Assembly (NCBI RefSeq): GCF_016722765.1
Contig: NZ_JAEQND010000019.1
Span: 1-64,000 of the forward strand
DNA length: 64,000 nucleotides
Reading direction: 5' to 3'
Source: Ramlibacter alkalitolerans
GTDB lineage: Bacteria; Pseudomonadota; Gammaproteobacteria; Burkholderiales; Burkholderiaceae_C
The notes under the pieces are model-generated. The model worked only from the letters and a program-made list of their open reading frames with translations. It had not been told where the DNA came from and did not search any database. Positions 1-64,000 of the stretch are shown here, one piece after another. Each line of letters starts with the position of its first letter. Position 1 is the stretch's first letter. The translations under genes were made by a program, and so were the position numbers.

Positions 1-122
1 CTCCAATATGCCGATCCGCGACTGGCTCCAATACGGCGATCACGCAGTGGCTCCATTACGCCGGTCGGCAACTGGCTCCTACATGCCGATCACGAAGTGG
101 CTCCTATACGGCGGTCGGTGAC
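1..122. repeat. 25-bp tandem repeat, about five copies
   Basis: Four full 25-bp units begin with TGGCTCC at 23, 48, 73 and 98, and a partial unit occupies 1-22. The second half of the unit alternates between a GATCACG-AG type (23, 73) and a GGTCGG-AC type (48, 98), giving a 50-bp higher-order period. The length is not a multiple of three, so it is unlikely to be coding. Arrays of this kind occur at the ends of some IS21-family elements, but no transposase is visible, so that origin is only a guess. Confidence 0.85.
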
Positions 123-359
123 AGGGAGTCGGCCGCGCTTGACGACAAGCAGAGAGGCTTGCCTGTCGACTGGAGGTGAACTCCGCTGGAGTGAACTTCA
201 CGGGGGAGGCGCCGTCGCGAGCAGTGTGCGAATTCCACAGGTTGCAGGTTCGACCGTGTCGGTCGGCGCAGTCGCTAGCATGTGCTGCGGCCATGAGCCT
301 TCGTGGCTCCTCGCCGGTCCAGTAGGTAGCGCCTGCTGCGGCCATGAGCCTCGGCAGCG
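123..359. other. Non-coding stretch left of the first attC
   Basis: No convincing gene is seen here: the open frames cross into attC1 and lack a family match. It contains an 18-bp direct repeat (TGCTGCGGCCATGAGCCT at 283-300 and 334-351). It could be an ORF-less cassette or the right end of a cassette starting outside the window. No attI or integrase sequence was recognised. Confidence 0.5.
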
Positions 360-473
360 GCCTAACAGGTCGTTCGACACGGACGCACAGCGGCAAGGCG
401 CCGCGAGCCGTGTGCGGGAGCGTACGACTCGCGGCGCCTTGCCGCTGCGCGCCGGTCAACTCCGACGTTAGGT
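360..473 (+). repeat. attC1
   Basis: Left core GCCTAAC at 360-366 and right core GTTAGGT at 467-473. The arms around a central hairpin (CAGCGGCAAGGCGCCGCGAG and its complement) are nearly perfect. It closes a cassette that begins left of 360. Confidence 0.9.
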
Positions 474-484
474 CTCACAAGGCC

Positions 485-1066
485 ATGGTGACAATCATTC
501 GCTTCGTCAAAGCCCTCATCCTGCTCGCCGCGCTGATCTCGCCACTTTTGGCTTGGGCGGTCTTCAAGCCCGTTCGCGTTCTCGTTCCGCAATGGGCCGG
601 CGTCGAGTGCTACTCAAGCGGTGTTTGTACGGACGATGCCTCCTTCGCCGCCGAAGCTGCAAGGCTCAAGACGGAAGCTGTTGCCTTTGTTCAGCAGAAG
701 TTGGGCCGGATCGAACGCGTTCCGAGAGTAATTTTCTGCGCCTCAGCGGCTTGCGAGGCGTCATTCGGGTTCGGAGCCAACGCTTCGTATAACGTCGGTA
801 CGAGCGGTGCCGTGGTCTCGCGTCGTGGTCGCCACGACTATTACCTCCGGCACGAGCTTATCCACCACGTTCAGGCAGAGCGTCTCGGTGCTGCTCGGTT
901 GTGGCTCGCGACGCCGACGTGGTTCATTGAGGGTATGGCGTACTCGATCAGCGAGGACCCAAGGCACCCACTGGCAGAGCCATTCGAGAGCTTTCGTGCG
1001 CAATACGAGAACTGGGCCTCACAACAGGCGCACGGTGATCTATGGTCGCGCGCCAGGGAGCTGTGA
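485..1066 (+). CDS. Cassette protein: membrane-anchored HExxH metallopeptidase-like
   Basis: A 193-residue protein starting at the ATG 11 bases after attC1; the frame stays open upstream into attC1, but coding from inside the recombination site is unlikely. Residues 7-26 form a hydrophobic signal or anchor segment. HELIHH at 123-128 is an HExxH zinc motif, and FIEGMA places a glutamate at 149 as a possible third ligand, as in gluzincin-type peptidases. Four cysteines (42, 48, 85, 90) fit a disulfide-bonded periplasmic domain. The family is not recognised beyond these motifs. It is the sole gene of its cassette, and peptidase activity is inferred. Confidence 0.75.
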   Translation: MVTIIRFVKALILLAALISPLLAWAVFKPVRVLVPQWAGVECYSSGVCTDDASFAAEAARLKTEAVAFVQQKLGRIERVPRVIFCASAACEASFGFGANASYNVGTSGAVVSRRGRHDYYLRHELIHHVQAERLGAARLWLATPTWFIEGMAYSISEDPRHPLAEPFESFRAQYENWASQQAHGDLWSRAREL

Positions 1067-1074
1067 GCGGTGAG

Positions 1075-1173
1075 ACCTAACATGTCGTTCGACGCGGACA
1101 CGCAGCGGCATTGCGCCGCAAGCCGCGCGCGCGAGCATACGTCTTGCGGCGCAATGCAACTCCGACGTTAGAC
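1075..1173 (+). repeat. attC2, shortened on its 3' arm
   Basis: Cores ACCTAAC (1075-1081) and GTTAGAC (1167-1173). Compared with its neighbours it lacks about 15 bp of the right arm (the CGCTGCGTGCCGGTC stretch before CAACTCC), and it carries CATGTCG where the others have CAGGTCG. The left arm is full length, so the folded site would be unbalanced. Confidence 0.85.
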
Positions 1174-1187
1174 CTCACCTCCAACCG

Positions 1188-1601
1188 ATGCAGCCCCCTA
1201 GTCGCAGTCGTTTCTTGCTCGGCGTAGTTGTCGGAAGCGTCTGCGCGCTGGTGCTTTCGTGGTTTGGGTCACCTGAAGCCTCTAGCCAGGCAGCGCTGCA
1301 TCACGGGTACGAAGGCCCGCAGTCAGTCACGGACAGGCTGCTGGTCCTTGACATTCTGTTCACCTTCCTCTCTTTCTTTGCGGGGTCGCTGGTGTCGTTC
1401 TACATTGCCAAGTCGAGGCCGTATTTTGCGTGCTGCACAGTCGGCGCAATTGGTTGGTTCGTCTACTTCTGCGAAGTCGGTGGAACGCTTGGCATGTTCT
1501 CCGGCGAGTATCCTCTTTGGTACGAATTCGCTCCGACTCATCTGGCCTCCAGTCTTCTAGCCGCGTGGGTGGTAGCACGGAGGGGGCGCAGTGAGGCCTA
1601 A
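1188..1601 (+). CDS. Cassette protein: small multi-pass membrane protein
   Basis: A 137-residue protein of unknown family. Hydrophobic segments lie near residues 9-25, 50-70, 80-97 and 115-130, so three or four membrane spans are likely. The start is the ATG 15 bases after attC2. The TAA stop (1599-1601) is the TAA inside the GCCTAAC core of attC3, so the cassette boundary supplies the stop codon. No function can be assigned. Confidence 0.7.
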   Translation: MQPPSRSRFLLGVVVGSVCALVLSWFGSPEASSQAALHHGYEGPQSVTDRLLVLDILFTFLSFFAGSLVSFYIAKSRPYFACCTVGAIGWFVYFCEVGGTLGMFSGEYPLWYEFAPTHLASSLLAAWVVARRGRSEA

Positions 1602-1709
1602 CAGGTCGTTCGACGCGGACACGCACCGGCAAGGCGCCGCAAGCCGTGCGCGGGAGCATACGTCTTGCGGCGCCTTGCCGGTGCGTGCCGGTCAACTCCG
1701 ACGTTAGGT
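1596..1709 (+). repeat. attC3
   Basis: Cores GCCTAAC (1596-1602) and GTTAGGT (1703-1709), with a perfect 22-bp stem built on CGCACCGGCAAGGCGCC and its complement. It shares its first six bases with the end of the upstream gene. Confidence 0.92.
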
Positions 1710-1720
1710 CTCATACCGCC

Positions 1721-2272
1721 GTGCGAGATCCCACACCGGAACTGCCCAGGCTTCTCGAGATTTTCAATATCGAGAGCAAGCGAGAGCTAGAGCGTCACTG
1801 CCAAGGCTTGGTACTCCATCGAACTGATTTGGTAGCTCTGGTTCTTGCGGCGCAACGAGGTGTGCTGGCCCCGTACAAGTATGCGAACCACTTCGACAGG
1901 CGACTCCCAAGCCATCTCCTTCCAAATGAGGCGGAGCGTTCAGCTCTCGCTGCCAATGGCGTCGGGCCGTTTCGGTCGCGAGGAGTGTCGAAGTTCGCGT
2001 CGAAGATCTTTCAATTGGCAGAAGAACAACGATGCCTAGCCGCGCATTTGTTCTACACCCCTTGCCACACGCACTGGTACCTGCTTTACTTTGACAATCG
2101 AGACACGGCGGTCCACCGGAATCACTGGAAATTCGGGGCGCACGTACACCTGCTGTGTTCACTTTGGCCGAACCTATCTCTCGAGAAGACATGGAAGAAG
2201 GTGCTCGAAGGTGACCTCAGCTTCCCGAGCAAGGTCCACTTGCGGTACAAGCGCCGTGGGACTGAGACCTAA
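1721..2272 (+). CDS. Cassette protein of unknown function
   Basis: A 183-residue soluble protein. The GTG at 1721 is the first plausible start after attC3; the frame is open upstream, but that would read through the recombination site. It is rich in His, Cys and aromatic residues in its centre (FYTPCHTHWYLLYFDN) and has no membrane segment. The TAA stop at 2270-2272 lies in the ACCTAAC core of attC4. I do not recognise the family. Confidence 0.6.
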   Translation: MRDPTPELPRLLEIFNIESKRELERHCQGLVLHRTDLVALVLAAQRGVLAPYKYANHFDRRLPSHLLPNEAERSALAANGVGPFRSRGVSKFASKIFQLAEEQRCLAAHLFYTPCHTHWYLLYFDNRDTAVHRNHWKFGAHVHLLCSLWPNLSLEKTWKKVLEGDLSFPSKVHLRYKRRGTET

Positions 2273-2380
2273 CAGGTCGTTCGACTCGGACGCGCAGCGG
2301 CATCGCGCCGCGCAGCGTGTGGGCGAGCCTACGCCGCCCGGCGCAATGCCACTGCGCGCCGGTCAACTCCGACGTTAGGC
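2267..2380 (+). repeat. attC4
   Basis: Cores ACCTAAC (2267-2273) and GTTAGGC (2374-2380). The central stem is the most diverged of the set (CATCGCGCCGCGCAG against CCGCCCGGCGCAATG), with several mismatches. The flanking AGGTCGTTCGAC and CAACTCCGAC are intact. Confidence 0.9.
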
Positions 2381-2429
2381 CGCATCTGAAGTCCGGGGCC
2401 TGATCGACCAACATTTCGGAGCTAGTTCG

Positions 2430-2963
2430 ATGCCTGCACCCGCCGAACTCGAATTGTTCCAGTGGAACGTGATGATGGACGCGTTTAACAGGGAGTCCGA
2501 TCGAGGAGCTGCCGTCCTCGTCGCCGGCTTTGTGGAGAACTACCTCGGGTCGTACCTGAGATCGTTGGTGAAGGACCCGCAAGTTGCAGGTGACCTATTC
2601 GGAGCGATGGGGCCGCTCTCAAGCTTCAGTCAGCGCATCGCGGTTGCCTACGCCTTCGGATTCATCACCAAGGAGCACTACGAGAACTTGACTCTCGTTC
2701 GTCGAATTCGAAATCACTTTGCTCACCACCCGCTGGACGTGTCATTCGCGACCAATGAGGTAGCGCAACTTGCCAAAAGGCTATCGAGCTTCCAGGTCGC
2801 CAAGGACTCGCATCCGCGAGACGATGCAGAGATCTATCGACGAGCCTACATGTTTGCTTCTGCGTTTTTCTGCGGCTACGCTCACGCAAAGCGGCAGTTT
2901 CCCGACGGCACCAAGCCCACGGCGATCTATGAGAGCGGGTCAATCCCACAGGAGGAGCGATGA
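2430..2963 (+). CDS. MltR-like (mannitol operon repressor family) protein
   Basis: A 177-residue protein matching the MltR fold: FNRESDRGAAVLVAGFVE near residues 19-36, GPLSSFSQRIAVAYAFGFI near 61-79, and the family signature RRIRNHFAHHPLDVSF near 91-106. MltR represses mannitol uptake genes in enterobacteria, but many homologues are unlinked to sugar genes and have no known role. There is no helix-turn-helix and no mannitol gene nearby. It overlaps the following zinc-ribbon gene by 4 bp (ATGA), so the two form a coupled two-gene cassette. Confidence 0.8.
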   Translation: MPAPAELELFQWNVMMDAFNRESDRGAAVLVAGFVENYLGSYLRSLVKDPQVAGDLFGAMGPLSSFSQRIAVAYAFGFITKEHYENLTLVRRIRNHFAHHPLDVSFATNEVAQLAKRLSSFQVAKDSHPRDDAEIYRRAYMFASAFFCGYAHAKRQFPDGTKPTAIYESGSIPQEER

Positions 2964-3172
2964 TCAAGACTTGGTCGAGCGGCGAAGGGGCCGACGTGAC
3001 CTGTCCGAAATGCGGAGCGGTCTATTCGGTGAAGATCTACCGCATGCTAGCAAAGGACAGCGATTCGTTCCATTGCGAGGTCTGCGGGGAACTCGTTAAG
3101 AGCTGGAACGACACCCGGGTTCCCACGTTTACGTTGAAGAAGAAGGGTGACGGCTCGGGAAATGCGGCCTAA
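2960..3172 (+). CDS. Small zinc-ribbon protein
   Basis: A 70-residue protein with two Cys pairs, CPKC near residues 15-18 and CEVC near 39-42, spaced as in a zinc ribbon, followed by the conserved-looking SWNDTRVPTFTL. Similar short proteins of unknown role are widespread in bacteria. It starts on the ATG that overlaps the TGA of the MltR-like gene and ends on the TAA inside attC5. Partnership with the MltR-like protein is inferred from coupling only. Confidence 0.7.
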   Translation: MIKTWSSGEGADVTCPKCGAVYSVKIYRMLAKDSDSFHCEVCGELVKSWNDTRVPTFTLKKKGDGSGNAA

Positions 3173-3280
3173 CAGGTCGTTCGACGCGGACACGCACCGG
3201 CAAGGCGCCGCAAGCCGTGCGCGGGAGCATACGTCTCGCGGCGCCTTGCCGGTGCGTGCCGGTCAACTCCGACGTTAGAC
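3167..3280 (+). repeat. attC5
   Basis: Cores GCCTAAC (3167-3173) and GTTAGAC (3274-3280), with the same CACCGGCAAGGCGCCGC stem as attC3 and attC6. Confidence 0.92.
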
Positions 3281-3295
3281 CTCACTATCGCGCCC

Positions 3296-3583
3296 GTGGC
3301 TCGCTCTAAGCAACAGGAACTCGTCGACGCCGCATTCGAGGCGCGAGCCGCGGCACACCCTGAACTGCGTAAGGCTGTTCTTGTGCGAAGGAAAGACGAA
3401 GATAGCGGTGACACGCCACTGCTGACACACCGCATCTACCGTACTTCTGAGGGGAGCTACTTTCTCTTCATCTGCGAAGCGGGTCAGCGAGGCTATCTCA
3501 CGCAATTGACACGCGAGCGGGCGCAAAATGCACTGCGTTCTACTCCAGAGATCTTCCGGCAGGAGTTCGGTCGTGACCCGTAA
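3296..3583 (+). CDS. Cassette protein of unknown function
   Basis: A 95-residue soluble protein starting at a GTG 15 bases after attC5. The N-terminal third is helical and charged (KQQELVDAAFEARAAAHPEL). The middle (LLTHRIYRTSEGSYFLFICEAG) looks like beta strands, and the C-terminus is helical. Unlike several other cassette genes, its own TAA stops 12 bp before attC6. The family is not recognised. Confidence 0.6.
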   Translation: MARSKQQELVDAAFEARAAAHPELRKAVLVRRKDEDSGDTPLLTHRIYRTSEGSYFLFICEAGQRGYLTQLTRERAQNALRSTPEIFRQEFGRDP

Positions 3584-3595
3584 ACGCGCGTTGAG

Positions 3596-3709
3596 GTCTA
3601 ACAGGTCGTTCGACGCGGACACGCACCGGCAAGGCGCCGCGAGCCGTGCGCGGGAGCATACGTCTCGCGGCGCCTTGCCGGTGCGTGCCGGTCAACTCCG
3701 ACGTTAGAG
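3596..3709 (+). repeat. attC6
   Basis: Left core GTCTAAC (3596-3602) and right core GTTAGAG (3703-3709); the last base deviates from the Y of GTTRRRY. The stem is of the attC3/attC5 type. Confidence 0.9.
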
Positions 3710-3721
3710 CGCACGGTCAAT

Positions 3722-3988
3722 ATGGCGACATCAAGAGCAGCAAAGAAGTCAGCCGCTCCTCCAGGGGCAAGCGTGGAGCGGCGCATAGCCGCCTACGAGA
3801 AGCAATTCGAGCTCTTGGAGGCGCAGCTGTACAAGGTCGAAGCGGAGAACGCTAGGCTGAAGGCGAAAATCAAAGTGCTGGAAGCGGCGAAGCCAGGCGC
3901 GGCGGTCCAAGCAATGACTGACGAGGAACTAGAAGCCCAACTTGCCCCATTGATTGAGCAAATGGGGTACGTGAAGAAGGAGAGCTAG
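3722..3988 (+). CDS. Cassette protein: short coiled-coil protein
   Basis: An 88-residue protein with a basic, Ala/Pro-rich N-terminus (residues 1-20), a clear coiled coil near residues 20-55 (LLEAQLYKVEAENARLKAKI) and an acidic C-terminal helix. No enzyme motif is present. It is followed after 6 bp by an 84-residue gene in the same cassette. A structural or DNA-associated role is possible but unsupported. Confidence 0.6.
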   Translation: MATSRAAKKSAAPPGASVERRIAAYEKQFELLEAQLYKVEAENARLKAKIKVLEAAKPGAAVQAMTDEELEAQLAPLIEQMGYVKKES

Positions 3989-3994
3989 CTGAAA

Positions 3995-4249
3995 ATGAAC
4001 GGCGAAATTCAACTCAATGGTTCATGGCGCGAGTGCGAACTCGTTCATCCTCACAAGGCGCGGCCGATCAATGTTCCGGGTCCAGTGGGAATGACTTCCT
4101 TTCAGGCCAGCCCGTATGCGCGCTACGACGCGAGGGTTTCGGGAGTCCTCCTGCTTCCCGGGCGGTATCGGTTCCGACGTGACGGCCGCGAGTTCGAAAT
4201 CGCAATCGTGAAGAGCGAGGGTGACGTGGCGTGGGGCAATGCGCTCTAA
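3995..4249 (+). CDS. Cassette protein of unknown function, second gene of cassette
   Basis: An 84-residue protein with an AAGGAG ribosome-binding site about 13 bases before its ATG. It is probably beta-rich (GVLLLPGRYRFRRDGREFEI) and has no membrane segment. The TAA stop (4247-4249) is part of the CTCTAAC core of attC7. Its pairing with the upstream coiled-coil gene suggests joint expression. Function is unknown. Confidence 0.6.
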   Translation: MNGEIQLNGSWRECELVHPHKARPINVPGPVGMTSFQASPYARYDARVSGVLLLPGRYRFRRDGREFEIAIVKSEGDVAWGNAL

Positions 4250-4357
4250 CAGGTCGTTCGACACGGACACGCAGCGGCATTGCGCCGCAAGCCGTGCGCG
4301 GGAACATACGTCTTGCGGCGCAATGCCGCTGCGTGCCGGTCAACTCCGACGTTCCAC
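4244..4357 (+). repeat. attC7 with degenerate cores
   Basis: Left core CTCTAAC (4244-4250) starts with C instead of a purine. The right core reads GTTCCAC (4351-4357) where GTTRRRY is expected; only the GTT cleavage triplet is kept. The stem is of the CAGCGGCATTGCGCCGC type and looks intact. Confidence 0.8.
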
Positions 4358-4479
4358 GTCACGAATCTCCATAGGAGGTCCGTGTGGGTACCTTCGCTTT
4401 GTCAATTCCGCAGGGCTGCCTTGGCACGCTTCCCCGCCGCCGCAGTGGAGTCGGGTCTTCGGAGAAGCAAGGAGCTGAG

Positions 4480-5592
4480 ATGGTGATTCGAGGGATCGTT
4501 ATCGCGACGCTTGCGCTTGTCGGAGCCGGCGCATCTCTTGCCCAAGTTGCTTGGGTATCTGCCGAATACGTGTGTGCACGGTCGTCGAGATCATTCTCCG
4601 GCGACGCTCCCGTGAGCGGTGAGGGGGGGCTCACTGACACCTCCGCGGCCGTCCTCGAAGACACAGCTCTGCGACTGCTTATCGAACGGCGTACCGCTTT
4701 CTTCGAGCAGTCCCTGGTCGGCTCTGTGACACCGCTTGGCATTTACGCCGGTCGAGCATCGCGAGAAGGTCTTGTGCGACTTTCAATTGCGCCAAGCAAC
4801 CCGGCCGCATGCCTCGCCAGTTTGCCTATGTTGCGGTTCGGGCGCCTTTACCGCTTGTACACATCAGGAATGCGCCCGGACGAATGCGTGAAGGTGGAAA
4901 TCATGCAGACCCCTTCCGGGAGACACCTGCTGAAAACGACGAACACGCGACAGGGCGGCGCATACGTGACGCGGTACGAACTGGTAGACACCGTTACAGG
5001 TCAAGCGCGAGGAGAAGTCCTCAGCGCAACCTCGGACCCGGGGCCAAGCACACTTGGAGGTGCTGTGATGCGGTCTATCTCGCCGACGATCAGCAAGAGT
5101 TGCCGAGCCGACCTCCAGAGCTTGACGAACCAGTTCATCGCTCCAGCGCGCGGCGGATCATCTTCACTGGTGCCGTCGGCGACTCCGGTGGACAACTCTA
5201 TTCCGAGTTCTGAGCTGCTTTTCTCTCGCACGGAGTTGACGTACCGTGTCCTGCAGGAAATGGGCAACGAGCCACCAGAAGCTGACGTAGTAGTCGCGAG
5301 TGACGGCTACAGGGCATTGGTCGCCCACCGAGGATCTTTCGCAGCACACCTCGACCTTGATCGGTGGCAAGGGTGCCGTCCTACAGTACTGCCGCTAAAG
5401 ATGGGCGTGCTTGTGATCGGTAGCTTGGGTTGCTCCGGCCGTCCAGACCCACAGGTGTTATTGTCAGCCCCTCGTGCGTGTAGCGTTTCCGTTTGGCCTC
5501 ATCTACACAGAAACCGACTAAGGCATCCTCGTTCCCGCCGTTGCACACAATCGACGCCGACCGACGTACTGGCTTGGAAGGGTGCGACGTGA
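4480..5592 (+). CDS. Cassette protein: secreted protein of unknown function
   Basis: A 370-residue protein from the ATG at 4480, chosen because AAGGAG lies 6 bases upstream and the N-terminus (MVIRGIVIATLALVGAGASLAQ) is then a signal peptide. The body is Ser/Thr-rich with scattered cysteines and no recognised domain. The last ~40 residues are Arg- and His-rich and look unnatural. The +1 frame there ends in LVRVAFPFGLIYTETD with a stop at 5519-5521, so a frameshift near 5400-5480 may have replaced the original C-terminus. It ends just before attC8. Confidence 0.6.
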   Translation: MVIRGIVIATLALVGAGASLAQVAWVSAEYVCARSSRSFSGDAPVSGEGGLTDTSAAVLEDTALRLLIERRTAFFEQSLVGSVTPLGIYAGRASREGLVRLSIAPSNPAACLASLPMLRFGRLYRLYTSGMRPDECVKVEIMQTPSGRHLLKTTNTRQGGAYVTRYELVDTVTGQARGEVLSATSDPGPSTLGGAVMRSISPTISKSCRADLQSLTNQFIAPARGGSSSLVPSATPVDNSIPSSELLFSRTELTYRVLQEMGNEPPEADVVVASDGYRALVAHRGSFAAHLDLDRWQGCRPTVLPLKMGVLVIGSLGCSGRPDPQVLLSAPRACSVSVWPHLHRNRLRHPRSRRCTQSTPTDVLAWKGAT

Positions 5593-5593
5593 G

Positions 5594-5644
5594 GTCTAAC
5601 AGGTCGTTCGACGCGGACACGCACCGACAACTCCGACGTTAGAC
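5594..5644 (+). repeat. attC8, minimal 51-bp site
   Basis: Cores GTCTAAC (5594-5600) and GTTAGAC (5638-5644) with the usual AGGTCGTTCGAC and CAACTCCGAC arms, but nearly the whole central stem is gone (GGACACGCACCG joins directly to ACAACTCC). It is the last attC of the array. Confidence 0.85.
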
Positions 5645-5658
5645 CGTAGAGGGGACAA

Positions 5659-5889
5659 GTGCTGCCTACCACCACCCTCGAATCCCACCTCGCCTGCCCG
5701 AAGTGCGGCTTCATCTCTGTCGAGACGATGCCCACCGATTCGTGCGTGTACTTCCACAAATGTGCGGGATGCCACGCGCTGCTGACGCCCAAACCAGGAG
5801 ATTGCTGCGTGTTCTGCTCCTATGGTTCCGTGAAGTGTCCGCCTGTCCAGGAATCTCACGGTTGCTGTTCAAAGCAGGAAACGCCATGA
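5659..5889 (+). CDS. GDCCVxC domain protein
   Basis: A 76-residue Cys-rich protein with CPKCGF near residues 13-18, CAGCHALL near 35-42 and the hallmark GDCCVFCSYG near 47-56, followed by VKCPP. This is the GDCCVxC family, proposed to be stress- or metal-related and sometimes a selenoprotein; here all positions are Cys codons. It starts at a GTG 14 bases after attC8. No attC follows it, so it is either a cassette that lost its attC or the first gene beyond the array. Confidence 0.85.
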   Translation: MLPTTTLESHLACPKCGFISVETMPTDSCVYFHKCAGCHALLTPKPGDCCVFCSYGSVKCPPVQESHGCCSKQETP

Positions 5890-5988
5890 TCCCGCGCAGG
5901 AAGTGGGCGCCTGAAGCGCATCGCCAAGACTTGGCTCCTCCGGGGCCTCGCGGACCTTCTGTTCGCTTTCCATCACGACAATGTCCTT

Positions 5989-6306
5989 TCAATACGCCGG
6001 CGCCGCCGCCTTCGACTTCCTCTTCAAGCTCTTGCAGTACTTGTGCTGGACGGCCTTGATCGTTCGTGCGTCTTCGTCGGTGATCCAGTGCATGTTGTCC
6101 TTGGTGCGCTGGCCACCGGCGCACTCCGGGGTGAAGTAGCCGATCTTCCAGCCGGGGCAACTGCGTGCCTCGATGGCACCGGTGGAGGGGCACACCTTTT
6201 CCTGCTTGAATTCGCGCTCGGCGTCGCTTTCGTGATGCTTGGAGCGCGCGAACGCGCACAGGGGCAAGGCTGCGGCCAGCAGGCAAACCAGAGCGGTGCT
6301 TTTCAT
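5989..6306 (-). CDS. Secreted HNH-like protein lacking the catalytic His
   Basis: A 105-residue protein with a signal peptide (MKSTALVCLLAAALPLCAFA). The mature part follows the small secreted HNH-nuclease pattern: CPSTG, CPGW, CAGG, DNMHW, an Ala-Arg helix and a closing Cys. Family members usually have DH in front of the xxPLxxGG stretch; here the residues are GY (WKIGYFTPECAGG), so the metal and base residues are missing. The start is the ATG at 6304-6306, where the signal peptide begins. It is divergent from the lipid-cluster reductase. Nuclease activity is doubtful. Confidence 0.7.
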   Translation of the reverse strand: MKSTALVCLLAAALPLCAFARSKHHESDAEREFKQEKVCPSTGAIEARSCPGWKIGYFTPECAGGQRTKDNMHWITDEDARTIKAVQHKYCKSLKRKSKAAAPAY

Positions 6307-6398
6307 GTCAGGGGATTCCCATCGCGACGCGCGCGCCACGCGGCATTTATACTGCGCCGCCCCGATCTTGCGGCGACAGCGCTGCGACGACCTTGCCG

Positions 6399-7385
6399 AT
6401 GCATCCACCCGTTCCCGCCCCTGACGACGGCGGCGCCCGCGCTCCGCTGGCCGCCGTCACCGGGGCGTCGGGCTTCATCGGCAGGCACGTCGTCGCCGCC
6501 CTGACCTCGGCGGGCTGGCGGGTGCGGCTGCTGCTGCGTCGTGCTCCCGAGGGCTCCGAATGGCGGCAAGCGCATCCCGAGGTCGTGGCGGGATCCCTCG
6601 AGGATGAAGCCGCCCTCGCCCGCCTCGTGGAAGGGGCCGACGCCGTCGTCCACCTGGCCGGCCTCATCAAGGCCGCGCGCCGGCAGCATTTCTTCGACGT
6701 CAACTGCAAGGCCGTGGCCCGGCTGGCGGAGACGGTGCGGCAGGTGGCGCCCGGGACCCACTTCGTGCTGGTGTCGAGCCTCGCCGCGCGCGAGCCGGCC
6801 CTGTCGGACTACGCGGCCAGCAAGCGGGCCGGCGAGTCGGCGGCGCGCGAGGTCCTGGGCCAGCGCGTGACGGTCCTGCGGCCGCCCGCGGTGTACGGTC
6901 CGCACGACCGGGAAACGCTGCGCTTCTTCCAGATCGCTCGCTGGCAGCGCATTCCGCTGCCAGGCCGCGCCGACGCCCGCGCAGCCCTGATCCACGTCCA
7001 GGATGCGGCAAGGCTGGTGGCGTCGATCGCGGCGGCATCGCCCCGCGGCGAAGTGCTTGCCATGGCGGACGCGCACCCGGAGGGCTACAGCTGGGAGGCC
7101 GTGCTGGCCGCTGCCGCGCGCGCCGTCGCCAACCCCGCGCCCCGGTTCTTCCAGGCGCCGCAGGGCTTGCTGAAGGGCGTGGCGCTGATCGGCGACGTGG
7201 CGCGCCTGGCCGGCTCGGCCAGCATGCTCAATTCCCAGAAGCTGCGCGAACTGCGCCACCCGGACTGGGGCGTGGCCGACGACGAACTTGCCAGGCCGGC
7301 GGGGTGGGCGCCCGAGTTCGACCTCGATGGCGGATTCGCGGATGCCGTCGCCTGGTACCGGGCCGCCGGCTGGCTGCGCAGCTGA
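6399..7385 (+). CDS. NAD(P)-dependent epimerase/reductase, candidate ceramide reductase (CerR-like)
   Basis: A 328-residue extended short-chain dehydrogenase. The nucleotide-binding TGASGFIG is at 21-28, VSS near 125-127 and the catalytic YAASK at 138-142. In Caulobacter an enzyme of this type acts after ceramide synthase to reduce the 3-keto group of oxidised ceramide; that role is inferred here from the serine palmitoyltransferase cluster. Alternative: a sugar epimerase for the head group. ATG 6399 is preferred over an in-frame TTG 6 bp upstream. The next gene starts 7 bp after it. Confidence 0.75.
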   Translation: MHPPVPAPDDGGARAPLAAVTGASGFIGRHVVAALTSAGWRVRLLLRRAPEGSEWRQAHPEVVAGSLEDEAALARLVEGADAVVHLAGLIKAARRQHFFDVNCKAVARLAETVRQVAPGTHFVLVSSLAAREPALSDYAASKRAGESAAREVLGQRVTVLRPPAVYGPHDRETLRFFQIARWQRIPLPGRADARAALIHVQDAARLVASIAAASPRGEVLAMADAHPEGYSWEAVLAAAARAVANPAPRFFQAPQGLLKGVALIGDVARLAGSASMLNSQKLRELRHPDWGVADDELARPAGWAPEFDLDGGFADAVAWYRAAGWLRS

Positions 7386-7391
7386 CGCGCC

Positions 7392-8459
7392 ATGGGCCAA
7401 GGCGCGGCGGCCATCTGGGTGCTCCTGGGCGCGCGGCATGGCGACAACCAGCAGTTGCTGGCGATCGCGCAAGCGCTCGGCCTGCCCTATCGCGTGATCC
7501 AGCTGCAGTTCAACGCCGCCGCCGCTCTGGCGCCCGTCCTGCTCGGTGCGACGCGGCTCTCGTGGCGCACCCGCGACGCGGAGCCGCTGCAAGCGCCGTG
7601 GCCGCCTGTGGTGCTCGCCGCGGGCCGCAGGAGCGTGCCGGCCGCACGCTGGATCCAGCGCCAATCGTCCGGCCGGACGCGCCTGGTCCACGTCAATCGG
7701 CCCTGGGCACCGCTGTCCTGGTTCGACCTGGTCGTGTCCACGCCCCAATACGCGCTGCCGCAGCGCGAGAACGTGCTGGTCAACCGCCTGCCCTTCGTGC
7801 CCGGCGAACCGGCCCGTGCCGTGGCCCTGCCCGCTTCGCTGCAACAGCACGCGGCGGCGATGCCCCGCCCCTGGACCCTGGTGATGGTCGGCGGGAACAG
7901 CCGGCCCTATGTCCTGGACGGCAGCGCCGCGATCGCGCTGGCGCAGCGGGTGAACGAACAGGTGCGAAGCAGCGGCGGCAGCGCGTGGGTCCTCGGAAGT
8001 CCGAGGACGCCGGCCACGGCGATGGATCGCATCGAGCGCGCGCTGGAGATCCCCGCGCAGGTCGTGCGCTGGGGCCGCGCAGAGAACCCTTACGCGGCTC
8101 TGCGCCGGACGGCGGACCGCTTCATCGTGACGATGGACAGCGCTGCGATGCTGACCGAGGCGCTGCTCAGCGGCCGGCCGGTGCTGCCGTTCGCCTTGCC
8201 GGCCCGGCCCGACTGGCGCTGGCGGCTGGCGTCGACGTGGCGCGCGGCGGCCGAACGCGCTCCCGCGTCGCTGCTCGCGCGAAGCTTCGATGCACTGCAG
8301 GACCTGGGCTGGCTCTCGTCGACGCGCGACGTCGGCCTGCTGGTCCGGGGGCTGGAAGCGGCAGGCGTCTTCGACGGCCAGGGGCGTGCCCCGGAACTCG
8401 CACGCCAGGAGCGGCAGGCCACGGTGACACGCATCCGCCGGTTGATCGACGCGAGCTGA
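7392..8459 (+). CDS. ELM1/GtrOC1-family glycosyltransferase-like protein
   Basis: A 355-residue protein that looks like the mitochondrial-fission-ELM1 family (GT-B-like fold). An N-terminal half with a GARHGDNQQ stretch precedes VMVGGNSRPYVLDG near 160-175, an ENPYAALRRTAD motif and FIVTMDSAAMLTEALLSGRPVLPF near 247-270, the usual nucleotide-sugar region. Bacterial members sit in envelope-glycan gene sets. It ends 6 bp from the convergent glycosyltransferase gene. Its substrate is unknown; adding a sugar to the cluster's lipid is a reasonable guess. Confidence 0.75.
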   Translation: MGQGAAAIWVLLGARHGDNQQLLAIAQALGLPYRVIQLQFNAAAALAPVLLGATRLSWRTRDAEPLQAPWPPVVLAAGRRSVPAARWIQRQSSGRTRLVHVNRPWAPLSWFDLVVSTPQYALPQRENVLVNRLPFVPGEPARAVALPASLQQHAAAMPRPWTLVMVGGNSRPYVLDGSAAIALAQRVNEQVRSSGGSAWVLGSPRTPATAMDRIERALEIPAQVVRWGRAENPYAALRRTADRFIVTMDSAAMLTEALLSGRPVLPFALPARPDWRWRLASTWRAAAERAPASLLARSFDALQDLGWLSSTRDVGLLVRGLEAAGVFDGQGRAPELARQERQATVTRIRRLIDAS

Positions 8460-8465
8460 CGCGCC

Positions 8466-9353
8466 CTACCCCGCCGTCACATCCGCCGCCCGGGCAACGC
8501 ACTCCAGCGCGTCGCGGCGCACATGGCCGCGCGCGATCTCGGCCTCCAGCAAGGCACGGTCGATGGAGCCGTTCTCCAGCGCTTCGCCGAGCAGCCGGAA
8601 GAACAGCCGCTCCTGCGCCGGATCGGGATGGCGCTTGTAGTGCCCGGCGCCGCGCCCGGTCAGCTTGCGCAGCCAGATGCCGGCACGCGAGCCGAGCGTG
8701 GTGCCGCGCGGCGTGAAGTCGGAGGGCAGCCCGGTCTTCCACGGCTGCGTGCGCCTGTGGGTGTTGTGCAGCATTCGCGTGTCCGGCGCCAGCCGGTCGA
8801 AATCGTTCCACTGCGACTCCAGCGGGGCGACCGTTCCGGGCGGCTCCAGCAGCAGCCACATCCAGTCGCGGTAGTCGCGCTCGCCGCGGAAGACGCGCTC
8901 GAAATCCGCCACCCAGTTCCAGTGCCGCAGGCGCGCGCAGTCCATCAGCATGACGCTGGACGCATAGTGCAGCGGCCGCCGCGAATCCGCCTCCATGCGC
9001 CGGGCCATGACGGCGGCGCCGCCCATGTCGCGATCGAGCAGATCGTTGATGTCCGCCAGCGCGAAGATGTCGGGGTCGATCAGCACGGCGCGCCCGGCGT
9101 AGGCCATCAACTCGGGGACGGCGAAGCGCAGCGGGGTGAAGGACTGCAGGTCGTCGTTGCGCCAGGTGGCCTGGCGGCCTTCGCGCAGGTAGCTGCGGCC
9201 TTCGAAGGCTCCGAGCGCCGGGAAATCGGTCGTCTGCAGGATGCGCACATCGAAGCGCTCCGGCGCCGCGCTGTGGCGCAGGAGCGCGTGCCGGGCAACC
9301 AGCGCGCCCACGATCTGCCTGGGATTGGTGTGGATGAAGACGGCGTTGCGCAT
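8466..9353 (-). CDS. Glycosyltransferase-like protein (DxD)
   Basis: A 295-residue protein. The start MRNAVFIHTNPRQIVGALVARHAL is preferred because the upstream frame is composition noise. LIDPDIFAL carries a DxD metal/nucleotide-sugar motif, and a hydrophobic-acidic pattern typical of GT-A enzymes follows. The C-terminal third holds SQWNDFDRLAPDTRMLHNTH. It lies last in the operon P450, AMP ligases, ACP, SPT, glycosyltransferases. A role in glycosylating the lipid is inferred from position. Confidence 0.65.
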   Translation of the reverse strand: MRNAVFIHTNPRQIVGALVARHALLRHSAAPERFDVRILQTTDFPALGAFEGRSYLREGRQATWRNDDLQSFTPLRFAVPELMAYAGRAVLIDPDIFALADINDLLDRDMGGAAVMARRMEADSRRPLHYASSVMLMDCARLRHWNWVADFERVFRGERDYRDWMWLLLEPPGTVAPLESQWNDFDRLAPDTRMLHNTHRRTQPWKTGLPSDFTPRGTTLGSRAGIWLRKLTGRGAGHYKRHPDPAQERLFFRLLGEALENGSIDRALLEAEIARGHVRRDALECVARAADVTAG

Positions 9354-9402
9354 ATCGGAACTCTGCCCTCCCTCAGGGCCGGCCCGGGCAGGCACGGCGC
9401 CA

Positions 9403-10251
9403 CTACGGATTCTGCTGCCAGTAAGCCTCGTCGCGCCGCACCAGCAGGTCCGCGGCGCGGCTCCTGCCATCGACCTTGCGCTGGCCTTTCATGTGGTCCA
9501 TGAAGCGGCCCAGGCGCGAGTTGATCAGCACGTGCGAGGCCTGCCAGCCGGCACCATCGGCGATGTCATGCACCCGCGCGCCGCGCGCCTGGGCCCGCTT
9601 GCGGACCACGTCGAACAGATAGGAGTCGTGGTATTCGCGCTCGGCCAGGAACAGGTCCTTGGCGTACATGTCCTCGAATTCCCGCAGCAGACGCCCGGCT
9701 TCGCGGTGCCGCAGGTTGTAGACCACGAAGCCGCACTCGCTGTGCTGCGGCCGCCGCAGGCACGCAACCACGCTGTCCGGCGGCGCCAATGCCGCCAGTT
9801 CGGCCATATCGACATCGGCGAAGAAGCGGGTATCGGCGTCGATCCAGATCAGGATGTCGGCCTCGGTGCGGCGGGCAGCGTCGAAGACCGCATGACTCTT
9901 GTGGGCGAACCGGATGGCGTCCCAGCGGTAGGCCGCCCTGTGCTCGCGCCAGGGCAAGGGAATCGCCAGCGGGCCCAGGCGCAGCCGGCGCCAGGGCAGC
10001 TCCGCGCCGCACACCCTCGGATCGTTCGCGTGCCGCGCCTTGAAGGCAGCCAGTTGCGGGCTGCAGGCCAGGAGGTCACGGGGCATGACCCGGCCGGGAA
10101 CCACCGGCGGCTCGAAGCCTTCGTGATACAGCAGCAGGGGAACGTCGGCCGGCCAGTGCGCGAGATAGCTCTCGAGCATGGTGCGCCCGTAATCGCGATA
10201 GCCTGCGGCGTGGCAGGTCGTCACGACGGCGAAGCTGCGGCGCGAAGGCAT
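9403..10251 (-). CDS. Glycosyltransferase-like protein (DAD motif)
   Basis: A 282-residue protein, start chosen at MPSRRSFAVVTTCHAAGY because that begins a typical Rossmann strand. ILIWIDADTRFFADVD contains the DxD triplet of GT-A glycosyltransferases, and a conserved-looking HSECGFVVYNLRH and a late HYD-type stretch (EYHDSYLFD) follow. It lies between the SPT gene and the second DxD protein with short gaps (25 and 49 bp), so probably one transcript. The sugar donor is unknown. Confidence 0.65.
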   Translation of the reverse strand: MPSRRSFAVVTTCHAAGYRDYGRTMLESYLAHWPADVPLLLYHEGFEPPVVPGRVMPRDLLACSPQLAAFKARHANDPRVCGAELPWRRLRLGPLAIPLPWREHRAAYRWDAIRFAHKSHAVFDAARRTEADILIWIDADTRFFADVDMAELAALAPPDSVVACLRRPQHSECGFVVYNLRHREAGRLLREFEDMYAKDLFLAEREYHDSYLFDVVRKRAQARGARVHDIADGAGWQASHVLINSRLGRFMDHMKGQRKVDGRSRAADLLVRRDEAYWQQNP

Positions 10252-10276
10252 GCGGTCGGGCGTACGGGAGCCGGCC

Positions 10277-11458
10277 TCAGCCGCGTGCCCGTTCCAGTGC
10301 CGCGAGGATGCGCCCGATATCCTCGTCGTCATGCGCGGCGCTGAGGCTCACGCGCACCAGGCTCACGCCGGCGGGCGTGGCCGGCGGGATCATCAGGTTG
10401 GTATAGACGCCCTCGTCCAGCAGCGCCTGCCACACCGACTGGGCCTGCGCGCGCTCTTCGAACACCAGTGCGGCCACGGGCCCCGGTGTCCGGCTGCCGA
10501 GGCGATAGCCCAGCCGGCCCGCCCCGGCATGGAAGCGCTCGGCGTGCTTCCAGAGCCGGGCACGCAAGGCCTGTCCGTCCAGCAGTTGCCGCAATGCAGC
10601 GCGCGTGGAGGCGATCGATGCCGGCGACGACGAGGCGGTGAAGATGTAGGGGCGGCTGACGAAGCGCAGCAGGTCCAGGTCGGCATGGCGGCCGACGCAG
10701 AAGCCACCCACGCCGCCCAGGCTCTTGGAGAAGGTGCCGACGATGAAGTCGACGTCCTGCAGCAGGTCGAGGTCTTCGCACAGGCCCAGGCCGCGCGGGC
10801 CGAAGATGCCGAAGGAATGCGCCTCGTCGACCAGCAGCCAGGCACCGTGGCGGCGCTTGACCTGCGCGATCTCGCGCAGGGGTGCCCGGTCGCCCAGCGT
10901 GCTGTACACCCCTTCGACCACGATCAGCGCCCGGCGCGCATCGTCGCCCAGGCGCTGCAGCCGGCGGTCGAGGTTGTCCGGGTCGTTGTGGCGAAAGCGG
11001 ATGGTGGTCGCGTTGCTGAGACGGCAGCCGTCGTGGATGCTCGCGTGGCTGTCCGCGTCCACGAGCAGGAAGTCGCCCGTGTCGGCCAGCGCGGAAATGA
11101 CGCCCAGGTTCGTCTGGTAGCCGGTGGAGAACACCATGCACGCGGGCCAGCCGAAGGCTTCGGCCAGCTCCTTTTCCAGCCCGCGGTGGCTGGCGTAGTT
11201 GCCGCTGGCCATCCGTGAGCCGGTGGTGCCGGTGCCCTGCGTTTCGATGGCTTCGATGGCGGCGGCGCGGCAGGCGGCGTCGAAGGTCAGGCCGAGATAG
11301 TTGTTGGTGCCCGCCAGCACCGTGCGCCGGCCGCCGATGGTGGCGCAGGTGGCCGAATGGATTTCGTCCATGGGCGTCGCGATGGGCGCGACGCCCCCCA
11401 GCTCCGCCAGGCTGGCGGCGAGGGCCCGTTGCGCAGCGAACTTGTCGAGCAGGTTCAC
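10277..11458 (-). CDS. spt: Serine palmitoyltransferase (alpha-oxoamine synthase family)
   Basis: A 393-residue PLP enzyme that condenses L-serine with an acyl thioester to 3-ketosphinganine. YGTG-like GTGTTGSRMASGNYASH at 76-91, stacking His 138 in DADSHASIHDG, PLP-contacting Asp 211 in VDEAHSFGIFG and Schiff-base Lys 245 in VGTFSKSLGGVGGF are all present. The stretch FSKSLGGVGGFCVG plus SRPYIFTAS closely follows soluble bacterial SPT (Sphingomonas type) rather than BioF or KBL. It starts at a GTG overlapping the ACP stop (GTGA), so it is coupled to its carrier protein. An aminoketone synthase for another acyl product is the main alternative. Confidence 0.85.
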   Translation of the reverse strand: MNLLDKFAAQRALAASLAELGGVAPIATPMDEIHSATCATIGGRRTVLAGTNNYLGLTFDAACRAAAIEAIETQGTGTTGSRMASGNYASHRGLEKELAEAFGWPACMVFSTGYQTNLGVISALADTGDFLLVDADSHASIHDGCRLSNATTIRFRHNDPDNLDRRLQRLGDDARRALIVVEGVYSTLGDRAPLREIAQVKRRHGAWLLVDEAHSFGIFGPRGLGLCEDLDLLQDVDFIVGTFSKSLGGVGGFCVGRHADLDLLRFVSRPYIFTASSSPASIASTRAALRQLLDGQALRARLWKHAERFHAGAGRLGYRLGSRTPGPVAALVFEERAQAQSVWQALLDEGVYTNLMIPPATPAGVSLVRVSLSAAHDDEDIGRILAALERARG

Positions 11459-11748
11459 GGATGGCGGCCGCTCAAGCCGTGGATGCCGGCGCGCAGCCCG
11501 TTGATGGTCCGCGCCTGCGCAAGCGTCTCGACCGGAATGGAGATGTCGAGGCGGTCCTCGATCTCCATCACGAGGTCCATCACGCCGATGGAATCGAGGT
11601 CGGCTTCCTGCATCAGGTCGGCGTCGCCGGCGAGGCCGCCGGAGCCGGGGCGGATGGCGGCGAGCGCTTCGCGGATGGCGTGTTCGATCGCGGCCGGGCT
11701 GGCGGAAGCGCCGGCGCCCTCAGCTGGAAGTGGTGAAGGCAGTGTCAA
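11455..11748 (-). CDS. Dedicated acyl carrier protein
   Basis: A 97-residue protein with the phosphopantetheine site EADLDSIGVMDLVMEIE (Ser near residue 53) and the usual four-helix pattern. It overlaps the AMP-ligase end by 29 bp and the SPT start by 4 bp, the same arrangement as the ceramide ACP of Caulobacter. The only in-frame start in front of the domain is TTG at 11748, without a clear ribosome-binding site, so translation may depend on coupling. It probably carries the acyl chain for SPT. Confidence 0.85.
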   Translation of the reverse strand: MTLPSPLPAEGAGASASPAAIEHAIREALAAIRPGSGGLAGDADLMQEADLDSIGVMDLVMEIEDRLDISIPVETLAQARTINGLRAGIHGLSGRHP

Positions 11749-13630
11749 GTGGGATGCTCGCAGGCCCGGTGCGCAGGCCGGTTTCGTCTTCTTCGAACAG
11801 CATGGGCGACTTCACGAGCCGGCTCGCGTCCGCGCAGCGGGCCAGGAAGTCCCTGCGCGCCATGCTGCGCGACAGCTTGCCCGAGGAGGTACGCGGCAAG
11901 GTGTGCGGCGGCACCAGCTCGATCAGGCAATGGATGCCGAATTCGGAATGGATCGCCTGCTTCAGGCGCGCGGCCAGTGATTCGAGCGTGCGCGAGTCGG
12001 TCTCGCGGCACTGCACGACCAGCACCGCCGTCTCGTTTTCCTCTTCGTCCGTCACGGTGAAGGCGGACGCATCGCTGGTGCGGACTTCGGGCTGCTGCTC
12101 CGCCAGGTATTCGAGGTCCTGCGGCCAGATGTTGCGGCCCTTGATGATCATCAGGTCCTTGATCCGGCCGGTCACGTACAGCGCGCCCTCGGCGCGGTAG
12201 CCCAGGTCGCCCGTATTCAGCCAGCCCTCGGCGGAAAGCACCGCCTGCGAAGCCTCGGGATTGTTGAAGTAGCCCGCCATGACGCTGGCGCCGCGCAGGT
12301 GGATGGTGCCGCACTGCCGCTCGCCGAGGGCGGCTCCGTCCTCGCCGCGGATCTCGACCTCGAAGCCCGGCAAGGGCCGGCCGCAGTCGATGAAAGCCTT
12401 GCCCTTCACGCCGGCTTCGTCCGCGCGCGGCGGCAGGGCTTCGCCGGTGCGCGACAGCCGGTCGACGTCGACCAGGTCGCTGCGGGGCATGCTGCCGACG
12501 GCCGCGAAGCTGACCGCCAGCGAACACTCGGCCATTCCGTAGCAGGGAAGGAAGGCCTGGGGGTGGAAGCCCGCCGGCGCCAGGATCTCGGCCACCTGGC
12601 GCAGGGATTCGGGATGGATCATCTCGGCGCCGACGCCGGCAACGCGCCAGTGCGAGAGATCGAGCAACGCCAGGTCCGCCGGCCGGATGCGGCGGGCGCA
12701 CAAGGTGTAGCCGAACGGCGGGCTGAAGGAGATCGTGGCGCGGTTGCGCGAAATGAGCCGGAGCCACAGCCGCGGCCGCATGGCGAAATCGCGCGTCGGC
12801 AGGTAGTCCACGGAGCGTTGCGTGGCGATGCAACCGAGCACGATGCCGACCAGGCCCATGTCGTGGTAGTGCGGCAGCCAGGAACAGAAGCGGTCTTGCG
12901 GCGTCAGCGCGAAGCCGTGGTTGAAGATCGCGAACAGGTTGGCCATCACCGCGGCGTGCGTGATCATGGTGCCGCGCGGGAAGCGCGTGCTGCCCGAGGT
13001 GTATTGCAGGTACGCCAGTTCGGAGGGGGCCGGCGGCACGGGCTGGGCCTCGTCCGCGGGAAGCGCCAGGAACTCGTCGAGCGTGCCCGCCAGGGCCAGC
13101 GGCAGCCCTTGCGCGGCCTCGTGCAGGAAACCGGCGAACTCCACCGGCGCGAACGCGGCCACGGCCTGGCAGTCGGCCAGCAACTGGCGCAGGTGCCTGA
13201 CATAGGCCTCCCGGCCGCCCAGGTGCACCGCCGCCGGCAGCGGAACGGGCACCAGTCCGGCGTACTGGCAGGCGTAGAACATGACGGCGAAATCGGGGTG
13301 GGTGTGCGCGACCAAAGCGACGCGCTGCCCCCGGCCCAGGCGGGCAAGCCGGCGCGACATGGCGAGCGCGCGCTGCCGCAGCTCGCGGTACGGCAGAGTT
13401 GCCGTGACCTCGTCCCGCCCGCCGTAGTAGTTGAAGCCCGACGCACCGGTGGCCGCGTAGTCGAGCGCCTCGGTGAGCGTGGAGAAGTCGGCGCTTCGCA
13501 ACGGGACGCCGCTTTCCGTCGGCGTCGGGGCCGGATCAACAGGTGTTTCTTTGATCAATGCCTCACCCTGTTCTTGTGGTCCGTCTCCGGAAAACGAGAG
13601 TTGCGCCGAAGCACTTCGGGCCTGCTCCAT
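11720..13630 (-). CDS. Fatty acyl-AMP ligase loading the ceramide ACP
   Basis: A 636-residue ANL-superfamily enzyme of the FAAL type. P-loop YTSGSTRFPRG is at 210-220, SWLPHYHDMGLVG near 248, the YGMAE motif near 365, the hinge GRIKDLMIIKGRNIWPQDLE and C-terminal PRTSSGKLSR follow. It activates a fatty acid as acyl-AMP and should pass it to the adjacent ACP. The first ~40 residues are unlike the family, so the true start could be downstream, for example a TTG at LIKETP. It corresponds to the acyl-ligase of known ceramide clusters. Confidence 0.82.
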   Translation of the reverse strand: MEQARSASAQLSFSGDGPQEQGEALIKETPVDPAPTPTESGVPLRSADFSTLTEALDYAATGASGFNYYGGRDEVTATLPYRELRQRALAMSRRLARLGRGQRVALVAHTHPDFAVMFYACQYAGLVPVPLPAAVHLGGREAYVRHLRQLLADCQAVAAFAPVEFAGFLHEAAQGLPLALAGTLDEFLALPADEAQPVPPAPSELAYLQYTSGSTRFPRGTMITHAAVMANLFAIFNHGFALTPQDRFCSWLPHYHDMGLVGIVLGCIATQRSVDYLPTRDFAMRPRLWLRLISRNRATISFSPPFGYTLCARRIRPADLALLDLSHWRVAGVGAEMIHPESLRQVAEILAPAGFHPQAFLPCYGMAECSLAVSFAAVGSMPRSDLVDVDRLSRTGEALPPRADEAGVKGKAFIDCGRPLPGFEVEIRGEDGAALGERQCGTIHLRGASVMAGYFNNPEASQAVLSAEGWLNTGDLGYRAEGALYVTGRIKDLMIIKGRNIWPQDLEYLAEQQPEVRTSDASAFTVTDEEENETAVLVVQCRETDSRTLESLAARLKQAIHSEFGIHCLIELVPPHTLPRTSSGKLSRSMARRDFLARCADASRLVKSPMLFEEDETGLRTGPASIPLDTAFTTSS

Positions 13631-13764
13631 TCACTTTCGGAGCCGCAAACTCTAGCGTTCGAAGACGATTCATGCAACGTGTGGCACCGGCGACTGTTCG
13701 CGTCGCGCGGTTTAGGCGCGCCAACTGGCGGCACGCGAGGATAGCTGGTATGGGACGCATGTGC

Positions 13765-15723
13765 TCAAGCGCGCGGCTGCTGCAGGACCACCGCCAGTTG
13801 CTCGAGCGTCGGATGTTCGAAGAAGTCGGTGATCTCCATGCGCTGGGGGAATTCGCGCTCGATGGCCTCGTGCATGCGCGCCAGCGTCAGCGAGTTGAGG
13901 TTGATTTCCAGCAGGTTCGTCTCGGGCGCGATCTGCTGCCCCGGGGCCAGCGGACGGCAGATCGCCAGCAGGCGGTCGACGATGGAGGACGGTTGCCCGC
14001 CGGCTTCGGGCGCGCTGGTGGCGGCCTGGAGCAGCGCCTCCAGCTGCGCCAGGATAGCGGCGAACATGCCCTCCTCGAACGCTTTCACCAGCGCATGGCG
14101 CTGGAGCTTGCCGCTGGTGGTCCTGGGCATGCTGCCGACCGGCACCACATGCGCGACGTCGAGCCCGGTGCGCTGGGAGATCGCGCTGCGCAAGGCCAGC
14201 GCGGTGGGCACCAGGCTTTCCAGGCTGGCGCGGTGCACCACGAAGATCGCCAGCGCCTCACTGGCATCGGGGCCGGAGCGCACACCGGCCGCCGCCACCC
14301 GGTTCGTCTCCAGCCCCTCGACCTGCTCGGCGACCTGTTCGATGTCGCTCGGGTAGTAGTTCTGGCCGTTGACGATGATCAGGTCCTTGGCCCGCCCCGC
14401 CACCACGAGCTGGCCGTCGAAGAACAAGCCGAGGTCGCCGGTGTCCATCCACTCGGCGGGCTGCCGCGGCCCGGCCGTTGCGTCCGCGCCGCGGTGATAG
14501 CCTGCCGAGACGTTCTCGCCGCGGATCTCGATGGGGCCGAGGTGGCGCTCCGGCAGTGCCGTCCCGGTCGCATCCACGATGCGGACCTCGGTGCCCGGCA
14601 AGGCGCGGCCCAGTTGCACGAATTCCACGGCGTCCGGCGCGTTGGGGCCGGCCACCCGCACCGGCGCGCCGGTCTGCAGGCTCGCACGCGACAGCCACAC
14701 CGTGGCCAGGGGAGCCCCCGGCGCCGGGAAGCTCACGGCCAGGCTGGCTTCGGCGAGTCCATACACGGGGAACAGCGCGTTGGCTTTCAGCCCGTGCGGA
14801 GCGAGGGCGGTGACGAAACGCCGGCACAGATCGGCCGAAATGGGTTCGGCGCCGTTGAAGACCAGCCGGACCGCAGAGAGGTCGATCCCGCCGGTTTGCT
14901 TGAGCGCGAACTGTCGAAGGTAGTGCTGGTAGCCGAAGTTCGGCGAGCACAGCACGGTCGCGCGGCGCTCGCCGGCCTTTTCCAGCCAGAGCAACGGCCT
15001 GCGCGCGAACAGTTCGGTGCGCATGATGGCGTGGCTGATGCCGCAGGCCAGCATGGTCAGGTGAAAGCCGATCAGCCCCATGTCGTGCGACAGCGGCATC
15101 CAGCTCAGGGCCACGTCGCGGTCGGTGAACGCGGCCGCTTCGGCGATGGACGCGATGTTGGCCGTGAGATTGCGGTGCGTCAGCAGCACGCCCTTGGGCT
15201 CGCCGGTGGAGCCGGAGGAGAACTGGATGAAGGCGAGCGCGTCCGCGCCGGACGCGAACGGCTCGCCGGGCGCCTCCCCGAGCGCGAGGCTGCCCGGCGC
15301 GAAGGCCGCAGCCCGCAGCTGTGCGAACGTGCCGTCCAGTCCGTTCGCTGCGGCGTAGGCCTCGAGCCGCTCCAGCGCGGGCAGGTCGATGTAGACGCGC
15401 GCCCCGCCCAGTTGCGCAAAGACGCGCAGGAGCTTTTGCCGATGCGCGTCCGTGCTGCCGGGCGCCAGCGGTACCGGGACGATGCCGCCGAGCACGCAGG
15501 CCCAGAACATCTCCAGGAAGCGTTCGTTGTCGGCCAGGCACAGGATCATCGTGTCGCCGGGCCGCAGGCCCTGCCGCTGCAGCGCTGCGAGCACGCCGAG
15601 CGCGCGCTGCCGCAGCCGCTGGAAACTCAGGACGCGTTGCTCCTTCTCGCCCTCGATCAGGGTGAGGTGGCGGTCTTCGCGGGCGTTGGCGGACAGGAGC
15701 GCGGGCAGCGTGTCGAATCGCAT
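13765..15723 (-). CDS. Second fatty acyl-AMP ligase fused to an ACP domain
   Basis: A 652-residue protein. The adenylation domain has FIQFSSGSTGEPKG at 165-178, SWMPLSHDMGLIG, VYGLAEASLAVSF and GRAKDLIIVNGQNYYPSDIE, then PRTTSGKLQR. The last ~75 residues form a carrier domain with LLEINLNSLTLARM, where the Ser is kept but Asn replaces the usual Asp. Its start is 5 bp after the P450 stop, so the two are probably one unit: a fatty acid could be loaded on the fused carrier and oxidised by the P450. It may feed the N-acyl chain rather than SPT. Confidence 0.8.
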   Translation of the reverse strand: MRFDTLPALLSANAREDRHLTLIEGEKEQRVLSFQRLRQRALGVLAALQRQGLRPGDTMILCLADNERFLEMFWACVLGGIVPVPLAPGSTDAHRQKLLRVFAQLGGARVYIDLPALERLEAYAAANGLDGTFAQLRAAAFAPGSLALGEAPGEPFASGADALAFIQFSSGSTGEPKGVLLTHRNLTANIASIAEAAAFTDRDVALSWMPLSHDMGLIGFHLTMLACGISHAIMRTELFARRPLLWLEKAGERRATVLCSPNFGYQHYLRQFALKQTGGIDLSAVRLVFNGAEPISADLCRRFVTALAPHGLKANALFPVYGLAEASLAVSFPAPGAPLATVWLSRASLQTGAPVRVAGPNAPDAVEFVQLGRALPGTEVRIVDATGTALPERHLGPIEIRGENVSAGYHRGADATAGPRQPAEWMDTGDLGLFFDGQLVVAGRAKDLIIVNGQNYYPSDIEQVAEQVEGLETNRVAAAGVRSGPDASEALAIFVVHRASLESLVPTALALRSAISQRTGLDVAHVVPVGSMPRTTSGKLQRHALVKAFEEGMFAAILAQLEALLQAATSAPEAGGQPSSIVDRLLAICRPLAPGQQIAPETNLLEINLNSLTLARMHEAIEREFPQRMEITDFFEHPTLEQLAVVLQQPRA

Positions 15724-15728
15724 GCGGA

Positions 15729-17039
15729 CTAGGTGCGCGCAATGAGCCGCATCCGGACCGGATGCCGCGTGCGCAGGTTGATGTGGAATTCGGGCTCGGC
15801 TGGTGCGGTGCCGCAGTATTGCAGCTCGAAGCGCCGCGCCACCATGGCGAGGTGCATGGCCATTTCCGCCATCGCGAAACCGGCGCCTATGCAAAAGCGC
15901 GGTCCGGCGGAAAACGGCAGGTAGGCGAAGCGATGGCGCCCCGCCGCCGCTCCGGGCGCGAAGCGCTCGGGCACGAACGCTTCCGGACTCTCCCAATGAG
16001 CCGCGCTGCGGTGCAGCAGGTAGGGGCTGATGAAGATGTCCGTGCCGGCCGGCACGGGGTGGCCGCCCAGCGTGTCGTCGCCGACGGCGCGGCGGCTGAA
16101 CAGCCAGACCGGCGGGTAGAGGCGCAGGGCTTCCTGCAGCACCTGCTCCACGTAGCTGCCCGCCGCCGTCTCGCCCGGCACCGATTCCGCCGCCAGCGGC
16201 AGGGCCGATGGTGCGTCCACGGCCGCCTGCAGTTCCCGCTGCACCTGGGGATGCTGCGACAGCAGGTACCAGGTCCAGTTCAGCGTGCTGGCGGTGGTTT
16301 CATGGCCGGCGATGATCAGCGTCAGGGCTTCGTCGACCAGGGCGCGCTCGGCCATGGGCGCTTCGCCCCCCTTGTCACGGGCGTGCATCAGCATCGAAAG
16401 CCAGTCCGCTTCGCTGCGGCCCTCGTGCCTGCGCGCATCGACGATATCGCGCACGAAGCGGCCCAGGGCCCGGAACCGGGCGGCGAAGCGCAGGTCGCGC
16501 ACGCTTTCCTCGGCCAGGAAATCGAAGGGGTTGCTGCCCTCGGCCAGGACGAGGCGGTCGAAGTCGACGCTGAACAGCGCGCGCAACACGACCTCGAGGG
16601 CGACCGCACTGAGTTCGCGCGTCAGGTCGATGGGCTCGCCGCTGCCTGCGCGCACGGCCCAGCGCGCGACGAGGTCCGCCTGGAGGTCCTGGATCATGGG
16701 CGCGAAGGCGCGGTTGGCGCTGCCCTGGAACATCGGCTGCATCCGGTGGCGCTGCCGCGCCCAAGCCTCGCCCTCGCTCACGATCAGGCCGTTGCCGACC
16801 AGCATGCGCACCCGCTCCAGGCCGGCGCCCTTCACGTAGTTGGCGCGGTGGGTGAGAAGCACGCGCCGGATGTCGTCGGGATCGTTGATGACCAGGGCAT
16901 CGACGGGGCGCGTGAGCGATGGCACGCGAAAGGTATTGCCGTACTGCGCCAGCCACTGCAGCAGCAGCGACAGGCTCTCGTCGTTGGCGTCGAGATCGTG
17001 GCGCTCGGTCGGGCCGGGCGCCGACAATGCCTGTGCCAT
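15729..17039 (-). CDS. Cytochrome P450
   Basis: A 436-residue soluble P450: I-helix AGHETT at 244-249, ExxR (EALR) at 303-306, FVPERF near 355-360, and the heme-binding loop FSAGPRFCIG with Cys 383. The type resembles fatty-acid hydroxylases, but the substrate cannot be read from sequence. It is first gene of the leftward operon, 46 bp from the divergent phosphopantetheinyl transferase. Hydroxylation of the acyl chain or sphingoid base is inferred. Its redox partner is not in the window. Confidence 0.85.
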   Translation of the reverse strand: MAQALSAPGPTERHDLDANDESLSLLLQWLAQYGNTFRVPSLTRPVDALVINDPDDIRRVLLTHRANYVKGAGLERVRMLVGNGLIVSEGEAWARQRHRMQPMFQGSANRAFAPMIQDLQADLVARWAVRAGSGEPIDLTRELSAVALEVVLRALFSVDFDRLVLAEGSNPFDFLAEESVRDLRFAARFRALGRFVRDIVDARRHEGRSEADWLSMLMHARDKGGEAPMAERALVDEALTLIIAGHETTASTLNWTWYLLSQHPQVQRELQAAVDAPSALPLAAESVPGETAAGSYVEQVLQEALRLYPPVWLFSRRAVGDDTLGGHPVPAGTDIFISPYLLHRSAAHWESPEAFVPERFAPGAAAGRHRFAYLPFSAGPRFCIGAGFAMAEMAMHLAMVARRFELQYCGTAPAEPEFHINLRTRHPVRMRLIART

Positions 17040-17085
17040 ACTCCGGAAGTGCCTGCGTGCTCAAGTGCGGTTGCCGGGATTATGC

Positions 17086-17769
17086 ATGGACACACCGGGT
17101 AGCGCCCCCCTGCGCATCGTCGTGCTGATCGCCTCCGACTTCGCGCTTGCACCCGAGCGCGAGGCGCGCTGGCTGCGCGATCTGCCTGCAGTCCGCCAGG
17201 CAGACATCGCCCGCTGGCCCGACGGCGCTGCGCGGCACCGATCTCTCCTCGGCACTCGCCTGCTGCGCGAAGGGCTGCGCCGCTTCGGCTTCCACGACGC
17301 CTCGCTTTCATCCTTGCGCCACGCGCCAACTGGCCGCCCCACGCTGGACCTTCCGCTCGACTTCAGCCTGTCGCACTGCGAGGGGCGCGTGCTCTGCGCC
17401 CTGTCCTGCAGCGGACCGATCGGCGTCGACGTCGAACCCATCGGGTCGCTGGTGGCCGCCGATTTTCCGAATTACCTGAGTGCCGCGGAGCGGGCGTGGG
17501 CCGGTGGCGATCCGCGCCGCTTCTATTCGATCTGGACCCGCAAGGAGGCCGTCGTGAAGGCGGCGGGCCAGCGCGGCCTGGCCGAGTTGCGGCACGTCGA
17601 CACGCAAGGCGCGGATGGCGGTGCCACGTTTGCCGGAGTTGCGTGGCAAACCGCTTCAATCCCTATGGGAATCGCCCATGTGGCCCATCTGGCTTGCGGG
17701 CCGGGCCGACAATCGTTAGCCTGCGTGACCGTCGAGCATCTTTCCCGAGAACAGGTGGAATGCAATTGA
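17086..17769 (+). CDS. 4'-phosphopantetheinyl transferase (Sfp type)
   Basis: A 227-residue protein. FSLSHCEGRV near 93-102, IGVDVE at 112-117 (Mg-binding Asp/Glu) and WTRKEAVVKAAG at 150-161 are the three signature motifs. It should convert the two carrier proteins of the cluster (11455-11748 and the end of 13765-15723) to their holo forms. ATG 17086 is the first good start in the 46-bp divergent gap with the P450, which suggests a shared control region. It overlaps the next gene by about 10 bp. Confidence 0.88.
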   Translation: MDTPGSAPLRIVVLIASDFALAPEREARWLRDLPAVRQADIARWPDGAARHRSLLGTRLLREGLRRFGFHDASLSSLRHAPTGRPTLDLPLDFSLSHCEGRVLCALSCSGPIGVDVEPIGSLVAADFPNYLSAAERAWAGGDPRRFYSIWTRKEAVVKAAGQRGLAELRHVDTQGADGGATFAGVAWQTASIPMGIAHVAHLACGPGRQSLACVTVEHLSREQVECN

Positions 17770-18557
17770 CCAGACCCGGCCGTGCCCTCATCCTCGCTGC
17801 CGGCCAAGGCAGCCGGCTGCTGCCCCTGACGCAAAACCTTCCCAAGTGCCTGCTCGAACTGGGCGGCCGCAGCATGCTCGAGTGGCAGTTGCGCGCCCTG
17901 GCCGAAACCGGCATCGCGGAGGCCGTGGTGGTGACCGGGTTCCGCGACGACCTGGTGCACCATGCGCTGCAGCACATGGCGCCGCCGGGCATCGCCGTGC
18001 GCACGCTGTTCAATCCCTTCTACAAGCTGGCCGACAACCTGGCCAGTTGCTGGATGGCGCGCGCCGAGCTCGATCGCCCGTGCCTGGTGCTCAACGGCGA
18101 CACGCTGTTCGAGCCCGAGATCGCGCGCCGGCTGCTGGCCGCGCCGCCTGCGCCCATCACCGTCACCATCGACCGCAAGCCGCGCTACGACGACGACGAC
18201 ATGAAGGTGCAGACCCAGGGCCAGCGCCTGCGCGCGATCGGCAAGACCTTGCCGCGCGAGGTGGTCGACGGCGAGTCGATCGGCTTCCTGCGCTTCGACG
18301 CGGCGGGCGCGGCGCTCTTCGTCGAGGAACTCGAGCGCACCATGCGCACGCCGGAGGGGCCGGGCCTCTGGTACCTGTCGGCGATCCATCGGCTCGCGGG
18401 CGCGGGTGCCGAGGTCCGCGTGGCTTCGATCGAAGGCCTGCAATGGGGCGAGCTCGACTTCCCGGCCGACCTGAGCTTCCTGCGGGAACTGGTCGCCGGC
18501 TGGCAAGGCACCCGCGCGGAGAGCGGCACGTTCGGCCTGACCGAAGCCGCGGCCTGA
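17760..18557 (+). CDS. Nucleotidyltransferase (LicC/sugar-phosphate cytidylyltransferase-like)
   Basis: A 265-residue protein with the N-terminal pyrophosphorylase signature ALILAAGQGSRLLPLT (8-23), PKCLLELGGRSMLEW, LNGDTLFEPEI (metal Asp) and late GELDFPADL. The family activates choline-phosphate, inositol-phosphate or sugar-1-phosphate with CTP or another NTP. In this cluster it could supply a CDP- or NDP-activated head group. ATG 17760 sits too close to AGGTGG; an in-frame TTG at 17766 has ideal spacing and may be the true start. Confidence 0.75.
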   Translation: MQLTRPGRALILAAGQGSRLLPLTQNLPKCLLELGGRSMLEWQLRALAETGIAEAVVVTGFRDDLVHHALQHMAPPGIAVRTLFNPFYKLADNLASCWMARAELDRPCLVLNGDTLFEPEIARRLLAAPPAPITVTIDRKPRYDDDDMKVQTQGQRLRAIGKTLPREVVDGESIGFLRFDAAGAALFVEELERTMRTPEGPGLWYLSAIHRLAGAGAEVRVASIEGLQWGELDFPADLSFLRELVAGWQGTRAESGTFGLTEAAA

Positions 18558-18578
18558 TCGACCGCAGCGCCGGCGCGT

Positions 18579-19358
18579 TCAGCCGGTGCTGACGAGTGCG
18601 CGCACGAGGTCCAGGTCCGCGGGTTTGTCCACGTCGATGGCCGCGCGGCCGTCGCGCATGGCCACCAGCGCCACCCGCGCGTTGCCTGCCATCGCGCCGA
18701 GGCGGGCGACCGCAGCCGTCGACGAAAGCCGGCCGAACCGATAGCGCAAGGCAAAGCTCCATCCCAGGCGCTGCATCAGGCGCAGGGGCTCCTTGCGCGC
18801 CGCCTCGAGTTCGCGCCACAGGGCCACCGCGCCGGCGGCCTGCGGCCGGGCGAGCAGGAACAGGTTGCAACCGGAGAAGTCGCCGTCGGCGAAGCGCAAC
18901 CAGGTGCGCCGGGTGCCGGGCGCAGCCGCCTCCACGGCAGCGCGCCCGGCCAGGGCCGCGACCACGTCGGCATCGGCCGGGCACGCGGCCAGGAACTCGT
19001 GGATCCACTCCGGCTGCAGCAGCGCATGGTCAGCGGTGGTGACCAGCAGCGGGGCGCCTTCGCGCGCCAGTGCCGCCGCGACCGTGGCGCTGGGGCCGTC
19101 GGCCGTCGGCAGGGTGGCCAGGGGCTTGCCGCAGCTTGCGGGCAGCAGGCCGGCCAGTCCTTCCAGCCGCTGCGGGCTGTCGATCGCAACCAGGATGCGG
19201 CCGACCTCGGGCGCAGCCGCGAGCGCGGCGACGACGCGCTCGATCATCGTGCTGCCGCCGATGGCGATCAGCGCCTTGTGGCTGACGCCGGCGTACTCGG
19301 CCAGCGGGTCGCCGCCGGGGCGCGTGCCGGCCAGCACCAGGGCGGTGAGGCCGGGCAT
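18579..19358 (-). CDS. MobA-like NTP transferase
   Basis: A 259-residue protein starting LTALVLAGTRPGGDPLAEYAGVSHKALIAIGGSTMIE, the glycine-rich nucleotidyltransferase start with a conserved Lys, followed by VTTADHALLQPEWI carrying the metal Asp. Homologues pair with CDP-alcohol phosphotransferases in phospho-head-group pathways. It is the last gene of the LptF/LptG-led leftward operon, 1 bp after the ceramide-synthase-like gene, and converges on the other nucleotidyltransferase. Substrate unknown. Confidence 0.72.
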   Translation of the reverse strand: MPGLTALVLAGTRPGGDPLAEYAGVSHKALIAIGGSTMIERVVAALAAAPEVGRILVAIDSPQRLEGLAGLLPASCGKPLATLPTADGPSATVAAALAREGAPLLVTTADHALLQPEWIHEFLAACPADADVVAALAGRAAVEAAAPGTRRTWLRFADGDFSGCNLFLLARPQAAGAVALWRELEAARKEPLRLMQRLGWSFALRYRFGRLSSTAAVARLGAMAGNARVALVAMRDGRAAIDVDKPADLDLVRALVSTG

Positions 19359-19359
19359 G

Positions 19360-20499
19360 TCAGGCCGCGCCGCCGACCAGGCGTTTTTCGTACACGCGGT
19401 AGGTCTTGTACGGATCGGCGCCTAGCGCTTCGATGATGTGGCGCATCGGCCGGTTGTCCTCGAGGATCCACGAGAGTTCGACCTTCTGTACGCCCTTGGC
19501 GCGCAGCCCCTGGCGCATCGTGTCGATCGCCAGGAAGGGCGCCACCGCGCCGGCGAATTCGCCGCTGATGCTGCGGCTGATCCCCATCAGCGGAACGCGC
19601 GCCGTCCGCGTTCCGCGCTTGAGGCGCAGCATCAGCTTGGCCCAGTTGAACGGCAGCAGGCTGCCGCCGAAGTCGGCGATCATCTCGTTGAGGTTCGGCA
19701 GCGCGATGCCGAAGCCGACGGGCTTGCCATGCAGTTCGACGATGGCGACGCAGCGGGGATCGATGAACATCTTCAGGCTCTTGGCCATGTGCGCGATCTC
19801 CGCCGGCGTGAACGGGATGAAGCCCCAGTTCTGCGACCACGCATCGTTGAAGATGGCCGTGACGGTATCGAACTCCTCCCGGTAGCGGCGGGTGTCCAGG
19901 TTGCGCACCGTCAGGGCGGCCGGCTTGCGCGGGCCGATCATGCGCTGCGCGGCCGCCGGCATCTCGTGCTCGATGTCGTAGAGGTAGGCGATCAGGTCCT
20001 TCGCCTTGGCGTAACCGAGCGCCTCGACGCGGGGGCCCGCATAGGGAGCGTCGTGCCCCATCAGCATCATCGGCGGCGTGTCGAAGCCGTCGACCAGCAG
20101 GCCCGTTTCCTCGTTGATCGACAGGTTGAACGGCCCGAGGATGCGCCGCTTGCCGCGCGCTGCCAGCCAGGCCTCCGCGGCTTCGAACAACGCGGCGAAG
20201 ACGGCGCTGTCGTCCTCGGCGCAGATCATCCCGAAGTGGCCGACCTCGGGATCGCGCACCAGGCGATCGACCTGGGCGCTGATGCGGCCGACGTCCCGGC
20301 CGTCGCGGCGAGCGAGCCAGAACTGCGTCTCGGCGTGGGCGAAATACGGGTTCTTGCGCGGCGAGAAGGCCTCTTGCCGCTCCATCATCAGCGGCGGGAC
20401 GAAATGGGGATCGCGGGCATGCAGGCGCGCCGGCAACCGGATGAACCGGTCCAGTTCCGCGGAGGTCCGTACCGGGAGGATGTCGATGTCGTTCTTCAT
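19360..20499 (-). CDS. GNAT-like N-acyltransferase, candidate bacterial ceramide synthase
   Basis: A 379-residue protein of the large GNAT-like family that includes the Caulobacter ceramide synthase: DPHFVPPLMMERQEAFSPRK near 31-50, NPYFAHAETQFWLARRDG, GRISAQVDRL, GPFNLSINEETGLLVDGF and PPMMLMGHDAPY are in family order. The expected reaction is N-acylation of 3-ketosphinganine or sphinganine. ATGA overlap with the upstream CDP-alcohol phosphotransferase indicates coupling. The family is broad, so the reaction rests on context with SPT and the reductase. Confidence 0.72.
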   Translation of the reverse strand: MKNDIDILPVRTSAELDRFIRLPARLHARDPHFVPPLMMERQEAFSPRKNPYFAHAETQFWLARRDGRDVGRISAQVDRLVRDPEVGHFGMICAEDDSAVFAALFEAAEAWLAARGKRRILGPFNLSINEETGLLVDGFDTPPMMLMGHDAPYAGPRVEALGYAKAKDLIAYLYDIEHEMPAAAQRMIGPRKPAALTVRNLDTRRYREEFDTVTAIFNDAWSQNWGFIPFTPAEIAHMAKSLKMFIDPRCVAIVELHGKPVGFGIALPNLNEMIADFGGSLLPFNWAKLMLRLKRGTRTARVPLMGISRSISGEFAGAVAPFLAIDTMRQGLRAKGVQKVELSWILEDNRPMRHIIEALGADPYKTYRVYEKRLVGGAA

Positions 20500-21704
20500 G
20501 CGGTGGGGCGGGCCTTGGCACCTGCCAGGAAACCGAGCCAGAGGGTGCGCACGGCGTGCCAGGCGAAGGTCAGGCCTTGCCATGCGGTGACGATGTACAG
20601 GCCCGCCGGGCCGGCGCCGAGCAGGATCGCGAAGGCCATGATGGTCATCGTGATGTTGCGGCGGGCGATGAAGCTGCGCACCCGGCCATCCAGCGGCGTC
20701 GCCGCATGCAGCGCGAATCCGAGGCGCCGCCTGGCCACGCCCAGCACGATGCGGTCTGCCAGGTAGAAGACGATCAGCCAGACGGCCGCCAGGTAGAGCG
20801 GGTCGGCCGGCGTCCGGCCGCCCAGGCCCCAGGCCCAGGCGAAATACCAGAACGGGGGATGCACGATGTCGGTGCCGTGGTCCAGCACGTTGCCGATCGC
20901 CGAATCGGTGAGCGTGAGGCGCGCGATCTTGCCGTCCACGCTGTCGAGCACGCTCATGCCGTAGGCGCAGAGAAAGCCGGCCAGGAAATCGCCGCGCGCG
21001 AACAGCGGCACCGCCAGGATGGTCAGCGCGATGGCCAGCAGCGTGACCGTGTTCGGATGGATGCGCCAGCGCGTGCACAGGCGCACCAGCGGCCACACCA
21101 GCGGCGGATAGACCCAGCGCGTGAGCAGGTCGGTCGAGCCCTTGTAGTTGTCCCAGAACATCTGGCGCTCCAGCCGCCGCCTCGCAGGGGCGCCGTCGAC
21201 GGCATGGATCCAGTACGGCAGCGAGCGGCGCAGCTTGTCGACGTAGGCGGGGAACTCCGCCTCGTCCAGCGGCGCGATCCGCCCCGCCGCCAGCAGGGCG
21301 TCGGCGACGGCGCGCAGGTCGGGCGCCTGCGGCGGGATGGCGTCGGCCAGCGCAGGTTCCAGCACCAGGGCGACCGCGCGTTGCGCTGCCTCGCCGCGCG
21401 CAGCGACGCAAGGCGCATTGCGGCGCAACAGGAAGCGGATCAGGCGCGGGTCGACCGCGTTGCCGCCGTCCAGCGCCAACAGGGGCCCTGCGGCCAGCGC
21501 CCGGCGCAGGCGCGTTCCGAGCGGCGCCGTGTCCGGTTCGTTCGAGGCCCCCGCCCACGGGGGGATGACCCCATCGGCACCCGAGAGCACGACCTCGATG
21601 CCGGCTTCGAGCTTGCCCAGGCTGCGCCGGATGCGCTCGATCGTCGGGATGCCGAACAAGGGTGTGGCGTGGGCGGCAGGGGCGGCGTCGATCCAGAGCT
21701 TCAT
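20496..21704 (-). CDS. CDP-alcohol phosphotransferase with N-terminal NTP-transferase-like domain
   Basis: A 402-residue protein. Residues ~1-180 look like a worn nucleotidyltransferase domain (FGIPTIERIRRSL) without the GxGxR loop. From ~185 follows a membrane CDP-alcohol phosphotransferase domain with the full signature D-x2-DG-x2-AR-x8-G-x3-D-x3-D (start DSVDGKIAR) and six or so hydrophobic segments. Such enzymes join a phospho-alcohol from a CDP-activated donor to an acceptor. It may transfer the head group to ceramide or use CDP-ceramide. Overlaps both neighbours by 4 bp. Confidence 0.82.
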   Translation of the reverse strand: MKLWIDAAPAAHATPLFGIPTIERIRRSLGKLEAGIEVVLSGADGVIPPWAGASNEPDTAPLGTRLRRALAAGPLLALDGGNAVDPRLIRFLLRRNAPCVAARGEAAQRAVALVLEPALADAIPPQAPDLRAVADALLAAGRIAPLDEAEFPAYVDKLRRSLPYWIHAVDGAPARRRLERQMFWDNYKGSTDLLTRWVYPPLVWPLVRLCTRWRIHPNTVTLLAIALTILAVPLFARGDFLAGFLCAYGMSVLDSVDGKIARLTLTDSAIGNVLDHGTDIVHPPFWYFAWAWGLGGRTPADPLYLAAVWLIVFYLADRIVLGVARRRLGFALHAATPLDGRVRSFIARRNITMTIMAFAILLGAGPAGLYIVTAWQGLTFAWHAVRTLWLGFLAGAKARPTA

Positions 21705-22768
21705 ACGCGCTCGCAGGCGTGCAGTTGGAGCAGCCCGATCAGGACGAACACGATCGGGGCCGCCAGTGCGATCAACAGCGGCGACCAGCGCGCGCTGGTG
21801 CCCAGGGCGGCGATCACGCCGTCGAACAGCAGGTACCCGAGACCGAGCACCAGGGCGGTCGCCATCGCGCGCCCGCCGGTGGTGGAGCGCGGCAGCAGGC
21901 AGGCGGTCGGCAGCGCCAGCAGCAGCATCACGAAGATGCCCAGCGGCGCCGTGAAGGAGCGGTAGAAGACCGTCTGGTAATAGCGGTGCGGCAAGGTCCC
22001 GGCGCGCGTGCCGGCGATGACTTCGGCCAGCATGGAACTGGACAGGCGCGGGTGGTCGACGTCCAGGCGGAGCACGTCGTCGGGGCGCAGGTTGGTGTCC
22101 CATTCGCGCTGCTGCGCGTGTTCGCGCACGACGCGGCCCTCGACGAGGCGCGTCTCCCACACGTCCTCGAGCAGCCAGGCCTTGCCGTTCCAGCGCGCTT
22201 GGCGGGCCACGATCCGGCGCGCGATCAATCCGTCCGGGCTGCGCACGTAGAGGCGCACGCCCTTGAGCAGGCGGCCGTCGGGGCTCACGCTGTCCAGCGC
22301 GGCGGTGCCGCCCCGGGTGGGCGCCCACAGGCGCGAGGACACGTCGTCCGCTGGCGCGCTGGCGCTCCACCATTCCTTCAGGTCGTTGTCGGCGCCGGGG
22401 AGGACCGTTTCCGACAGCGCGAACTGCGCGAGCGCGAGCACGCAACCCAGCGGCAGGAGATAGCCCAGCATGCGCATCACGCCGATGCCGGAGGCGCGCA
22501 TGCTGGTGATCTCGAGGTTGCGTGCCATCGAATGCAGTGCGAGCAAGGTGCCGATCAGCACCGCCGGCGGCAGCGCCATGACCAGGACGGAAGGCGTGCG
22601 CAGCAGGGCGTAGTACAGGATTCCGCGCAGGCCCTGGTCGCGCCGGAGGACGTCCGTCGTCACGTCCAGCAGTTCCAGCACCTGGATCAGCGCGCCGATC
22701 GCGAGCAACAGCACCAGGATCTGCGAGCCCACGCGGCGCCGCAGGTACGAGGACATCCCCGGGTTCAT
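21701..22768 (-). CDS. LptG-like permease
   Basis: A 355-residue YjgP/YjgQ-family membrane protein: MSSYLRRRVGSQILVLLLAIGAL start, three N-terminal spans, a periplasmic beta-jellyroll near 130-265 and three C-terminal spans (TAPLGIFVMLLLALPTACLL). In the LPS pathway LptG pairs with LptF and the LptB ATPase. Its place among lipid genes, with no lptA, lptB or lptC nearby, suggests a second, lipid-dedicated pair. The start ATG overlaps the LptF-like stop (ATGA). Length is normal for the family. Confidence 0.82.
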   Translation of the reverse strand: MNPGMSSYLRRRVGSQILVLLLAIGALIQVLELLDVTTDVLRRDQGLRGILYYALLRTPSVLVMALPPAVLIGTLLALHSMARNLEITSMRASGIGVMRMLGYLLPLGCVLALAQFALSETVLPGADNDLKEWWSASAPADDVSSRLWAPTRGGTAALDSVSPDGRLLKGVRLYVRSPDGLIARRIVARQARWNGKAWLLEDVWETRLVEGRVVREHAQQREWDTNLRPDDVLRLDVDHPRLSSSMLAEVIAGTRAGTLPHRYYQTVFYRSFTAPLGIFVMLLLALPTACLLPRSTTGGRAMATALVLGLGYLLFDGVIAALGTSARWSPLLIALAAPIVFVLIGLLQLHACERV

Positions 22769-23946
22769 GGCGCCACCCGCGCGCGGCGCAGCGGCCGCGC
22801 CCGTTCCAGCAGGGTCTCGACCCCGGCGACCGCGCGCGACACCGGGTTGTCGCCCGGCCAGGCCAGGCTGCCGCGGAAGATCCACAGGCTGAGCAGCGCG
22901 AACAACAGGTAGGGCGTCCAGACCGCCGCGGCCGCCGGCATGCGCCCGCTTTCCGCCAGGCTCTTGCCGAACTGCAGCGAATGATTGAGCAGCAGCAGCG
23001 CCACCGACGCGAAGATGACCCCCGGCGTGCGCCGCCCGCGCTTGGCCGCCATGCCCAAGGGCAGGGCCAGCAGCGGCAGCAAGGGCGGGATCAGGGAACG
23101 GGCCAGCCGGCTGTGGAATTCCGCCGCGGCACCCTGCTCGCAGGTCCTGCACATCGTCTGCCAGAGCTCCGCCAGGGTGCGCTCGCTGGCGGCCGCCCCG
23201 CGGTCGCGGAACGGCGAGTTCGCGGGCAGGGCTTCCTGGAAATATCCGCTGTCGAAGCGTGTGGTGGTCACTTCGCCGGCATCCGTCGTGCGCATCCGCA
23301 CGCCCTGCTCCAGTTGCAGCCGCATGCCCTGGCCGTTCAGCGCGGCCTCGAGCCGGCCGCGTTCGGCGGTGGTGATCTCCTCCACCGCGCCATCGCGCCG
23401 CGACATGAAGACGCCGCGGAAACTGCGGCCGCCTTCATCCACCGTGTCGGCCCGGAAGCTGAATCCATGGGCGATGTCGATGAAGCGGTTTTCCTCGATG
23501 CGCGCGTCCCAGTTGGTCTGCAGCGCCTGGTCCATCCTGACGTGGTAGTCGTAGCGCGCCAGCGGCTGCAGCCGCCCGAACAGGTACAGGTTGAACACGC
23601 TCAGCAGCACGGCCAGCACGAAGTAGGGAGCCGCGATCCGCGCGATCGAGCGACCGGTCGACAGCATGACATCGAGTTCGCTGTCGTCGCACATGCGCGC
23701 TGCGGCCATGAAGATGGCGGCCGTGAAGGCGACCGGCAGCGCCAGCCCGAGGTAATGCGGGACGAGTTCCGCGGCCATCAGCAGCACGAGCGGCAAGGCC
23801 GCGCCGGTGGACGCAGCGATGTCGAACAGCCGCAGCAGGCGGCCGAGCATGGTGGCGACCAGCATGGTCGCCACGCCGGCGATCAGGGGAATGGCGAACA
23901 GACGCAGCGCATAGCGGTCGAGCCGGTCGAACGGGCGAAGATGCAT
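22765..23946 (-). CDS. LptF-like permease
   Basis: A 393-residue partner of the LptG-like protein: RYALRLFAIPLIAGVATMLV, two further spans, the cytoplasmic coupling stretch AARMCDDSELDVMLSTG near 86-102 (typical LptF/G helix contacting LptB), a large periplasmic domain near 120-270, then three spans. Slightly longer than usual because of the C-terminal tail. Likely extracts a lipid from the inner membrane using a shared or distant ATPase. It starts 12 bp after the HIT gene, in the same operon. Confidence 0.82.
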   Translation of the reverse strand: MHLRPFDRLDRYALRLFAIPLIAGVATMLVATMLGRLLRLFDIAASTGAALPLVLLMAAELVPHYLGLALPVAFTAAIFMAAARMCDDSELDVMLSTGRSIARIAAPYFVLAVLLSVFNLYLFGRLQPLARYDYHVRMDQALQTNWDARIEENRFIDIAHGFSFRADTVDEGGRSFRGVFMSRRDGAVEEITTAERGRLEAALNGQGMRLQLEQGVRMRTTDAGEVTTTRFDSGYFQEALPANSPFRDRGAAASERTLAELWQTMCRTCEQGAAAEFHSRLARSLIPPLLPLLALPLGMAAKRGRRTPGVIFASVALLLLNHSLQFGKSLAESGRMPAAAAVWTPYLLFALLSLWIFRGSLAWPGDNPVSRAVAGVETLLERARPLRRARVAP

Positions 23947-23958
23947 CCGCGCCGCGCC

Positions 23959-24402
23959 CTACCCTGCGAAACGCGCCAGGGCCTCGCGCAGTTTCGAGCC
24001 CAGCGCGGCAGCGGTCTGCGCATCGAGCGCGACGGCGGGCTCGAGCGCCGGCGGGCCGGGCCAGCCGGTATCCGGGAAGTCCACGCCTTCGAAGCTGCGG
24101 CCGTCCTCATAGCGCGGAAGGATGTGGAAGTGCACGTCGCGGTCCACCATCATCAGCACCAGGTAATTGATGCGCTGGTAGCCGACCACCTCGCGCAGCG
24201 CCGCCTCGACGGCGTGCGTCAGGCCGCGGAGTTCGACGAAGGCACGTTCGCTGACATCGCCCAGGGCCTGCACCGGCTCGCGGCACACGAGCACCATGGA
24301 GCCCAGCGTCGGCTGCTTCGGCCGCAGCAGCAAGGTCCAGCAGTCCGTCTGCGCAAGACGGCCACCGGGGTCGCCGAATTTGAGTTCTGTCGCATTGGCC
24401 AT
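23959..24402 (-). CDS. HIT-family protein with altered histidine triad
   Basis: A 147-residue HIT-fold protein. The active-site stretch VDRDVHFHILPR aligns with the Fhit-type HVHVHVLPR: the nucleophilic middle His and the third His remain, but the first is Asp. LLLRPKQPTLGSMVLV and YLVLMMVDRDVHFH are typical of the fold. HIT proteins hydrolyse nucleotide phosphoesters or transfer nucleotidyl groups. Lying between a metallophosphoesterase and LptF/LptG-like genes, it may handle a nucleotide-activated head-group intermediate. Confidence 0.78.
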   Translation of the reverse strand: MANATELKFGDPGGRLAQTDCWTLLLRPKQPTLGSMVLVCREPVQALGDVSERAFVELRGLTHAVEAALREVVGYQRINYLVLMMVDRDVHFHILPRYEDGRSFEGVDFPDTGWPGPPALEPAVALDAQTAAALGSKLREALARFAG

Positions 24403-24438
24403 CGGATGTCGATCCTCGCAGTTGCTGGCAGCAGGTCG

Positions 24439-25371
24439 TCAGAGATCGTTCCTATTCTCGCCTGAGCCGAAGTGCCCGGCACGCGGAAGGGCCAAGGCAA
24501 AGCCGCCGTCGGCAACGAAGGCCTGGCCTTCGACGGACCAGCGCCGCACCTCCACATGCACGGAGGGGGCGCCATCGGCAGCACCATCGCGCAGGGACAG
24601 GCGATGCCACATCGCACCCTGGTCGCTGGGGTTGGGCAGCGCCGACGAGGACGGCACGCACAGGCAGGGAATCGCGCCGTGGGGGCCCGCGACGGCGTCC
24701 AGCCGCGCATCGCGGGCATGGCCATGCAGCACCAGTTCGGCGCCGTGGCGGCGCAGCACGGCGCACAGGTCTTCGCGGTCGGCCAGGGCCTTGCGCCAGC
24801 CGATCGCGTCCGCCGCCGGCGGGTGGTGCAGCATGACGATGCGGGTTTGCCCTGAGGCCTGTTCCGCGGCGAGAAGGTCCGCCAGCCGCGCCAGTTGCGC
24901 CCGGCCCAGCCGGCCGCGCGCCAGCAACGGGGCCGTCGGCAAGGCCGAATTCAAGCCGATCAGGCTCACCCCCTCGACGCGGTGCACGAAAGGCCAGGTG
25001 TGGCCGTTGCGCGTCCAGGGCTCCCACAGGTCCAGGCCCGCGGCCGGCGGCACGCGCACCAGGGCATCGTGGTTGCCCGGCACCACGCTGATGCGCTGCG
25101 CCGGCGCCAGCGCCGCGAGCCACGCGGCGGCCTGCCGGAATTCACCGGGCAGCGAGAAGTTCGTGAGGTCGCCGGTGATCAGGATGTGATCGACCGCCTG
25201 CGCACGCAGGTCGCGCACCAGCGCATCGAGGATCTCGCTGCGGTGCAGGGCTCGCCGCCGCTGCCAGGACCAGGCACTGAGCTGGCGCTTGGACAGGCGC
25301 TGCAGCGGCGACAGCATCGGTTCGAACGGAAGGTGCACGTCCGAGACATGCGCGAAGGTCGTTCCGCTCAT
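24439..25371 (-). CDS. Calcineurin-like metallophosphoesterase
   Basis: A 310-residue protein with all metal-binding blocks: DVH at 11-13, GDLTN near 67, GNHD near 99, HHPP near 182 and HGHARD near 217. First gene of the leftward operon (metallophosphoesterase, HIT, LptF, LptG, CDP-alcohol phosphotransferase, ceramide synthase, NTP transferase), divergent by 63 bp from the second CDP-alcohol phosphotransferase. A role removing a phosphate from a lipid phosphate intermediate fits the pathway; a cyclic-nucleotide or other phosphodiesterase role is equally possible. Confidence 0.82.
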   Translation of the reverse strand: MSGTTFAHVSDVHLPFEPMLSPLQRLSKRQLSAWSWQRRRALHRSEILDALVRDLRAQAVDHILITGDLTNFSLPGEFRQAAAWLAALAPAQRISVVPGNHDALVRVPPAAGLDLWEPWTRNGHTWPFVHRVEGVSLIGLNSALPTAPLLARGRLGRAQLARLADLLAAEQASGQTRIVMLHHPPAADAIGWRKALADREDLCAVLRRHGAELVLHGHARDARLDAVAGPHGAIPCLCVPSSSALPNPSDQGAMWHRLSLRDGAADGAPSVHVEVRRWSVEGQAFVADGGFALALPRAGHFGSGENRNDL

Positions 25372-25434
25372 CGATAATCACCCGCTGCCTTTTGGACTTT
25401 TCACGTTTTCGATCATGCCAAACCTTCATGCGCG

Positions 25435-26580
25435 ATGCGGCGGGCGGCCTCTGTGAGCACCGGTGACGCGGTGCACCCACGCGTGGCGGGTCGCGTCGTC
25501 GGCCAGTCCCCCTTGCGTATCTGGGGGCTGACTTCGGAGGCCCGCCTCAAGCGCCAGTTGCAGCGGGCCGGAGCCGATGCGCAAGGGGCCGACGCCGATC
25601 GCGTGGTGTTGCTGCGGGCGGACTGGGTCTACGACGAGGCGCTGGTGCGCGGCCTGGCCGCCGCGGCCGGCGATGTCGCCTTGTGTGCGGAGGAAGGCAC
25701 GGTGGTCGCCCTCGCCGTTGCGGCGGCGGACGCCGAGCCGGCATCGGCGGCCCTGGCGCAGGGACGCGCCCCGGCGGGCGCGCGCGCTCTCTCGCCCATG
25801 CAGGTCGCCGACGGCTACAACGACAAGCTGCGCAAACGCGAACCGCCCTACCTCTTGCCGCTGACCGCGGACAACCTGCCGGCGATCGAGCGCCGCACCT
25901 TCAGCGGCGCCTACAAGGGCGTGACCGACCTGGTCACGCTGTACGTCTGGCCGCGGCCGGCACGGTATGTCACCGGCCTGTGCGCCCGCTCCGGCATCAC
26001 GCCCAACCAGGTCACCTTCGCGAGCCTGCTGCTGGTGCTGGCGGCCATGTGGCTGTTCTGGACCGGCCGCTACGGCATGGGCCTGCTGGCGGCCTGGGCC
26101 ATGACCTTCCTGGACACCGTCGATGGCAAGCTGGCGCGCGTGACGCTGCGTTCCTCGCGCTTCGGCGACATCTTCGACCACTCGATCGACCTGATCCATC
26201 CGCCCTTCTGGTGGTGGGCGTGGATCGTCGGCCTGCCGGCCGTGGGCCTGGCGCTGGAGCATCCGGCCCTGTGCCTGTGGGCCATCGTGGCCGGCTATGT
26301 GCTGCAGCGCCTGGAAGAAGGCGCCTTCATCGCCTGCTTCGGCATCGAGATGCATGTCTGGGAACGCTTCGACAGCCGCTTCCGCCTGTTCACGGCGCGG
26401 CGCAACCCGAACCTGCTGCTGCTGACGGCTTCGTTCCTGTTCGGCCGCCCCGACCTCGGCATCGAGGCCGTGGCCTGGTGGACCGTGCTCTCGCTGCTGG
26501 TCCACGCCCTGCGCCTGCTGCAGGCCGGCCTGGCGCGCCGCCGCGGCCCGCTGCGTTCCTGGCTCGCGGCACCGACGTGA
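25435..26580 (+). CDS. Second CDP-alcohol phosphotransferase with N-terminal NTP-transferase-like domain
   Basis: A 381-residue paralogue of 20496-21704. The N-terminal ~140 residues again resemble a degenerate nucleotidyltransferase (RIWGLTSEARLKRQL, VVLLRADWVYD). The membrane domain shares the entry motif YKGVTDLVTLYV with its paralogue's YKGSTDLLTRWV, and has the complete signature starting DTVDGKLAR and ending DHSID. First gene of the rightward operon. Overlaps the Tam41-like gene by 4 bp (GTGA), so its lipid or alcohol donor may be made by that neighbour. Confidence 0.82.
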   Translation: MRRAASVSTGDAVHPRVAGRVVGQSPLRIWGLTSEARLKRQLQRAGADAQGADADRVVLLRADWVYDEALVRGLAAAAGDVALCAEEGTVVALAVAAADAEPASAALAQGRAPAGARALSPMQVADGYNDKLRKREPPYLLPLTADNLPAIERRTFSGAYKGVTDLVTLYVWPRPARYVTGLCARSGITPNQVTFASLLLVLAAMWLFWTGRYGMGLLAAWAMTFLDTVDGKLARVTLRSSRFGDIFDHSIDLIHPPFWWWAWIVGLPAVGLALEHPALCLWAIVAGYVLQRLEEGAFIACFGIEMHVWERFDSRFRLFTARRNPNLLLLTASFLFGRPDLGIEAVAWWTVLSLLVHALRLLQAGLARRRGPLRSWLAAPT

Positions 26581-27521
26581 ACGAGGACCTGCCCGCGCTG
26601 GTGGACGCGGAGCTGCGCCGCCCGGTGCCGCCCGCCGTGGCGGCGCTGGCGCAGCGGCTCGCGGCGCGCGCGCGGGGAGGCGCCCTCGCCGTGCTGTTCT
26701 ACGGGTCGGCCCTGAGGGACGATGCGCTCGACGGCGTGCTCGACTTCTACGTGCTGGTCGAGCGCGCGGACGACTGGCCGCAGTCGCGCACGGCCGCCTG
26801 GGCCAACCGCATCCTGCCGCCCAACGTGGGCTACCTGGAAGACCCCGGCGCAGCCGCGAGCGCAAACCGCCGCCTGCGCGCGAAATATGCGGTCATGACG
26901 CTGGCGCAGTTTCGCCGGGCCATGTCCGTGCGACGCATCGACACGACGCTCTGGGCCAGGTTCTCCCAGCCCTGCGCGTGCGTGCAGGCCCGCCACGCTG
27001 CGGCATTCGAGGCGGTGCGCGAGGCCATCTGCGATGCGATCGTGACCGCAGCGCATTGGGCGGCAGCGCTGGGGCCGCCCGCGGCCGACGCGGCCAGCTA
27101 CTGGCGCGCCTTGTACCAGCGCACCTATGCGGCAGAGCTGCGCGTCGAATCGTCTGCGCGCGCCGTGGACCTGGTGGGCCGGGACGCTGCGCGCTTCACG
27201 CGGCTGCTGCCACTGGCCTGGCGCGCAGCCGGTATCGCTTTCAGCGCCGCCGAGGATCGAATGGTCCCCCTGGTGGGCGCTGCCGAACGCGCGGAGGCCG
27301 AAACGCGCTGGCAACGCCGTCGACGGCTGGGCCGGCCGCTGAACCTGTTGCGCCTGCTCAAGGCGGCGCTCACCTTCGAGAACGCCACCGACTATGTCGC
27401 CTGGAAGGTGGAGCGCCACAGCGGCCTGCGCATCGAGCCGACCGCGTTCCAGCGGCGCCATCCGCTGCTGGCCGCGCCGGCCCTGTACTGGCGCCTGCGC
27501 AGGCTCGGCGTGCTGCGCTGA
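26577..27521 (+). CDS. Tam41-like CTP:lipid-phosphate cytidylyltransferase
   Basis: A 314-residue protein with the Tam41 pattern: VLFYGSAL near 38-45 (NTP-binding), LDFYVLV near 53-59, NRILPPNVGYLE near 77-88, KYAVMTLAQF, then LWARFSQP, and a basic C-terminal helix region ending ALTFENATDYVAWKVERHSG. Mitochondrial Tam41 makes CDP-diacylglycerol from phosphatidic acid and CTP. Between a CDP-alcohol phosphotransferase and a lipid kinase it could make CDP-diacylglycerol or, more unusually, CDP-ceramide. The start is a GTG overlapping the previous stop. Confidence 0.7.
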   Translation: MNEDLPALVDAELRRPVPPAVAALAQRLAARARGGALAVLFYGSALRDDALDGVLDFYVLVERADDWPQSRTAAWANRILPPNVGYLEDPGAAASANRRLRAKYAVMTLAQFRRAMSVRRIDTTLWARFSQPCACVQARHAAAFEAVREAICDAIVTAAHWAAALGPPAADAASYWRALYQRTYAAELRVESSARAVDLVGRDAARFTRLLPLAWRAAGIAFSAAEDRMVPLVGAAERAEAETRWQRRRRLGRPLNLLRLLKAALTFENATDYVAWKVERHSGLRIEPTAFQRRHPLLAAPALYWRLRRLGVLR

Positions 27522-27538
27522 AAACCCGGGACACCGCC

Positions 27539-28339
27539 ATGCACCTGCCGACCTGCCTGCGCCGCCCCGTCGTGACCGCCCTCGGCCTGCTGGCGCCCTT
27601 CGCCACCGCGCCCGCTGCGCCGGCCGCAGACCCGGGTGCCGCACCGGCGCAGGCGGTTCACGTCGCCGCCGAAGCCGCCGCCAGCGCCAGGACCTATCCC
27701 ACCGCCATCGCGCGCTCCTTCACCTTCAACTACCTGATGCAGCGGGGCGGCCTGCGCGGCAGCTGCGAACTGAGCTGGGCCCGCACGGGCGGCAAGTACG
27801 AGGCGCGCCTGAAGGGCACGGTGGCCGGCTTCACGGTGCTGGACTGGGCGAGCAGCGGCGGCTTCGATGCGGCGGGCGTCGCGCCCAGCCTGTACGTCGA
27901 ACATCGCCTGGGCAAGTCCGACCGGGACGTGCGCTTTCGCAAGGCCGAATCGCGCATCGTCTTCTCCGGCACGCGCAGCAGCGACATTCCCTTCGTCGCC
28001 GGCGTGCAGGACCGGGTGAGCTGGCTGGTCCAGCTGCCGGCGATCCTCGCCGCCGATCCGGCCAAGGGCCGCGCCGGAACCCGCGTCGCGCTGTACGTCG
28101 TCGGCACGCGCGGCCGCGCCGGCGACTGGGTCTTCCAGTCGGAAGGCCGCGAGACCATCAAGACGCCGATGGGCACCCTGCACACGGTGAAGTGGACCCG
28201 CCAGGCCGGCAAGGGGGACGACCTGGAGGCCGAGGTCTGGCTGGACGTCGAGCGCCACTACCTGCCGGTGCGCATCCGCCTGACCTTGGCCGGCTCGGAA
28301 GCGGCGCTGGACATGACGCTGGCCGACGCCAGTCCTTAG
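27539..28339 (+). CDS. DUF3108 periplasmic protein
   Basis: A 266-residue protein with a signal-like N-terminus and an Ala-rich linker to about residue 50. The rest is a beta-rich DUF3108 domain (SFTFNYLMQRGGLRGSCEL; TPMGTLHTVKWTR; VWLDVERHYLPVRIRL). DUF3108 proteins are of unknown biochemical function and periplasmic. Located 17 bp after the Tam41-like gene, it may bind or shuttle the lipid in the periplasm; this is a guess from context. Confidence 0.78.
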   Translation: MHLPTCLRRPVVTALGLLAPFATAPAAPAADPGAAPAQAVHVAAEAAASARTYPTAIARSFTFNYLMQRGGLRGSCELSWARTGGKYEARLKGTVAGFTVLDWASSGGFDAAGVAPSLYVEHRLGKSDRDVRFRKAESRIVFSGTRSSDIPFVAGVQDRVSWLVQLPAILAADPAKGRAGTRVALYVVGTRGRAGDWVFQSEGRETIKTPMGTLHTVKWTRQAGKGDDLEAEVWLDVERHYLPVRIRLTLAGSEAALDMTLADASP

Positions 28340-28434
28340 GGCCTGGCCGCCCGCAGGCGGCAAATGCAGAACCGTTTGCGGGGGTTTGCCGTGGCCGGTA
28401 TGCTCCATCACCCCCAGATTCCCTTGCCCGCCTC

Positions 28435-29553
28435 GTGGACGCCACTTCACTTCCCGGTCACTACGGCACTGCACGCGCGAGCTTCGGCGCGAAGGACTTC
28501 GGCTGGCGCGACCAGGCCCACGGCCTCGTCGCCGACCTGTTCGAGCGCTCCCCCGCCATCTACTGGACGGATTTCCTCCTGAGCAGCCTGACCGGCTGGG
28601 CCTTGACGGCGGTGTACTTCCGCGCGCAGCCGTTCAGCGCCCTGCAGGTCGCGGCGTTCCTGCTCGCCAGCCTGCTGTTCTTCCGGGCCGGCACCTTCAT
28701 CCACGAGATCGTGCACATGCCGCGAGACCAGATGGTGGGGTTCAAGCGCGCGTGGAACCTGCTCCTGGGCATTCCTTTCCTGATGCCGTGGGTGATGTAC
28801 AGCAACCACGTCGAGCACCACAACCACCGCCGCTTCGGCACGCCGGGCGATGGGGAGTACCTGCCGCTCGGAGCCTCGCCCACCACCGAGATCTTCAAGT
28901 ACCTGGCGCAGGCGCCGCTGCTGCCCCTGTTCATGCTGCTGCGGTTCGGCGTCCTCGGCCCGCTGTCCTGGTTCCATGCGAAGCTGCGCCACTGGGTGCT
29001 GACGCGCGCGTCCGCGGCCGTCTCCAACCCCTACTACAGCGAACCCTTTCCGAAGCGGCTGGCGGGGCACCTGCAGCTGATGGAGGTGCTGTGCCTGCTG
29101 TACCTGCTCACGCTGGGCCTGCTGGTGTGGCGCGACGTGATCACCCTGTCCCAGGTGGGCATGGGCTACCTGCTGCTGGCGTTCACGCTGGGCCTGAACT
29201 GGGTGCGCAACCTGGCGGCGCACCGCTACGTCAACGACGGCACGCAGATGGACCACGCGAGCCAGGTCGCGGAGTCCATCAACATCACGGGCCAGACCTG
29301 GCTGACCGTCGCCCTCTTCCCGGTGGGCCTGCGCTACCACGCGCTGCACCACCTGTTCCCCGCGCTGCCGTACCACAACCTGGACGAGGCGCACCGCCGC
29401 CTGATGCAACACCTGCCGGCCGATGGTTCGTACCGCGCCACCAACCGCGACAGCTTCTTCGCCGCCGTCGGCGAGCTGTGGCGGTCCGCGCGTGCAACGG
29501 CCCCCGAGGCGTCGGCGATGCGCGCGTGGCTGCCGCGCTCTGGTCGATCTTGA
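28435..29553 (+). CDS. Membrane fatty-acid or sphingoid desaturase/hydroxylase-like enzyme
   Basis: A 372-residue integral membrane di-iron enzyme of the desaturase superfamily with three histidine clusters: HEIVH near 86-90, HVEHHNHRRFG near 123-133 and HALHHLF near 302-308, plus four hydrophobic segments. The start is a GTG (VDATSLPGHYG) 95 bp after DUF3108. It may introduce a double bond or hydroxyl into the acyl chain or long-chain base; sphingolipid desaturases belong to the same superfamily, but regiochemistry is unreadable. Overlaps the lipid kinase start (TTGA). Confidence 0.8.
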   Translation: MDATSLPGHYGTARASFGAKDFGWRDQAHGLVADLFERSPAIYWTDFLLSSLTGWALTAVYFRAQPFSALQVAAFLLASLLFFRAGTFIHEIVHMPRDQMVGFKRAWNLLLGIPFLMPWVMYSNHVEHHNHRRFGTPGDGEYLPLGASPTTEIFKYLAQAPLLPLFMLLRFGVLGPLSWFHAKLRHWVLTRASAAVSNPYYSEPFPKRLAGHLQLMEVLCLLYLLTLGLLVWRDVITLSQVGMGYLLLAFTLGLNWVRNLAAHRYVNDGTQMDHASQVAESINITGQTWLTVALFPVGLRYHALHHLFPALPYHNLDEAHRRLMQHLPADGSYRATNRDSFFAAVGELWRSARATAPEASAMRAWLPRSGRS

Positions 29554-30563
29554 ACGCGCGCCTGGGCGCCGTGCCCGATCCCGCAGCAGCCGGCGTCGAA
29601 GGCGCCTCGCTGCCGCCCTGCCTGATCGTCAACCCGCTGAGTTTCCGCGCCTCGCGCGGACTGGCGCAAGAGGCGTGCGAACTGGCGCGCGCACGCGGGG
29701 CCGAGGTCGTCTCCATCGACAGTCCAGCGGCGCTGAGCGCCGCGGTCGAAACCATCCTGGCGCGGCGCCAGCGCAAGGTCATGGTGCTGGCGGGCGACGG
29801 CACGGTGCGCGCGGTGGTCGAACAGCTCGCCGCCCTGCCCGCCGGCGCCTGGATCCCCGATCTCCTCGTTCTCCCGGGCGGCCGCACCAACCTCATCGCG
29901 AACGACCTGATTCCCGGCGCCGCGGCGCTCGACCTGCTGCGGCGCGCGCTGGCCCCGGCGCATCGCTGGGACGCGAGCATCGCCGAACGCTTCACCTTGT
30001 GCATCGAGCAGGATGGCGCGCCGGCGCGGCACGGGTTCTGGGTCGGGGCGGCGCTGATCGACAGCGTGATCCGGCGCACCCACGAACATCGCGCCGGCGG
30101 TACCGGTGCCCTGAGGACGGGGCACCTGAGCACCGTCGCTGCCTTGCTCGGGCTCGCATCGAAGGCGCTGCGCGGACGCTCCGGCCTCACTGCCCCGCGG
30201 CTGCGCGTGCGCGCCGGCGCCGCGGGCGTGCTGATGGAAGGCCCGGTCAGCCTCCTGGTCGCCACGACGCTGCACCATCGCAAGGGCCTGTTCGATCCTT
30301 ACGTCTCGCGCGCCGCGGACGACCTGCGGCTGACCGCCGTGTCGCGCCACGCCGACCGCTTCTGGGCCTGCCTGCCGCGCCTGTTGACCGGGCGTTTTTC
30401 TCCGGCGATGGATCCCGCCCACGGCTACGTCAGCGGCAGCTTCGCGCGCGTCGAGATCACCGGCGTGGCCGGCTACTCGCTCGACGGCGAGGCCTATGAC
30501 GCCGATCCGCAAAGACCCTTGATCCTGCGGCGCGGCACGCGCCTGCGCTTCGTCGTCGCATGA
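29550..30563 (+). CDS. Diacylglycerol/ceramide kinase-like lipid kinase
   Basis: About 337 residues of the DAGK catalytic family. VMVLAGDGTVRAVVEQL holds the ATP-binding GDGT (the usual first Gly is Ala), and LPGGRTNLIANDL replaces the common PLGTGND. The C-terminal half is the beta-rich domain with SLDGEAYD near the end. The start is uncertain: TTG 29550 overlaps the desaturase stop, and GTG at 29526 or 29571 are in frame. With ceramide genes nearby, phosphorylation of ceramide, as shown for a Caulobacter homologue, is the leading idea. Confidence 0.78.
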   Translation: MNARLGAVPDPAAAGVEGASLPPCLIVNPLSFRASRGLAQEACELARARGAEVVSIDSPAALSAAVETILARRQRKVMVLAGDGTVRAVVEQLAALPAGAWIPDLLVLPGGRTNLIANDLIPGAAALDLLRRALAPAHRWDASIAERFTLCIEQDGAPARHGFWVGAALIDSVIRRTHEHRAGGTGALRTGHLSTVAALLGLASKALRGRSGLTAPRLRVRAGAAGVLMEGPVSLLVATTLHHRKGLFDPYVSRAADDLRLTAVSRHADRFWACLPRLLTGRFSPAMDPAHGYVSGSFARVEITGVAGYSLDGEAYDADPQRPLILRRGTRLRFVVA

Positions 30564-32338
30564 GTCCCTCATCCGCGCCGAAGGCCACGAGCACCGCGCA
30601 GGCGCGCGGCGCACTGCCCATGGTGCGTGCCTTCGTCCAGGCCTACCCGGGCCGCAGCGCAGCGGCCTTCGTGGCCGTCTTCATCGCCGGCCTGATGGAC
30701 GGACTCGGCATGTCGATGCTGCTGTCGATGCTGACGCTCACCACCTCGGGTGCCGGGCACAAGGCGTCCCTGCCGGAGCAGGTCGCGACCCGCATCGCCA
30801 CCTTCCTCGGACTGCAGCCGACGGCGCCGGTGCTGCTGGCGCTGGCCATCCTGCTGATCGCGCTGAAGGCGGTGTTGACGCTGCTGGCCAACAAGCAGGT
30901 GGGCTACGCGGTGGCGCACATCGCCACCGACCTGCGCCTGGCCGCGATCCGCAGCGTGATGGCGGCGCGCTGGAGCTACTACCTGAAGCAGTCGGCGGGC
31001 CGCCTGTCGAACGCGATCGCGACCGAGGCGCAGCGGGCCTCCGAAGCCTTCCAGTACAGCGCCGAGATGGCGGCGATGCTGCTGAACTCGCTGATCTATC
31101 TCGGGATCGCGCTGTCGATCTCCTGGCGGGCGGGCCTGGCCGCGGGCATCGCCGGCGGGCTGCTGCTCGCCGTGCTGCACGTGCTCATTCGCACTTCCCG
31201 GCATGCGGGCCAGCACCAGACCCGCTTGCTGACCTCGCTGCTGTCTGCCACCGCGGCCCTGCTGGCGGCCGCCAAGCCGCTCAAGGCCATGGCCCGCGAG
31301 GACCACGTGGATGCACTGCTGTCCGACCAGATGAAGCAGTTGCGGCGGGCCCTGCGCAAGCAGGTCGTCAGCCGCGAGGCCTTGAGTGCCTGGCAGGAAC
31401 CGCTGCTGGCGATCATGGTCGGCATCGGCTTCTTCCTCAGCCTCGTGGTGCTGCAGATGCCGCTCGCCGCCGTGCTGGTGATGCTGTTCCTGCTGGCCCG
31501 GGTGGTGAGCTATCTGTCGAAAAGCCAGCGTTCCTACCAGCAGATCGTGGTGCGCGAGAGCGCCTACTGGTCCCTCATGGACAGCATCGCGGCGGCGCGG
31601 GCGGAAGTCGAGCCGGAGGGCGGAACGCAGACCGTGCAGCTGTCCGCGGAGATCCGCTTCGATGCCGTGCGCTTCCGCCATGCCGACGGCCGGCTGGTGC
31701 TGGACGACGCCTCGTTCGCCATCGCCGCCCGCGAGCTGACCGTCATCGTCGGCCCCTCCGGCGCCGGCAAGACCACCCTGCTCGACCTGGTCGTGGGCCT
31801 GCACCGGCCCGAGGCCGGGACCATTTCCATCGACGGGGTGCCGCTGCACGAACTGTCGATCCGCGAATGGCGGCGCCAGATCGGCTACGTGCCGCAGGAC
31901 ACCGTCCTGGTGAACGACTCCATCGCCTACAACCTGGCCTTCGGCGAAGAAGGTCTCGCCGAAGCGGACCTGCGCGAGGCGCTGCAGGCGGCCAACGCGC
32001 TCGAGTTCGTCGACGCCCTGCCGGACGGCTTGCGCACCCTCGTCGGCGAGGGCGGCTGCCGGCTCTCCGGCGGCCAGCGGCAACGCCTGGCCATTGCCCG
32101 CGCGCTGGTGCACAAGCCGCGGCTGCTGCTGCTCGACGAGGCGACCAGCAGCCTCGATGCGCAGGCGCAGGCGGCCGTCATCGAGACGGTGCAGCGCCTC
32201 AAGGGCAGCCTGACCATCCTCGCCGTCACCCACCAGGAGCGGATGATCGCCGCGGCCGACCGCATCTACCGGCTGGCCGGCGCGCAGGTGAGCGCCGATC
32301 CCGCAGCCGGCCAGCCGAAAAGATCCCTGCAGGCATGA
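30560..32338 (+). CDS. MsbA-like lipid ABC exporter (fused membrane and ATPase domains)
   Basis: A 592-residue half-transporter. Six membrane spans lie within ~25-320. The ATPase has Walker A GPSGAGKTTLLDL near 397-409, Q-loop YVPQDTVL, signature LSGGQRQRLAIARAL, Walker B LLLLDEATSSLD and H-loop AVTHQE. The architecture matches lipid flippases such as MsbA. It is coupled to the lipid kinase (ATGA) and the acyltransferase-like gene, so flipping the finished lipid across the inner membrane is the likely job. Confidence 0.85.
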   Translation: MSPSSAPKATSTAQARGALPMVRAFVQAYPGRSAAAFVAVFIAGLMDGLGMSMLLSMLTLTTSGAGHKASLPEQVATRIATFLGLQPTAPVLLALAILLIALKAVLTLLANKQVGYAVAHIATDLRLAAIRSVMAARWSYYLKQSAGRLSNAIATEAQRASEAFQYSAEMAAMLLNSLIYLGIALSISWRAGLAAGIAGGLLLAVLHVLIRTSRHAGQHQTRLLTSLLSATAALLAAAKPLKAMAREDHVDALLSDQMKQLRRALRKQVVSREALSAWQEPLLAIMVGIGFFLSLVVLQMPLAAVLVMLFLLARVVSYLSKSQRSYQQIVVRESAYWSLMDSIAAARAEVEPEGGTQTVQLSAEIRFDAVRFRHADGRLVLDDASFAIAARELTVIVGPSGAGKTTLLDLVVGLHRPEAGTISIDGVPLHELSIREWRRQIGYVPQDTVLVNDSIAYNLAFGEEGLAEADLREALQAANALEFVDALPDGLRTLVGEGGCRLSGGQRQRLAIARALVHKPRLLLLDEATSSLDAQAQAAVIETVQRLKGSLTILAVTHQERMIAAADRIYRLAGAQVSADPAAGQPKRSLQA

Positions 32339-33267
32339 CGCCGGCGCAGGAAGCACCCGACCTGGGGCGCCGGCTGCGGCGTGCACGGCGCCGGATGCTG
32401 TTCCTGGGCCTGCGGGCGCTGCTGCGCGTGATCGGCTTCGGCGGCATCGGCGTCGTGGGCAGCGTGGCCGGAGCCCTGCAATTCCACTTTGCGCGGCGCC
32501 AACGCAGGCGCATCGAGCATGACATGGCGCTGGCGCTGGGGCGGCCGCCCGGCGATCCGGCCGTGCGCGCGCTGTTGCGCGAAGCCTATCGCGTCAACAA
32601 CACCGCCGTGCTCGAAACCCTGGCGATGTTCGATCGCCATCTCGACGAGCAGCAACTGGGCGAGCGCTGCGAGATCGCAGGCCTCGACGAGCTTCGCAGC
32701 GCGATGGCGGCCGGCCGCGGCGCCATCCTGCTGGCCACGCATGCGGGCAATGCGGCGCTGCTGCCGGTGAAGCTGGCGCACGCGGGCTGGGCGGTCAGCG
32801 TCGTCTATCGCGAGGCGCGGATGATGTCCGCGGGCTTCCTGCAGGCCGGCCTGGAGCGCTACGGCATCGAAGGCATCCTGGCGAACACCGGCCTGCGCGC
32901 CTATGGCCAGATGCTGGCCGCGCTGAAGCAGGGCCGCATCGTCTTCCTCATGATGGACCAGGGCGTGCGCGCGCCCAGGGACGGACTGCCCGTGCGCTTC
33001 CTCGGCAAGGAGGCCGCCATGCCGGCCGGCCCTTCGCAGCTCGCACGGGCGGCGCGGGCGCCGCTGCTCCCCGTGGTGACGACGGCGGCCAGGCCGCTCT
33101 GGCACTTCACCATCCGGCCGCCGGTCACGCTGGGACAGGGCCCGATCGAATCGGATGTCGAAACGCTGGCCCGGCTGACCGAGCGGCAGATCCTCGACTA
33201 CCCGCATCTCTGGAGCTGGCACCAAAGGCGGTGGCGCAAGATTGCCCCGGGCCCGGTGCATCCGTAG
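32335..33267 (+). CDS. LpxL/HtrB-family acyltransferase-like protein lacking the acidic catalytic residue
   Basis: A 310-residue protein with an N-terminal membrane segment (LFLGLRALLRVIGFGGIGVV) and the lysophospholipid-acyltransferase pattern: YREARMMSAGF, LKQGRIVFLMMDQG, PVRFLGKEAAMPAGPSQLA. The catalytic HX4(D/E) site reads HAGNAA, so the acidic residue is replaced by Ala. It may therefore use another mechanism or have a non-catalytic role. Last gene of the rightward operon, starting on the ABC transporter stop (ATGA). Confidence 0.78.
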   Translation: MTPAQEAPDLGRRLRRARRRMLFLGLRALLRVIGFGGIGVVGSVAGALQFHFARRQRRRIEHDMALALGRPPGDPAVRALLREAYRVNNTAVLETLAMFDRHLDEQQLGERCEIAGLDELRSAMAAGRGAILLATHAGNAALLPVKLAHAGWAVSVVYREARMMSAGFLQAGLERYGIEGILANTGLRAYGQMLAALKQGRIVFLMMDQGVRAPRDGLPVRFLGKEAAMPAGPSQLARAARAPLLPVVTTAARPLWHFTIRPPVTLGQGPIESDVETLARLTERQILDYPHLWSWHQRRWRKIAPGPVHP

Positions 33268-33296
33268 GGCAACGCCAGGCGGCGAAGGAGGTGAAA

Positions 33297-33812
33297 ATGA
33301 TGCGGCCGCCTCGCGCAACATCCATGCTCGCCCAACCCGTCGTCCGCCTCGCCTCGCTTGCCGACGCCGGCGCCATCGCCGCCCTGTCCCGCGACACCAT
33401 CGAGACCGGCCTGCCCTGGACCTGGCGGCCCGAGCGCGTGGCCAACGCCATCCGCGATCCGAACACGAACGTCGTGGTCGTCGGCCCGCGCGAGGCGCTC
33501 GAGGGCTTCGGGATCATGATCTACCGCGAGGACGATGCGCATCTCGTGCTGTTCGCCGTGCATCTTGCGAAACGCAGGCAAGGCATCGCCAGCACGATGC
33601 TGCTGTGGCTGGAGGATGTGGCCCGCGCAGCCGGCTGCCGGCGCATCCGGCTCGAAGCGCGGCGCGACAACGTGGCCGGCCGCAATTTCTACAGCGAACA
33701 CGGCTACCACGAGCGCGCCATCGACAAGGACCGCTACCACCAGGGCGTCGATGGCGTGCGGCTCGAGAAGTGGCTGCAGTCCGGAACGCCGGAGCCGTCA
33801 CCGGACGCCTGA
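33297..33812 (+). CDS. GNAT N-acetyltransferase
   Basis: A 171-residue GNAT-fold protein: VVRLASLADAGAIAALS start, LVLFAVHLAKRRQGIASTML with the acetyl-CoA-binding R/Q-x-x-G-x-A loop, and C-terminal RNFYSEHGYHERAIDK. A strong AAGGAGGTGA site precedes two adjacent ATG codons (33297 and 33300). It is 29 bp from the lipid operon and may be a read-through gene; no specific substrate can be named. Confidence 0.82.
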   Translation: MMRPPRATSMLAQPVVRLASLADAGAIAALSRDTIETGLPWTWRPERVANAIRDPNTNVVVVGPREALEGFGIMIYREDDAHLVLFAVHLAKRRQGIASTMLLWLEDVARAAGCRRIRLEARRDNVAGRNFYSEHGYHERAIDKDRYHQGVDGVRLEKWLQSGTPEPSPDA

Positions 33813-34019
33813 GGCTGGCGAGCGGCACACCGCCAGCAGGAACGCGCCGAATGCGTTACCATGCCCTGGCTGACGTTCCACAAGAGTCCGCATCTCCAGG
33901 TTTCTCTGCCCCTGCTCCCGCCCCGCGGCGAGTCGTTGTCGAATCTCCCTCCGATGGTTTCTTGGCGTTCGCACCACGCGGCTTCGTGCTGCGCGGGAAC
34001 TTCCAGACGAAGGATTCAC
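33813..34019. other. Upstream region of the cold-shock gene
   Basis: 207 bp between the GNAT and cold-shock genes. It is T- and C-rich near the right end (TTCTCTGCCCCTGC) and could hold a long 5' leader as common for csp genes. An alternative upstream start in the csp frame exists but lacks family similarity. No defined site can be called. Confidence 0.4.
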
Positions 34020-34244
34020 ATGTCGACCAACAACCAGACCGGAACCGTGAAGTGGTTCAACGAGAGCAAGGGCTACGGCTTCATCACGCCGGACGGCGGC
34101 GGCAAGGACCTGTTCGCGCACTTCCGCGACATCCAGGGCACCGACCAGTACAAGACGCTGGCCGAGAACGCCCGGGTCCAGTTCGTGGTGACGCAGGGCG
34201 CCAAGGGCCCGCAGGCCACCAACATCTGCCCGATCGCCAACTGA
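34020..34244 (+). CDS. Cold-shock protein (CspA family)
   Basis: A 74-residue single cold-shock domain: [17 protein letters not shown] holds RNP1 and DLFAHFRDI corresponds to RNP2 (usually DLFVHFSAI). It is an RNA/DNA chaperone that melts secondary structure. Slightly longer than the classical 67-70 residues and with a variant RNP2. ATG 34020 is where the family similarity begins. Confidence 0.9.
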
Positions 34245-34290
34245 AGCCGGCCGCACGTACGCCAGGGGCCCGCAGGGGCCCCCTGCCGCC

Positions 34291-35175
34291 ATGGTGACGT
34301 TCGACCCGGTGCGCATGCAGTACCAGGTGGACCTGCGCTACCAGGTGAACAGCCCGGGCTCGGACTTCATCTTCAATGTGCAGGCGGCACGCACCCGGCA
34401 GCAGCTGGTGCTGTGGGAGTCGCTCACGGTCAACCAGGGCGTGCAACTGCAGGAACACTGCGACCCGGCGACGTCCGGCCGCTTCCTGCGCCTGCGCGCC
34501 ACCTCCGGCGAGCTGGCGCTGCGCTACGCGGCGCTGGTGGAGCAGCGGCCCGTCGGCGAAGCGCCGGGCAACATCCCGGAGACCTGGATTCCCGACCTGC
34601 CGGGCGAAGTCCTGCCCTATCTCTATCCGAGCCGCTTCTGCGAGTCGGACCTGCTCGCGCCCGTGGCGCTGGCCCACTTCGGCGCCCTGTGGCAAGGCTA
34701 CAGCCGGGTCGAGGCGATCTGCGCCTGGGTGAACACGCATGTGAAGTTCGCCTCCGGCAGTTCGTGCAGCACCACGACCGCCTCGCAGACGCTGGCCTCG
34801 GGCCGTGGCGTCTGCCGCGACTTCGCGCACCTGATGATTGCGCTGTGCCGCGCGCTGAACATCCCGGCGCGCTTCGTCACGGGCTTCGACTACGGCGCCG
34901 ATCCTGCCCTCGGCCCGTCGGACTTCCACGCGTACGTGGAAGCGTACCTGGGCGGCCGCTGGTACATCTTCGACCCCTCGGGCACCGCGATTCCGATGGG
35001 CTTCATGCGGCTGACCTCGGGCCGCGACGCCGCCGATTGCGCCTACGCCTCGATCTTCGGCGACGTGCTTCCCCTGAGCCGCACGCTGCAGATCAGCGCG
35101 GCTTCGACCAGCCCTGGCCTGCCCGCGCTGGAGCCGTACCGCGTCAGCGGCGCGATTTCCACCGCCGTCGACTGA
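34291..35175 (+). CDS. Transglutaminase-like domain protein
   Basis: A 294-residue protein with an N-terminal beta domain (~1-95) and a transglutaminase-like core: Cys 175 in GVCRDFAH, His 213 in DFHAYVEAY and Asp 228 in FDPSG form the catalytic triad. Members act as proteases, amidases or crosslinkers. No signal peptide is seen, so cytoplasmic. An internal ATG at 34315 is an alternative start. Function is not specific to neighbours. Confidence 0.85.
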   Translation: MVTFDPVRMQYQVDLRYQVNSPGSDFIFNVQAARTRQQLVLWESLTVNQGVQLQEHCDPATSGRFLRLRATSGELALRYAALVEQRPVGEAPGNIPETWIPDLPGEVLPYLYPSRFCESDLLAPVALAHFGALWQGYSRVEAICAWVNTHVKFASGSSCSTTTASQTLASGRGVCRDFAHLMIALCRALNIPARFVTGFDYGADPALGPSDFHAYVEAYLGGRWYIFDPSGTAIPMGFMRLTSGRDAADCAYASIFGDVLPLSRTLQISAASTSPGLPALEPYRVSGAISTAVD

Positions 35176-35181
35176 GCACCC

Positions 35182-36393
35182 TCACTTGATCACGCCCTGC
35201 GCCTGCAGGGCCGCGAGACGCCCGGCGTCGAGTCCGAGCAGCGTCTCCAGGACCTCGCGCGTGCCCTCCCCCAGCACCGGCGGCGGCAACCGCACCGGCA
35301 TGCGCGTGCCGTCCATGCGGTAGGGCGGCGCCATCACGTCCATGCTGCCGGCCACCGGATGCGGCTGCTTCGTGACGAGGCCGGCGTGCTCCGCGCGCGG
35401 CGAGGTCAGCGCCTCGAACAGGCCCAGCACCTCGCCGCAGGGGATGCCGACGGCACTCATGCGCTCCAGCAGCAGCTTGCGCGGGCGCGCGCGCATCTCC
35501 TGCAGCAGCAGCGGCACCAGGGTGTCGCGGTTCGCCTTGCGCGCGAGGTTGGTGCCGTAGCGTTCGTCCTGCAGGATGTCCGGCCGCGCGATCACCTCGG
35601 TGCAGAAGCGCTCGAACTGCGCGTTGTTGCCCACCGCGACGATCAGCGGGCCGTCCTGCGCATCGAACACGCCGTACGGCACGATCGAGGGATGCGCGTT
35701 GCCGTAGCGCGGCGGGTCCTTGCGCATCAACAAGGCCTCGAGTCCGTAATACGCGCTGACCATGAGGCCGCAGTCGAACAGCGCCAGTTCGACGTGGCAG
35801 CCCTTGCCGGTGCGCTGGCGATCGAAGAGCGCGGCGAGCACGGCCTGCGCGGCATACATCCCGGTGAACAGGTCGACCGCGGCGACGCCGAACTTCAGCG
35901 GCGGCTGCGACGCCTCCCCGTTGATGGCCATCAGGCCCGCTTCGCCCTGGATCACCAGGTCGTAGCCGGGCCGCGCGGCTTCGGGGCCGTGCCGGTCGTA
36001 GCCGGAGACGGAGCAATAGACGACGTCCGCCTTGACGGCGCGGACCTGTTCGTAGCCCAGCCCCATCTTTTCCGCGCCACCGAACTTGAAGTTCTGCACC
36101 ACGACGTCGCACTGCTTCGCCAGTTCGCGCACGAGTTCCTGCCCCGCGGGACTCTGCAGGTCCACGGTGACGGAACGCTTGTTGCGGTTCATGCTGTTGA
36201 AGTAGGCGGTTTCGGTGTCGCCCACGCGAAGGCCCCAGTCGCGCGTGTCGTCGCCGCGCTTCGGATGCTCGACCTTGATCACCTCGGCGCCGAGGTCGCC
36301 GAGCACCTGCGCGCACAGCGGCCCCGCCAGCACGCGCGAGAGGTCCAGGACACGGATGCCGGCCAGCGGCAGCGAAGAGGATGGGGACATCAT
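35182..36393 (-). CDS. Family III CoA-transferase (CaiB/BaiF)
   Basis: A 403-residue enzyme moving CoA between carboxylic acids. VLDLSRVLAGPLCAQVLGDLGAEVIKVE is the family N-terminus, and the aspartyl-CoA catalytic Asp is in AAVDLFTGMYAAQ. GNAHPSIVPYGVFDAQDGPL is the second-domain signature. ATG ATG start with no clear partner gene; ends 6 bp from the convergent transglutaminase gene. Substrates unknown. Confidence 0.88.
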   Translation of the reverse strand: MMSPSSSLPLAGIRVLDLSRVLAGPLCAQVLGDLGAEVIKVEHPKRGDDTRDWGLRVGDTETAYFNSMNRNKRSVTVDLQSPAGQELVRELAKQCDVVVQNFKFGGAEKMGLGYEQVRAVKADVVYCSVSGYDRHGPEAARPGYDLVIQGEAGLMAINGEASQPPLKFGVAAVDLFTGMYAAQAVLAALFDRQRTGKGCHVELALFDCGLMVSAYYGLEALLMRKDPPRYGNAHPSIVPYGVFDAQDGPLIVAVGNNAQFERFCTEVIARPDILQDERYGTNLARKANRDTLVPLLLQEMRARPRKLLLERMSAVGIPCGEVLGLFEALTSPRAEHAGLVTKQPHPVAGSMDVMAPPYRMDGTRMPVRLPPPVLGEGTREVLETLLGLDAGRLAALQAQGVIK

Positions 36394-36432
36394 GGCGACT
36401 CGCGGGACGAAGGCGCGGATTGTCGCATCGCG

Positions 36433-36777
36433 CTAACCATGGAGGCGGCGCGAGTCCTCGGGGGCCTCGGCGCGGTCTTCGAGGCTGTAGTCGCGGATCA
36501 CGGAGGCGATGCGCAGGTGGTAGTCGCGGAACATGGACTTGCGGCCCGCGGCCTGGGCGGCGCGGTGCGCCTCGAGCTGGCGCCAGCGCGCGAGGCATTC
36601 CTCGTCGCGCCAGAAGGACAGCGACAGCAGCTTGCCCGGCGTCGTGAGGCTTTCGAAGCGCTCGATGGAGAGGAAGCCCTCCATCTTCTCGAGCTCGGGG
36701 CGCAGGCGCGCGGCCCAGTCGAGATAGGCGCTGCGGTGTTGCTCGTGCGGCCAGACTTCGAAGATGACGGCGATCAT
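36433..36777 (-). CDS. Antibiotic biosynthesis monooxygenase-like (ABM) protein
   Basis: A 114-residue protein beginning MIAVIFEVWPHEQHR, with GFLSIERFESLTTPGKLLSLSFWRDEECLARWR characteristic of the dimeric ferredoxin-like ABM fold. An AGGAG site lies just before the ATG, which decided the start against a longer frame. Homologues are heme- or cofactor-free monooxygenases or simple stress proteins. 39 bp upstream of the CoA-transferase in the same direction. Confidence 0.82.
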   Translation of the reverse strand: MIAVIFEVWPHEQHRSAYLDWAARLRPELEKMEGFLSIERFESLTTPGKLLSLSFWRDEECLARWRQLEAHRAAQAAGRKSMFRDYHLRIASVIRDYSLEDRAEAPEDSRRLHG

Positions 36778-36803
36778 GGGGGTCTCCTGGGGAGAGTGTA
36801 TGT

Positions 36804-36927
36804 GCCCCGAAGGGCGCGAAGCGTAGGCTGGCGGTGACGCGCGAAGCGCCGGAACCCCAGCGCTCGCTCTGCTCCGCCGCCCAAAGCGCTGGGGTTCGCG
36901 CCCTTCGGGGCTCACCGCCAGCCTACG
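36804..36927. repeat. REP-like palindromic element with permuted arms
   Basis: Element A (GCCCCGAAGGGCGCGAA, 36804-36820) is followed by B (CGTAGGCTGGCGGTGA, 36822-36837); on the right, complement of A (36895-36911) is followed by complement of B (36912-36927). Inside is a perfect 12-bp stem AACCCCAGCGCT (36853-36864 and 36885-36896). The arms are in the order A B - C C' - A' B', so A and B cannot form one simple nested hairpin. Confidence 0.85.
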
Positions 36928-36945
36928 ATTCCGGGGCCTCGCACG

Positions 36946-37743
36946 TCACCCAGAAGTCCGCACCTGCACCAGCAACTCCTCCAGCACCCGCAGCACCAGC
37001 TGCGGCTCCGTCAGCTGCGGGAAGTGGCCGCTCCTTTGCGCGATCACCTGCTCGCCCAGGGGCGACAGGCGCGCCAGCTCCTGCTGGTTGGCGCGCCGCG
37101 CACCCACCGCGCCGGGCGACATCATCCAGGCCCGCGGCGTGAGGCCGCCCGTGATCACGCGCAAGGGCACGGGCGGGAACGGCCCCGCGGCCTCGAGCTC
37201 GCGCACCGTGTCGTCCACCGCCGCCAGCTCCGCGTGCAGGTTGCGGCGAAAGAACGCGTTCGGCAGCGCGAGCAGCTTCGCCAGCGCGCGCTCGATCTGC
37301 GTCTCGTGCTTGCGCAGCACCACGTGATCGCCCGGATGCGTGGCCTCGATCAGCAGCACGCCCGCCACGTCCTGCGGATGCAGGCGCGCGTACAGGTTGG
37401 CGAACAGGCCGCCCAGCGAATGCGCCACCAGCACACGGGGTGGCCGCAGCCCGGCGTGCGCCAGCAGCTCGCGCAGCGATGCGATGACCGCCATGCCCGT
37501 CTGCCGTCCGCGCGGAGCGTCGCTGCCCTGCAGCCCGAAGCGGTTCCATGCCAGCACGCGGCCGATGCGCTCGATGCCGGGATACAGCGGCTCCCAGCCT
37601 TGCACGCCCATGCCGGCGCCGCTGAAAAGGACGATGTGCGCCGGTCCATGCCCGGACAGCAGGTAACCGAGGCGGCCGCTGCGCGTGTGCAGGGCCCGGA
37701 TGCCGGGAAGCCGCTGGCGTCGGGTCGGCGCGAAATGCGGCAT
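36946..37743 (-). CDS. Alpha/beta hydrolase
   Basis: A 265-residue alpha/beta-hydrolase fold: oxyanion-region LFSGAGMGVQGWEP near 39-52, nucleophile elbow AHSLGG with Ser 109, and C-terminal catalytic His in RSGHFPQ. WNRFGLQGSD precedes the elbow as in esterases and epoxide-hydrolase-like enzymes. Substrate unknown. 15 bp after the zinc-ribbon gene on the same strand. Confidence 0.85.
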   Translation of the reverse strand: MPHFAPTRRQRLPGIRALHTRSGRLGYLLSGHGPAHIVLFSGAGMGVQGWEPLYPGIERIGRVLAWNRFGLQGSDAPRGRQTGMAVIASLRELLAHAGLRPPRVLVAHSLGGLFANLYARLHPQDVAGVLLIEATHPGDHVVLRKHETQIERALAKLLALPNAFFRRNLHAELAAVDDTVRELEAAGPFPPVPLRVITGGLTPRAWMMSPGAVGARRANQQELARLSPLGEQVIAQRSGHFPQLTEPQLVLRVLEELLVQVRTSG

Positions 37744-37758
37744 GCGCCGGTGGGCCCC

Positions 37759-38103
37759 TCAGGCGCCGCCGATGCCGACGTTCACCTTGCCCGTGCCGAG
37801 GCACTCGGGGCAGGCCGAGGCGCCGAGCCGGCCGCTGCCGCCGCACTTCGGGCACACCGTCTCGCCGGTGCCGGGCGTCCCCGCGGGCGCTTCGTCCCCC
37901 GGGCTCATGGGCCGCTGCGCGCCACTGGGCTGGCCGCCCGCCTGGCCCGCCGGCTGGTCGGAGCGGCCCTCGTTGCCGCTCGGGACGTCGAAGGATGCGC
38001 CCGGGTCCTCCTCGCCTGCGACCGAGGCCTGCAGGTCGAGGGGATCGCCGGGACGCGCCTGGGCCCTGGAGCCCATCAGGGAATCGTGCTGCTTGCCGGC
38101 CAT
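37759..38103 (-). CDS. Small protein with DnaJ-type zinc ribbon
   Basis: A 114-residue protein. The first ~80 residues are Gly/Pro/Ser-rich and look disordered; the C-terminus has CPKCGGSGRLGASACPECLGTGKV, two CxxCxGxG repeats as in the DnaJ zinc finger. ATG 38103 (MAGKQHDSLMG) was chosen; a longer frame to 38154 is possible. Probably a metal-binding accessory protein of unknown role. Confidence 0.65.
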   Translation of the reverse strand: MAGKQHDSLMGSRAQARPGDPLDLQASVAGEEDPGASFDVPSGNEGRSDQPAGQAGGQPSGAQRPMSPGDEAPAGTPGTGETVCPKCGGSGRLGASACPECLGTGKVNVGIGGA

Positions 38104-38193
38104 GTGCGCCCTCGTGAGTTGGGTCCATCCTAGGCAGCGGCCGCGAACGGCCACGTAGGACAGGGACCCCCCTTCGCGCTGGCGCGGCCCCGC

Positions 38194-38979
38194 TCAGCGC
38201 CCCTGCCAGACGGGCGGGCGCTTCTGCACGAAGGCCTGCACGCCTTCGCGGAAGTCCAAGCTGCCGTAGGTGCGGCGGATCAGGTCCTCGGCCTCCGGCA
38301 GGTCGTGGCGCAGCAGGCGGTTCAGCGCCTCCTTGCTGACCTGCTGCGTCACCGGCGCCAGCGAAGCGAGCTTCTTGCACAGCTTCTGCGCCGCGGCCTC
38401 GATGCCCTCGGCCGGCACGACCTCCAGCGCGTAGCCGCAGGCCTGCGCTTCCTCCGCGCCGACCAGGTCGGCCAGCAGCAGCAGGCGCTGCACGCGGGGC
38501 CGGCCGAACGCCGCCACCAGCCCCGCCACGTTGGCGATCGACAGGCAGTTGCCGAGGGTGCGCGCGATCGGCACGCCGAACTTCGTGGCGGGGGTGACGA
38601 TGCGGAAATCGCAGGTGCTCGCGATCGCCAGCCCGCCGCCGATGCACCAGCCCTCCACCACCGCCACCGTGGGCATGGGCAGGCCCGCCAGCAACTGCAT
38701 GGTGCCGTCGATCTGGCGCTCGTATTCCACGCCGCGCTCGCCGTCGAAATCCTGGAACTGGGCGATGTCGGTGCCGGCGACGAAGGCCTCGCCACCGGCG
38801 CCCTGGAAGCGCACCACGCGCACGGAACGGTCCTCGCGCAGCTGCTCGCAGATGGCGCGCAGCCGCTCGTACATCGCCCACGTCATGGCGTTGCGTGCCG
38901 CGGGGCGGTCGAAGGTCACCGAGGCGATGCCGCCCTCGATGGCCAGGTGGACCTGGCCCTTGTTGTCGGTATCCTGCAA
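38194..38979 (-). CDS. Enoyl-CoA hydratase/isomerase family protein
   Basis: A 261-residue crotonase-fold enzyme. GGEAFVAGTDIAQF near 68-81 and GWCIGGGLAIASTCDFRI near 110-127 form the oxyanion hole. A TTG at 38979 with AAGGAA 6 bases ahead fits the family N-terminus best; no ATG lies nearby. Downstream of the TRAP permease, it may process the CoA ester of the imported acid. Confidence 0.85.
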   Translation of the reverse strand: MQDTDNKGQVHLAIEGGIASVTFDRPAARNAMTWAMYERLRAICEQLREDRSVRVVRFQGAGGEAFVAGTDIAQFQDFDGERGVEYERQIDGTMQLLAGLPMPTVAVVEGWCIGGGLAIASTCDFRIVTPATKFGVPIARTLGNCLSIANVAGLVAAFGRPRVQRLLLLADLVGAEEAQACGYALEVVPAEGIEAAAQKLCKKLASLAPVTQQVSKEALNRLLRHDLPEAEDLIRRTYGSLDFREGVQAFVQKRPPVWQGR

Positions 38980-38993
38980 GACGTCTTCCTTCT

Positions 38994-40280
38994 CTACTTG
39001 TAGAACAGATTCACCAATCCGAGCCCGGTGACCGGCACGTACGTGACCAGCAGCAGCACGCTCACCAGCACGGCGATGAACCAGATGTTGACACGGGACA
39101 CCTCCCACACGGAGGACTTGGCGATCGAGCAGGCCACCATCAGCACGCTCGCCACCGGCGGCGTCTGCTGGCCGATGCCCAGGTTGATGGTGACGATGAG
39201 GCCGAAGTGCACCGGGTCGATGCCGGCGGCACGCACCAGCGGCATCACGATAGGCACCACCAGGATGATCGCCGCCGCCGAGTGCAGGAACATGCCGAGG
39301 AACAGGAACAGGATGTTCAGCAGCAGCAGGATCACCCACTTGGTCTGCGTGAAGTCGGAGACCGCCCGCGCCAGCGCCTGCGGCGCCTGCACCTCGGTGA
39401 GATAGGTGCCCAGCAAGGCGCTGGTGGCCACCAGCAGCATCACCACCGCCGTCTGCACTCCGCCTTCCATGATGGCGGCGCGCAGGTGCGCCATGTCCAG
39501 TTCGCGGTAGATGAACAGGCCGACGAACAGCGCGGCCAGCACCGCCAGCGCCGCGCCCTCGGTGGCCGTCACCACGCCGCCGAAGATGCCGCCCAGGATG
39601 ATGATGGGCAGCAGGAAGGCCCACAGCGCCTCGCGCGCCGTCTTGCGCACGCGCTGCCACGAGAAGCGGTCCTCGCGCGGCAGGTTGTAGCGGCGGGCGA
39701 GGAAGCTCGCCACGCCCATGAGCCCGGCCCCGCCCAGGATGCCCGGCACGATGCCGGCCACGAACAGCTGCACCACCGAGCTCTCCGCCATCACCGCGTA
39801 CAGGATCATGGGGATGGAGGGCGGGATGATCACCGCCAGCGTGGCGGCCGAGGACATCGCTGCCGCCGCATAGGGCGCGGGATAGCCCTTGGCCTTCATG
39901 CCCGGGATCATCAGCGAGCCCAGCGCCGCCACGTCGGCCACGGCCGATCCGGAGATCTCGGCGAAGAACAGCGACGCGCCGATCGACACGTGCGCCAGTC
40001 CGCCGCGCACCCAGCCGAAGAGCGCGGCGGCGAAGGCGATCAGCCGACTCGAGATGCCGGACGCGTTCATGATCGCGCCGGCGAGGATGAACAGCGGGAT
40101 GGCCAGCAGCGGGAAGTTGGTGGCGCCGTTGTAGATCACCACCGGCATGTTGGGCAGCGAGGACAGGCCGTGCGAGGCCACCATCGCCAGCGTGGCGACG
40201 ATGCCCAGCGACACGGCGATCGGCACGTTGATCAGGACCAGCCCCAGCACGGCCCCGAAGAGGGACAGCATCGTTCCCAT
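38994..40280 (-). CDS. dctM: TRAP transporter large permease
   Basis: A 428-residue DctM-family protein with 12 or so membrane spans. PLLAIPLFILAGAIMN, SLFFAEISGSAVAD and the conserved PPSIPMILY and TINLGIGQQTPPV are family hallmarks. Works with the small permease (9 bp upstream) and the binding protein to import a carboxylate by sodium- or proton-coupled transport. Confidence 0.92.
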   Translation of the reverse strand: MGTMLSLFGAVLGLVLINVPIAVSLGIVATLAMVASHGLSSLPNMPVVIYNGATNFPLLAIPLFILAGAIMNASGISSRLIAFAAALFGWVRGGLAHVSIGASLFFAEISGSAVADVAALGSLMIPGMKAKGYPAPYAAAAMSSAATLAVIIPPSIPMILYAVMAESSVVQLFVAGIVPGILGGAGLMGVASFLARRYNLPREDRFSWQRVRKTAREALWAFLLPIIILGGIFGGVVTATEGAALAVLAALFVGLFIYRELDMAHLRAAIMEGGVQTAVVMLLVATSALLGTYLTEVQAPQALARAVSDFTQTKWVILLLLNILFLFLGMFLHSAAAIILVVPIVMPLVRAAGIDPVHFGLIVTINLGIGQQTPPVASVLMVACSIAKSSVWEVSRVNIWFIAVLVSVLLLVTYVPVTGLGLVNLFYK

Positions 40281-40289
40281 GCCGCCTCC

Positions 40290-40832
40290 TCAGTGCAGGC
40301 CGTCGGCCAGGGCCGCGCCGCTCACCGCCTGCGGCCGCGCCAGCCACAGGTCAATGAGGTGGGTGGCCTCCGCCACCACGATCAGCGCCGCGGAGATCGG
40401 GATCACCGACTGCGCGAAATTCATCGGCACCCAGGGCAGGCTTACCAGCGTGTCGCCCGCGAGGATCGGCATGATCTGCAGCCCCACCCAGCCGAGCAGG
40501 GCGAAGAAGGCGATCACCAGCAGCTGCGTGAGCAGGCCCAGCCAGCGCTTCCACGCCGACGGGAGCTGGTCGACCACCTCCGGGCAGCCGATGTGCGCGC
40601 GCTTCACCGAAGCCAGCGCCGAGCCGTAGAAGGTCAGCCAGGCCAGCATGATGGATGCGACTTCGTCGTACCACACCAGCGACTGGCCGATGGCGCGGAA
40701 CACCACGCCGAGGGTGACTTCGACGGCAAGGGCCACCATCAGGGCCATCACGACCCATTCGAGCAGCAGCCCGTAATGGCGGCGGAAACGCTGCGTGGCC
40801 GTGGCGGGGGCGGCGGCTTCGGTATGCGGCAT
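40290..40832 (-). CDS. dctQ: TRAP transporter small permease
   Basis: A 180-residue DctQ-family protein with four membrane segments. WYDEVASIMLAWLTFYGSALA near 54-74 is the typical second segment, and RAHIGCPEVVDQLP follows. Located between the binding protein (13 bp) and the large permease (9 bp), in usual P-Q-M order. Confidence 0.88.
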   Translation of the reverse strand: MPHTEAAAPATATQRFRRHYGLLLEWVVMALMVALAVEVTLGVVFRAIGQSLVWYDEVASIMLAWLTFYGSALASVKRAHIGCPEVVDQLPSAWKRWLGLLTQLLVIAFFALLGWVGLQIMPILAGDTLVSLPWVPMNFAQSVIPISAALIVVAEATHLIDLWLARPQAVSGAALADGLH

Positions 40833-40845
40833 TGACGATTTCCTC

Positions 40846-41829
40846 TTACTTGCCGAGGGCCACGGCCTTCTCGATCAGCGGCTTCGCCGCCGGGACGTCC
40901 TTGGCGAAGTCGTCGTAGATGCCCTTGCTGGCGGCGATGAAGGCGTTCTTGTCCACCTCGTTGACCTGCATGCCGGCGGCCTTGAGCTTGCCGAGCAACT
41001 CGCTCTCCTGCTTCTCCGCGGTGGCATAGACGAAGGCCTGCACTTCCTTGGCCGTGTCCTCCAGCACCTTGCGCACGTCGGCGGGCAGCTGCTCGTACTT
41101 GGTCTTGCCCACCAGCAGGTAGGCCGGCGTGTAGACATGGCCCGACAGCGACAGGTACTTCTGCACCTCCTGCAGCTTGGCGGAATAGATCTGCGTGAAC
41201 GGGTTCTCCTGGCCGTCCATCACACCGGTCTGGAGCGCCGTGAACAGTTCGGAGAACTTCATCGGGCTGGGGTTGGCGCCGTATTCCTGGAACATCTTCA
41301 CCCGCCACTTGCCCTCGGGCACGCGCAGCTTGAAGCCTTCCAGGTCCTTGGGCACGCGCACCGGGCGCTTGTTGTTGGTGATGTGGCGGTAGCCGTTCTC
41401 CCAGACCGCCAGCACCTTCAGGCCCTTCTTCTCGGTGGCCGGCTCCAGCGCCGGCCAGAAGACCTCCTTCTCGATGCGCTTCATGTGCTCGCGGTCCTTC
41501 ACCATGTAGGGCAGCTCGAAGATGCCGTACAGGTCGACTTCGGAGCTCATGACGGTGGAAGGCACGGCCATGTCCACGGTACCGAGCTTGAGCTTCTGGA
41601 TCAACTCCTTGTCGCCACCGAGCTGGCTGGAGCCGTAGGTGACGATCTTCACCTTGCCGGCCAGCTTCTGGTTGACGCGCTTGGCGTATTCGTCGGAGCT
41701 GAGCTGGAAGATGGAGCCGGGTTCGCCGACGTGGCCGAGCTTGAGCTCGATGGGGCTCTGCGCCGCGGCGGGCGCTGAAAAGGCCAGCGCCGCGGCGGCG
41801 GCACAGAGGGTCGCGAGGATAGCCTTCAT
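40846..41829 (-). CDS. dctP: TRAP transporter solute-binding protein
   Basis: A 327-residue periplasmic protein; signal peptide MKAILATLCAAAAALAFSAP cut near AQA-SPI. IELKLGHVGEPGSIFQLSSD, a carboxylate-binding Arg region in LRVPEGKWRV and FSELFTALQTGVMDGQENP identify the DctP family. ATG 41829 was selected because it starts the signal peptide. The ligand is a carboxylic acid of unknown identity; the nearby CoA-transferase and hydratase suggest it is activated as a CoA ester. Confidence 0.9.
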   Translation of the reverse strand: MKAILATLCAAAAALAFSAPAAAQSPIELKLGHVGEPGSIFQLSSDEYAKRVNQKLAGKVKIVTYGSSQLGGDKELIQKLKLGTVDMAVPSTVMSSEVDLYGIFELPYMVKDREHMKRIEKEVFWPALEPATEKKGLKVLAVWENGYRHITNNKRPVRVPKDLEGFKLRVPEGKWRVKMFQEYGANPSPMKFSELFTALQTGVMDGQENPFTQIYSAKLQEVQKYLSLSGHVYTPAYLLVGKTKYEQLPADVRKVLEDTAKEVQAFVYATAEKQESELLGKLKAAGMQVNEVDKNAFIAASKGIYDDFAKDVPAAKPLIEKAVALGK

Positions 41830-41932
41830 GTGGTGTCTCCAGGAGTGGGGGATGCCGCGTGCATTCGGCATCGGCCCCCTGGCGCTGTCAATGAGGTCTG
41901 GTCCGGAGAGCTTCCGTGTTCATTCCCCGCCG

Positions 41933-43144
41933 TCAGGCGCCGAACGCCCCGTCGGCGCGCAGCTGCGCGATGCGCTCGCCCGAGAGGCCGGCCTGCGCCA
42001 GCACTTCCTCGGTGTGCTCTCCCAGCAGCGGCGGATGGCGGCGCACCTCCTGCGGCGTGCCCGTGAGCTTCACGGCGAAGCCGATGTTGGGCACCTTGCC
42101 TTCCACCGGATGGTCGATCTCCATGCGCATGTTGCGCACCTGCGCGTGCTCGCTGCCGAAGGCCTCGGGATACGAGAGGATGGGCCCGGCCGGAATGCCG
42201 TTGGCCAGCAGCGTCTCCACCCAGTACTCCTTGCCCTGCGTGCGGAAGGTCTGTTCCAGGGCTTCCTGCAGTTCGGCGCGGTGCGCCAGGCGCTGCGCGA
42301 TGGTGGCGAAGCGCGGGTCGGCGAGCAGTTCCTCCCGGCCCATCAGCTTGCACAGCTGCACCCACAGCTTCTGGTTGTTGGCGCCCATCACGAAGTGGCC
42401 GTCGGCGCAGGCCATCGCCTGGTAGGGCGCGGTCATCTTGTTGGACGTGCCCAGCGGCTGCGGCGGCTTGCCGGTGCCCCACCAGTCGCAGGTATCCCAC
42501 ACCGAGAACGCCATCGCGGTGTCGAACAGCGCGGCATCGATGTACTGGCCCTGCCCCGTGTTCTTCGCGCCGATGTAGGCGGCCAGCGTGGCGTAGATGG
42601 CGAACAGCGCGCAGCCGATGTCGGCCACCGGCACGCCGGCCTTCACCGGCGGCGAATCGGGATAGCCCGTCACGCTCATCACGCCGGACATCGCCTGCGC
42701 CATCAGGTCGAAGCCGGGTCGGTCGGCCCAGGGGCCGGTCTGGCCGAAGCCCGAGATGCTGGTGTAGACCAGGCGCGGGTTGATGTCCTTGAGCACTTCG
42801 TAGCCCAGGCCGAGGCGGCGCAGCGCACCGGGCCGGTAGTTCTCGACCAGGATGTCCGCGTCGCGCGCGAGCGTCTTGAGCACTTCCTTGCCGGCCTCGG
42901 ACTTGAGGTCCAGCGCGATGCTGCGCTTGTTGCGGTTCATGTTCAGGAAGCCGAGGCTGTCGGCGCCCTTCATCTTGAAACCCATGGAGCCGCGGGTCTG
43001 GTCGCCGGTGCCGGGCGGTTCGACCTTGATCACGTCGGCGCCGAGGTCGCCGAGCAGCATGCAGGCGTAGGGGCCCGCCATCACCTGGCTGATATCCAGG
43101 ACGCGAACGCCCGCGAGAGGCAGCGGGCGTGAGGTATCTGTCAT
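41933..43144 (-). CDS. Family III CoA-transferase (CaiB/BaiF), TRAP-linked
   Basis: A 403-residue paralogue of the enzyme at 35182-36393. VLDISQVMAGPYACMLLGDLGADVIKVEPPGTGD is the N-terminal signature; the catalytic Asp is in VPVADIGCALFA. ATG 43144 is preferred; a GTG at 43156 is in frame. It leads the operon CoA-transferase, dctP, dctQ, dctM, enoyl-CoA hydratase and probably activates the imported acid. Confidence 0.88.
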   Translation of the reverse strand: MTDTSRPLPLAGVRVLDISQVMAGPYACMLLGDLGADVIKVEPPGTGDQTRGSMGFKMKGADSLGFLNMNRNKRSIALDLKSEAGKEVLKTLARDADILVENYRPGALRRLGLGYEVLKDINPRLVYTSISGFGQTGPWADRPGFDLMAQAMSGVMSVTGYPDSPPVKAGVPVADIGCALFAIYATLAAYIGAKNTGQGQYIDAALFDTAMAFSVWDTCDWWGTGKPPQPLGTSNKMTAPYQAMACADGHFVMGANNQKLWVQLCKLMGREELLADPRFATIAQRLAHRAELQEALEQTFRTQGKEYWVETLLANGIPAGPILSYPEAFGSEHAQVRNMRMEIDHPVEGKVPNIGFAVKLTGTPQEVRRHPPLLGEHTEEVLAQAGLSGERIAQLRADGAFGA

Positions 43145-43176
43145 TGCTTGGAACACCTTGGAAAGAATTCTTCGTC

Positions 43177-43361
43177 GGTCATCCCCGCGGATGGCGGGGA
43201 GGTCCGTCCTCCGAGCGGAGGCGGAAACACTCCGTCATCCCCGCGGAGGCGGGGATCCAGGGCTTCCGCATTCCACGCGCTGCGCGCGTGCTCTGGGTCC
43301 CCGCCTGCGCGGGGATGACGGGGGCGCAGGCGGGGATGACGGGGGCGCAGGCGGGGATGAC
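43177..43361. repeat. GC-rich intergenic repeats, REP-like
   Basis: GTCATCCCCGCGG-type motifs recur at 43177-43200 and 43233-43260; the complementary CCCGCCTGCGCGGGGATGAC is at 43301-43319. Then GGGGGCGCAGGCGGGGATGAC repeats in tandem with a 21-bp period at 43320-43340 and 43341-43361. Such GATGACG/CGTCATC palindromes are common dispersed elements in Burkholderiales. Confidence 0.8.
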
Positions 43362-43383
43362 GTCCCGGTGGGACGCCTCCGGA

Positions 43384-44349
43384 TCAGGAATCCACGCGGA
43401 CGTTGGCGTCCTTGATCACCTTGGCCCACTTGACCTGTTCCACGTGCATGAACTCGCGGAACTTCTCGACCGAGCCGCCGCCGTCCTCGGCGCCGGAAGC
43501 CTCCAGCTTCTCGACCACGTCGGGCATCACCAGCGCCTTGTTCACGTCCTCGTTCATGCGCTTGGCCAGGCCCACCGGCAGCTTGCCGGGGCCGACCAGG
43601 CCGTACCACGTCGTGGCCTCGAAGCCGGGGAAGCCCGACTCCGCCATCGTCGGCACGTTGGGATGGCCGCTGGCGCGCTTCTGGCGCGTCTGCGCGATGG
43701 CGATCGCCTTGCCGCTCTTCACGTGCGGCGTGGCGGCCGTCATCGTGTCGAAGCTGTATTGCACCTGGCCGCCGATCAGGTCGGTCAGCATCGGGCCGGA
43801 GCCCTTGTAAGGCACGTGGATCGCCTTCACGCCGGCGGCCAGCATGAACATCTCGAGCGCCATGTGCTGGGCCGAGCCCGGGCCGGCGGAGCCGAAGCTG
43901 ATCTTGCCGGGGTTGGCCTTGCACAGCGCCACCAGGTCCTTGACCGTCTTGGCCGGCTGCATGCCGCCGCAGATCAGCAGGTTGGGCGTGACGCCGACCA
44001 TCGCGATCGGCTGGAAGTCGCGCTCGGCGTCGTAGTTCAGCTTCTGCAGGTGGGGCATCAGCGCATGGCTGTTGATGTGCGCCATGTGCAGCACCGTGCC
44101 GTCGCCAGGCTGCTTGGCCACGTAGTCGGATGCGATGGTGCCCGAGGCGCCCGCCTTGTTCTCGACGATGACACTGGTCTTCCACATCTCGGCCAGCTTC
44201 TGGCCGATCACGCGCGCCAGGATGTCGGTGCCGCCACCGGGGGCGAAGCCCACGATGATGCGCACGGGCTGCGTCGGCAGCGACTGGGCGTAAGCCATGG
44301 GCAGAGCGACCGATGCGGCGGCGCCTGCGATGAAGGTTCTGCGTTGCAC
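43384..44349 (-). CDS. Tripartite tricarboxylate transporter receptor (Bug/TctC family)
   Basis: A 321-residue periplasmic receptor. The N-terminus MQRRTFIAGAAASVALPMAY has a twin-arginine-like signal. PVRIIVGFAPGGGTDILARVIGQKL and NLLICGGM belong to the Bug family, abundant in Comamonadaceae. The start is a GTG with AGGAG 9 bases before. No tctA/B permease is adjacent. It follows the aminotransferase gene by 56 bp, so its ligand may be metabolised there. Confidence 0.88.
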   Translation of the reverse strand: MQRRTFIAGAAASVALPMAYAQSLPTQPVRIIVGFAPGGGTDILARVIGQKLAEMWKTSVIVENKAGASGTIASDYVAKQPGDGTVLHMAHINSHALMPHLQKLNYDAERDFQPIAMVGVTPNLLICGGMQPAKTVKDLVALCKANPGKISFGSAGPGSAQHMALEMFMLAAGVKAIHVPYKGSGPMLTDLIGGQVQYSFDTMTAATPHVKSGKAIAIAQTRQKRASGHPNVPTMAESGFPGFEATTWYGLVGPGKLPVGLAKRMNEDVNKALVMPDVVEKLEASGAEDGGGSVEKFREFMHVEQVKWAKVIKDANVRVDS

Positions 44350-44405
44350 TACTACTGTCTCCTGTACCAATGAAAAAGAGGCTCCGGGTGGAGCCTCGAA
44401 CTTCC

Positions 44406-45635
44406 TTACGCCGCCTTCTGCAGCGCGACGGGCGCCGGGTGGCCGGCGAAATACTCCATGGCGGCCGCGACGCCGGAACCCGCCAGCTTCACGCCGGACA
44501 GCTTCAGGCCCATCTCGCATCCGGACAGGGCGGCCATCAGCGTCAGGTCGTTGCAGTCGCCGAGGTGGCCGATGCGGAACATGCGGCCCTTGACCTTGCC
44601 CAGGCCGGTGCCCAGCGACAGGTCGAAGCGTTCGTAGATCAGCTTGCGGATGGCATCGGCGTCGACGCCTTCCGGCATCACCACGCCGGTGAGCACGGGC
44701 GACTGGGTCGCCGTCTCGGTGACCTGGATCTCCAGGCCCCAGGCCCGGACCGCGCTGCGCACGCCTTCGGCCCAGCGCTGGTGGCGCGCGAACACGCCCT
44801 CCAGGCCACCGAAGGTGGGATCGAGCAGCATGTCGCAGGCTTCGGCCAGGCCGTACAGCAGGTTGGTGTTGGGCGTGTAGGGCCAGTAGCCGGTCTTGTT
44901 CATCTCCACGATCTCGTCCCAGGCCCAGAAGGCCTTGGGCAGCTTCGCGGTCTTGCTCGCTTCGAGCGCCTTGGGCGAGAGCGCGTTGAAGCTGATGCCG
45001 GGGGGCAGCATCAGGCCCTTCTGCGAACCGCTGACGGTGACGTCCACGCCCCACTCGTCATGCTTGTATTCGGCCGAGGCCAGGCCGGAGATGCTGTCGA
45101 CCAGCAGCAGCGCGGGGTGCTTGGCGGCGTCGATGGCGCGGCGCACGGCCAGGATGTTGCTGGTGGCGCCGGTGGAGGTCTCGTTGTGGACCACGCACAC
45201 GGCCTTGATGCTGTGTTCCCTGTCGTTCTTCAGGCGCTCCTCGATCAGGTGCGCCTGCACGCCGCGGCGCCAGCCTTCCACGCCGGGCAGGCCGAGGAAT
45301 TCGGTCTTCAGGCCCAGGCGGGTGGCCATCTTCTGCCACAGCGTGGCGAAGTGGCCCGTCTCGTACATCAGGACGTGGTCGCCGGGGCTCAGGGTGTTGG
45401 CCAGCGCCGCTTCCCAGGCGCCGGTGCCGGAGGCGGGATAGATCGCGACGGGGTGCCGGGTCTGGAAGATCTGCTGGATGCCCTTGAGCACCCGCTTGCC
45501 GAGGACGCCGAACTCCGGGCCGCGGTGGTCGATGGTGGGCAGGCTCATGGCCCGCAGGATGCGGTCCGGAACCGGGGACGGCCCGGGGATCTGAAGGAAA
45601 TGGCGGCCGGTGGGATGGAAGTCGAGCGTCAGCAT
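44406..45635 (-). CDS. Class V aminotransferase, serine-glyoxylate aminotransferase-like
   Basis: A 409-residue PLP enzyme. LQIPGPSPVPDRILRAMSLPTIDHRGPEF is the family N-terminus, YPASGTGAWEAAL follows, VDSISGLASAE holds the PLP-ring Asp, and SGSQKGLMLPPG the Schiff-base Lys 206. Members transfer amino groups between serine, aspartate or alanine and glyoxylate. ATG 45635 is chosen from the family start. Divergent from a GntR regulator with paired palindromes between. Confidence 0.85.
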   Translation of the reverse strand: MLTLDFHPTGRHFLQIPGPSPVPDRILRAMSLPTIDHRGPEFGVLGKRVLKGIQQIFQTRHPVAIYPASGTGAWEAALANTLSPGDHVLMYETGHFATLWQKMATRLGLKTEFLGLPGVEGWRRGVQAHLIEERLKNDREHSIKAVCVVHNETSTGATSNILAVRRAIDAAKHPALLLVDSISGLASAEYKHDEWGVDVTVSGSQKGLMLPPGISFNALSPKALEASKTAKLPKAFWAWDEIVEMNKTGYWPYTPNTNLLYGLAEACDMLLDPTFGGLEGVFARHQRWAEGVRSAVRAWGLEIQVTETATQSPVLTGVVMPEGVDADAIRKLIYERFDLSLGTGLGKVKGRMFRIGHLGDCNDLTLMAALSGCEMGLKLSGVKLAGSGVAAAMEYFAGHPAPVALQKAA

Positions 45636-45664
45636 GGTCGGGCTTCGTTGAAGTGGCGCCATTT

Positions 45665-45740
45665 TTTGCATACAAAATTCGATTGTCAATGGCTTTCTGC
45701 CCTACTAGGGCATTTGCGCGACGACCTTTTTGCATACAAA
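45665..45740. promoter_or_regulatory. Paired operator-like sites between aminotransferase and GntR genes
   Basis: TTTGCATACAAA occurs at 45665-45676 and 45729-45740, 64 bp apart, in the 115-bp divergent gap. It matches its own complement at 10 of 12 positions (TTTG.AT.CAAA), and the similarity extends to TTTTTGCATACAAAAT. The shape fits FadR/VanR-type GntR operators. The distal copy lies just ahead of the GntR ATG, suggesting autoregulation and control of both directions. Confidence 0.75.
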
Positions 45741-45750
45741 ATGCAGCCCT

Positions 45751-46437
45751 ATGTCGGCCGAAGTCATTTCCATCCCCCGCGCCGCGCTGCACGTGCAGGT
45801 GGCGCAGCGCCTGCGCCAGCTGCTGGTGGAGGGCCGCATCGGCCCCGGCGCGAAACTGAACGAACGCGAGCTGTCCGAGCGCTTGAACGTCTCGCGCACG
45901 CCCTTGCGCGAGGCGATCAAGATGCTGGCCGCCGAGGGCTTGGTGGAGCTGCTTCCCAATCGCGGCGCCGTCGCCGTCTCGCTGACGGAGGAGGACGTCC
46001 TCCACACCTTCGAGGTGATGGCGGGGCTGGAGGCGCAGGCCGGCGAGCTGGCCGCGCAGCGCATCACCGAGCAGGAGCTGGCCGAGATCCAGGCCATGCA
46101 CTTCGAGATGATGGCCGCCTACACGCGCCGCGACCTGTCGACCTACTACACGCTGAACGCCCGCATCCATTCCGCCATCAGCGCCGCGGCCCGCAACCCG
46201 GTGCTCACGCAGGTGTACCAGCAAGTCAACGCGCGCCTGCAGGCGCTGCGCTTCCGTTCCAACCAGGACGGCGAGAAGTGGAAGAACGCCATGAATGAAC
46301 ACGAGAAGATGATCGAAGCCCTGGCAGCGCACGACGGCAATGCCATGCGCCAGGTGCTGCTCTCGCACCTGCGCAACAAGCGCGACGTGGTGCTGGAGCA
46401 GCTGCGTGCCGCCCGCGGCGAGAAGGCGGCGTCGTGA
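45751..46437 (+). CDS. GntR-family transcriptional regulator (FadR/FCD subfamily)
   Basis: A 228-residue regulator. Winged helix near 15-75 includes LNERELSERLNVSRTPLREAIKMLAAEGLVELLPNRGA; the FCD effector domain (helical, with Asp/His metal sites such as LNARIHSAI and HEKMIEALAAHD) follows. Start ATG 45751; the frame opens from a TTG 21 bp earlier within the operator. Overlaps the dehydrogenase start by 4 bp (GTGA). Confidence 0.9.
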   Translation: MSAEVISIPRAALHVQVAQRLRQLLVEGRIGPGAKLNERELSERLNVSRTPLREAIKMLAAEGLVELLPNRGAVAVSLTEEDVLHTFEVMAGLEAQAGELAAQRITEQELAEIQAMHFEMMAAYTRRDLSTYYTLNARIHSAISAAARNPVLTQVYQQVNARLQALRFRSNQDGEKWKNAMNEHEKMIEALAAHDGNAMRQVLLSHLRNKRDVVLEQLRAARGEKAAS

Positions 46438-49400
46438 ACGCACCGCTGCCGATCACCGTCGCCCGCGAAGCCGAGGGCGCCGCCTACGACACCGTCTCCC
46501 GGGCCAGCAACGAAGTCGCCGGCCGGCTGGCGCAGCGGCTGGCGGCCGAGACCCAGGGCGAAGTGCTGTTCTCGCCGGGCGACCGCGGCCGCTATGCCAC
46601 CGATGCCTCGATCTACCAGGTGATGCCGGTCGGCGTGTTCGTGCCGAAGTCGGCCGAGGACGCTCGCCTCGCACTGGACATCTGCCGCGACCTGAAGGTC
46701 CCGGTGGTGCCGCGCGGCGGCGGCACCAGCCAGTGCGGCCAGACGGTCGGCGCCGGCCTGGTGATCGACTTCTCCAAGCACGTGCGCAAGGTGCTCGAGG
46801 TCGACACCGCGAACCGCACCGCCACGGTGGAGCCCGGCATCGTGCTGGACCACCTGAATGCCCACCTGAAGAAGACCGGCCTGTGGTACCCGGTGGACGT
46901 CTCCACCGCGGCGCAGGCCACGCTGGGCGGCATGGCCGGCAACAACTCCTGCGGCAGCCGCAGCATCGCCTACGGCAACATGGTGCACAACGTGCTGGGC
47001 GCGCAGGCCTGGACCTCCGACGGCTTGCTGCACACCTTCGGCCGCTTCGAGGAAGCGAGCGGCGCGGTGCGCGGCTACGGCGAACGCGTGCGCGAGCTCG
47101 CCCTGAGCCTGGCCCCCGAGATCGACGCGCACTGGCCCAAGGTGCTGCGCCGCGTAGCCGGCTACAACCTGGACGTCTTCCACAACCAGAACGAGAAGCC
47201 GTACACGAAGGACGGCAGCGTCAACCTGGCGCACCTCCTGGTCGGCAGCGAAGGCACGCTGGCCCTCACCAGGAGCCTGAAGCTGCAGCTCACCGACCTC
47301 CCGAAGCACAAGGTGCTGGGGGTCGTGAACTTCCCGACCTTCTACAACGCGATGGATTCGGCCCAGCACATCGTGAAGCTGGGCGCCGACGGCACGCTCA
47401 CCGCGGTGGAACTGGTCGACCGCACGATGATCGAGCTGTCGCTGCAGAACCCGGCGTTCGCGCCCACGGTGCGCACGGCGCTGATCGGGCAACCCGACGC
47501 CGTGTTGCTGGTCGAATTCGCCGGCGCCGACAGGACAGCGCTGCTGCGCAAGCTGGCCGAACTCGAGGAGCTGATGGGCGACCTGGGCCTGCCCCGCTCC
47601 GTGGTGCTGATGCCGGACGAAGCCCCGCAGAAGGCCCTGTGGGAAGTGCGCAAGGCCGGCCTCAACATCATGATGAGCCTCAAGGGCGACGGCAAGCCGG
47701 TCTCCTTCATCGAGGACTGCGCCGTGCCGCTGGTGCACCTGGCCGAATACACCGACGAACTCACGCAGGTGTTCCGCAAGCACGGCACCAAGGGCACCTG
47801 GTACGCCCACGCCTCGGTCGGCACCCTGCACGTGCGGCCCATCCTCGACATGCGGCGCGAAGGCGCCGTGCGGATGCGCGCGATCGCCGAGGAGGCTTCG
47901 GCGCTGGTGCGCAAGTACAAGGGCGCCTACAGCGGCGAGCACGGCGACGGCCTGTGCCGCGGGGAGTGGATCCGCTGGCAGTTCGGCCCGCAGATCGACG
48001 CCGCCTTCGGCGAGATCAAGCGCATGTTCGACCCGATCGGCCTGCTGTCGCCCAAGCGCATCATCGATCCGCCGCGCATGGACGACACCCGGCTGATGCG
48101 CTTCCCGCCGACGTACCAGGTGATCCCGCTGCAGCCGGCGCTGGACTGGACGCCCTGGGACGTGCAGAACGACCCGGCGACCGAGAAGACCACCGCGCCG
48201 GGCACCGGCGGCGACCCGGCCAAGGGCTTCGCCAAGGCCGTGGAGATGTGCAACAACAACGGCCACTGCCGCAAGTTCGACGCCGGCACCATGTGCCCCA
48301 GCTACCGCGTCACGCGCGACGAGCAGCACCTCACGCGCGGCCGCGCCAACACGCTGCGCCTGGCCCTGTCCGGCCAGCTCGGTGCCGACGGCCTGGCGAG
48401 CGAGGAAGTGCGCGAGGCGCTGGACCTCTGCGTCAGTTGCAAGGGCTGCAAGCGCGACTGCCCCACGGGGGTCGACATGGCCCGCATGAAGATCGAGTTC
48501 CTGGCGGCGGACCGCAGGAAGAACGGCTACTCGCTCAAGGACAAGGTGATCGGCCGGCTGCCGGACTACGCCGCCACCGCGAGCCGTTTCGCCGGCCTCA
48601 TGAACCTGCGCAACCGCGTGCCGCTGCTGGCGAAGCTGGGCGAGAAGCTCCTGGGCATCTCCGCCCGGCGCAGCCTGCCCGAATGGGAAAGCTGCCACTT
48701 CTTCCAGTCCGGCGTGCCGGGCGCCTCGCGCGCCGAAGTGCTGGCGGCCAGCAAGCCCGTCGTGCTGTTCGTCGACACCTTCAACGCCTTCTTCGAATCC
48801 GCCAACGCCAAGGCGGCCTTCCACGTGCTGTGCGCCGCCGGCTACACGGTGCACATCGCCAGCAAGGAGAAGCCGGATGGCAAGCACCTGTGCTGCGGCC
48901 GGACCTACCTGGCCAGCGGCATGGTGGACGAGGCGAAGGCCAAGGCGGCCGAAGTGCTGGAGGCGCTGCATCCCCTGGCGGCCAAGGGCATCCCGGTGGT
49001 CGGCCTGGAGCCCTCCTGCCTGCTGTCGCTGCGCGACGAGCACACGGCCATGGGCTTCGGCGAGCCGGCGAAGGTGCTGGCGAAGCAGGCGCTGCTGCTG
49101 GAGGAATTCCTGGCGCGCGAAGCCGCAGCCGGCCGGCTGGAGGAACTGCGCGGCAAGCTCAAGCCGCTGGGCAAGCCGGTACTGGTGCACGGCCACTGCC
49201 ACCAGAAGGCCTTCGGCGCGATCTCGCCGGTGCTGGACGTGCTCAAGCTGGTGCCGGGGGCGCAGCCGCAACTGATCGAATCGAGCTGCTGCGGGATGGC
49301 CGGCAGCTTCGGCTACGAGGCCAGCCACATGGACGTGTCCATGCAGATGGCCGAGCTGAGCCTGCTGCCGGCGGTGCGCAATGCGCCTGACGCGATCATC

Positions 49401-49499
49401 GTGGCGGACGGCACCAGTTGCCGCCATCAGATCCACGATGGTGCGCAGCGCCAGGCCCTGCATGCGGCGGTGGTGCTGGAGATGGCACTGCGCGCCTGA
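46434..49499 (+). CDS. FAD-linked oxidase with iron-sulfur and CCG domains (D-lactate/2-hydroxyglutarate dehydrogenase-like)
   Basis: A 1021-residue fused enzyme. FAD-binding PVVPRGGGTSQCGQTVGAGL near 90-110 and MAGNNSCGSRSIAYG; the FAD-oxidase C domain ends near 560; iron-sulfur motifs CNNNGHCRKFDAGTMCPSYR and CVSCKGCKRDCP near 605-690; and CCG-type HCHQKA and ESSCCGMAGSFG near 925-955. Such proteins oxidise D-2-hydroxyacids and pass electrons to the respiratory chain. It begins with GTG on the GntR stop, so likely controlled by it. Confidence 0.88.
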   Translation: MNAPLPITVAREAEGAAYDTVSRASNEVAGRLAQRLAAETQGEVLFSPGDRGRYATDASIYQVMPVGVFVPKSAEDARLALDICRDLKVPVVPRGGGTSQCGQTVGAGLVIDFSKHVRKVLEVDTANRTATVEPGIVLDHLNAHLKKTGLWYPVDVSTAAQATLGGMAGNNSCGSRSIAYGNMVHNVLGAQAWTSDGLLHTFGRFEEASGAVRGYGERVRELALSLAPEIDAHWPKVLRRVAGYNLDVFHNQNEKPYTKDGSVNLAHLLVGSEGTLALTRSLKLQLTDLPKHKVLGVVNFPTFYNAMDSAQHIVKLGADGTLTAVELVDRTMIELSLQNPAFAPTVRTALIGQPDAVLLVEFAGADRTALLRKLAELEELMGDLGLPRSVVLMPDEAPQKALWEVRKAGLNIMMSLKGDGKPVSFIEDCAVPLVHLAEYTDELTQVFRKHGTKGTWYAHASVGTLHVRPILDMRREGAVRMRAIAEEASALVRKYKGAYSGEHGDGLCRGEWIRWQFGPQIDAAFGEIKRMFDPIGLLSPKRIIDPPRMDDTRLMRFPPTYQVIPLQPALDWTPWDVQNDPATEKTTAPGTGGDPAKGFAKAVEMCNNNGHCRKFDAGTMCPSYRVTRDEQHLTRGRANTLRLALSGQLGADGLASEEVREALDLCVSCKGCKRDCPTGVDMARMKIEFLAADRRKNGYSLKDKVIGRLPDYAATASRFAGLMNLRNRVPLLAKLGEKLLGISARRSLPEWESCHFFQSGVPGASRAEVLAASKPVVLFVDTFNAFFESANAKAAFHVLCAAGYTVHIASKEKPDGKHLCCGRTYLASGMVDEAKAKAAEVLEALHPLAAKGIPVVGLEPSCLLSLRDEHTAMGFGEPAKVLAKQALLLEEFLAREAAAGRLEELRGKLKPLGKPVLVHGHCHQKAFGAISPVLDVLKLVPGAQPQLIESSCCGMAGSFGYEASHMDVSMQMAELSLLPAVRNAPDAIIVADGTSCRHQIHDGAQRQALHAAVVLEMALRA

Positions 49500-49531
49500 C
49501 GATTTCCCTCATCCACGGGCACAATGCGCGG

Positions 49532-49980
49532 GTGACACTGCCCTGCACCATCCGCGCCGCCCTGCCCTCGGACGAAGCCGCCTGGCGCCAGCTGTGGCGC
49601 CGGTATTGCGATTTCTACCGGGCGCAACTGCCGGAGGAAGTCACCCGCCGCACCTGGACGCGCATCCTCGATCCGGATTCGGCCGTGATGTGCATCGTGG
49701 CGGAGGTCGACGGCCAGGTGTACGGCTTTGCCAACTGCGTGGTGCACGAGAACACCTGGGAGACGCAGCCCGTCTGCTACCTGGAAGACCTGTTCGTGCT
49801 GCCGTCCGCGCGCGGCCACGGCATAGGCACTGCCTTCATCGAGTGGCTGCGCAACGCGATGCGCGCCGAAGGCTGGGCGCGCGTGTACTGGGTGACCCAG
49901 GCCGACAACCTCACGGCCCGCCGCCTGTATGACCGCTTCACGCACGCGGACGGCTTCGTCCGCTACGTGATCCGGCAGAA

Positions 49981-49984
<4 letters not shown>
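49532..49984 (+). CDS. GNAT N-acetyltransferase
   Basis: A 150-residue GNAT protein: TIRAALPSDEAAWRQLW start, YLEDLFVLPSARGHGIGTAFIEWL with the acetyl-CoA R-G-x-G-I-G loop, and DNLTARRLYDRF. The GTG at 49532 fits the fold. Followed by the hybrid kinase through an ATGA overlap, so both may be co-expressed. Substrate not identifiable. Confidence 0.85.
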
Positions 49985-52220
<2,236 letters not shown>

Positions 52221-52224
<4 letters not shown>

Positions 52225-52832
52225 CCCTGCACCGTCGCCAGTTCCTCCAGCTCCTTGCCGCCACGGCCGCCGGCCCCCGCCTGGTGGCCGCGCAACAGGC
52301 CAGGACCGTGCGCCTGCGCGGCACCATCGAAGCCCTGAGCGCCGACAAGCTCACGCTGATGGAGCGCAGCGGCCAGCGCATGGAACTCGCGCTGGCGCCG
52401 AACTGGACCGTCACCGAGGTGTATCCCGTGACGCTGCAGGACGTCAAGGCCGGCAGCTTCGTCGGCGTCGGCGGCATGCCGCAGTCCGACGGCAGCCAGA
52501 AGGCCATCGCCGTGGTGCTGTTCCCCGAGAACATGCGCGGCACGGGCGAGGGCCACTACCCCTTCGACTTCCTGCCGCAAAGCACGATGACCAATGCGAC
52601 CGTGGCCGACGTCGCCAGGTCGCCCAGCGGCGAACGGCTCGAGCTGCGCTACAAGGACGGCCAGAAGACCATCGTCGTGCCGCCCGAGGCGCCCATCGTG
52701 AGCCTGCGGCCGGGTGAACGCGGGATGGTGCAGGTCGGCCAGCGCGTGGCCGTCAACGTGCAGGACATCAACGGCACGCCCACCGTCGTCCGCGTGAACG
52801 CGGGCAAGAACGGCTTCGCGCCCCCTTATTGA
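52221..52832 (+). CDS. Tat-exported beta-rich protein of unknown function
   Basis: A 203-residue protein with twin-arginine signal HRRQFLQLLAATAAG and an OB-like repeated beta pattern: VRLRGTIEALSADKLTLMERSG, then GSFVGVGGM and VGQRVAVNVQD. Resembles DUF5666-like folds only in general appearance. Its ATG overlaps the kinase stop, so it may be linked to the signal sensed. No ligand can be proposed. Confidence 0.65.
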
Positions 52833-52839
52833 AAGAACG

Positions 52840-54111
52840 ATGACCCGACCCCTCCTCCTCGGCTGCATCGCCGACGATTTCACCGGCGCCACCGACCTTG
52901 CCAACAACCTGGTGCGCGCGGGCATGCAGGTGGTGCAGACCATCGGCGTGCCGCGGGCGCCGGTGGACAGCGTCGACGCCGTCGTCGTCGCGCTCAAGTC
53001 GCGCACCATCCCCGCCGCCGAGGCGGTGGCCCAGTCGCTCGCGGCACTGCAGTGGCTCCAGGCGCAGGGCTGCAGCCAGTTCTATTTCAAGGTCTGCTCC
53101 ACCTTCGACTCCACGCCCCAGGGCAACATCGGCCCGGTGGCGGAGGCGCTGCTGCAAGCGCTGGGCGCGGATTTCTGCTGCGTCACGCCGGCCTTCCCGG
53201 AGAACGCCCGCACCGTCTACAAGGGCCACCTGTTCGTGGGCGACGTGCTTCTGAGCGAGTCGGGCATGCGGCAGCACCCGCTGACGCCCATGACCGACGC
53301 CAACCTGGTGCGGGTGATGCAGGCGCAGTCGCGCGGGCGGGTGGGGCTGATCGAGCACGCGGTCGTGCGCGCCGGGGCCGGGCCCCTGCGCGCGCGGATC
53401 GCGCAGCTGCGCGGCGAAGGCGTTCGCTTCGGCATCGTCGACGCCGTGGCGGATGCCGACCTGCTCGCCCTCGGCGAAGCCTTGCGCGACGCGCCGCTGG
53501 TGGTCGCCGGCTCCGGGGTGGCCATAGCGCTGCCCCGCAACCACGGCCTGGCGCCGCGGCCGGAAGCGGCCGCCCTGCCCCCGGCCGGCGGCCTGCGCGC
53601 GATCGTCTCGGGCAGCTGCTCGCAGGCCACGCAGGCGCAGGTGGCGGACTTCATCGCTGCCGGCGGGGCGGCCCGCGCCATCGATCCCCTGCAGCTCGCG
53701 GACGACCGCGAAGGCGTGGTCCGGGAGGCGCTCGACTGGGCCGCCGGCGAACTCGGACACGGCGCGGTGCTGGTCTACTCCACCGACCGGCCCGAATCCG
53801 TGCGCGCCGTGCAGGAGCGCCTGGGCGTGCAGCAGGCCGGCGCGCTGGTCGAAGACGCTCTGGCGTCGATCGCCAAGGGGCTCGTGCAGCGGGGCGTGCG
53901 CCAGCTGGTCGTCGCCGGCGGCGAAACCTCCGGCGCCGTCGTGCAGGCCCTCGGCGTCGCGCAGATGCGCATCGGCCGGCAGATCGATCCGGGCGTGCCC
54001 TGGTGCCATGCCGCCGCGCCCGCCTGCGACGCGCAGCTGCACCTGGCCCTGAAGTCCGGCAACTTCGGCAGCGCCGACTTCTTCCGCAAGGCCTTCGCCC
54101 TCCTGGCATGA
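52840..54111 (+). CDS. otnK: 3-oxo-tetronate kinase
   Basis: A 423-residue member of the four-carbon acid sugar kinase family (DUF1537). LGCIADDFTGATDLANNLVRAG near 6-27 is the N-terminal hallmark; FKVCSTFDSTPQGNIGPVAEAL, RTVYKGHLFVGD and C-terminal GGETSGAVV and KSGNFG are family motifs. It phosphorylates 3-oxo-tetronate. Coupled by ATGA to the decarboxylase. The partner isomerase and dehydrogenase of the tetronate pathway are not in the window. Confidence 0.88.
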   Translation: MTRPLLLGCIADDFTGATDLANNLVRAGMQVVQTIGVPRAPVDSVDAVVVALKSRTIPAAEAVAQSLAALQWLQAQGCSQFYFKVCSTFDSTPQGNIGPVAEALLQALGADFCCVTPAFPENARTVYKGHLFVGDVLLSESGMRQHPLTPMTDANLVRVMQAQSRGRVGLIEHAVVRAGAGPLRARIAQLRGEGVRFGIVDAVADADLLALGEALRDAPLVVAGSGVAIALPRNHGLAPRPEAAALPPAGGLRAIVSGSCSQATQAQVADFIAAGGAARAIDPLQLADDREGVVREALDWAAGELGHGAVLVYSTDRPESVRAVQERLGVQQAGALVEDALASIAKGLVQRGVRQLVVAGGETSGAVVQALGVAQMRIGRQIDPGVPWCHAAAPACDAQLHLALKSGNFGSADFFRKAFALLA

Positions 54112-54773
54112 ACGAAACGGCGCTGCGCGAAGAGATCTGCCGGGTCGGCCGCAGCCTGTTCGAGCGCGGCTACGTGCATGCCACCGCGGGGAACATCAGC
54201 GTTCGCCTCGACGACGGCTTCCTGATCACCCCGACCGACGCCTGCCTCGGCTTCCTCGTGCCGGACCAGCTGGCCCGCGTCGACGCCGCAGGGCAGCAGC
54301 TCGGTGGCGCGCCGGCCAGCAAGACCCTGGCGCTGCACCGGCGCATCTACGGCGCGCATGCCGCCCTGGGGGTGCCGGCACCGCGCTGCATCATCCACAC
54401 CCACAGCACCCATTGCGTGGCATTGACGCTGGGCGATCCCGAAGGCGAACTGCTGCCGCCGATCACGCCTTATTTCGTGATGAAAGTTGGACACGTCCCG
54501 GTCGTTCCCTACCACCGCCCGGGCGCGCAGGAGGCCGCGCAAGCCGTTGCATCGCTGATCGCGCGCTACGCTGTCCAGGGCACGCCCTTGCGTGCGGTGA
54601 TGCTCACCCGGCTGGGCCCGAACGTGTGGCACGACTCGCCCGCGCAGGCGATGGCGGTGCTCGAGGAACTGGAAGAGACAGCCAGGTTGTGGATGCTCGC
54701 CTCCCCCAAGCCACAGCCGCTGGCGCAGGCAGATCTCGAGCAGTTGCGCGCAGCCTTCGGCGCCCGGTGGTGA
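54108..54773 (+). CDS. otnC: 3-oxo-tetronate 4-phosphate decarboxylase
   Basis: A 221-residue class II aldolase/AraD-family protein. HATAGNISVRLDDGFLITPT and the metal-binding CIIHTHSTHCVALTL with paired His, then HRPGAQEA and the late His site, fit OtnC. It converts the kinase product to dihydroxyacetone phosphate and CO2. ATG 54108 overlaps the otnK stop. Confidence 0.87.
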   Translation: MNETALREEICRVGRSLFERGYVHATAGNISVRLDDGFLITPTDACLGFLVPDQLARVDAAGQQLGGAPASKTLALHRRIYGAHAALGVPAPRCIIHTHSTHCVALTLGDPEGELLPPITPYFVMKVGHVPVVPYHRPGAQEAAQAVASLIARYAVQGTPLRAVMLTRLGPNVWHDSPAQAMAVLEELEETARLWMLASPKPQPLAQADLEQLRAAFGARW

Positions 54774-55327
54774 GCACGGTCCCCGCGGGGTTGTAATGCG
54801 AACGTTCAAGGTCTTTGCCGCAACGCTGCCGATCTCCTGCAATAACACCGGCAACTAAGCCGAACGTTCGCAGCCGATTCACACGGCCTTACAACTTCCT
54901 CCCCTTGGTGGGAGAGCTTCGGCACCTTCGTTCATCGGCCTGCCGCAGGACCGCTGCCACACTTGCGACGCGCCTGGAAAAGGCGCCTGCCACCCCCGCC
55001 ACGATCCTCCCGCGAACAGCGGCCTGACCCGCTTCAACTTCGACTTAAGAGCGCCGCGTTCCTATGCAACGCCGGCGCTTTTCCGTCTTGTCGTTGCATG
55101 GTTTTCGCCTTAGGAAAATTACCCATTTGCGGGGGTGACATTTCCCCACGGTAAATCATGTTTCCCCACTGAAACGTTGGCGGCCGGGGGTCCAGACGCG
55201 TTTCGGAAATCCGCACGTTTTCCAAAGTTCCTACTTCGAGCCTTGGCACGTTCTCTGCCTTATCACTTTTGCAGGAAGCAAAGCGCGTTGCGAAAGACAA
55301 CGCATTCAAGCAACCAGGAAAGTTTGA
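54774..55327. promoter_or_regulatory. 554-bp intergenic region with paired palindromes and direct repeats
   Basis: No credible gene. An 11-bp perfect inverted pair TGCGAACGTTC (54797-54807) and GAACGTTCGCA (54862-54872) each hold the palindrome GAACGTTC. Farther right TTTCCCCAC repeats at 55141-55149 and 55161-55169, exactly 20 bp apart in the same direction. An AGGAAA site precedes the multicopper oxidase start. Both motifs are plausible regulator sites, but no regulator can be named. Confidence 0.65.
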
Positions 55328-58123
55328 ATGAGGCACAAAATGACCCGTCCCCACGGAGTGCAGCCAGTCACGAAGTTCGTCCTGAGCGCGGTGGCCATCG
55401 CCGCGCTCGCATCCACCACGCTGTCGGCACAGGCGGCCCTCGACGTCACGGGCCCGCCCCCCGCGACCGATCCCTCCCACTACACGAACCAGCCCACCGA
55501 TCCCACGCAGGCCCTGCAGGACCTCCTGCTGGAGACGCCCGCGAACGAGGGCGGCATGGAGCTGCCCAATGGCGAGGTGATGGAGAACAAGCGGATCGTC
55601 AACATCGAGAACGTGATCCAGCGCGATGCCCTGTATCCGTACAACTACCCCACCAACGGCCTGCCCAGCCCCATGTTCGGCGCGCAGCCGTTCACGCAGA
55701 AGCTGCTGATGTTCGAAGAGTTCGGGCCGGAGAAGCTGGACCCGAACGTGGAAGCCGGCACCCTGCCCTTCCCGCGTCCTGCCGCCGGCGTCGCGCCGGA
55801 GCAGGAAGCCGACATCACCCGCAGCGGCCCCGCCGGCGCGGACCTCGATGCCTTCCTCCAGCAGGCCGGCATCTCCCCGTTCCCCACCCGTGAGTCCAAC
55901 ACCTCGCTGCAGAACCCATGGAAGCCGGACATCGAGCAGTTCCTCGGCCGCTTCCTGACCAACCCGCCCGCCGAAGGCCGCCCGCCAGGGGAAGGCTGGG
56001 CCCACCAGCGCTGGAACGAGTTCTACCCGCAGGCCTACTACAAGACCGTGCAGGCCGGCTCCCGCGTCAACGGTGGCCTGCGTGACAGCAAGCAGATGCA
56101 CAAGTACCAGGTCGGCGAGTTCGGCCCCGGTGGCCTGTACTACAACACCGTGGACAACAACAACCCGGCGTTCAACGGCACGACCCGGGGGATCCCGATC
56201 AAGATCCACCCGAACATGCCGACCCAGGACCACAAGAACATCTGGACCTTCGACGGCACGCTGCCCCCGAAGCTGCTGATGGCGCGCTACGGCCAGCCGA
56301 TGCTCATGCGCCACTACAACGCGCTGCCGATCGACCCGCAGGCCAACGGCGGCTTCGGTCTGCACACGATCACGACGCACGAGCACAACGGCCACTCGCC
56401 GGCTGAAAGCGACGGCTTCGCCAACGCCTTCTTCTTCCCCGGCCAGTTCTACGACTACCGCTGGCCCCTGCAGCTCGCCGGCTACGACAGCATCAACACG
56501 ACCGCCACCGAACCGCGCGCCGGCTTCCCTTGCGCCGCCGGCGAGACCCTGTGGGTCAACGATGCCAACCCTGGCGTGAAGACCTGCCAGAACGGCCGGA
56601 TCAACATCCGCGGCGACTGGCGCGAGACCATGTCCACGCACTGGTTCCACGACCACATGCTCGACTTCACGGCCCAGAACGTCTACAAGGGCAACGCCGT
56701 GATGATGAACTACTACTCGGCGCTCGATCGCGGCAACGAGGCCATCAACGACGGCGTGAACCTGCGCTTCCCCTCCGGCCAGAACATGGCCTGGGGCAAC
56801 CGCGACTACGACGTGAACCTGGTGATCGGCGACAAGGCCTGGGACCAGACCGGCCAGCTGTGGTTCAACCCCTTCAACACCGACGGCTTCATCGGCGACC
56901 GCCTCACGGTGAACTGGCAGTACGCCCCGGTGCTGGACGTGCGGGCCCGCAAGTACCGCTTCCGAATCCTCAACGGCTCGGTGTCGCGCTACCTGTCGCT
57001 CGCCATCGTGGCGGAAGCGACGGGCAACTCGGGCGAACTGAAGGGCCCCGCCGGCTCCGGGAAGACGTACAAGCGCGTGCCCTTCCACCTGGTCGCCAAC
57101 GACGGCAACATCCTGGAGCACGCCATTCCGTTCGACGGCACCATGGACCTGGATGGCAACGGCAACAAGGACGAGCACAAGGGCTGGCTGCCGACCCAGG
57201 CCATCGCCGAGCGCTTCGACATCGTCGTCGACTTCGCGAACTTCGCGACCGGCACCAAGCTGTACTTCATCAACACGATGCACCACGACACGGGCATCAT
57301 CGCCAAGCGGAAGATCCCGCTCGCCGACATCCTGTCCGAGAAGTACAAGGCCGTGCTCACGCCCGGCAAGGAAAGCTGGGACAAGGGCGACCCCGCCGTC
57401 GGCATGTTCATGCAAATGGTGGTGAAGGCGTACTCCGGCACCGACATGAGCATGAACCCCGCCGAGTACGAGCCTGCCAAGCCCGGCAAGGCCGCTGGCA
57501 AGAAGATGATCCCGCTCTGGCTGGATCGCAGCAACCCGACGCAGATGGCCGCGCTCCAGAACGCCCGTTACCGCACCTTCGACTTCGGTCGTTCGAGCGG
57601 CACGGACCTGGATCCGTGGACCGTCAAGACCGACGGCGGCGTGTCGTACATCGCCGACCCGCGCCGCATCAGCGCCGCCCCGCAACTGGCCAGCGGCCCG
57701 ACCGACGCCGGCACTGTGGGTGACGGCACGACGGAAGTCTGGCGCATCACCTCCGGCGGCGGCTGGAGCCACCCGGTGCACATCCACTTCGAGGAGGGCA
57801 TCATCCTGGACCGCAACGGCAACCCGCCGCCGGAATGGGAGAAGTGGTCCCGCAAGGACGTGTACCGCGTCGGTGGCGATCCGGAGAGCGGTGGTTCCCT
57901 GACCGTCGCGCTGAGGTTCCGCGAGTTCGCCGGCACCTACGTGGAGCACTGCCACAACACGCAGCACGAGGACAACGCGATGCTGCTGCGCTGGGACATC
58001 GAGCACCCGGGCCAGTTCCAGGTGATGCCCACGCCGCTGCCGACGTGGGATGGCGTGGAGTACGCGCCGTCGGTGGGCATCCCCACCTTCCGCACCGGTT
58101 CCGGCACGGTGGCCAACCACTGA
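55328..58123 (+). CDS. Large secreted multicopper oxidase
   Basis: A 931-residue protein with a signal peptide (residues ~14-36, VLSAVAIAALASTTLSAQA). Four copper-binding blocks are complete: HEHNGHSP near 358-365, HWFHDHM near 438-444, HPVHIHFEEG near 817-826 and HCHNTQHEDNAM near 877-888. Large members of this family oxidise metals (Mn(II), Fe(II)) or phenols/bilirubin; the sequence does not decide. It is a single-gene unit with a strong terminator and a long upstream region. A second ATG at 55340 is an alternative start. Confidence 0.9.
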   Translation: MRHKMTRPHGVQPVTKFVLSAVAIAALASTTLSAQAALDVTGPPPATDPSHYTNQPTDPTQALQDLLLETPANEGGMELPNGEVMENKRIVNIENVIQRDALYPYNYPTNGLPSPMFGAQPFTQKLLMFEEFGPEKLDPNVEAGTLPFPRPAAGVAPEQEADITRSGPAGADLDAFLQQAGISPFPTRESNTSLQNPWKPDIEQFLGRFLTNPPAEGRPPGEGWAHQRWNEFYPQAYYKTVQAGSRVNGGLRDSKQMHKYQVGEFGPGGLYYNTVDNNNPAFNGTTRGIPIKIHPNMPTQDHKNIWTFDGTLPPKLLMARYGQPMLMRHYNALPIDPQANGGFGLHTITTHEHNGHSPAESDGFANAFFFPGQFYDYRWPLQLAGYDSINTTATEPRAGFPCAAGETLWVNDANPGVKTCQNGRINIRGDWRETMSTHWFHDHMLDFTAQNVYKGNAVMMNYYSALDRGNEAINDGVNLRFPSGQNMAWGNRDYDVNLVIGDKAWDQTGQLWFNPFNTDGFIGDRLTVNWQYAPVLDVRARKYRFRILNGSVSRYLSLAIVAEATGNSGELKGPAGSGKTYKRVPFHLVANDGNILEHAIPFDGTMDLDGNGNKDEHKGWLPTQAIAERFDIVVDFANFATGTKLYFINTMHHDTGIIAKRKIPLADILSEKYKAVLTPGKESWDKGDPAVGMFMQMVVKAYSGTDMSMNPAEYEPAKPGKAAGKKMIPLWLDRSNPTQMAALQNARYRTFDFGRSSGTDLDPWTVKTDGGVSYIADPRRISAAPQLASGPTDAGTVGDGTTEVWRITSGGGWSHPVHIHFEEGIILDRNGNPPPEWEKWSRKDVYRVGGDPESGGSLTVALRFREFAGTYVEHCHNTQHEDNAMLLRWDIEHPGQFQVMPTPLPTWDGVEYAPSVGIPTFRTGSGTVANH

Positions 58124-58149
58124 ACCTGGCAACGCACTGCCAGTCCTGA

Positions 58150-58185
58150 AAGGACGGCGCCCACAAGGCGCCGTCCTTTTTCTTT
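58150..58185 (+). terminator. Rho-independent terminator after the multicopper oxidase
   Basis: A perfect 12-bp stem AAGGACGGCGCC / GGCGCCGTCCTT with a 5-base loop, followed by TTTTTCTTT, 27 bp after the stop codon. Confidence 0.93.
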
Positions 58186-58310
58186 GGTTCTTCGCCAGTC
58201 GCGGTGGGAGGCGAGCTGACCCGTTACCGCATGGTGTGACAGTGTCGACTGTGCGCTTCGCAAGGTTCGTGTCCCAGGAGACGATCTCCGCAAGCAGTCG
58301 CCTCCGGACC

Positions 58311-58440
58311 GGACCAGGCCGGGTCCCTGTCCGCCTCTGCGACTGTCCTCCGGCGCGGATGAGAGACTGGCGCGAAGCTGGCATCGCGCCCGCGCCTCCC
58401 CCTTTATGTCGCCGAGTCGGACAGGGACCCGTCCTGGTCC
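58311..58440. repeat. Inverted repeat, 23-bp arms
   Basis: The arm at 58311-58333 (starting GGACCAGGCCGGGTCCC) and that at 58418-58440 are reverse complements with one mismatch, separated by 84 bp. It lies in the gene-free stretch between the multicopper oxidase and the next gene and may be a mobile repeat remnant. Confidence 0.8.
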
Positions 58441-58501
58441 TGAGCCGCGCGGGCGGGAGAGGGCTGCCCCCTGCGAGCGTCGCAGGAGCCGCACGGTTGC
58501 G

Positions 58502-58783
58502 CGTCGCGGCAGGCGCTGCGCGGTGTGGGCCCGCAATCAGGAGCAATCGCCTGAAAGGATGCTGCCGGCGGCGGAGCGGGCTACGCAGCGCAGCGATGCG
58601 AGCCCGCGTACGTCTCTAGCTTTTCGCACCACTTGTCTGAGTCTGAAGTCGGACCGCGAGCGGTCCGACTTCAGACGAGTTGTGGTGCGCGACGCCGCCG
58701 GCAGCGTCCTTTCAGGGAAGTCGGCGCGCGAAGCCGCCGACCGATGCTCCGCGGGCCCGCACCGCGCAGCGCCTGCCGCGACG
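58502..58783. repeat. Large nested inverted repeat (MITE-like)
   Basis: Three arm pairs nest: 58502-58534 with 58751-58783 (33 bp, one mismatch), 58550-58573 with 58693-58716 (24 bp, one mismatch), and an inner CGCACCAC pair (58625, 58682). At the centre GTCTGAAGTCGGACCG (58641-58656) pairs perfectly with 58661-58676 around a 4-base loop. No coding potential. A 25-bp piece (58720-58744) recurs at 61768-61792 with one mismatch. Confidence 0.85.
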
Positions 58784-58840
58784 GACCCCGCACTTCGAAG
58801 CGGGCGCTGCGTGTTCCAGCCTTCGCGAAGGCGCCGCAGA

Positions 58841-59959
58841 TCAGCGCGCGAACGTACCGTCCTTGCGGATCATGGTCAGCTTGACGAACCGCGAACCGAG
58901 GTTGCTCTGCTTGCCGTAGCTGATGGCGAAGCCGCCCAGGTCCTCGTTGGTCAGGCCCTTGAGGGTCGCGATCAGCTTGGCGCGCGTGAGGGGGGCGGGC
59001 GTCTTCTGCAGCGCGTTGGCCACCAGCTTGGCGTTCAGGTAGCCCTCCAGGCTGTTGTAGCTGAACTTCTTGTCGTCCAGCCCGGAGATCGTCTTCTGGT
59101 ACTCGCGCACCACCGGGTTGCCCAGTTCGGTGAACGGGTACGGGACGACCTGGCTGACGATCACGCCGGAAGCATCTTCGCCGAGGTCCGCGTGCAGGCC
59201 GGAGGCGACGCTCAGCACGAAGTACTGCGCCCGCAGTCCCTTGGCCGCCAGGCCGCGGATCAGGGCCGCCGCCGGCTTCGACTGGCCGATGTAGAGGACG
59301 GCCTGGGGCTGCGCGGCGCCCACGGTTTCGATGGCCTTGGCAACGTCCACCGTGCCGCGCGGCACCGGCGCCAGCGCCACGGCCTGGCTGCCGCGCTTCT
59401 GCAGCGATGCGTTGAGCGCCTCCAGGCCTTCCTTGCCGAAGGCGTCGTCCTGGTAGGCGGCGGCGATGCGCGTGATCCCGATCGTCCAGGCGTGGTTGAC
59501 GGCGGCCTCGATCTCGTCCGAGGTGCTGGCGCGCAGGTGGAACAGACCCTCGATGTACGGGTCGCGCAGCGACTTGGCGCCGCTGGTGTTGCCGATCTGC
59601 GCGATGCCGGCCTCCTGCAGGATCGGCAGGATCTTCTGCACGTTGGCCGTGCCGCGATAGCCCACCAGGGCCAGCGCGCCCTGGTCGATCAGGGACCGGG
59701 TGTTGGCGGCGGTCTTGTCGGGGCTGAAGCCGTCGTCGATGCTCACCAGCTTGATCTTCTCGCCGCGGATGCCTCCCTTGCGATTGACATCGTCGAAGTA
59801 GGCATTCATGCCGCGCAGGTAGTCCTTGGTGAGCGCGGCGGAGGTACCGGACAGGTCGCCGGAGTGGCCAAGCAGGATGTCGGCGAAGGACCAGGCCGGG
59901 GCCATGGCGACGAGCACGGCAAGGGCACGGCCGGTGCGGGCCGCGTTGAAAACGGTCAT
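58841..59959 (-). CDS. Branched-chain amino-acid-type ABC substrate-binding protein
   Basis: A 372-residue periplasmic binding protein (Peripla_BP_6/LivK-like). Signal peptide MTVFNAARTGRALAVLVAMA...SFA; mature ILLGHSGDLSGTSAALTKDYLRGMNAYFDDVN, GYRGTANVQKILP and QIGNTSGAKSLRDP are typical. No ABC permease or ATPase is nearby; such orphan receptors also serve as sensor partners. The neighbouring two-component genes read in the same direction. Confidence 0.87.
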   Translation of the reverse strand: MTVFNAARTGRALAVLVAMAPAWSFADILLGHSGDLSGTSAALTKDYLRGMNAYFDDVNRKGGIRGEKIKLVSIDDGFSPDKTAANTRSLIDQGALALVGYRGTANVQKILPILQEAGIAQIGNTSGAKSLRDPYIEGLFHLRASTSDEIEAAVNHAWTIGITRIAAAYQDDAFGKEGLEALNASLQKRGSQAVALAPVPRGTVDVAKAIETVGAAQPQAVLYIGQSKPAAALIRGLAAKGLRAQYFVLSVASGLHADLGEDASGVIVSQVVPYPFTELGNPVVREYQKTISGLDDKKFSYNSLEGYLNAKLVANALQKTPAPLTRAKLIATLKGLTNEDLGGFAISYGKQSNLGSRFVKLTMIRKDGTFAR

Positions 59960-60098
59960 ACGGGAAACTCCCCTCTCTTCTTTGTGAATTCAGGTGGCGA
60001 CACCGGCACGCTAGTGGACAGCTCTGCCATTGAGGCTCAGGGTTCACCCGAAGTGTCGGGCGCTCGCGACACTCCAGTGGCCGCCGGCGCGGCAAACC

Positions 60099-60728
60099 TC
60101 ACGGCTGGATGAGTCCCCAGCGCAGCCCGATGAGCGTCAGCTCCGCCTGGTTGGCCACCCGCAGCTTCTGCTTGATGTTGTACAGGTGCGTGCCCACCGT
60201 GCTGCTCGCGAGCTTGAGTTGCTCCGCGATCTGCGGCACCGTGCTGCCCTGCGCGAGCTGGATGAAGACGGCGAATTCGCGTTCGGTGAGCACGTCGGAG
60301 GGGTTGGTCTCGCCTTCCACCTGCGCCAGCGCCATGCGCCGGGCCAGGGCGGCGTCGATGTAGCGTTCGCCGCGCGCCACCGCGCGCACCGCCTCGATCA
60401 GCGCATCGGGGGCACTGCGTTTGGAGAGGTAGCCCAGGGCGCCGCCCGTGAGCGCGCGATGGGCGTAGGGGATGGCATCGTGCGCGGACAGCGCCAGCAC
60501 CCGTGCCTCGGGGCTGTGCGCCAGCAGGCGCCGCATCGCCTCCAGCCCGCCCATGCCGGGCATGGAGATGTCCATCACGAGCACGTCCGGCTGCACCTGC
60601 GGATAGTCGCGGCAGGCCTGCTCGCCGCTCTCGGCCTCGGCCACCACCTCCATCTGCGCCGTGGCGAGCAGCATGCGGAACCCCATGCGCACGACCGCGT
60701 GGTCGTCCACCAGCATCACGCGGATCAT
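60099..60728 (-). CDS. NarL/LuxR-family response regulator
   Basis: A 209-residue regulator: receiver with Asp 8/9 and phospho-acceptor Asp 53 in VMDISMPGMGG, Lys in GYLSKRSAPDA, then a LuxR helix-turn-helix near 145-205 (LTEREFAVFIQLAQG, STVGTHLYNIKQKL). It overlaps the truncated kinase gene by 4 bp, the normal kinase-regulator layout, so it has lost its cognate sensor. Confidence 0.9.
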   Translation of the reverse strand: MIRVMLVDDHAVVRMGFRMLLATAQMEVVAEAESGEQACRDYPQVQPDVLVMDISMPGMGGLEAMRRLLAHSPEARVLALSAHDAIPYAHRALTGGALGYLSKRSAPDALIEAVRAVARGERYIDAALARRMALAQVEGETNPSDVLTEREFAVFIQLAQGSTVPQIAEQLKLASSTVGTHLYNIKQKLRVANQAELTLIGLRWGLIQP

Positions 60729-61180
60729 GCGGCCTGCGCCTCCGCCGGCGACAGCGGCAGCCGCGCCCGCAGTTCGGTACCGCCCCCCGCGCGCGAGGCC
60801 AGCCCCAGTTCGCCACCGAGCGCGTCCGCCCGCTCGCCCAGCCAGCGCAGGCCGAAGTGCCCCGGCCGGCTCCAGTCCGGCGGCGGGCCGATGCCGTCGT
60901 CGAGCACCCGCACGACCAGCGCTTCGCCCTCGGCCAGCACCTGCACCCGCACGCGCCGCGCCGACGCATGCTGCAAGGCGTTGGTCAGCCCTTCCTGCAC
61001 GATGCGGTAGGCGGCCAGGCGGGCGGCCGGCGAGAGGGCCGCGGGCAGCTCGTGCACCTCCTGCTCGATGGTCACCGAGGGGTGCGCGGCGCGCGAGCGC
61101 TCCAGCAGGCCGGCGATGGCTTCCCCCAGCCCCAGCGTCTCGAGCTCCATCGGCGCGAGGCGCGGGATCTCTTCAACCAC
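60725..61180 (-). pseudogene. Truncated sensor histidine kinase (C-terminal ATPase part)
   Basis: About 151 residues remain of a NarX/DegS-type kinase: VVEEIPRLAPMELETLGLGEAI from the end of the HisKA_3 domain, then an N-box EGLTNALQHA and G-box DDGIG. The sensor, membrane segments and phospho-acceptor His are missing; the frame is replaced at about 61168-61180 by IS30 transposase sequence. It should be inactive as a kinase. Confidence 0.85.
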
Positions 61181-61641
61181 CCTGCGATCTGCTGCGGCGC
61201 CCAGTCCTCCTGCAGCTTCTCGGACACGGCCTTGCGAAGCGGTTCATTGCGGGCAAGCCGCCACGTCTTGGGCCGTGCCGCTCTGGTCCACGCCGACTGC
61301 TCGGCCGAAGCTGCCCGATACGCCTGTGGCCCCCCGTTGCGCTTGACCTCCCGGCTGATCGTGGAGGCGGGACGCCCCAAGTCACTCGAGATGCTGCGCA
61401 GCGACCGGCCCGCCACCAGACCGCGCGAGATCTCCTCGCGTTCGGCCAATGTCAGATGCCGCTGCGAACGCACCCTGGCAGGCGGCGAAATGCCGCCGCG
61501 CTGCTTGATGTGCCAGTGAATCGTTCCACTATCGCGGCCGATCGCCGCGCCAATCGCCCGGAGGGATTCCCCGTTCTTCCAGCGACGCCACATCTCGGCG
61601 TTCTGCTCGGGCTCCAGCCCTCGATCTTTTCTCGATGTCAT
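61168..61641 (-). pseudogene. IS30-family transposase remnant
   Basis: About 155 residues of the N-terminal half: helix-turn-helix ESLRAIGAAIGRDSGTIHWHI, RRHLTLAEREEI-like LTLAEREEISRGLVAG, RSISSDLGRPASTISREVKRNGG, then LQEDWAPQQIAGWLKR. The DDE catalytic half is absent; past 61175 the frame reads shadow sequence of the kinase. A deletion after insertion would explain both broken genes. Confidence 0.85.
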
Positions 61642-61690
61642 TCCGGCCTTTCACAACATGAATCATGTTGCATTGACCGGTTGAGACCGC
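61642..61690. other. Probable IS30 terminal end
   Basis: Directly upstream of the transposase start, ACATGAATCATGTTGCAT contains the palindrome ATGAATCAT-like core and is followed by TGACCGGTTGAGACCGCC, resembling IS30-family ends. The opposite end is missing, so the boundaries are not provable. Confidence 0.4.
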
Positions 61691-61876
61691 CCCCCGCCTT
61701 CGCGGGGGTGACGGCAGGGGGCTGCGCGGGAGCGGGACCGCGACGGCGGGGCCGGTCTTTCGAGGTCGTCGGCGCGCGAAGCCGCGGACCGAACAGCGGA
61801 AGCATTGCGCCCTCACCCGGCACCCTCACCCCAACCCTCTCCCGCAAGCGGGAGAGGGAGAGGGAGAGGGAGAAAA
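61688..61876. repeat. Cluster of dispersed GC-rich repeats downstream of murQ
   Basis: A palindrome CCCCCGCCTTCGCGGGGGTGACG (about 61691-61713) matches the REP type at 43.2 kb. GTCGGCGCGCGAAGCCGCGG at 61768 recurs from 58720. CCCTCTCCCGCAAGCGGGAGAGGG (about 61836-61859) is a perfect hairpin, extended by GGGAGA tandem units. The last may serve as a terminator for murQ, which reads toward it. Confidence 0.7.
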
Positions 61877-61879
61877 AAG

Positions 61880-62848
61880 CTAACGGCCGAACAAGGAGGC
61901 GATCGAGCCGCCGGCCTTCTCCAGCCGCTGGCGCGCCGCCTCCGCATCCAGGCCCAGCCGCGACATCACGATCGCGGTCTTCACGTGGCCGCCGGATGCT
62001 TCGAGCAGGCGGGTGGCTTCGTCGCGTGAGACGCCCAGCGTCTCGATCAGGATGCGCTCTCCGCGATCCTGCAACTTCTGGCAGGTGACCTGCAGGTCCA
62101 CCATCAGGTTGCCGTAGACCTTGCCGGTCTTCACCATGGCGCCGGTGCTGATCATGTTCAGCACCATCTTGGTCGCCGTTCCGGCCTTCATGCGCGTCGA
62201 CCCCGTGACCACCTCCGGCCCGACCAGCGGCGCGATCACCACGTCGTGCGTCTGCAGCAGTTCCTCGGTGGGATAGGTGCACAGGAGGAAACCGGTGCGC
62301 GCGCCCCGCTCGCGGGCGCGCTGGAGCGCACCATGCACGAAGGGCGTGGTGCCCGAAGCCGCGATGCCCAGCACGAAGTCGCGGCCGTCGATCGCGCGGT
62401 CGTCCATCGCCTGCGCGCCGTCCTCGGGGATGTCCTCGGCGCCTTCCTGCGCCCGCAGCAGCGCCTCGTAGCCGCCGGCCATCACGCCTTGCACGAGGTC
62501 GGGCTCGGTGCGGTAGGTGGGCGGCATCTCGGAGGCGTCGAGCACCCCCAGGCGGCCGGAGGTGCCGGCACCGACATAGACGAGGCGACCGCCCTTGCGG
62601 AAGCTCTCGACCACCAGGTCGAGGGCGCGGGCGATGCGCTCGCGCTCGTCGCTCACCGCCGCGGCCACCAGGCGGTCCTCCGCGTTGATCAGGTCGACGA
62701 TCTCCAGCGACGACATCTGGTCGATGCGCAGGCTGCGCGGATTGCGCTGTTCGGTCAGGCGCGCGTCGAGTGGCGGCTTCGCGCTCGGGTTGGGCTTGCG
62801 CGCAACGTCCATGGCAGTAGGGGCGGGCTCCAGCTTCACGTCAGGCAT
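61880..62848 (-). CDS. murQ: N-acetylmuramic acid 6-phosphate etherase
   Basis: A 322-residue SIS-domain enzyme of murein recycling that cleaves the lactyl ether of MurNAc-6-phosphate. LTEQRNPRS and IDQMSSLEIVDLINAED at the N-terminus, VYVGAGTSGRLGVLDASEMPPT near 89-110, GIAASGTTPFV, GSTRMKAGTATKMVLNMIST and the C-terminal helical domain all match. Length is normal (about 300). No murK or anmK is adjacent. Confidence 0.95.
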   Translation of the reverse strand: MPDVKLEPAPTAMDVARKPNPSAKPPLDARLTEQRNPRSLRIDQMSSLEIVDLINAEDRLVAAAVSDERERIARALDLVVESFRKGGRLVYVGAGTSGRLGVLDASEMPPTYRTEPDLVQGVMAGGYEALLRAQEGAEDIPEDGAQAMDDRAIDGRDFVLGIAASGTTPFVHGALQRARERGARTGFLLCTYPTEELLQTHDVVIAPLVGPEVVTGSTRMKAGTATKMVLNMISTGAMVKTGKVYGNLMVDLQVTCQKLQDRGERILIETLGVSRDEATRLLEASGGHVKTAIVMSRLGLDAEAARQRLEKAGGSIASLFGR

Positions 62849-63051
62849 GTGGATGTCCCATGGTAGAGGTGATGTGATCCTCGCGCCACCAAAGGGTCAT
62901 CGCTGTAGGACCCCCGACCCAATCGGTGTCGGGCCTGGCGGGGCGACAGCACGCCGCGGCAACGGCAGTGCCATCGACGCAGGCGCATGCGCGCCGCCGG
63001 GTGGAACCGCTCAGCCTGCCGAGCGGCTTTTCTGCAGGGGCAGGATGCCCT
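62849..63051. other. Intergenic region upstream of murQ
   Basis: 203 bp with GC-rich sequence. A short hairpin ACCGCTC / GAGCGG followed by CTTTTC lies near 63006-63032, but it points rightward, against the flanking genes, so I do not call it a terminator. No gene or named site is seen. Confidence 0.4.
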
Positions 63052-64000
63052 TCAGGTCACGCGGAAGTTGAGGAACTGCCAGGGATCGTCGGCGTCCCTG
63101 GGTTCCGGGAACAGGCGCGTGCGGCCGGCCAGCGGCGTCCAGTCGCCCCACACGCCCACCACCTCGCCGAGGTACGGACGCGCCGCGTCCATCATCACCT
63201 CGTGGTCCATCTCGTCGGCCTCGACCACTCCGCGATCGGGATGGCGCAGCGCCCACGTGAGCGCGCCCAGGAGCCCGGCCACCACCTGCAGCGACGTGGC
63301 GTTGTTCCAGGGGGCCAGCGCGCGGGCCTGCGCGATGGTGAGGCGCGATCCGTACCAGTACACGCCGCGGCGGTTGCCCATGAGGAGCACGCCCAGTTCG
63401 TCCATGCCCTCGACGATCTCGTCGCGGATGATGCGCTGGCGTGGCTGCAGCTGCCAGTTGCGCCCGGCCAGTTCGTGCAGCGAGGCGACCGTGTCGTCGC
63501 AGGGGTGGTAGGCATAGTGCACGGTGGGCCGGTACACCACCGCACCGTTCTCGCGCAGCGTCAGGTAGTCGGGAATGGAAACCGACTCGCCGTGCGTGAC
63601 GAGGAAGGCCTGCATCGCGCCCTGCAGGGGCGTCCAGCTGCGCACGCGCGTGGCGATGCCGGGCCGGTTCAGGAGGATCGCGGCGTCGCTGCCGTAACCG
63701 TGGCGCAGGGCGTCGGCGGGCCAGTGCCGCTCGTGGGTCCCCCAGCCCAGCTCCGAAGGCTGCAGGCCTTCGTCGACGAAGCCATCGACGGACCAGGTGT
63801 TGATGAATTCGCCGCGGCGCTTGCGCGGCTCGGCCACCTGCGTGTCGCGCTCGGCGATGTGGATCACCTTCACGTCCAGCCGGTGCGCCAGCGCGGCCCA
63901 TTGCTCGCGCGAGGCTGGCGGTGCGAGGTCCAGCCGCAGCTCCGCCGCCATGTGCAGCAGGGCCTCCTTGACGAAACACGAGACCAGCCCCGGATTGGCG
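63052..64000 (-). CDS. Homospermidine synthase, C-terminal part (runs off the right edge)
   Basis: 316 codons are visible; the frame stays open through the right edge, and the upstream residues NPGLVSCFVKEALL fit the family, so the ATG at 63951 is internal. FINTWSVDGFVDEGLQPSELGWGTHERHW is a strong homospermidine-synthase signature, with PTVHYAYHPCDD and MGNRRGVYWYGSRL. The enzyme makes homospermidine from putrescine (and spermidine) using NAD as cofactor. The NAD-binding N-terminus is outside the window. Confidence 0.88.
   Translation of the reverse strand, partial: ANPGLVSCFVKEALLHMAAELRLDLAPPASREQWAALAHRLDVKVIHIAERDTQVAEPRKRRGEFINTWSVDGFVDEGLQPSELGWGTHERHWPADALRHGYGSDAAILLNRPGIATRVRSWTPLQGAMQAFLVTHGESVSIPDYLTLRENGAVVYRPTVHYAYHPCDDTVASLHELAGRNWQLQPRQRIIRDEIVEGMDELGVLLMGNRRGVYWYGSRLTIAQARALAPWNNATSLQVVAGLLGALTWALRHPDRGVVEADEMDHEVMMDAARPYLGEVVGVWGDWTPLAGRTRLFPEPRDADDPWQFLNFRVT

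Follow-up and report, generated by a model that had tools for sequence, protein, structure and literature searches.

The window analysed here, 64,000 nucleotides of Ramlibacter alkalitolerans DNA, contains clustered genes whose products very probably build a ceramide, add a charged phosphoglycerate-type head to it and ship the lipid towards the outer membrane. We consider it likely that the cluster is complete, was acquired horizontally and serves to make and export an anionic phosphosphingolipid that is of the same type as CPG/CPG2 of Caulobacter but tailored further. This explanation is based on similarity, gene order, motifs, co-occurrence and a conjugative-plasmid location, from which we infer all enzymatic steps, what the P450 module and a second CDP-alcohol phosphotransferase (CDPOH_A) do, and the export route. 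Judged by gene content, the ceramide core and the CPG/CPG2 head-group set are already known from Caulobacter, and what is new is the putative superstructure of FAAL-ACP, PPTase, P450, second CDP-alcohol transferase, desaturase, LpxL-like protein, ABC exporter and glycosyltransferases.

A preliminary description had delimited the cluster at 6399-33267, that is from the start of CerR to the stop of the LpxL-like gene, and profile searches together with the comparison of loci recovered every function named for this interval. The left edge can be extended by one gene (5989..6306, minus strand), which diverges from CerR and encodes a small protein with a signal-like N terminus that is 53% identical over 95 aa to a protein in the equivalent divergent position on plasmid pDCB2. 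The PPTase, P450, desaturase, kinase, both CDP-alcohol transferases, the ACP, both LptF/LptG proteins, the ABC exporter and the LpxL-like protein all passed the Pfam gathering cut-offs. Since the same gene set was found in further genomes, the cluster is not a product of chance.

All five Caulobacter-type ceramide structural genes (aasR, acpR, spt, cerS and cerR) are present. The serine palmitoyltransferase (SPT; 10277..11458, minus strand) scores 579.9 bits against a cut-off of 500 with the curated NCBIfam model for betaproteobacterial SPT (NF047599) and can be aligned with SPTs of solved structure over almost its whole length. Next to it are encoded a dedicated AcpR-like acyl carrier protein (11455..11748, minus strand; start uncertain), identified by Pfam (PF00550, with the serine in DSI) and by its place rather than by resemblance to the ACP of Caulobacter, and the AasR-like fatty acyl-AMP ligase FAAL1 (11720..13630, minus strand; start uncertain), which reaches 763 bits against a cut-off of 600 with NF006624. 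CerR (6399..7385, plus strand) is an NAD-dependent SDR reductase (Epimerase, PF01370) with GxxGxxG and YxxxK motifs and shares 43-51% identity with the SDR adjoining SPT in C. endophyticus, Caulobacter sp. Root343 and one further locus (L056). The ceramide synthase CerS of the CC_1154 type (19360..20499, minus strand) is assigned by position and by an identity of 53-55% to its counterparts in Root343 and C. endophyticus, the Caulobacter loci that were compared one gene at a time. The backbone as first described thus stands except for the label "GNAT-type" for the ceramide synthase, which has no Pfam or NCBIfam match at E 0.01; searches of the PDB with CerS and the desaturase gave nothing useful. 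In the proposed pathway, FAAL1 would load a fatty acid onto AcpR, SPT would condense the AcpR-borne acid with serine, and N-acylation by CerS and reduction by CerR would lead to dihydroceramide.

The SPT homologue might instead take another amino acid, so that the product would be an unrelated aminoketone or a lipopeptide-like natural product in which FAAL-ACP, PPTase and P450 act as in secondary metabolism. PPTases and P450s are common in natural-product clusters, the FAAL2-ACP counterpart on pDCB2 is annotated as a non-ribosomal peptide synthetase, and the window SPT carries Ile where the solved Sphingomonas SPTs carry Arg (position 378). However, all 54 SPTs compared, those of the Caulobacter loci included, have I, L or V here, and we therefore reject the view that the lost arginine indicates a different substrate. 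Moreover, the equivalents of H159, D231, H234, K265 and R390 are invariant in 54/54, and the SPT gene lies together with those for ceramide synthase, CerR, the kinase and LptF/G. We thus regard a different amino acid substrate as very improbable and retain serine and a ceramide backbone.

For the head group, the comparison is with Caulobacter, where the genes CC_1165-CC_1152 have been described, with their order, as those for ceramide (di)phosphoglycerate (CPG/CPG2; PMC11324152, available text). Caulobacter sp. Root343 has the same order (FAAL-CerR-SPT-CpgC-CpgB-CpgA-phosphoesterase-HIT-LptF-LptG-CerS-CC_1153-CpgD), and C. endophyticus follows it from CerR onward, with CpgD about 5 kb further off. 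By position and identity, one CDP-alcohol transferase, two nucleotidyltransferases, the CpgB-like kinase, the phosphoesterase and LptF/G of the window correspond to the Caulobacter CPG2 set. With C. crescentus (CC_1168-CC_1152: aasR, cerR, acpR, spt, cerS, cpgA-D, LptC2/F2/G2), as judged via the two other Caulobacter species and the published order and not via its own sequence, the window shares the five ceramide genes, CpgA, CpgC and CpgD together with a putative CpgB, further CC_1153, LptF2/LptG2 and genes at the CC_1157 and CC_1158 positions. In contrast, the window genes are regrouped, CerR, CpgD and the kinase being separated from the genes next to them in Caulobacter; the window adds FAAL2-ACP, PPTase, P450, CDPOH_A, DUF3108, desaturase, ABC, LpxL-like and glycosyltransferase genes, and no LptC2 was recognised by Pfam among the cluster genes scanned. 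The earlier statement that no described product could be matched therefore fails for the head-group half, but it stands for two of the additions, CDPOH_A and the FAAL-ACP/PPTase/P450 module, for which literature searches on subjects other than the P450 brought up no described product.

The individual head-group genes fit this assignment to different degrees. CpgD, the putative CTP:phosphoglycerate cytidylyltransferase (17760..18557, plus strand), lies at the CpgD position of Caulobacter by comparison and keeps seven of the eight named CTP/phosphoglycerate contacts: G12, R16, N90, T93, N110, G111, S170 and W201 correspond to G15, R19, N93, S96, N112, G113, S173 and W204, with T93 replaced by S; T88, a contact through the backbone only, is A. 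The CC_1153-type nucleotidyltransferase (18579..19358, minus strand; NTP_transf_3, weak CofC match) is 51% identical to the Root343 protein at the published position, the metallophosphoesterase at the CC_1158 position (24439..25371, minus strand; PF00149) 45% to its counterpart at the matching place there, and CpgA (25435..26580, plus strand; PF01066, also termed CDPOH_B) 53% to that at the CC_1159 position. CpgC (26577..27521, plus strand) has 44-47% identity to the proteins at the CC_1161 position in Root343 (44%) and C. endophyticus, and Pfam and PDB profile searches revealed no convincing similarity to a known cytidylyltransferase. We rejected CpgC as a Tam41-type CDP-lipid synthase: a GS...D motif fits, but Pfam Tam41 matched only one of 37 members at E 0.067, other matches were equally weak and the PDB profile search was unconvincing, so that this reading rests on an InterPro note on CC_1161 in the available text of PMC11324152. 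The CpgB-like lipid (ceramide) kinase (29526..30563, plus strand; PF00781 DAGK domain, GDGT motif, CC_1160 position) shares just 29-30% identity with its positional counterparts, the CpgB genes of Root343 and C. endophyticus. This kinase would yield ceramide-1-phosphate, and CpgC, CpgD (via CDP-glycerate), the CC_1153-type nucleotidyltransferase and CpgA would build the phosphoglycerate head.

At the CC_1157 position lies a gene (23959..24402, minus strand) annotated as HIT family on pDCB2, although its product has no Pfam match at E 0.01. CC_1157 is judged probably unrelated in the available text of PMC11324152. However, the HIT gene accompanies CpgA, being present in 34/35 loci with CpgA and in 5/45 loci without it (80 loci, a sample with many truncated contigs and with related genomes that do not count as independent), and this suggests that CC_1157 belongs to the head-group pathway.

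The second CDP-alcohol phosphotransferase, CDPOH_A (20496..21704, minus strand; PF01066), has the full DxxDGxxAR(8)GxxxDxxxD motif, as does CpgA. Its role is probably to attach another CDP-activated unit or to assume one of the steps described above. In its available part, PMC11324152 postulates a transferase of the CPG2 pathway with no gene assigned to it, and CDPOH_A, though missing from two loci of the same clade (L049 and L054), is a candidate for this function. It is also possible, if rather unlikely, that the orthologues have drifted and that the sphingolipid bears another head, one that CDPOH_A and the glycosyltransferases would glycosylate or derive from a different CDP-alcohol, giving a glycosphingolipid or an inositol-type lipid. 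Both CDP-alcohol transferases match inositol-phosphate synthase models, albeit far below the cut-off, their joint profile matches DIPPS/PIPS structures, CDPOH_A-grade matches are absent from the 14 genomes of one family (f15) and from genome G042, and the cluster holds one glycosyltransferase-family gene and two weak candidates. Against this, the CpgA/B/C/D and CC_1153 set is retained together with the CpgD contact residues, and sugar and phosphoglycerate decorations are compatible with each other. Of the glycosyltransferases claimed initially, one is upheld at family level, an ELM1/GtrOC1-type protein (7392..8459, plus strand; PF06258) annotated alike on pDCB2. The other two calls are weak: 8466..9353 (minus strand) matches GT8 (PF01501) at E 0.0015, below the cut-off, and its protein is 80-85% identical in G202, G192 and pDCB2 versus 30% in G103, while 9403..10251 (minus strand), shared with Variovorax sp. 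N23, has a DxD motif only, no Pfam match, 74% identity in L048 and no match in the other 79 of 80 loci or in 14 further sequences.

Added to the phosphoglycerate-type pathway is a module of FAAL2-ACP (13765..15723, minus strand; PF00501 and PF00550), a second fatty acyl-AMP ligase fused to an ACP whose carrier serine we located by eye in LNSL, a cytochrome P450 (15729..17039, minus strand; PF00067, heme motif FSAGPRFCIG) and a 4'-phosphopantetheinyl transferase (17086..17769, plus strand; PF01648, start uncertain). All three occur together in the identical seven of the 80 ceramide-synthase loci, with FAAL2-ACP orthologues of 57-69% identity; a search of viral contigs for FAAL2-ACP gave no relative. 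The extra genes are evidently not one indivisible unit, because G192 has FAAL2-ACP and PPTase without the P450, L049 and L054 lack CDPOH_A, and G401 has CDPOH_A with no FAAL2-ACP match at E 1e-80. The PPTase would activate FAAL2-ACP, which would hold a second fatty acid, most likely hydroxylated by the P450 before CerS or another acyltransferase uses it. A membrane fatty-acid desaturase/hydroxylase (28435..29553, plus strand; PF00487; HEIVH, HVEHH and HALHH boxes) may modify a chain; with regard to a possible identity with the Caulobacter CC_0202 hydroxylase, Root343 has a homologue of 35% identity, whereas C. endophyticus gave just a short match at E 1.7e-4 and R. mucosa none. A DUF3108 protein with a signal-like N terminus (27539..28339, plus strand; PF11306), possibly a periplasmic factor, is also found in pDCB2, Variovorax and Ramlibacter.

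The genome encodes four PF03739 proteins forming two LptF/LptG pairs, and the pair inside the cluster (LptG2, 21701..22768; LptF2, 22765..23946; both minus strand), standing beside the genome's other pair, points to outer-membrane export. An MsbA/HepA-like ABC exporter (30560..32338, plus strand; PF00005/PF00664, NCBIfam scores below the cut-offs) would flip the lipid, which LptF2/LptG2 would feed into an Lpt bridge towards the outer membrane. The identification of this exporter with the flippase CC_1166 found no support in two Caulobacter genomes, which hold no clear orthologue. The LpxL-like protein (32395..33267, plus strand; PF03279) shares 55-73% identity with relatives in G103, G192, G401, G023 and pDCB2. 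Although PF03279 passed, a role as O-acyltransferase is doubtful, since all six proteins keep the His but lack the acidic partner of the HxxxxD/E motif, the catalytic dyad of LpxL-type acyltransferases.

Ceramide synthase was detected in 2/60 genomes of the genus (the window genome and one distant match) and in 18/399 genomes of the order, 14 of these 18 from family f15, perhaps Nitrosomonadaceae, whose 14 genomes gave no CDPOH_A-grade and no FAAL2-ACP match. The score of SPT, the match to the Caulobacter genes and this sparse occurrence bear out the first impression of an expanded sphingolipid-type cluster that is rare in its lineage. Ceramide and CPG2 genes also occur in the betaproteobacterium Nitrosomonas eutropha, there spread over three regions (PMC11324152, available text). 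A related cluster lies on the 77.6-kb conjugative IncP plasmid pDCB2 of Diaphorobacter sp. JS3051 (NZ_CP065408.1), where a Tn3-family transposase stands on one side of it and ars/mer genes on the other; 91% of 6399-30563 is covered at 78%, ABC and LpxL-like genes then follow, and the gene at 9403-10251 has no match there. Judged by the sparse occurrence and this plasmid location, the cluster is one that spreads horizontally. On plasmid p1-HV1 of Roseomonas mucosa (NZ_CP034925.1; 31 kb examined) there are likewise SPT, FAAL, CerR, CerS, CpgA-, CpgC-, CpgD- and CC_1153-like genes, LptF/G, HIT, phosphoesterase, ELM1 glycosyltransferase and an annotated kinase, whereas P450 and PPTase have no match, FAAL2-ACP (35%) and CDPOH_A (39%) have paralogue-grade matches only, and a sterol-desaturase-family gene adjoins CerS.

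Such sporadic occurrence within the genus and the integron cassette array adjoining the cluster could also suit a decayed or silent island without product. We give this very little credence: no reading frame used for the cluster genes contains a stop, codon bias is strong throughout, and catalytic motifs are seen in P450, ACP, both CDP-alcohol transferases, desaturase, kinase, CerR and PPTase; a pattern scan found none in FAAL2-ACP, SPT and LpxL, with the SPT lysine visible in the alignment of 54 SPTs. In Caulobacter, the anionic sphingolipid CPG2 can replace LPS (PMC13228409, available text). Where the genes to produce and export a lipid of this kind are carried by a conjugative plasmid, outer-surface chemistry would become a transferable trait. 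We tentatively propose a self-contained LPS-like assembly line (ceramide anchor, an acyl chain oxidised by the P450 and made on a separate FAAL-ACP/PPTase carrier, a phosphoglycerate head, sugars, an ABC flippase and LptF2/G2) that might move among Burkholderiales on conjugative plasmids and give the recipient a new outer-leaflet lipid beside LPS. The cluster contig is a draft contig of 82,755 bases, and segments of its right flank have matches in each of the 59 searched genomes of the genus, but these do not form a single block.

The cluster spans 5989-33267 of the window and comprises 26 genes, with a GC content of 0.69-0.73 across 6001-34000 (2-kb steps) versus 0.59-0.62 for 1-6000. Judged from strand and spacing, there are five apparent transcription units and a separate small gene at 5989. 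CerR is followed by an ELM1 glycosyltransferase on the plus strand. A minus-strand unit contains P450, FAAL2-ACP (a second fatty acyl-AMP ligase fused to an ACP), the AasR-like ligase FAAL1, an ACP, SPT and two putative glycosyltransferases. PPTase and CpgD form a plus-strand unit, and phosphoesterase, HIT protein, LptF2, LptG2, CDPOH_A (20496-21704, minus strand), the ceramide synthase CerS and a protein of the CC_1153 type lie together on the minus strand. The last unit, on the plus strand, consists of CDPOH_B (CpgA, 25435-26580), CpgC, DUF3108, desaturase, kinase, ABC and LpxL-like genes. Genes were called with a codon-usage script, family scans and a comparison with the annotated plasmid pDCB2 of Diaphorobacter sp. 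JS3051; for ACP, FAAL1, PPTase and CDPOH_B the start position is not certain.

The sphingolipid-type cluster named in the preliminary description is confirmed. With FAAL1, ACP, CerR, CerS and SPT, it has all five genes that PMC11324152 describes for ceramide synthesis in C. crescentus. The dedicated ACP is the subject of a separate study (PMC9386255). The SPT scores 579.9 bits with the NCBIfam model for betaproteobacterial SPTs (cut-off 500) and 440 bits with the alpha model, which is under the cut-off of 670. Structures of Sphingomonas SPTs align with it over nearly its length. The comparison of 54 SPT sequences drew on the window, on 44 of the 80 named loci and on nine others; the remaining loci had no full stop-free match. 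In all 54, the equivalents of H159, D231, H234, K265 and R390 are invariant, in the numbering of the solved Sphingomonas SPTs. The position of R378 is occupied by I, L or V in 54 of 54 sequences, the Caulobacter loci among them, and is therefore no argument against serine as the substrate.

The core of the cluster is predicted to be the pathway for ceramide diphosphoglycerate (CPG2). The interpretation as a sphingolipid cluster stands, while the accompanying claim that no described product matches this enzyme mix does not. The locus in Caulobacter sp. Root343 has the order FAAL-CerR-SPT-CpgC-CpgB-CpgA-phosphoesterase-HIT-LptF-LptG-CerS-CC_1153-CpgD, which is that published for CC_1165-CC_1152 (PMC11324152); the ACP expected there between CerR and SPT gave no match by similarity. 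Protein identities between this locus and the window range from 30% (kinase) up to 53%, and the window kinase is a candidate CpgB ortholog, on the basis of position and domain more than of identity. Named genomes were scanned with a ceramide-synthase alignment, and the best 80 of 585 relatives were taken as the loci for comparison. CpgD, CC_1153, CpgA, CpgC, LptF2 and LptG2 occur together in at least 22 of these 80, and 20 of the 22 also possess the phosphoesterase and 21 the HIT protein; these counts, obtained with our own script thresholds, are lower bounds, since many loci end at contig edges. A preprint on the structure of CpgD names G12, R16, N90, T93, N110, G111, S170 and W201 (PMC13228409), and the biochemistry of the enzyme is treated in PMC12275187. 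These residues are conserved in the CpgD of the window, with Ser for T93: mapped by spacing (offset 2-3), the equivalents are G15, R19, N93, S96, N112, G113, S173 and W204. The genome encodes two LptF/LptG pairs, one within the cluster and one elsewhere.

Among the best 80 of 585 relatives, the HIT protein (23959-24402 in the window) is present in 34 of 35 loci with CpgA and in five of 45 without it. Its HxHxH motif looks degenerate (HFHIL), and CC_1157, the gene at this position in Caulobacter, has been called probably unrelated (PMC11324152).

Around this core, the added genes are unevenly distributed. Orthologs of FAAL2-ACP, P450 and PPTase co-occur in the same seven of the best 80 of 585 relatives, namely in Variovorax sp. 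N23, in five Burkholderiales MAGs, of which one bears the label Rhizobacter, and in a Panacagrimonas MAG. Judging by enzyme class and by their joint occurrence, these three genes may constitute an acyl-hydroxylation module. CDPOH_A is likewise found in seven of the 80, in a slightly different set: two loci (L049 and L054) lack it, and Ramlibacter sp. H39-3-26 has it. Among 23 genomes chosen for having an SPT or CerS match, six have CDPOH_A-grade matches (67-100%) and five have FAAL2-ACP-grade matches (60-100%), a sixth (G042) reaching only 37% for FAAL2-ACP; 14 genomes of one family (f15) have neither. G401 possesses CDPOH_A and no FAAL2-ACP-grade match, and G192 has FAAL2-ACP and PPTase and lacks P450. 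In the best 80 of 585 relatives, a desaturase match of at least 40% was found in three loci and DUF3108 in two, where flanks often stop before the place of these genes. The additions were thus gained or lost stepwise. The LpxL-like protein retains the His of the HxxxxD/E motif, and the acidic residue is missing in the window protein and five relatives.

The cluster also occurs on the IncP plasmid pDCB2, where 91% of 6399-30563 is matched at 78% and the ABC and LpxL-like genes are present as well. It is flanked there by a Tn3-family transposase and ars/mer genes, and PLSDB predicts conjugative mobility. Between pDCB2 and Variovorax sp. N23, identity is 90.6% across 20.4 kb. The main text of the JS3051 genome paper (PMC8406286) contains no words beginning with pDCB2, lipid or IncP. 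Literature searches pairing sphingolipids with conjugative plasmids or horizontal transfer, in a collection without most subscription papers, turned up no description of a mobile cluster of this kind; horizontal transfer into gammaproteobacteria has been suggested (PMC11324152). New here is the expanded form of the cluster, carried on a plasmid in a relative, while the CPG2 core is already known.

Further SPT-bearing plasmids include pPNP1 of Pseudomonas sp. JS425, a Klebsiella michiganensis plasmid and p1-HV1 of Roseomonas mucosa, and 22 of the 23 plasmid records with SPT are below 60% identity. On pPNP1, an IS5-family transposase gene directly adjoins a partial ceramide-synthase match (13006-14750 of the locus). 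The K. michiganensis plasmid (IncFIB), typed as conjugative, carries FAAL, CerR-like, ACP, SPT and CerS-like genes and an LptF/LptG pair.

Within the genus, a ceramide synthase was detected in two of 60 genomes, the window's own (704 bits) and a distant match (202 bits). In the order (E 1e-30, genomes at least 90% complete), 18 of 399 genomes possess one, own genome counted, and 14 of the 18 belong to one family. SPT exceeds its cut-off in six of the 250 genomes of the family sample, again with the own genome. The CerS tree has 77 rows (71 of the best 80 of 585 relatives, the window and five others). In it, the sequences of the window, pDCB2, Variovorax and Ramlibacter form one group (100/99). 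This group is nested in a clade of 12 rows (100/98), in which a Panacagrimonas MAG (Nevskiaceae) branches outermost. The cluster of Ramlibacter sp. H39-3-26 (L172 and L039/L040) is parted at the CerS/CC_1153 junction, with the halves inside two contigs; L047 and L172, both from this genome, are identical over 16,738 bases.

At the left edge of the window, 345-5645 is an integron cassette array with eight attC-like repeats, six of which fit the core pattern of our script. Seven more such repeats lie beside an integron integrase (447.7 bits, cut-off 265) at 100696-107602 of contig C10 (genome G000), and the contig of the window may continue this array. Four of the five larger cassette ORFs tested in the window have no Pfam match, and an ORF of the array at 2430-2963 matches the Pfam family MtlR (mannitol repressor).
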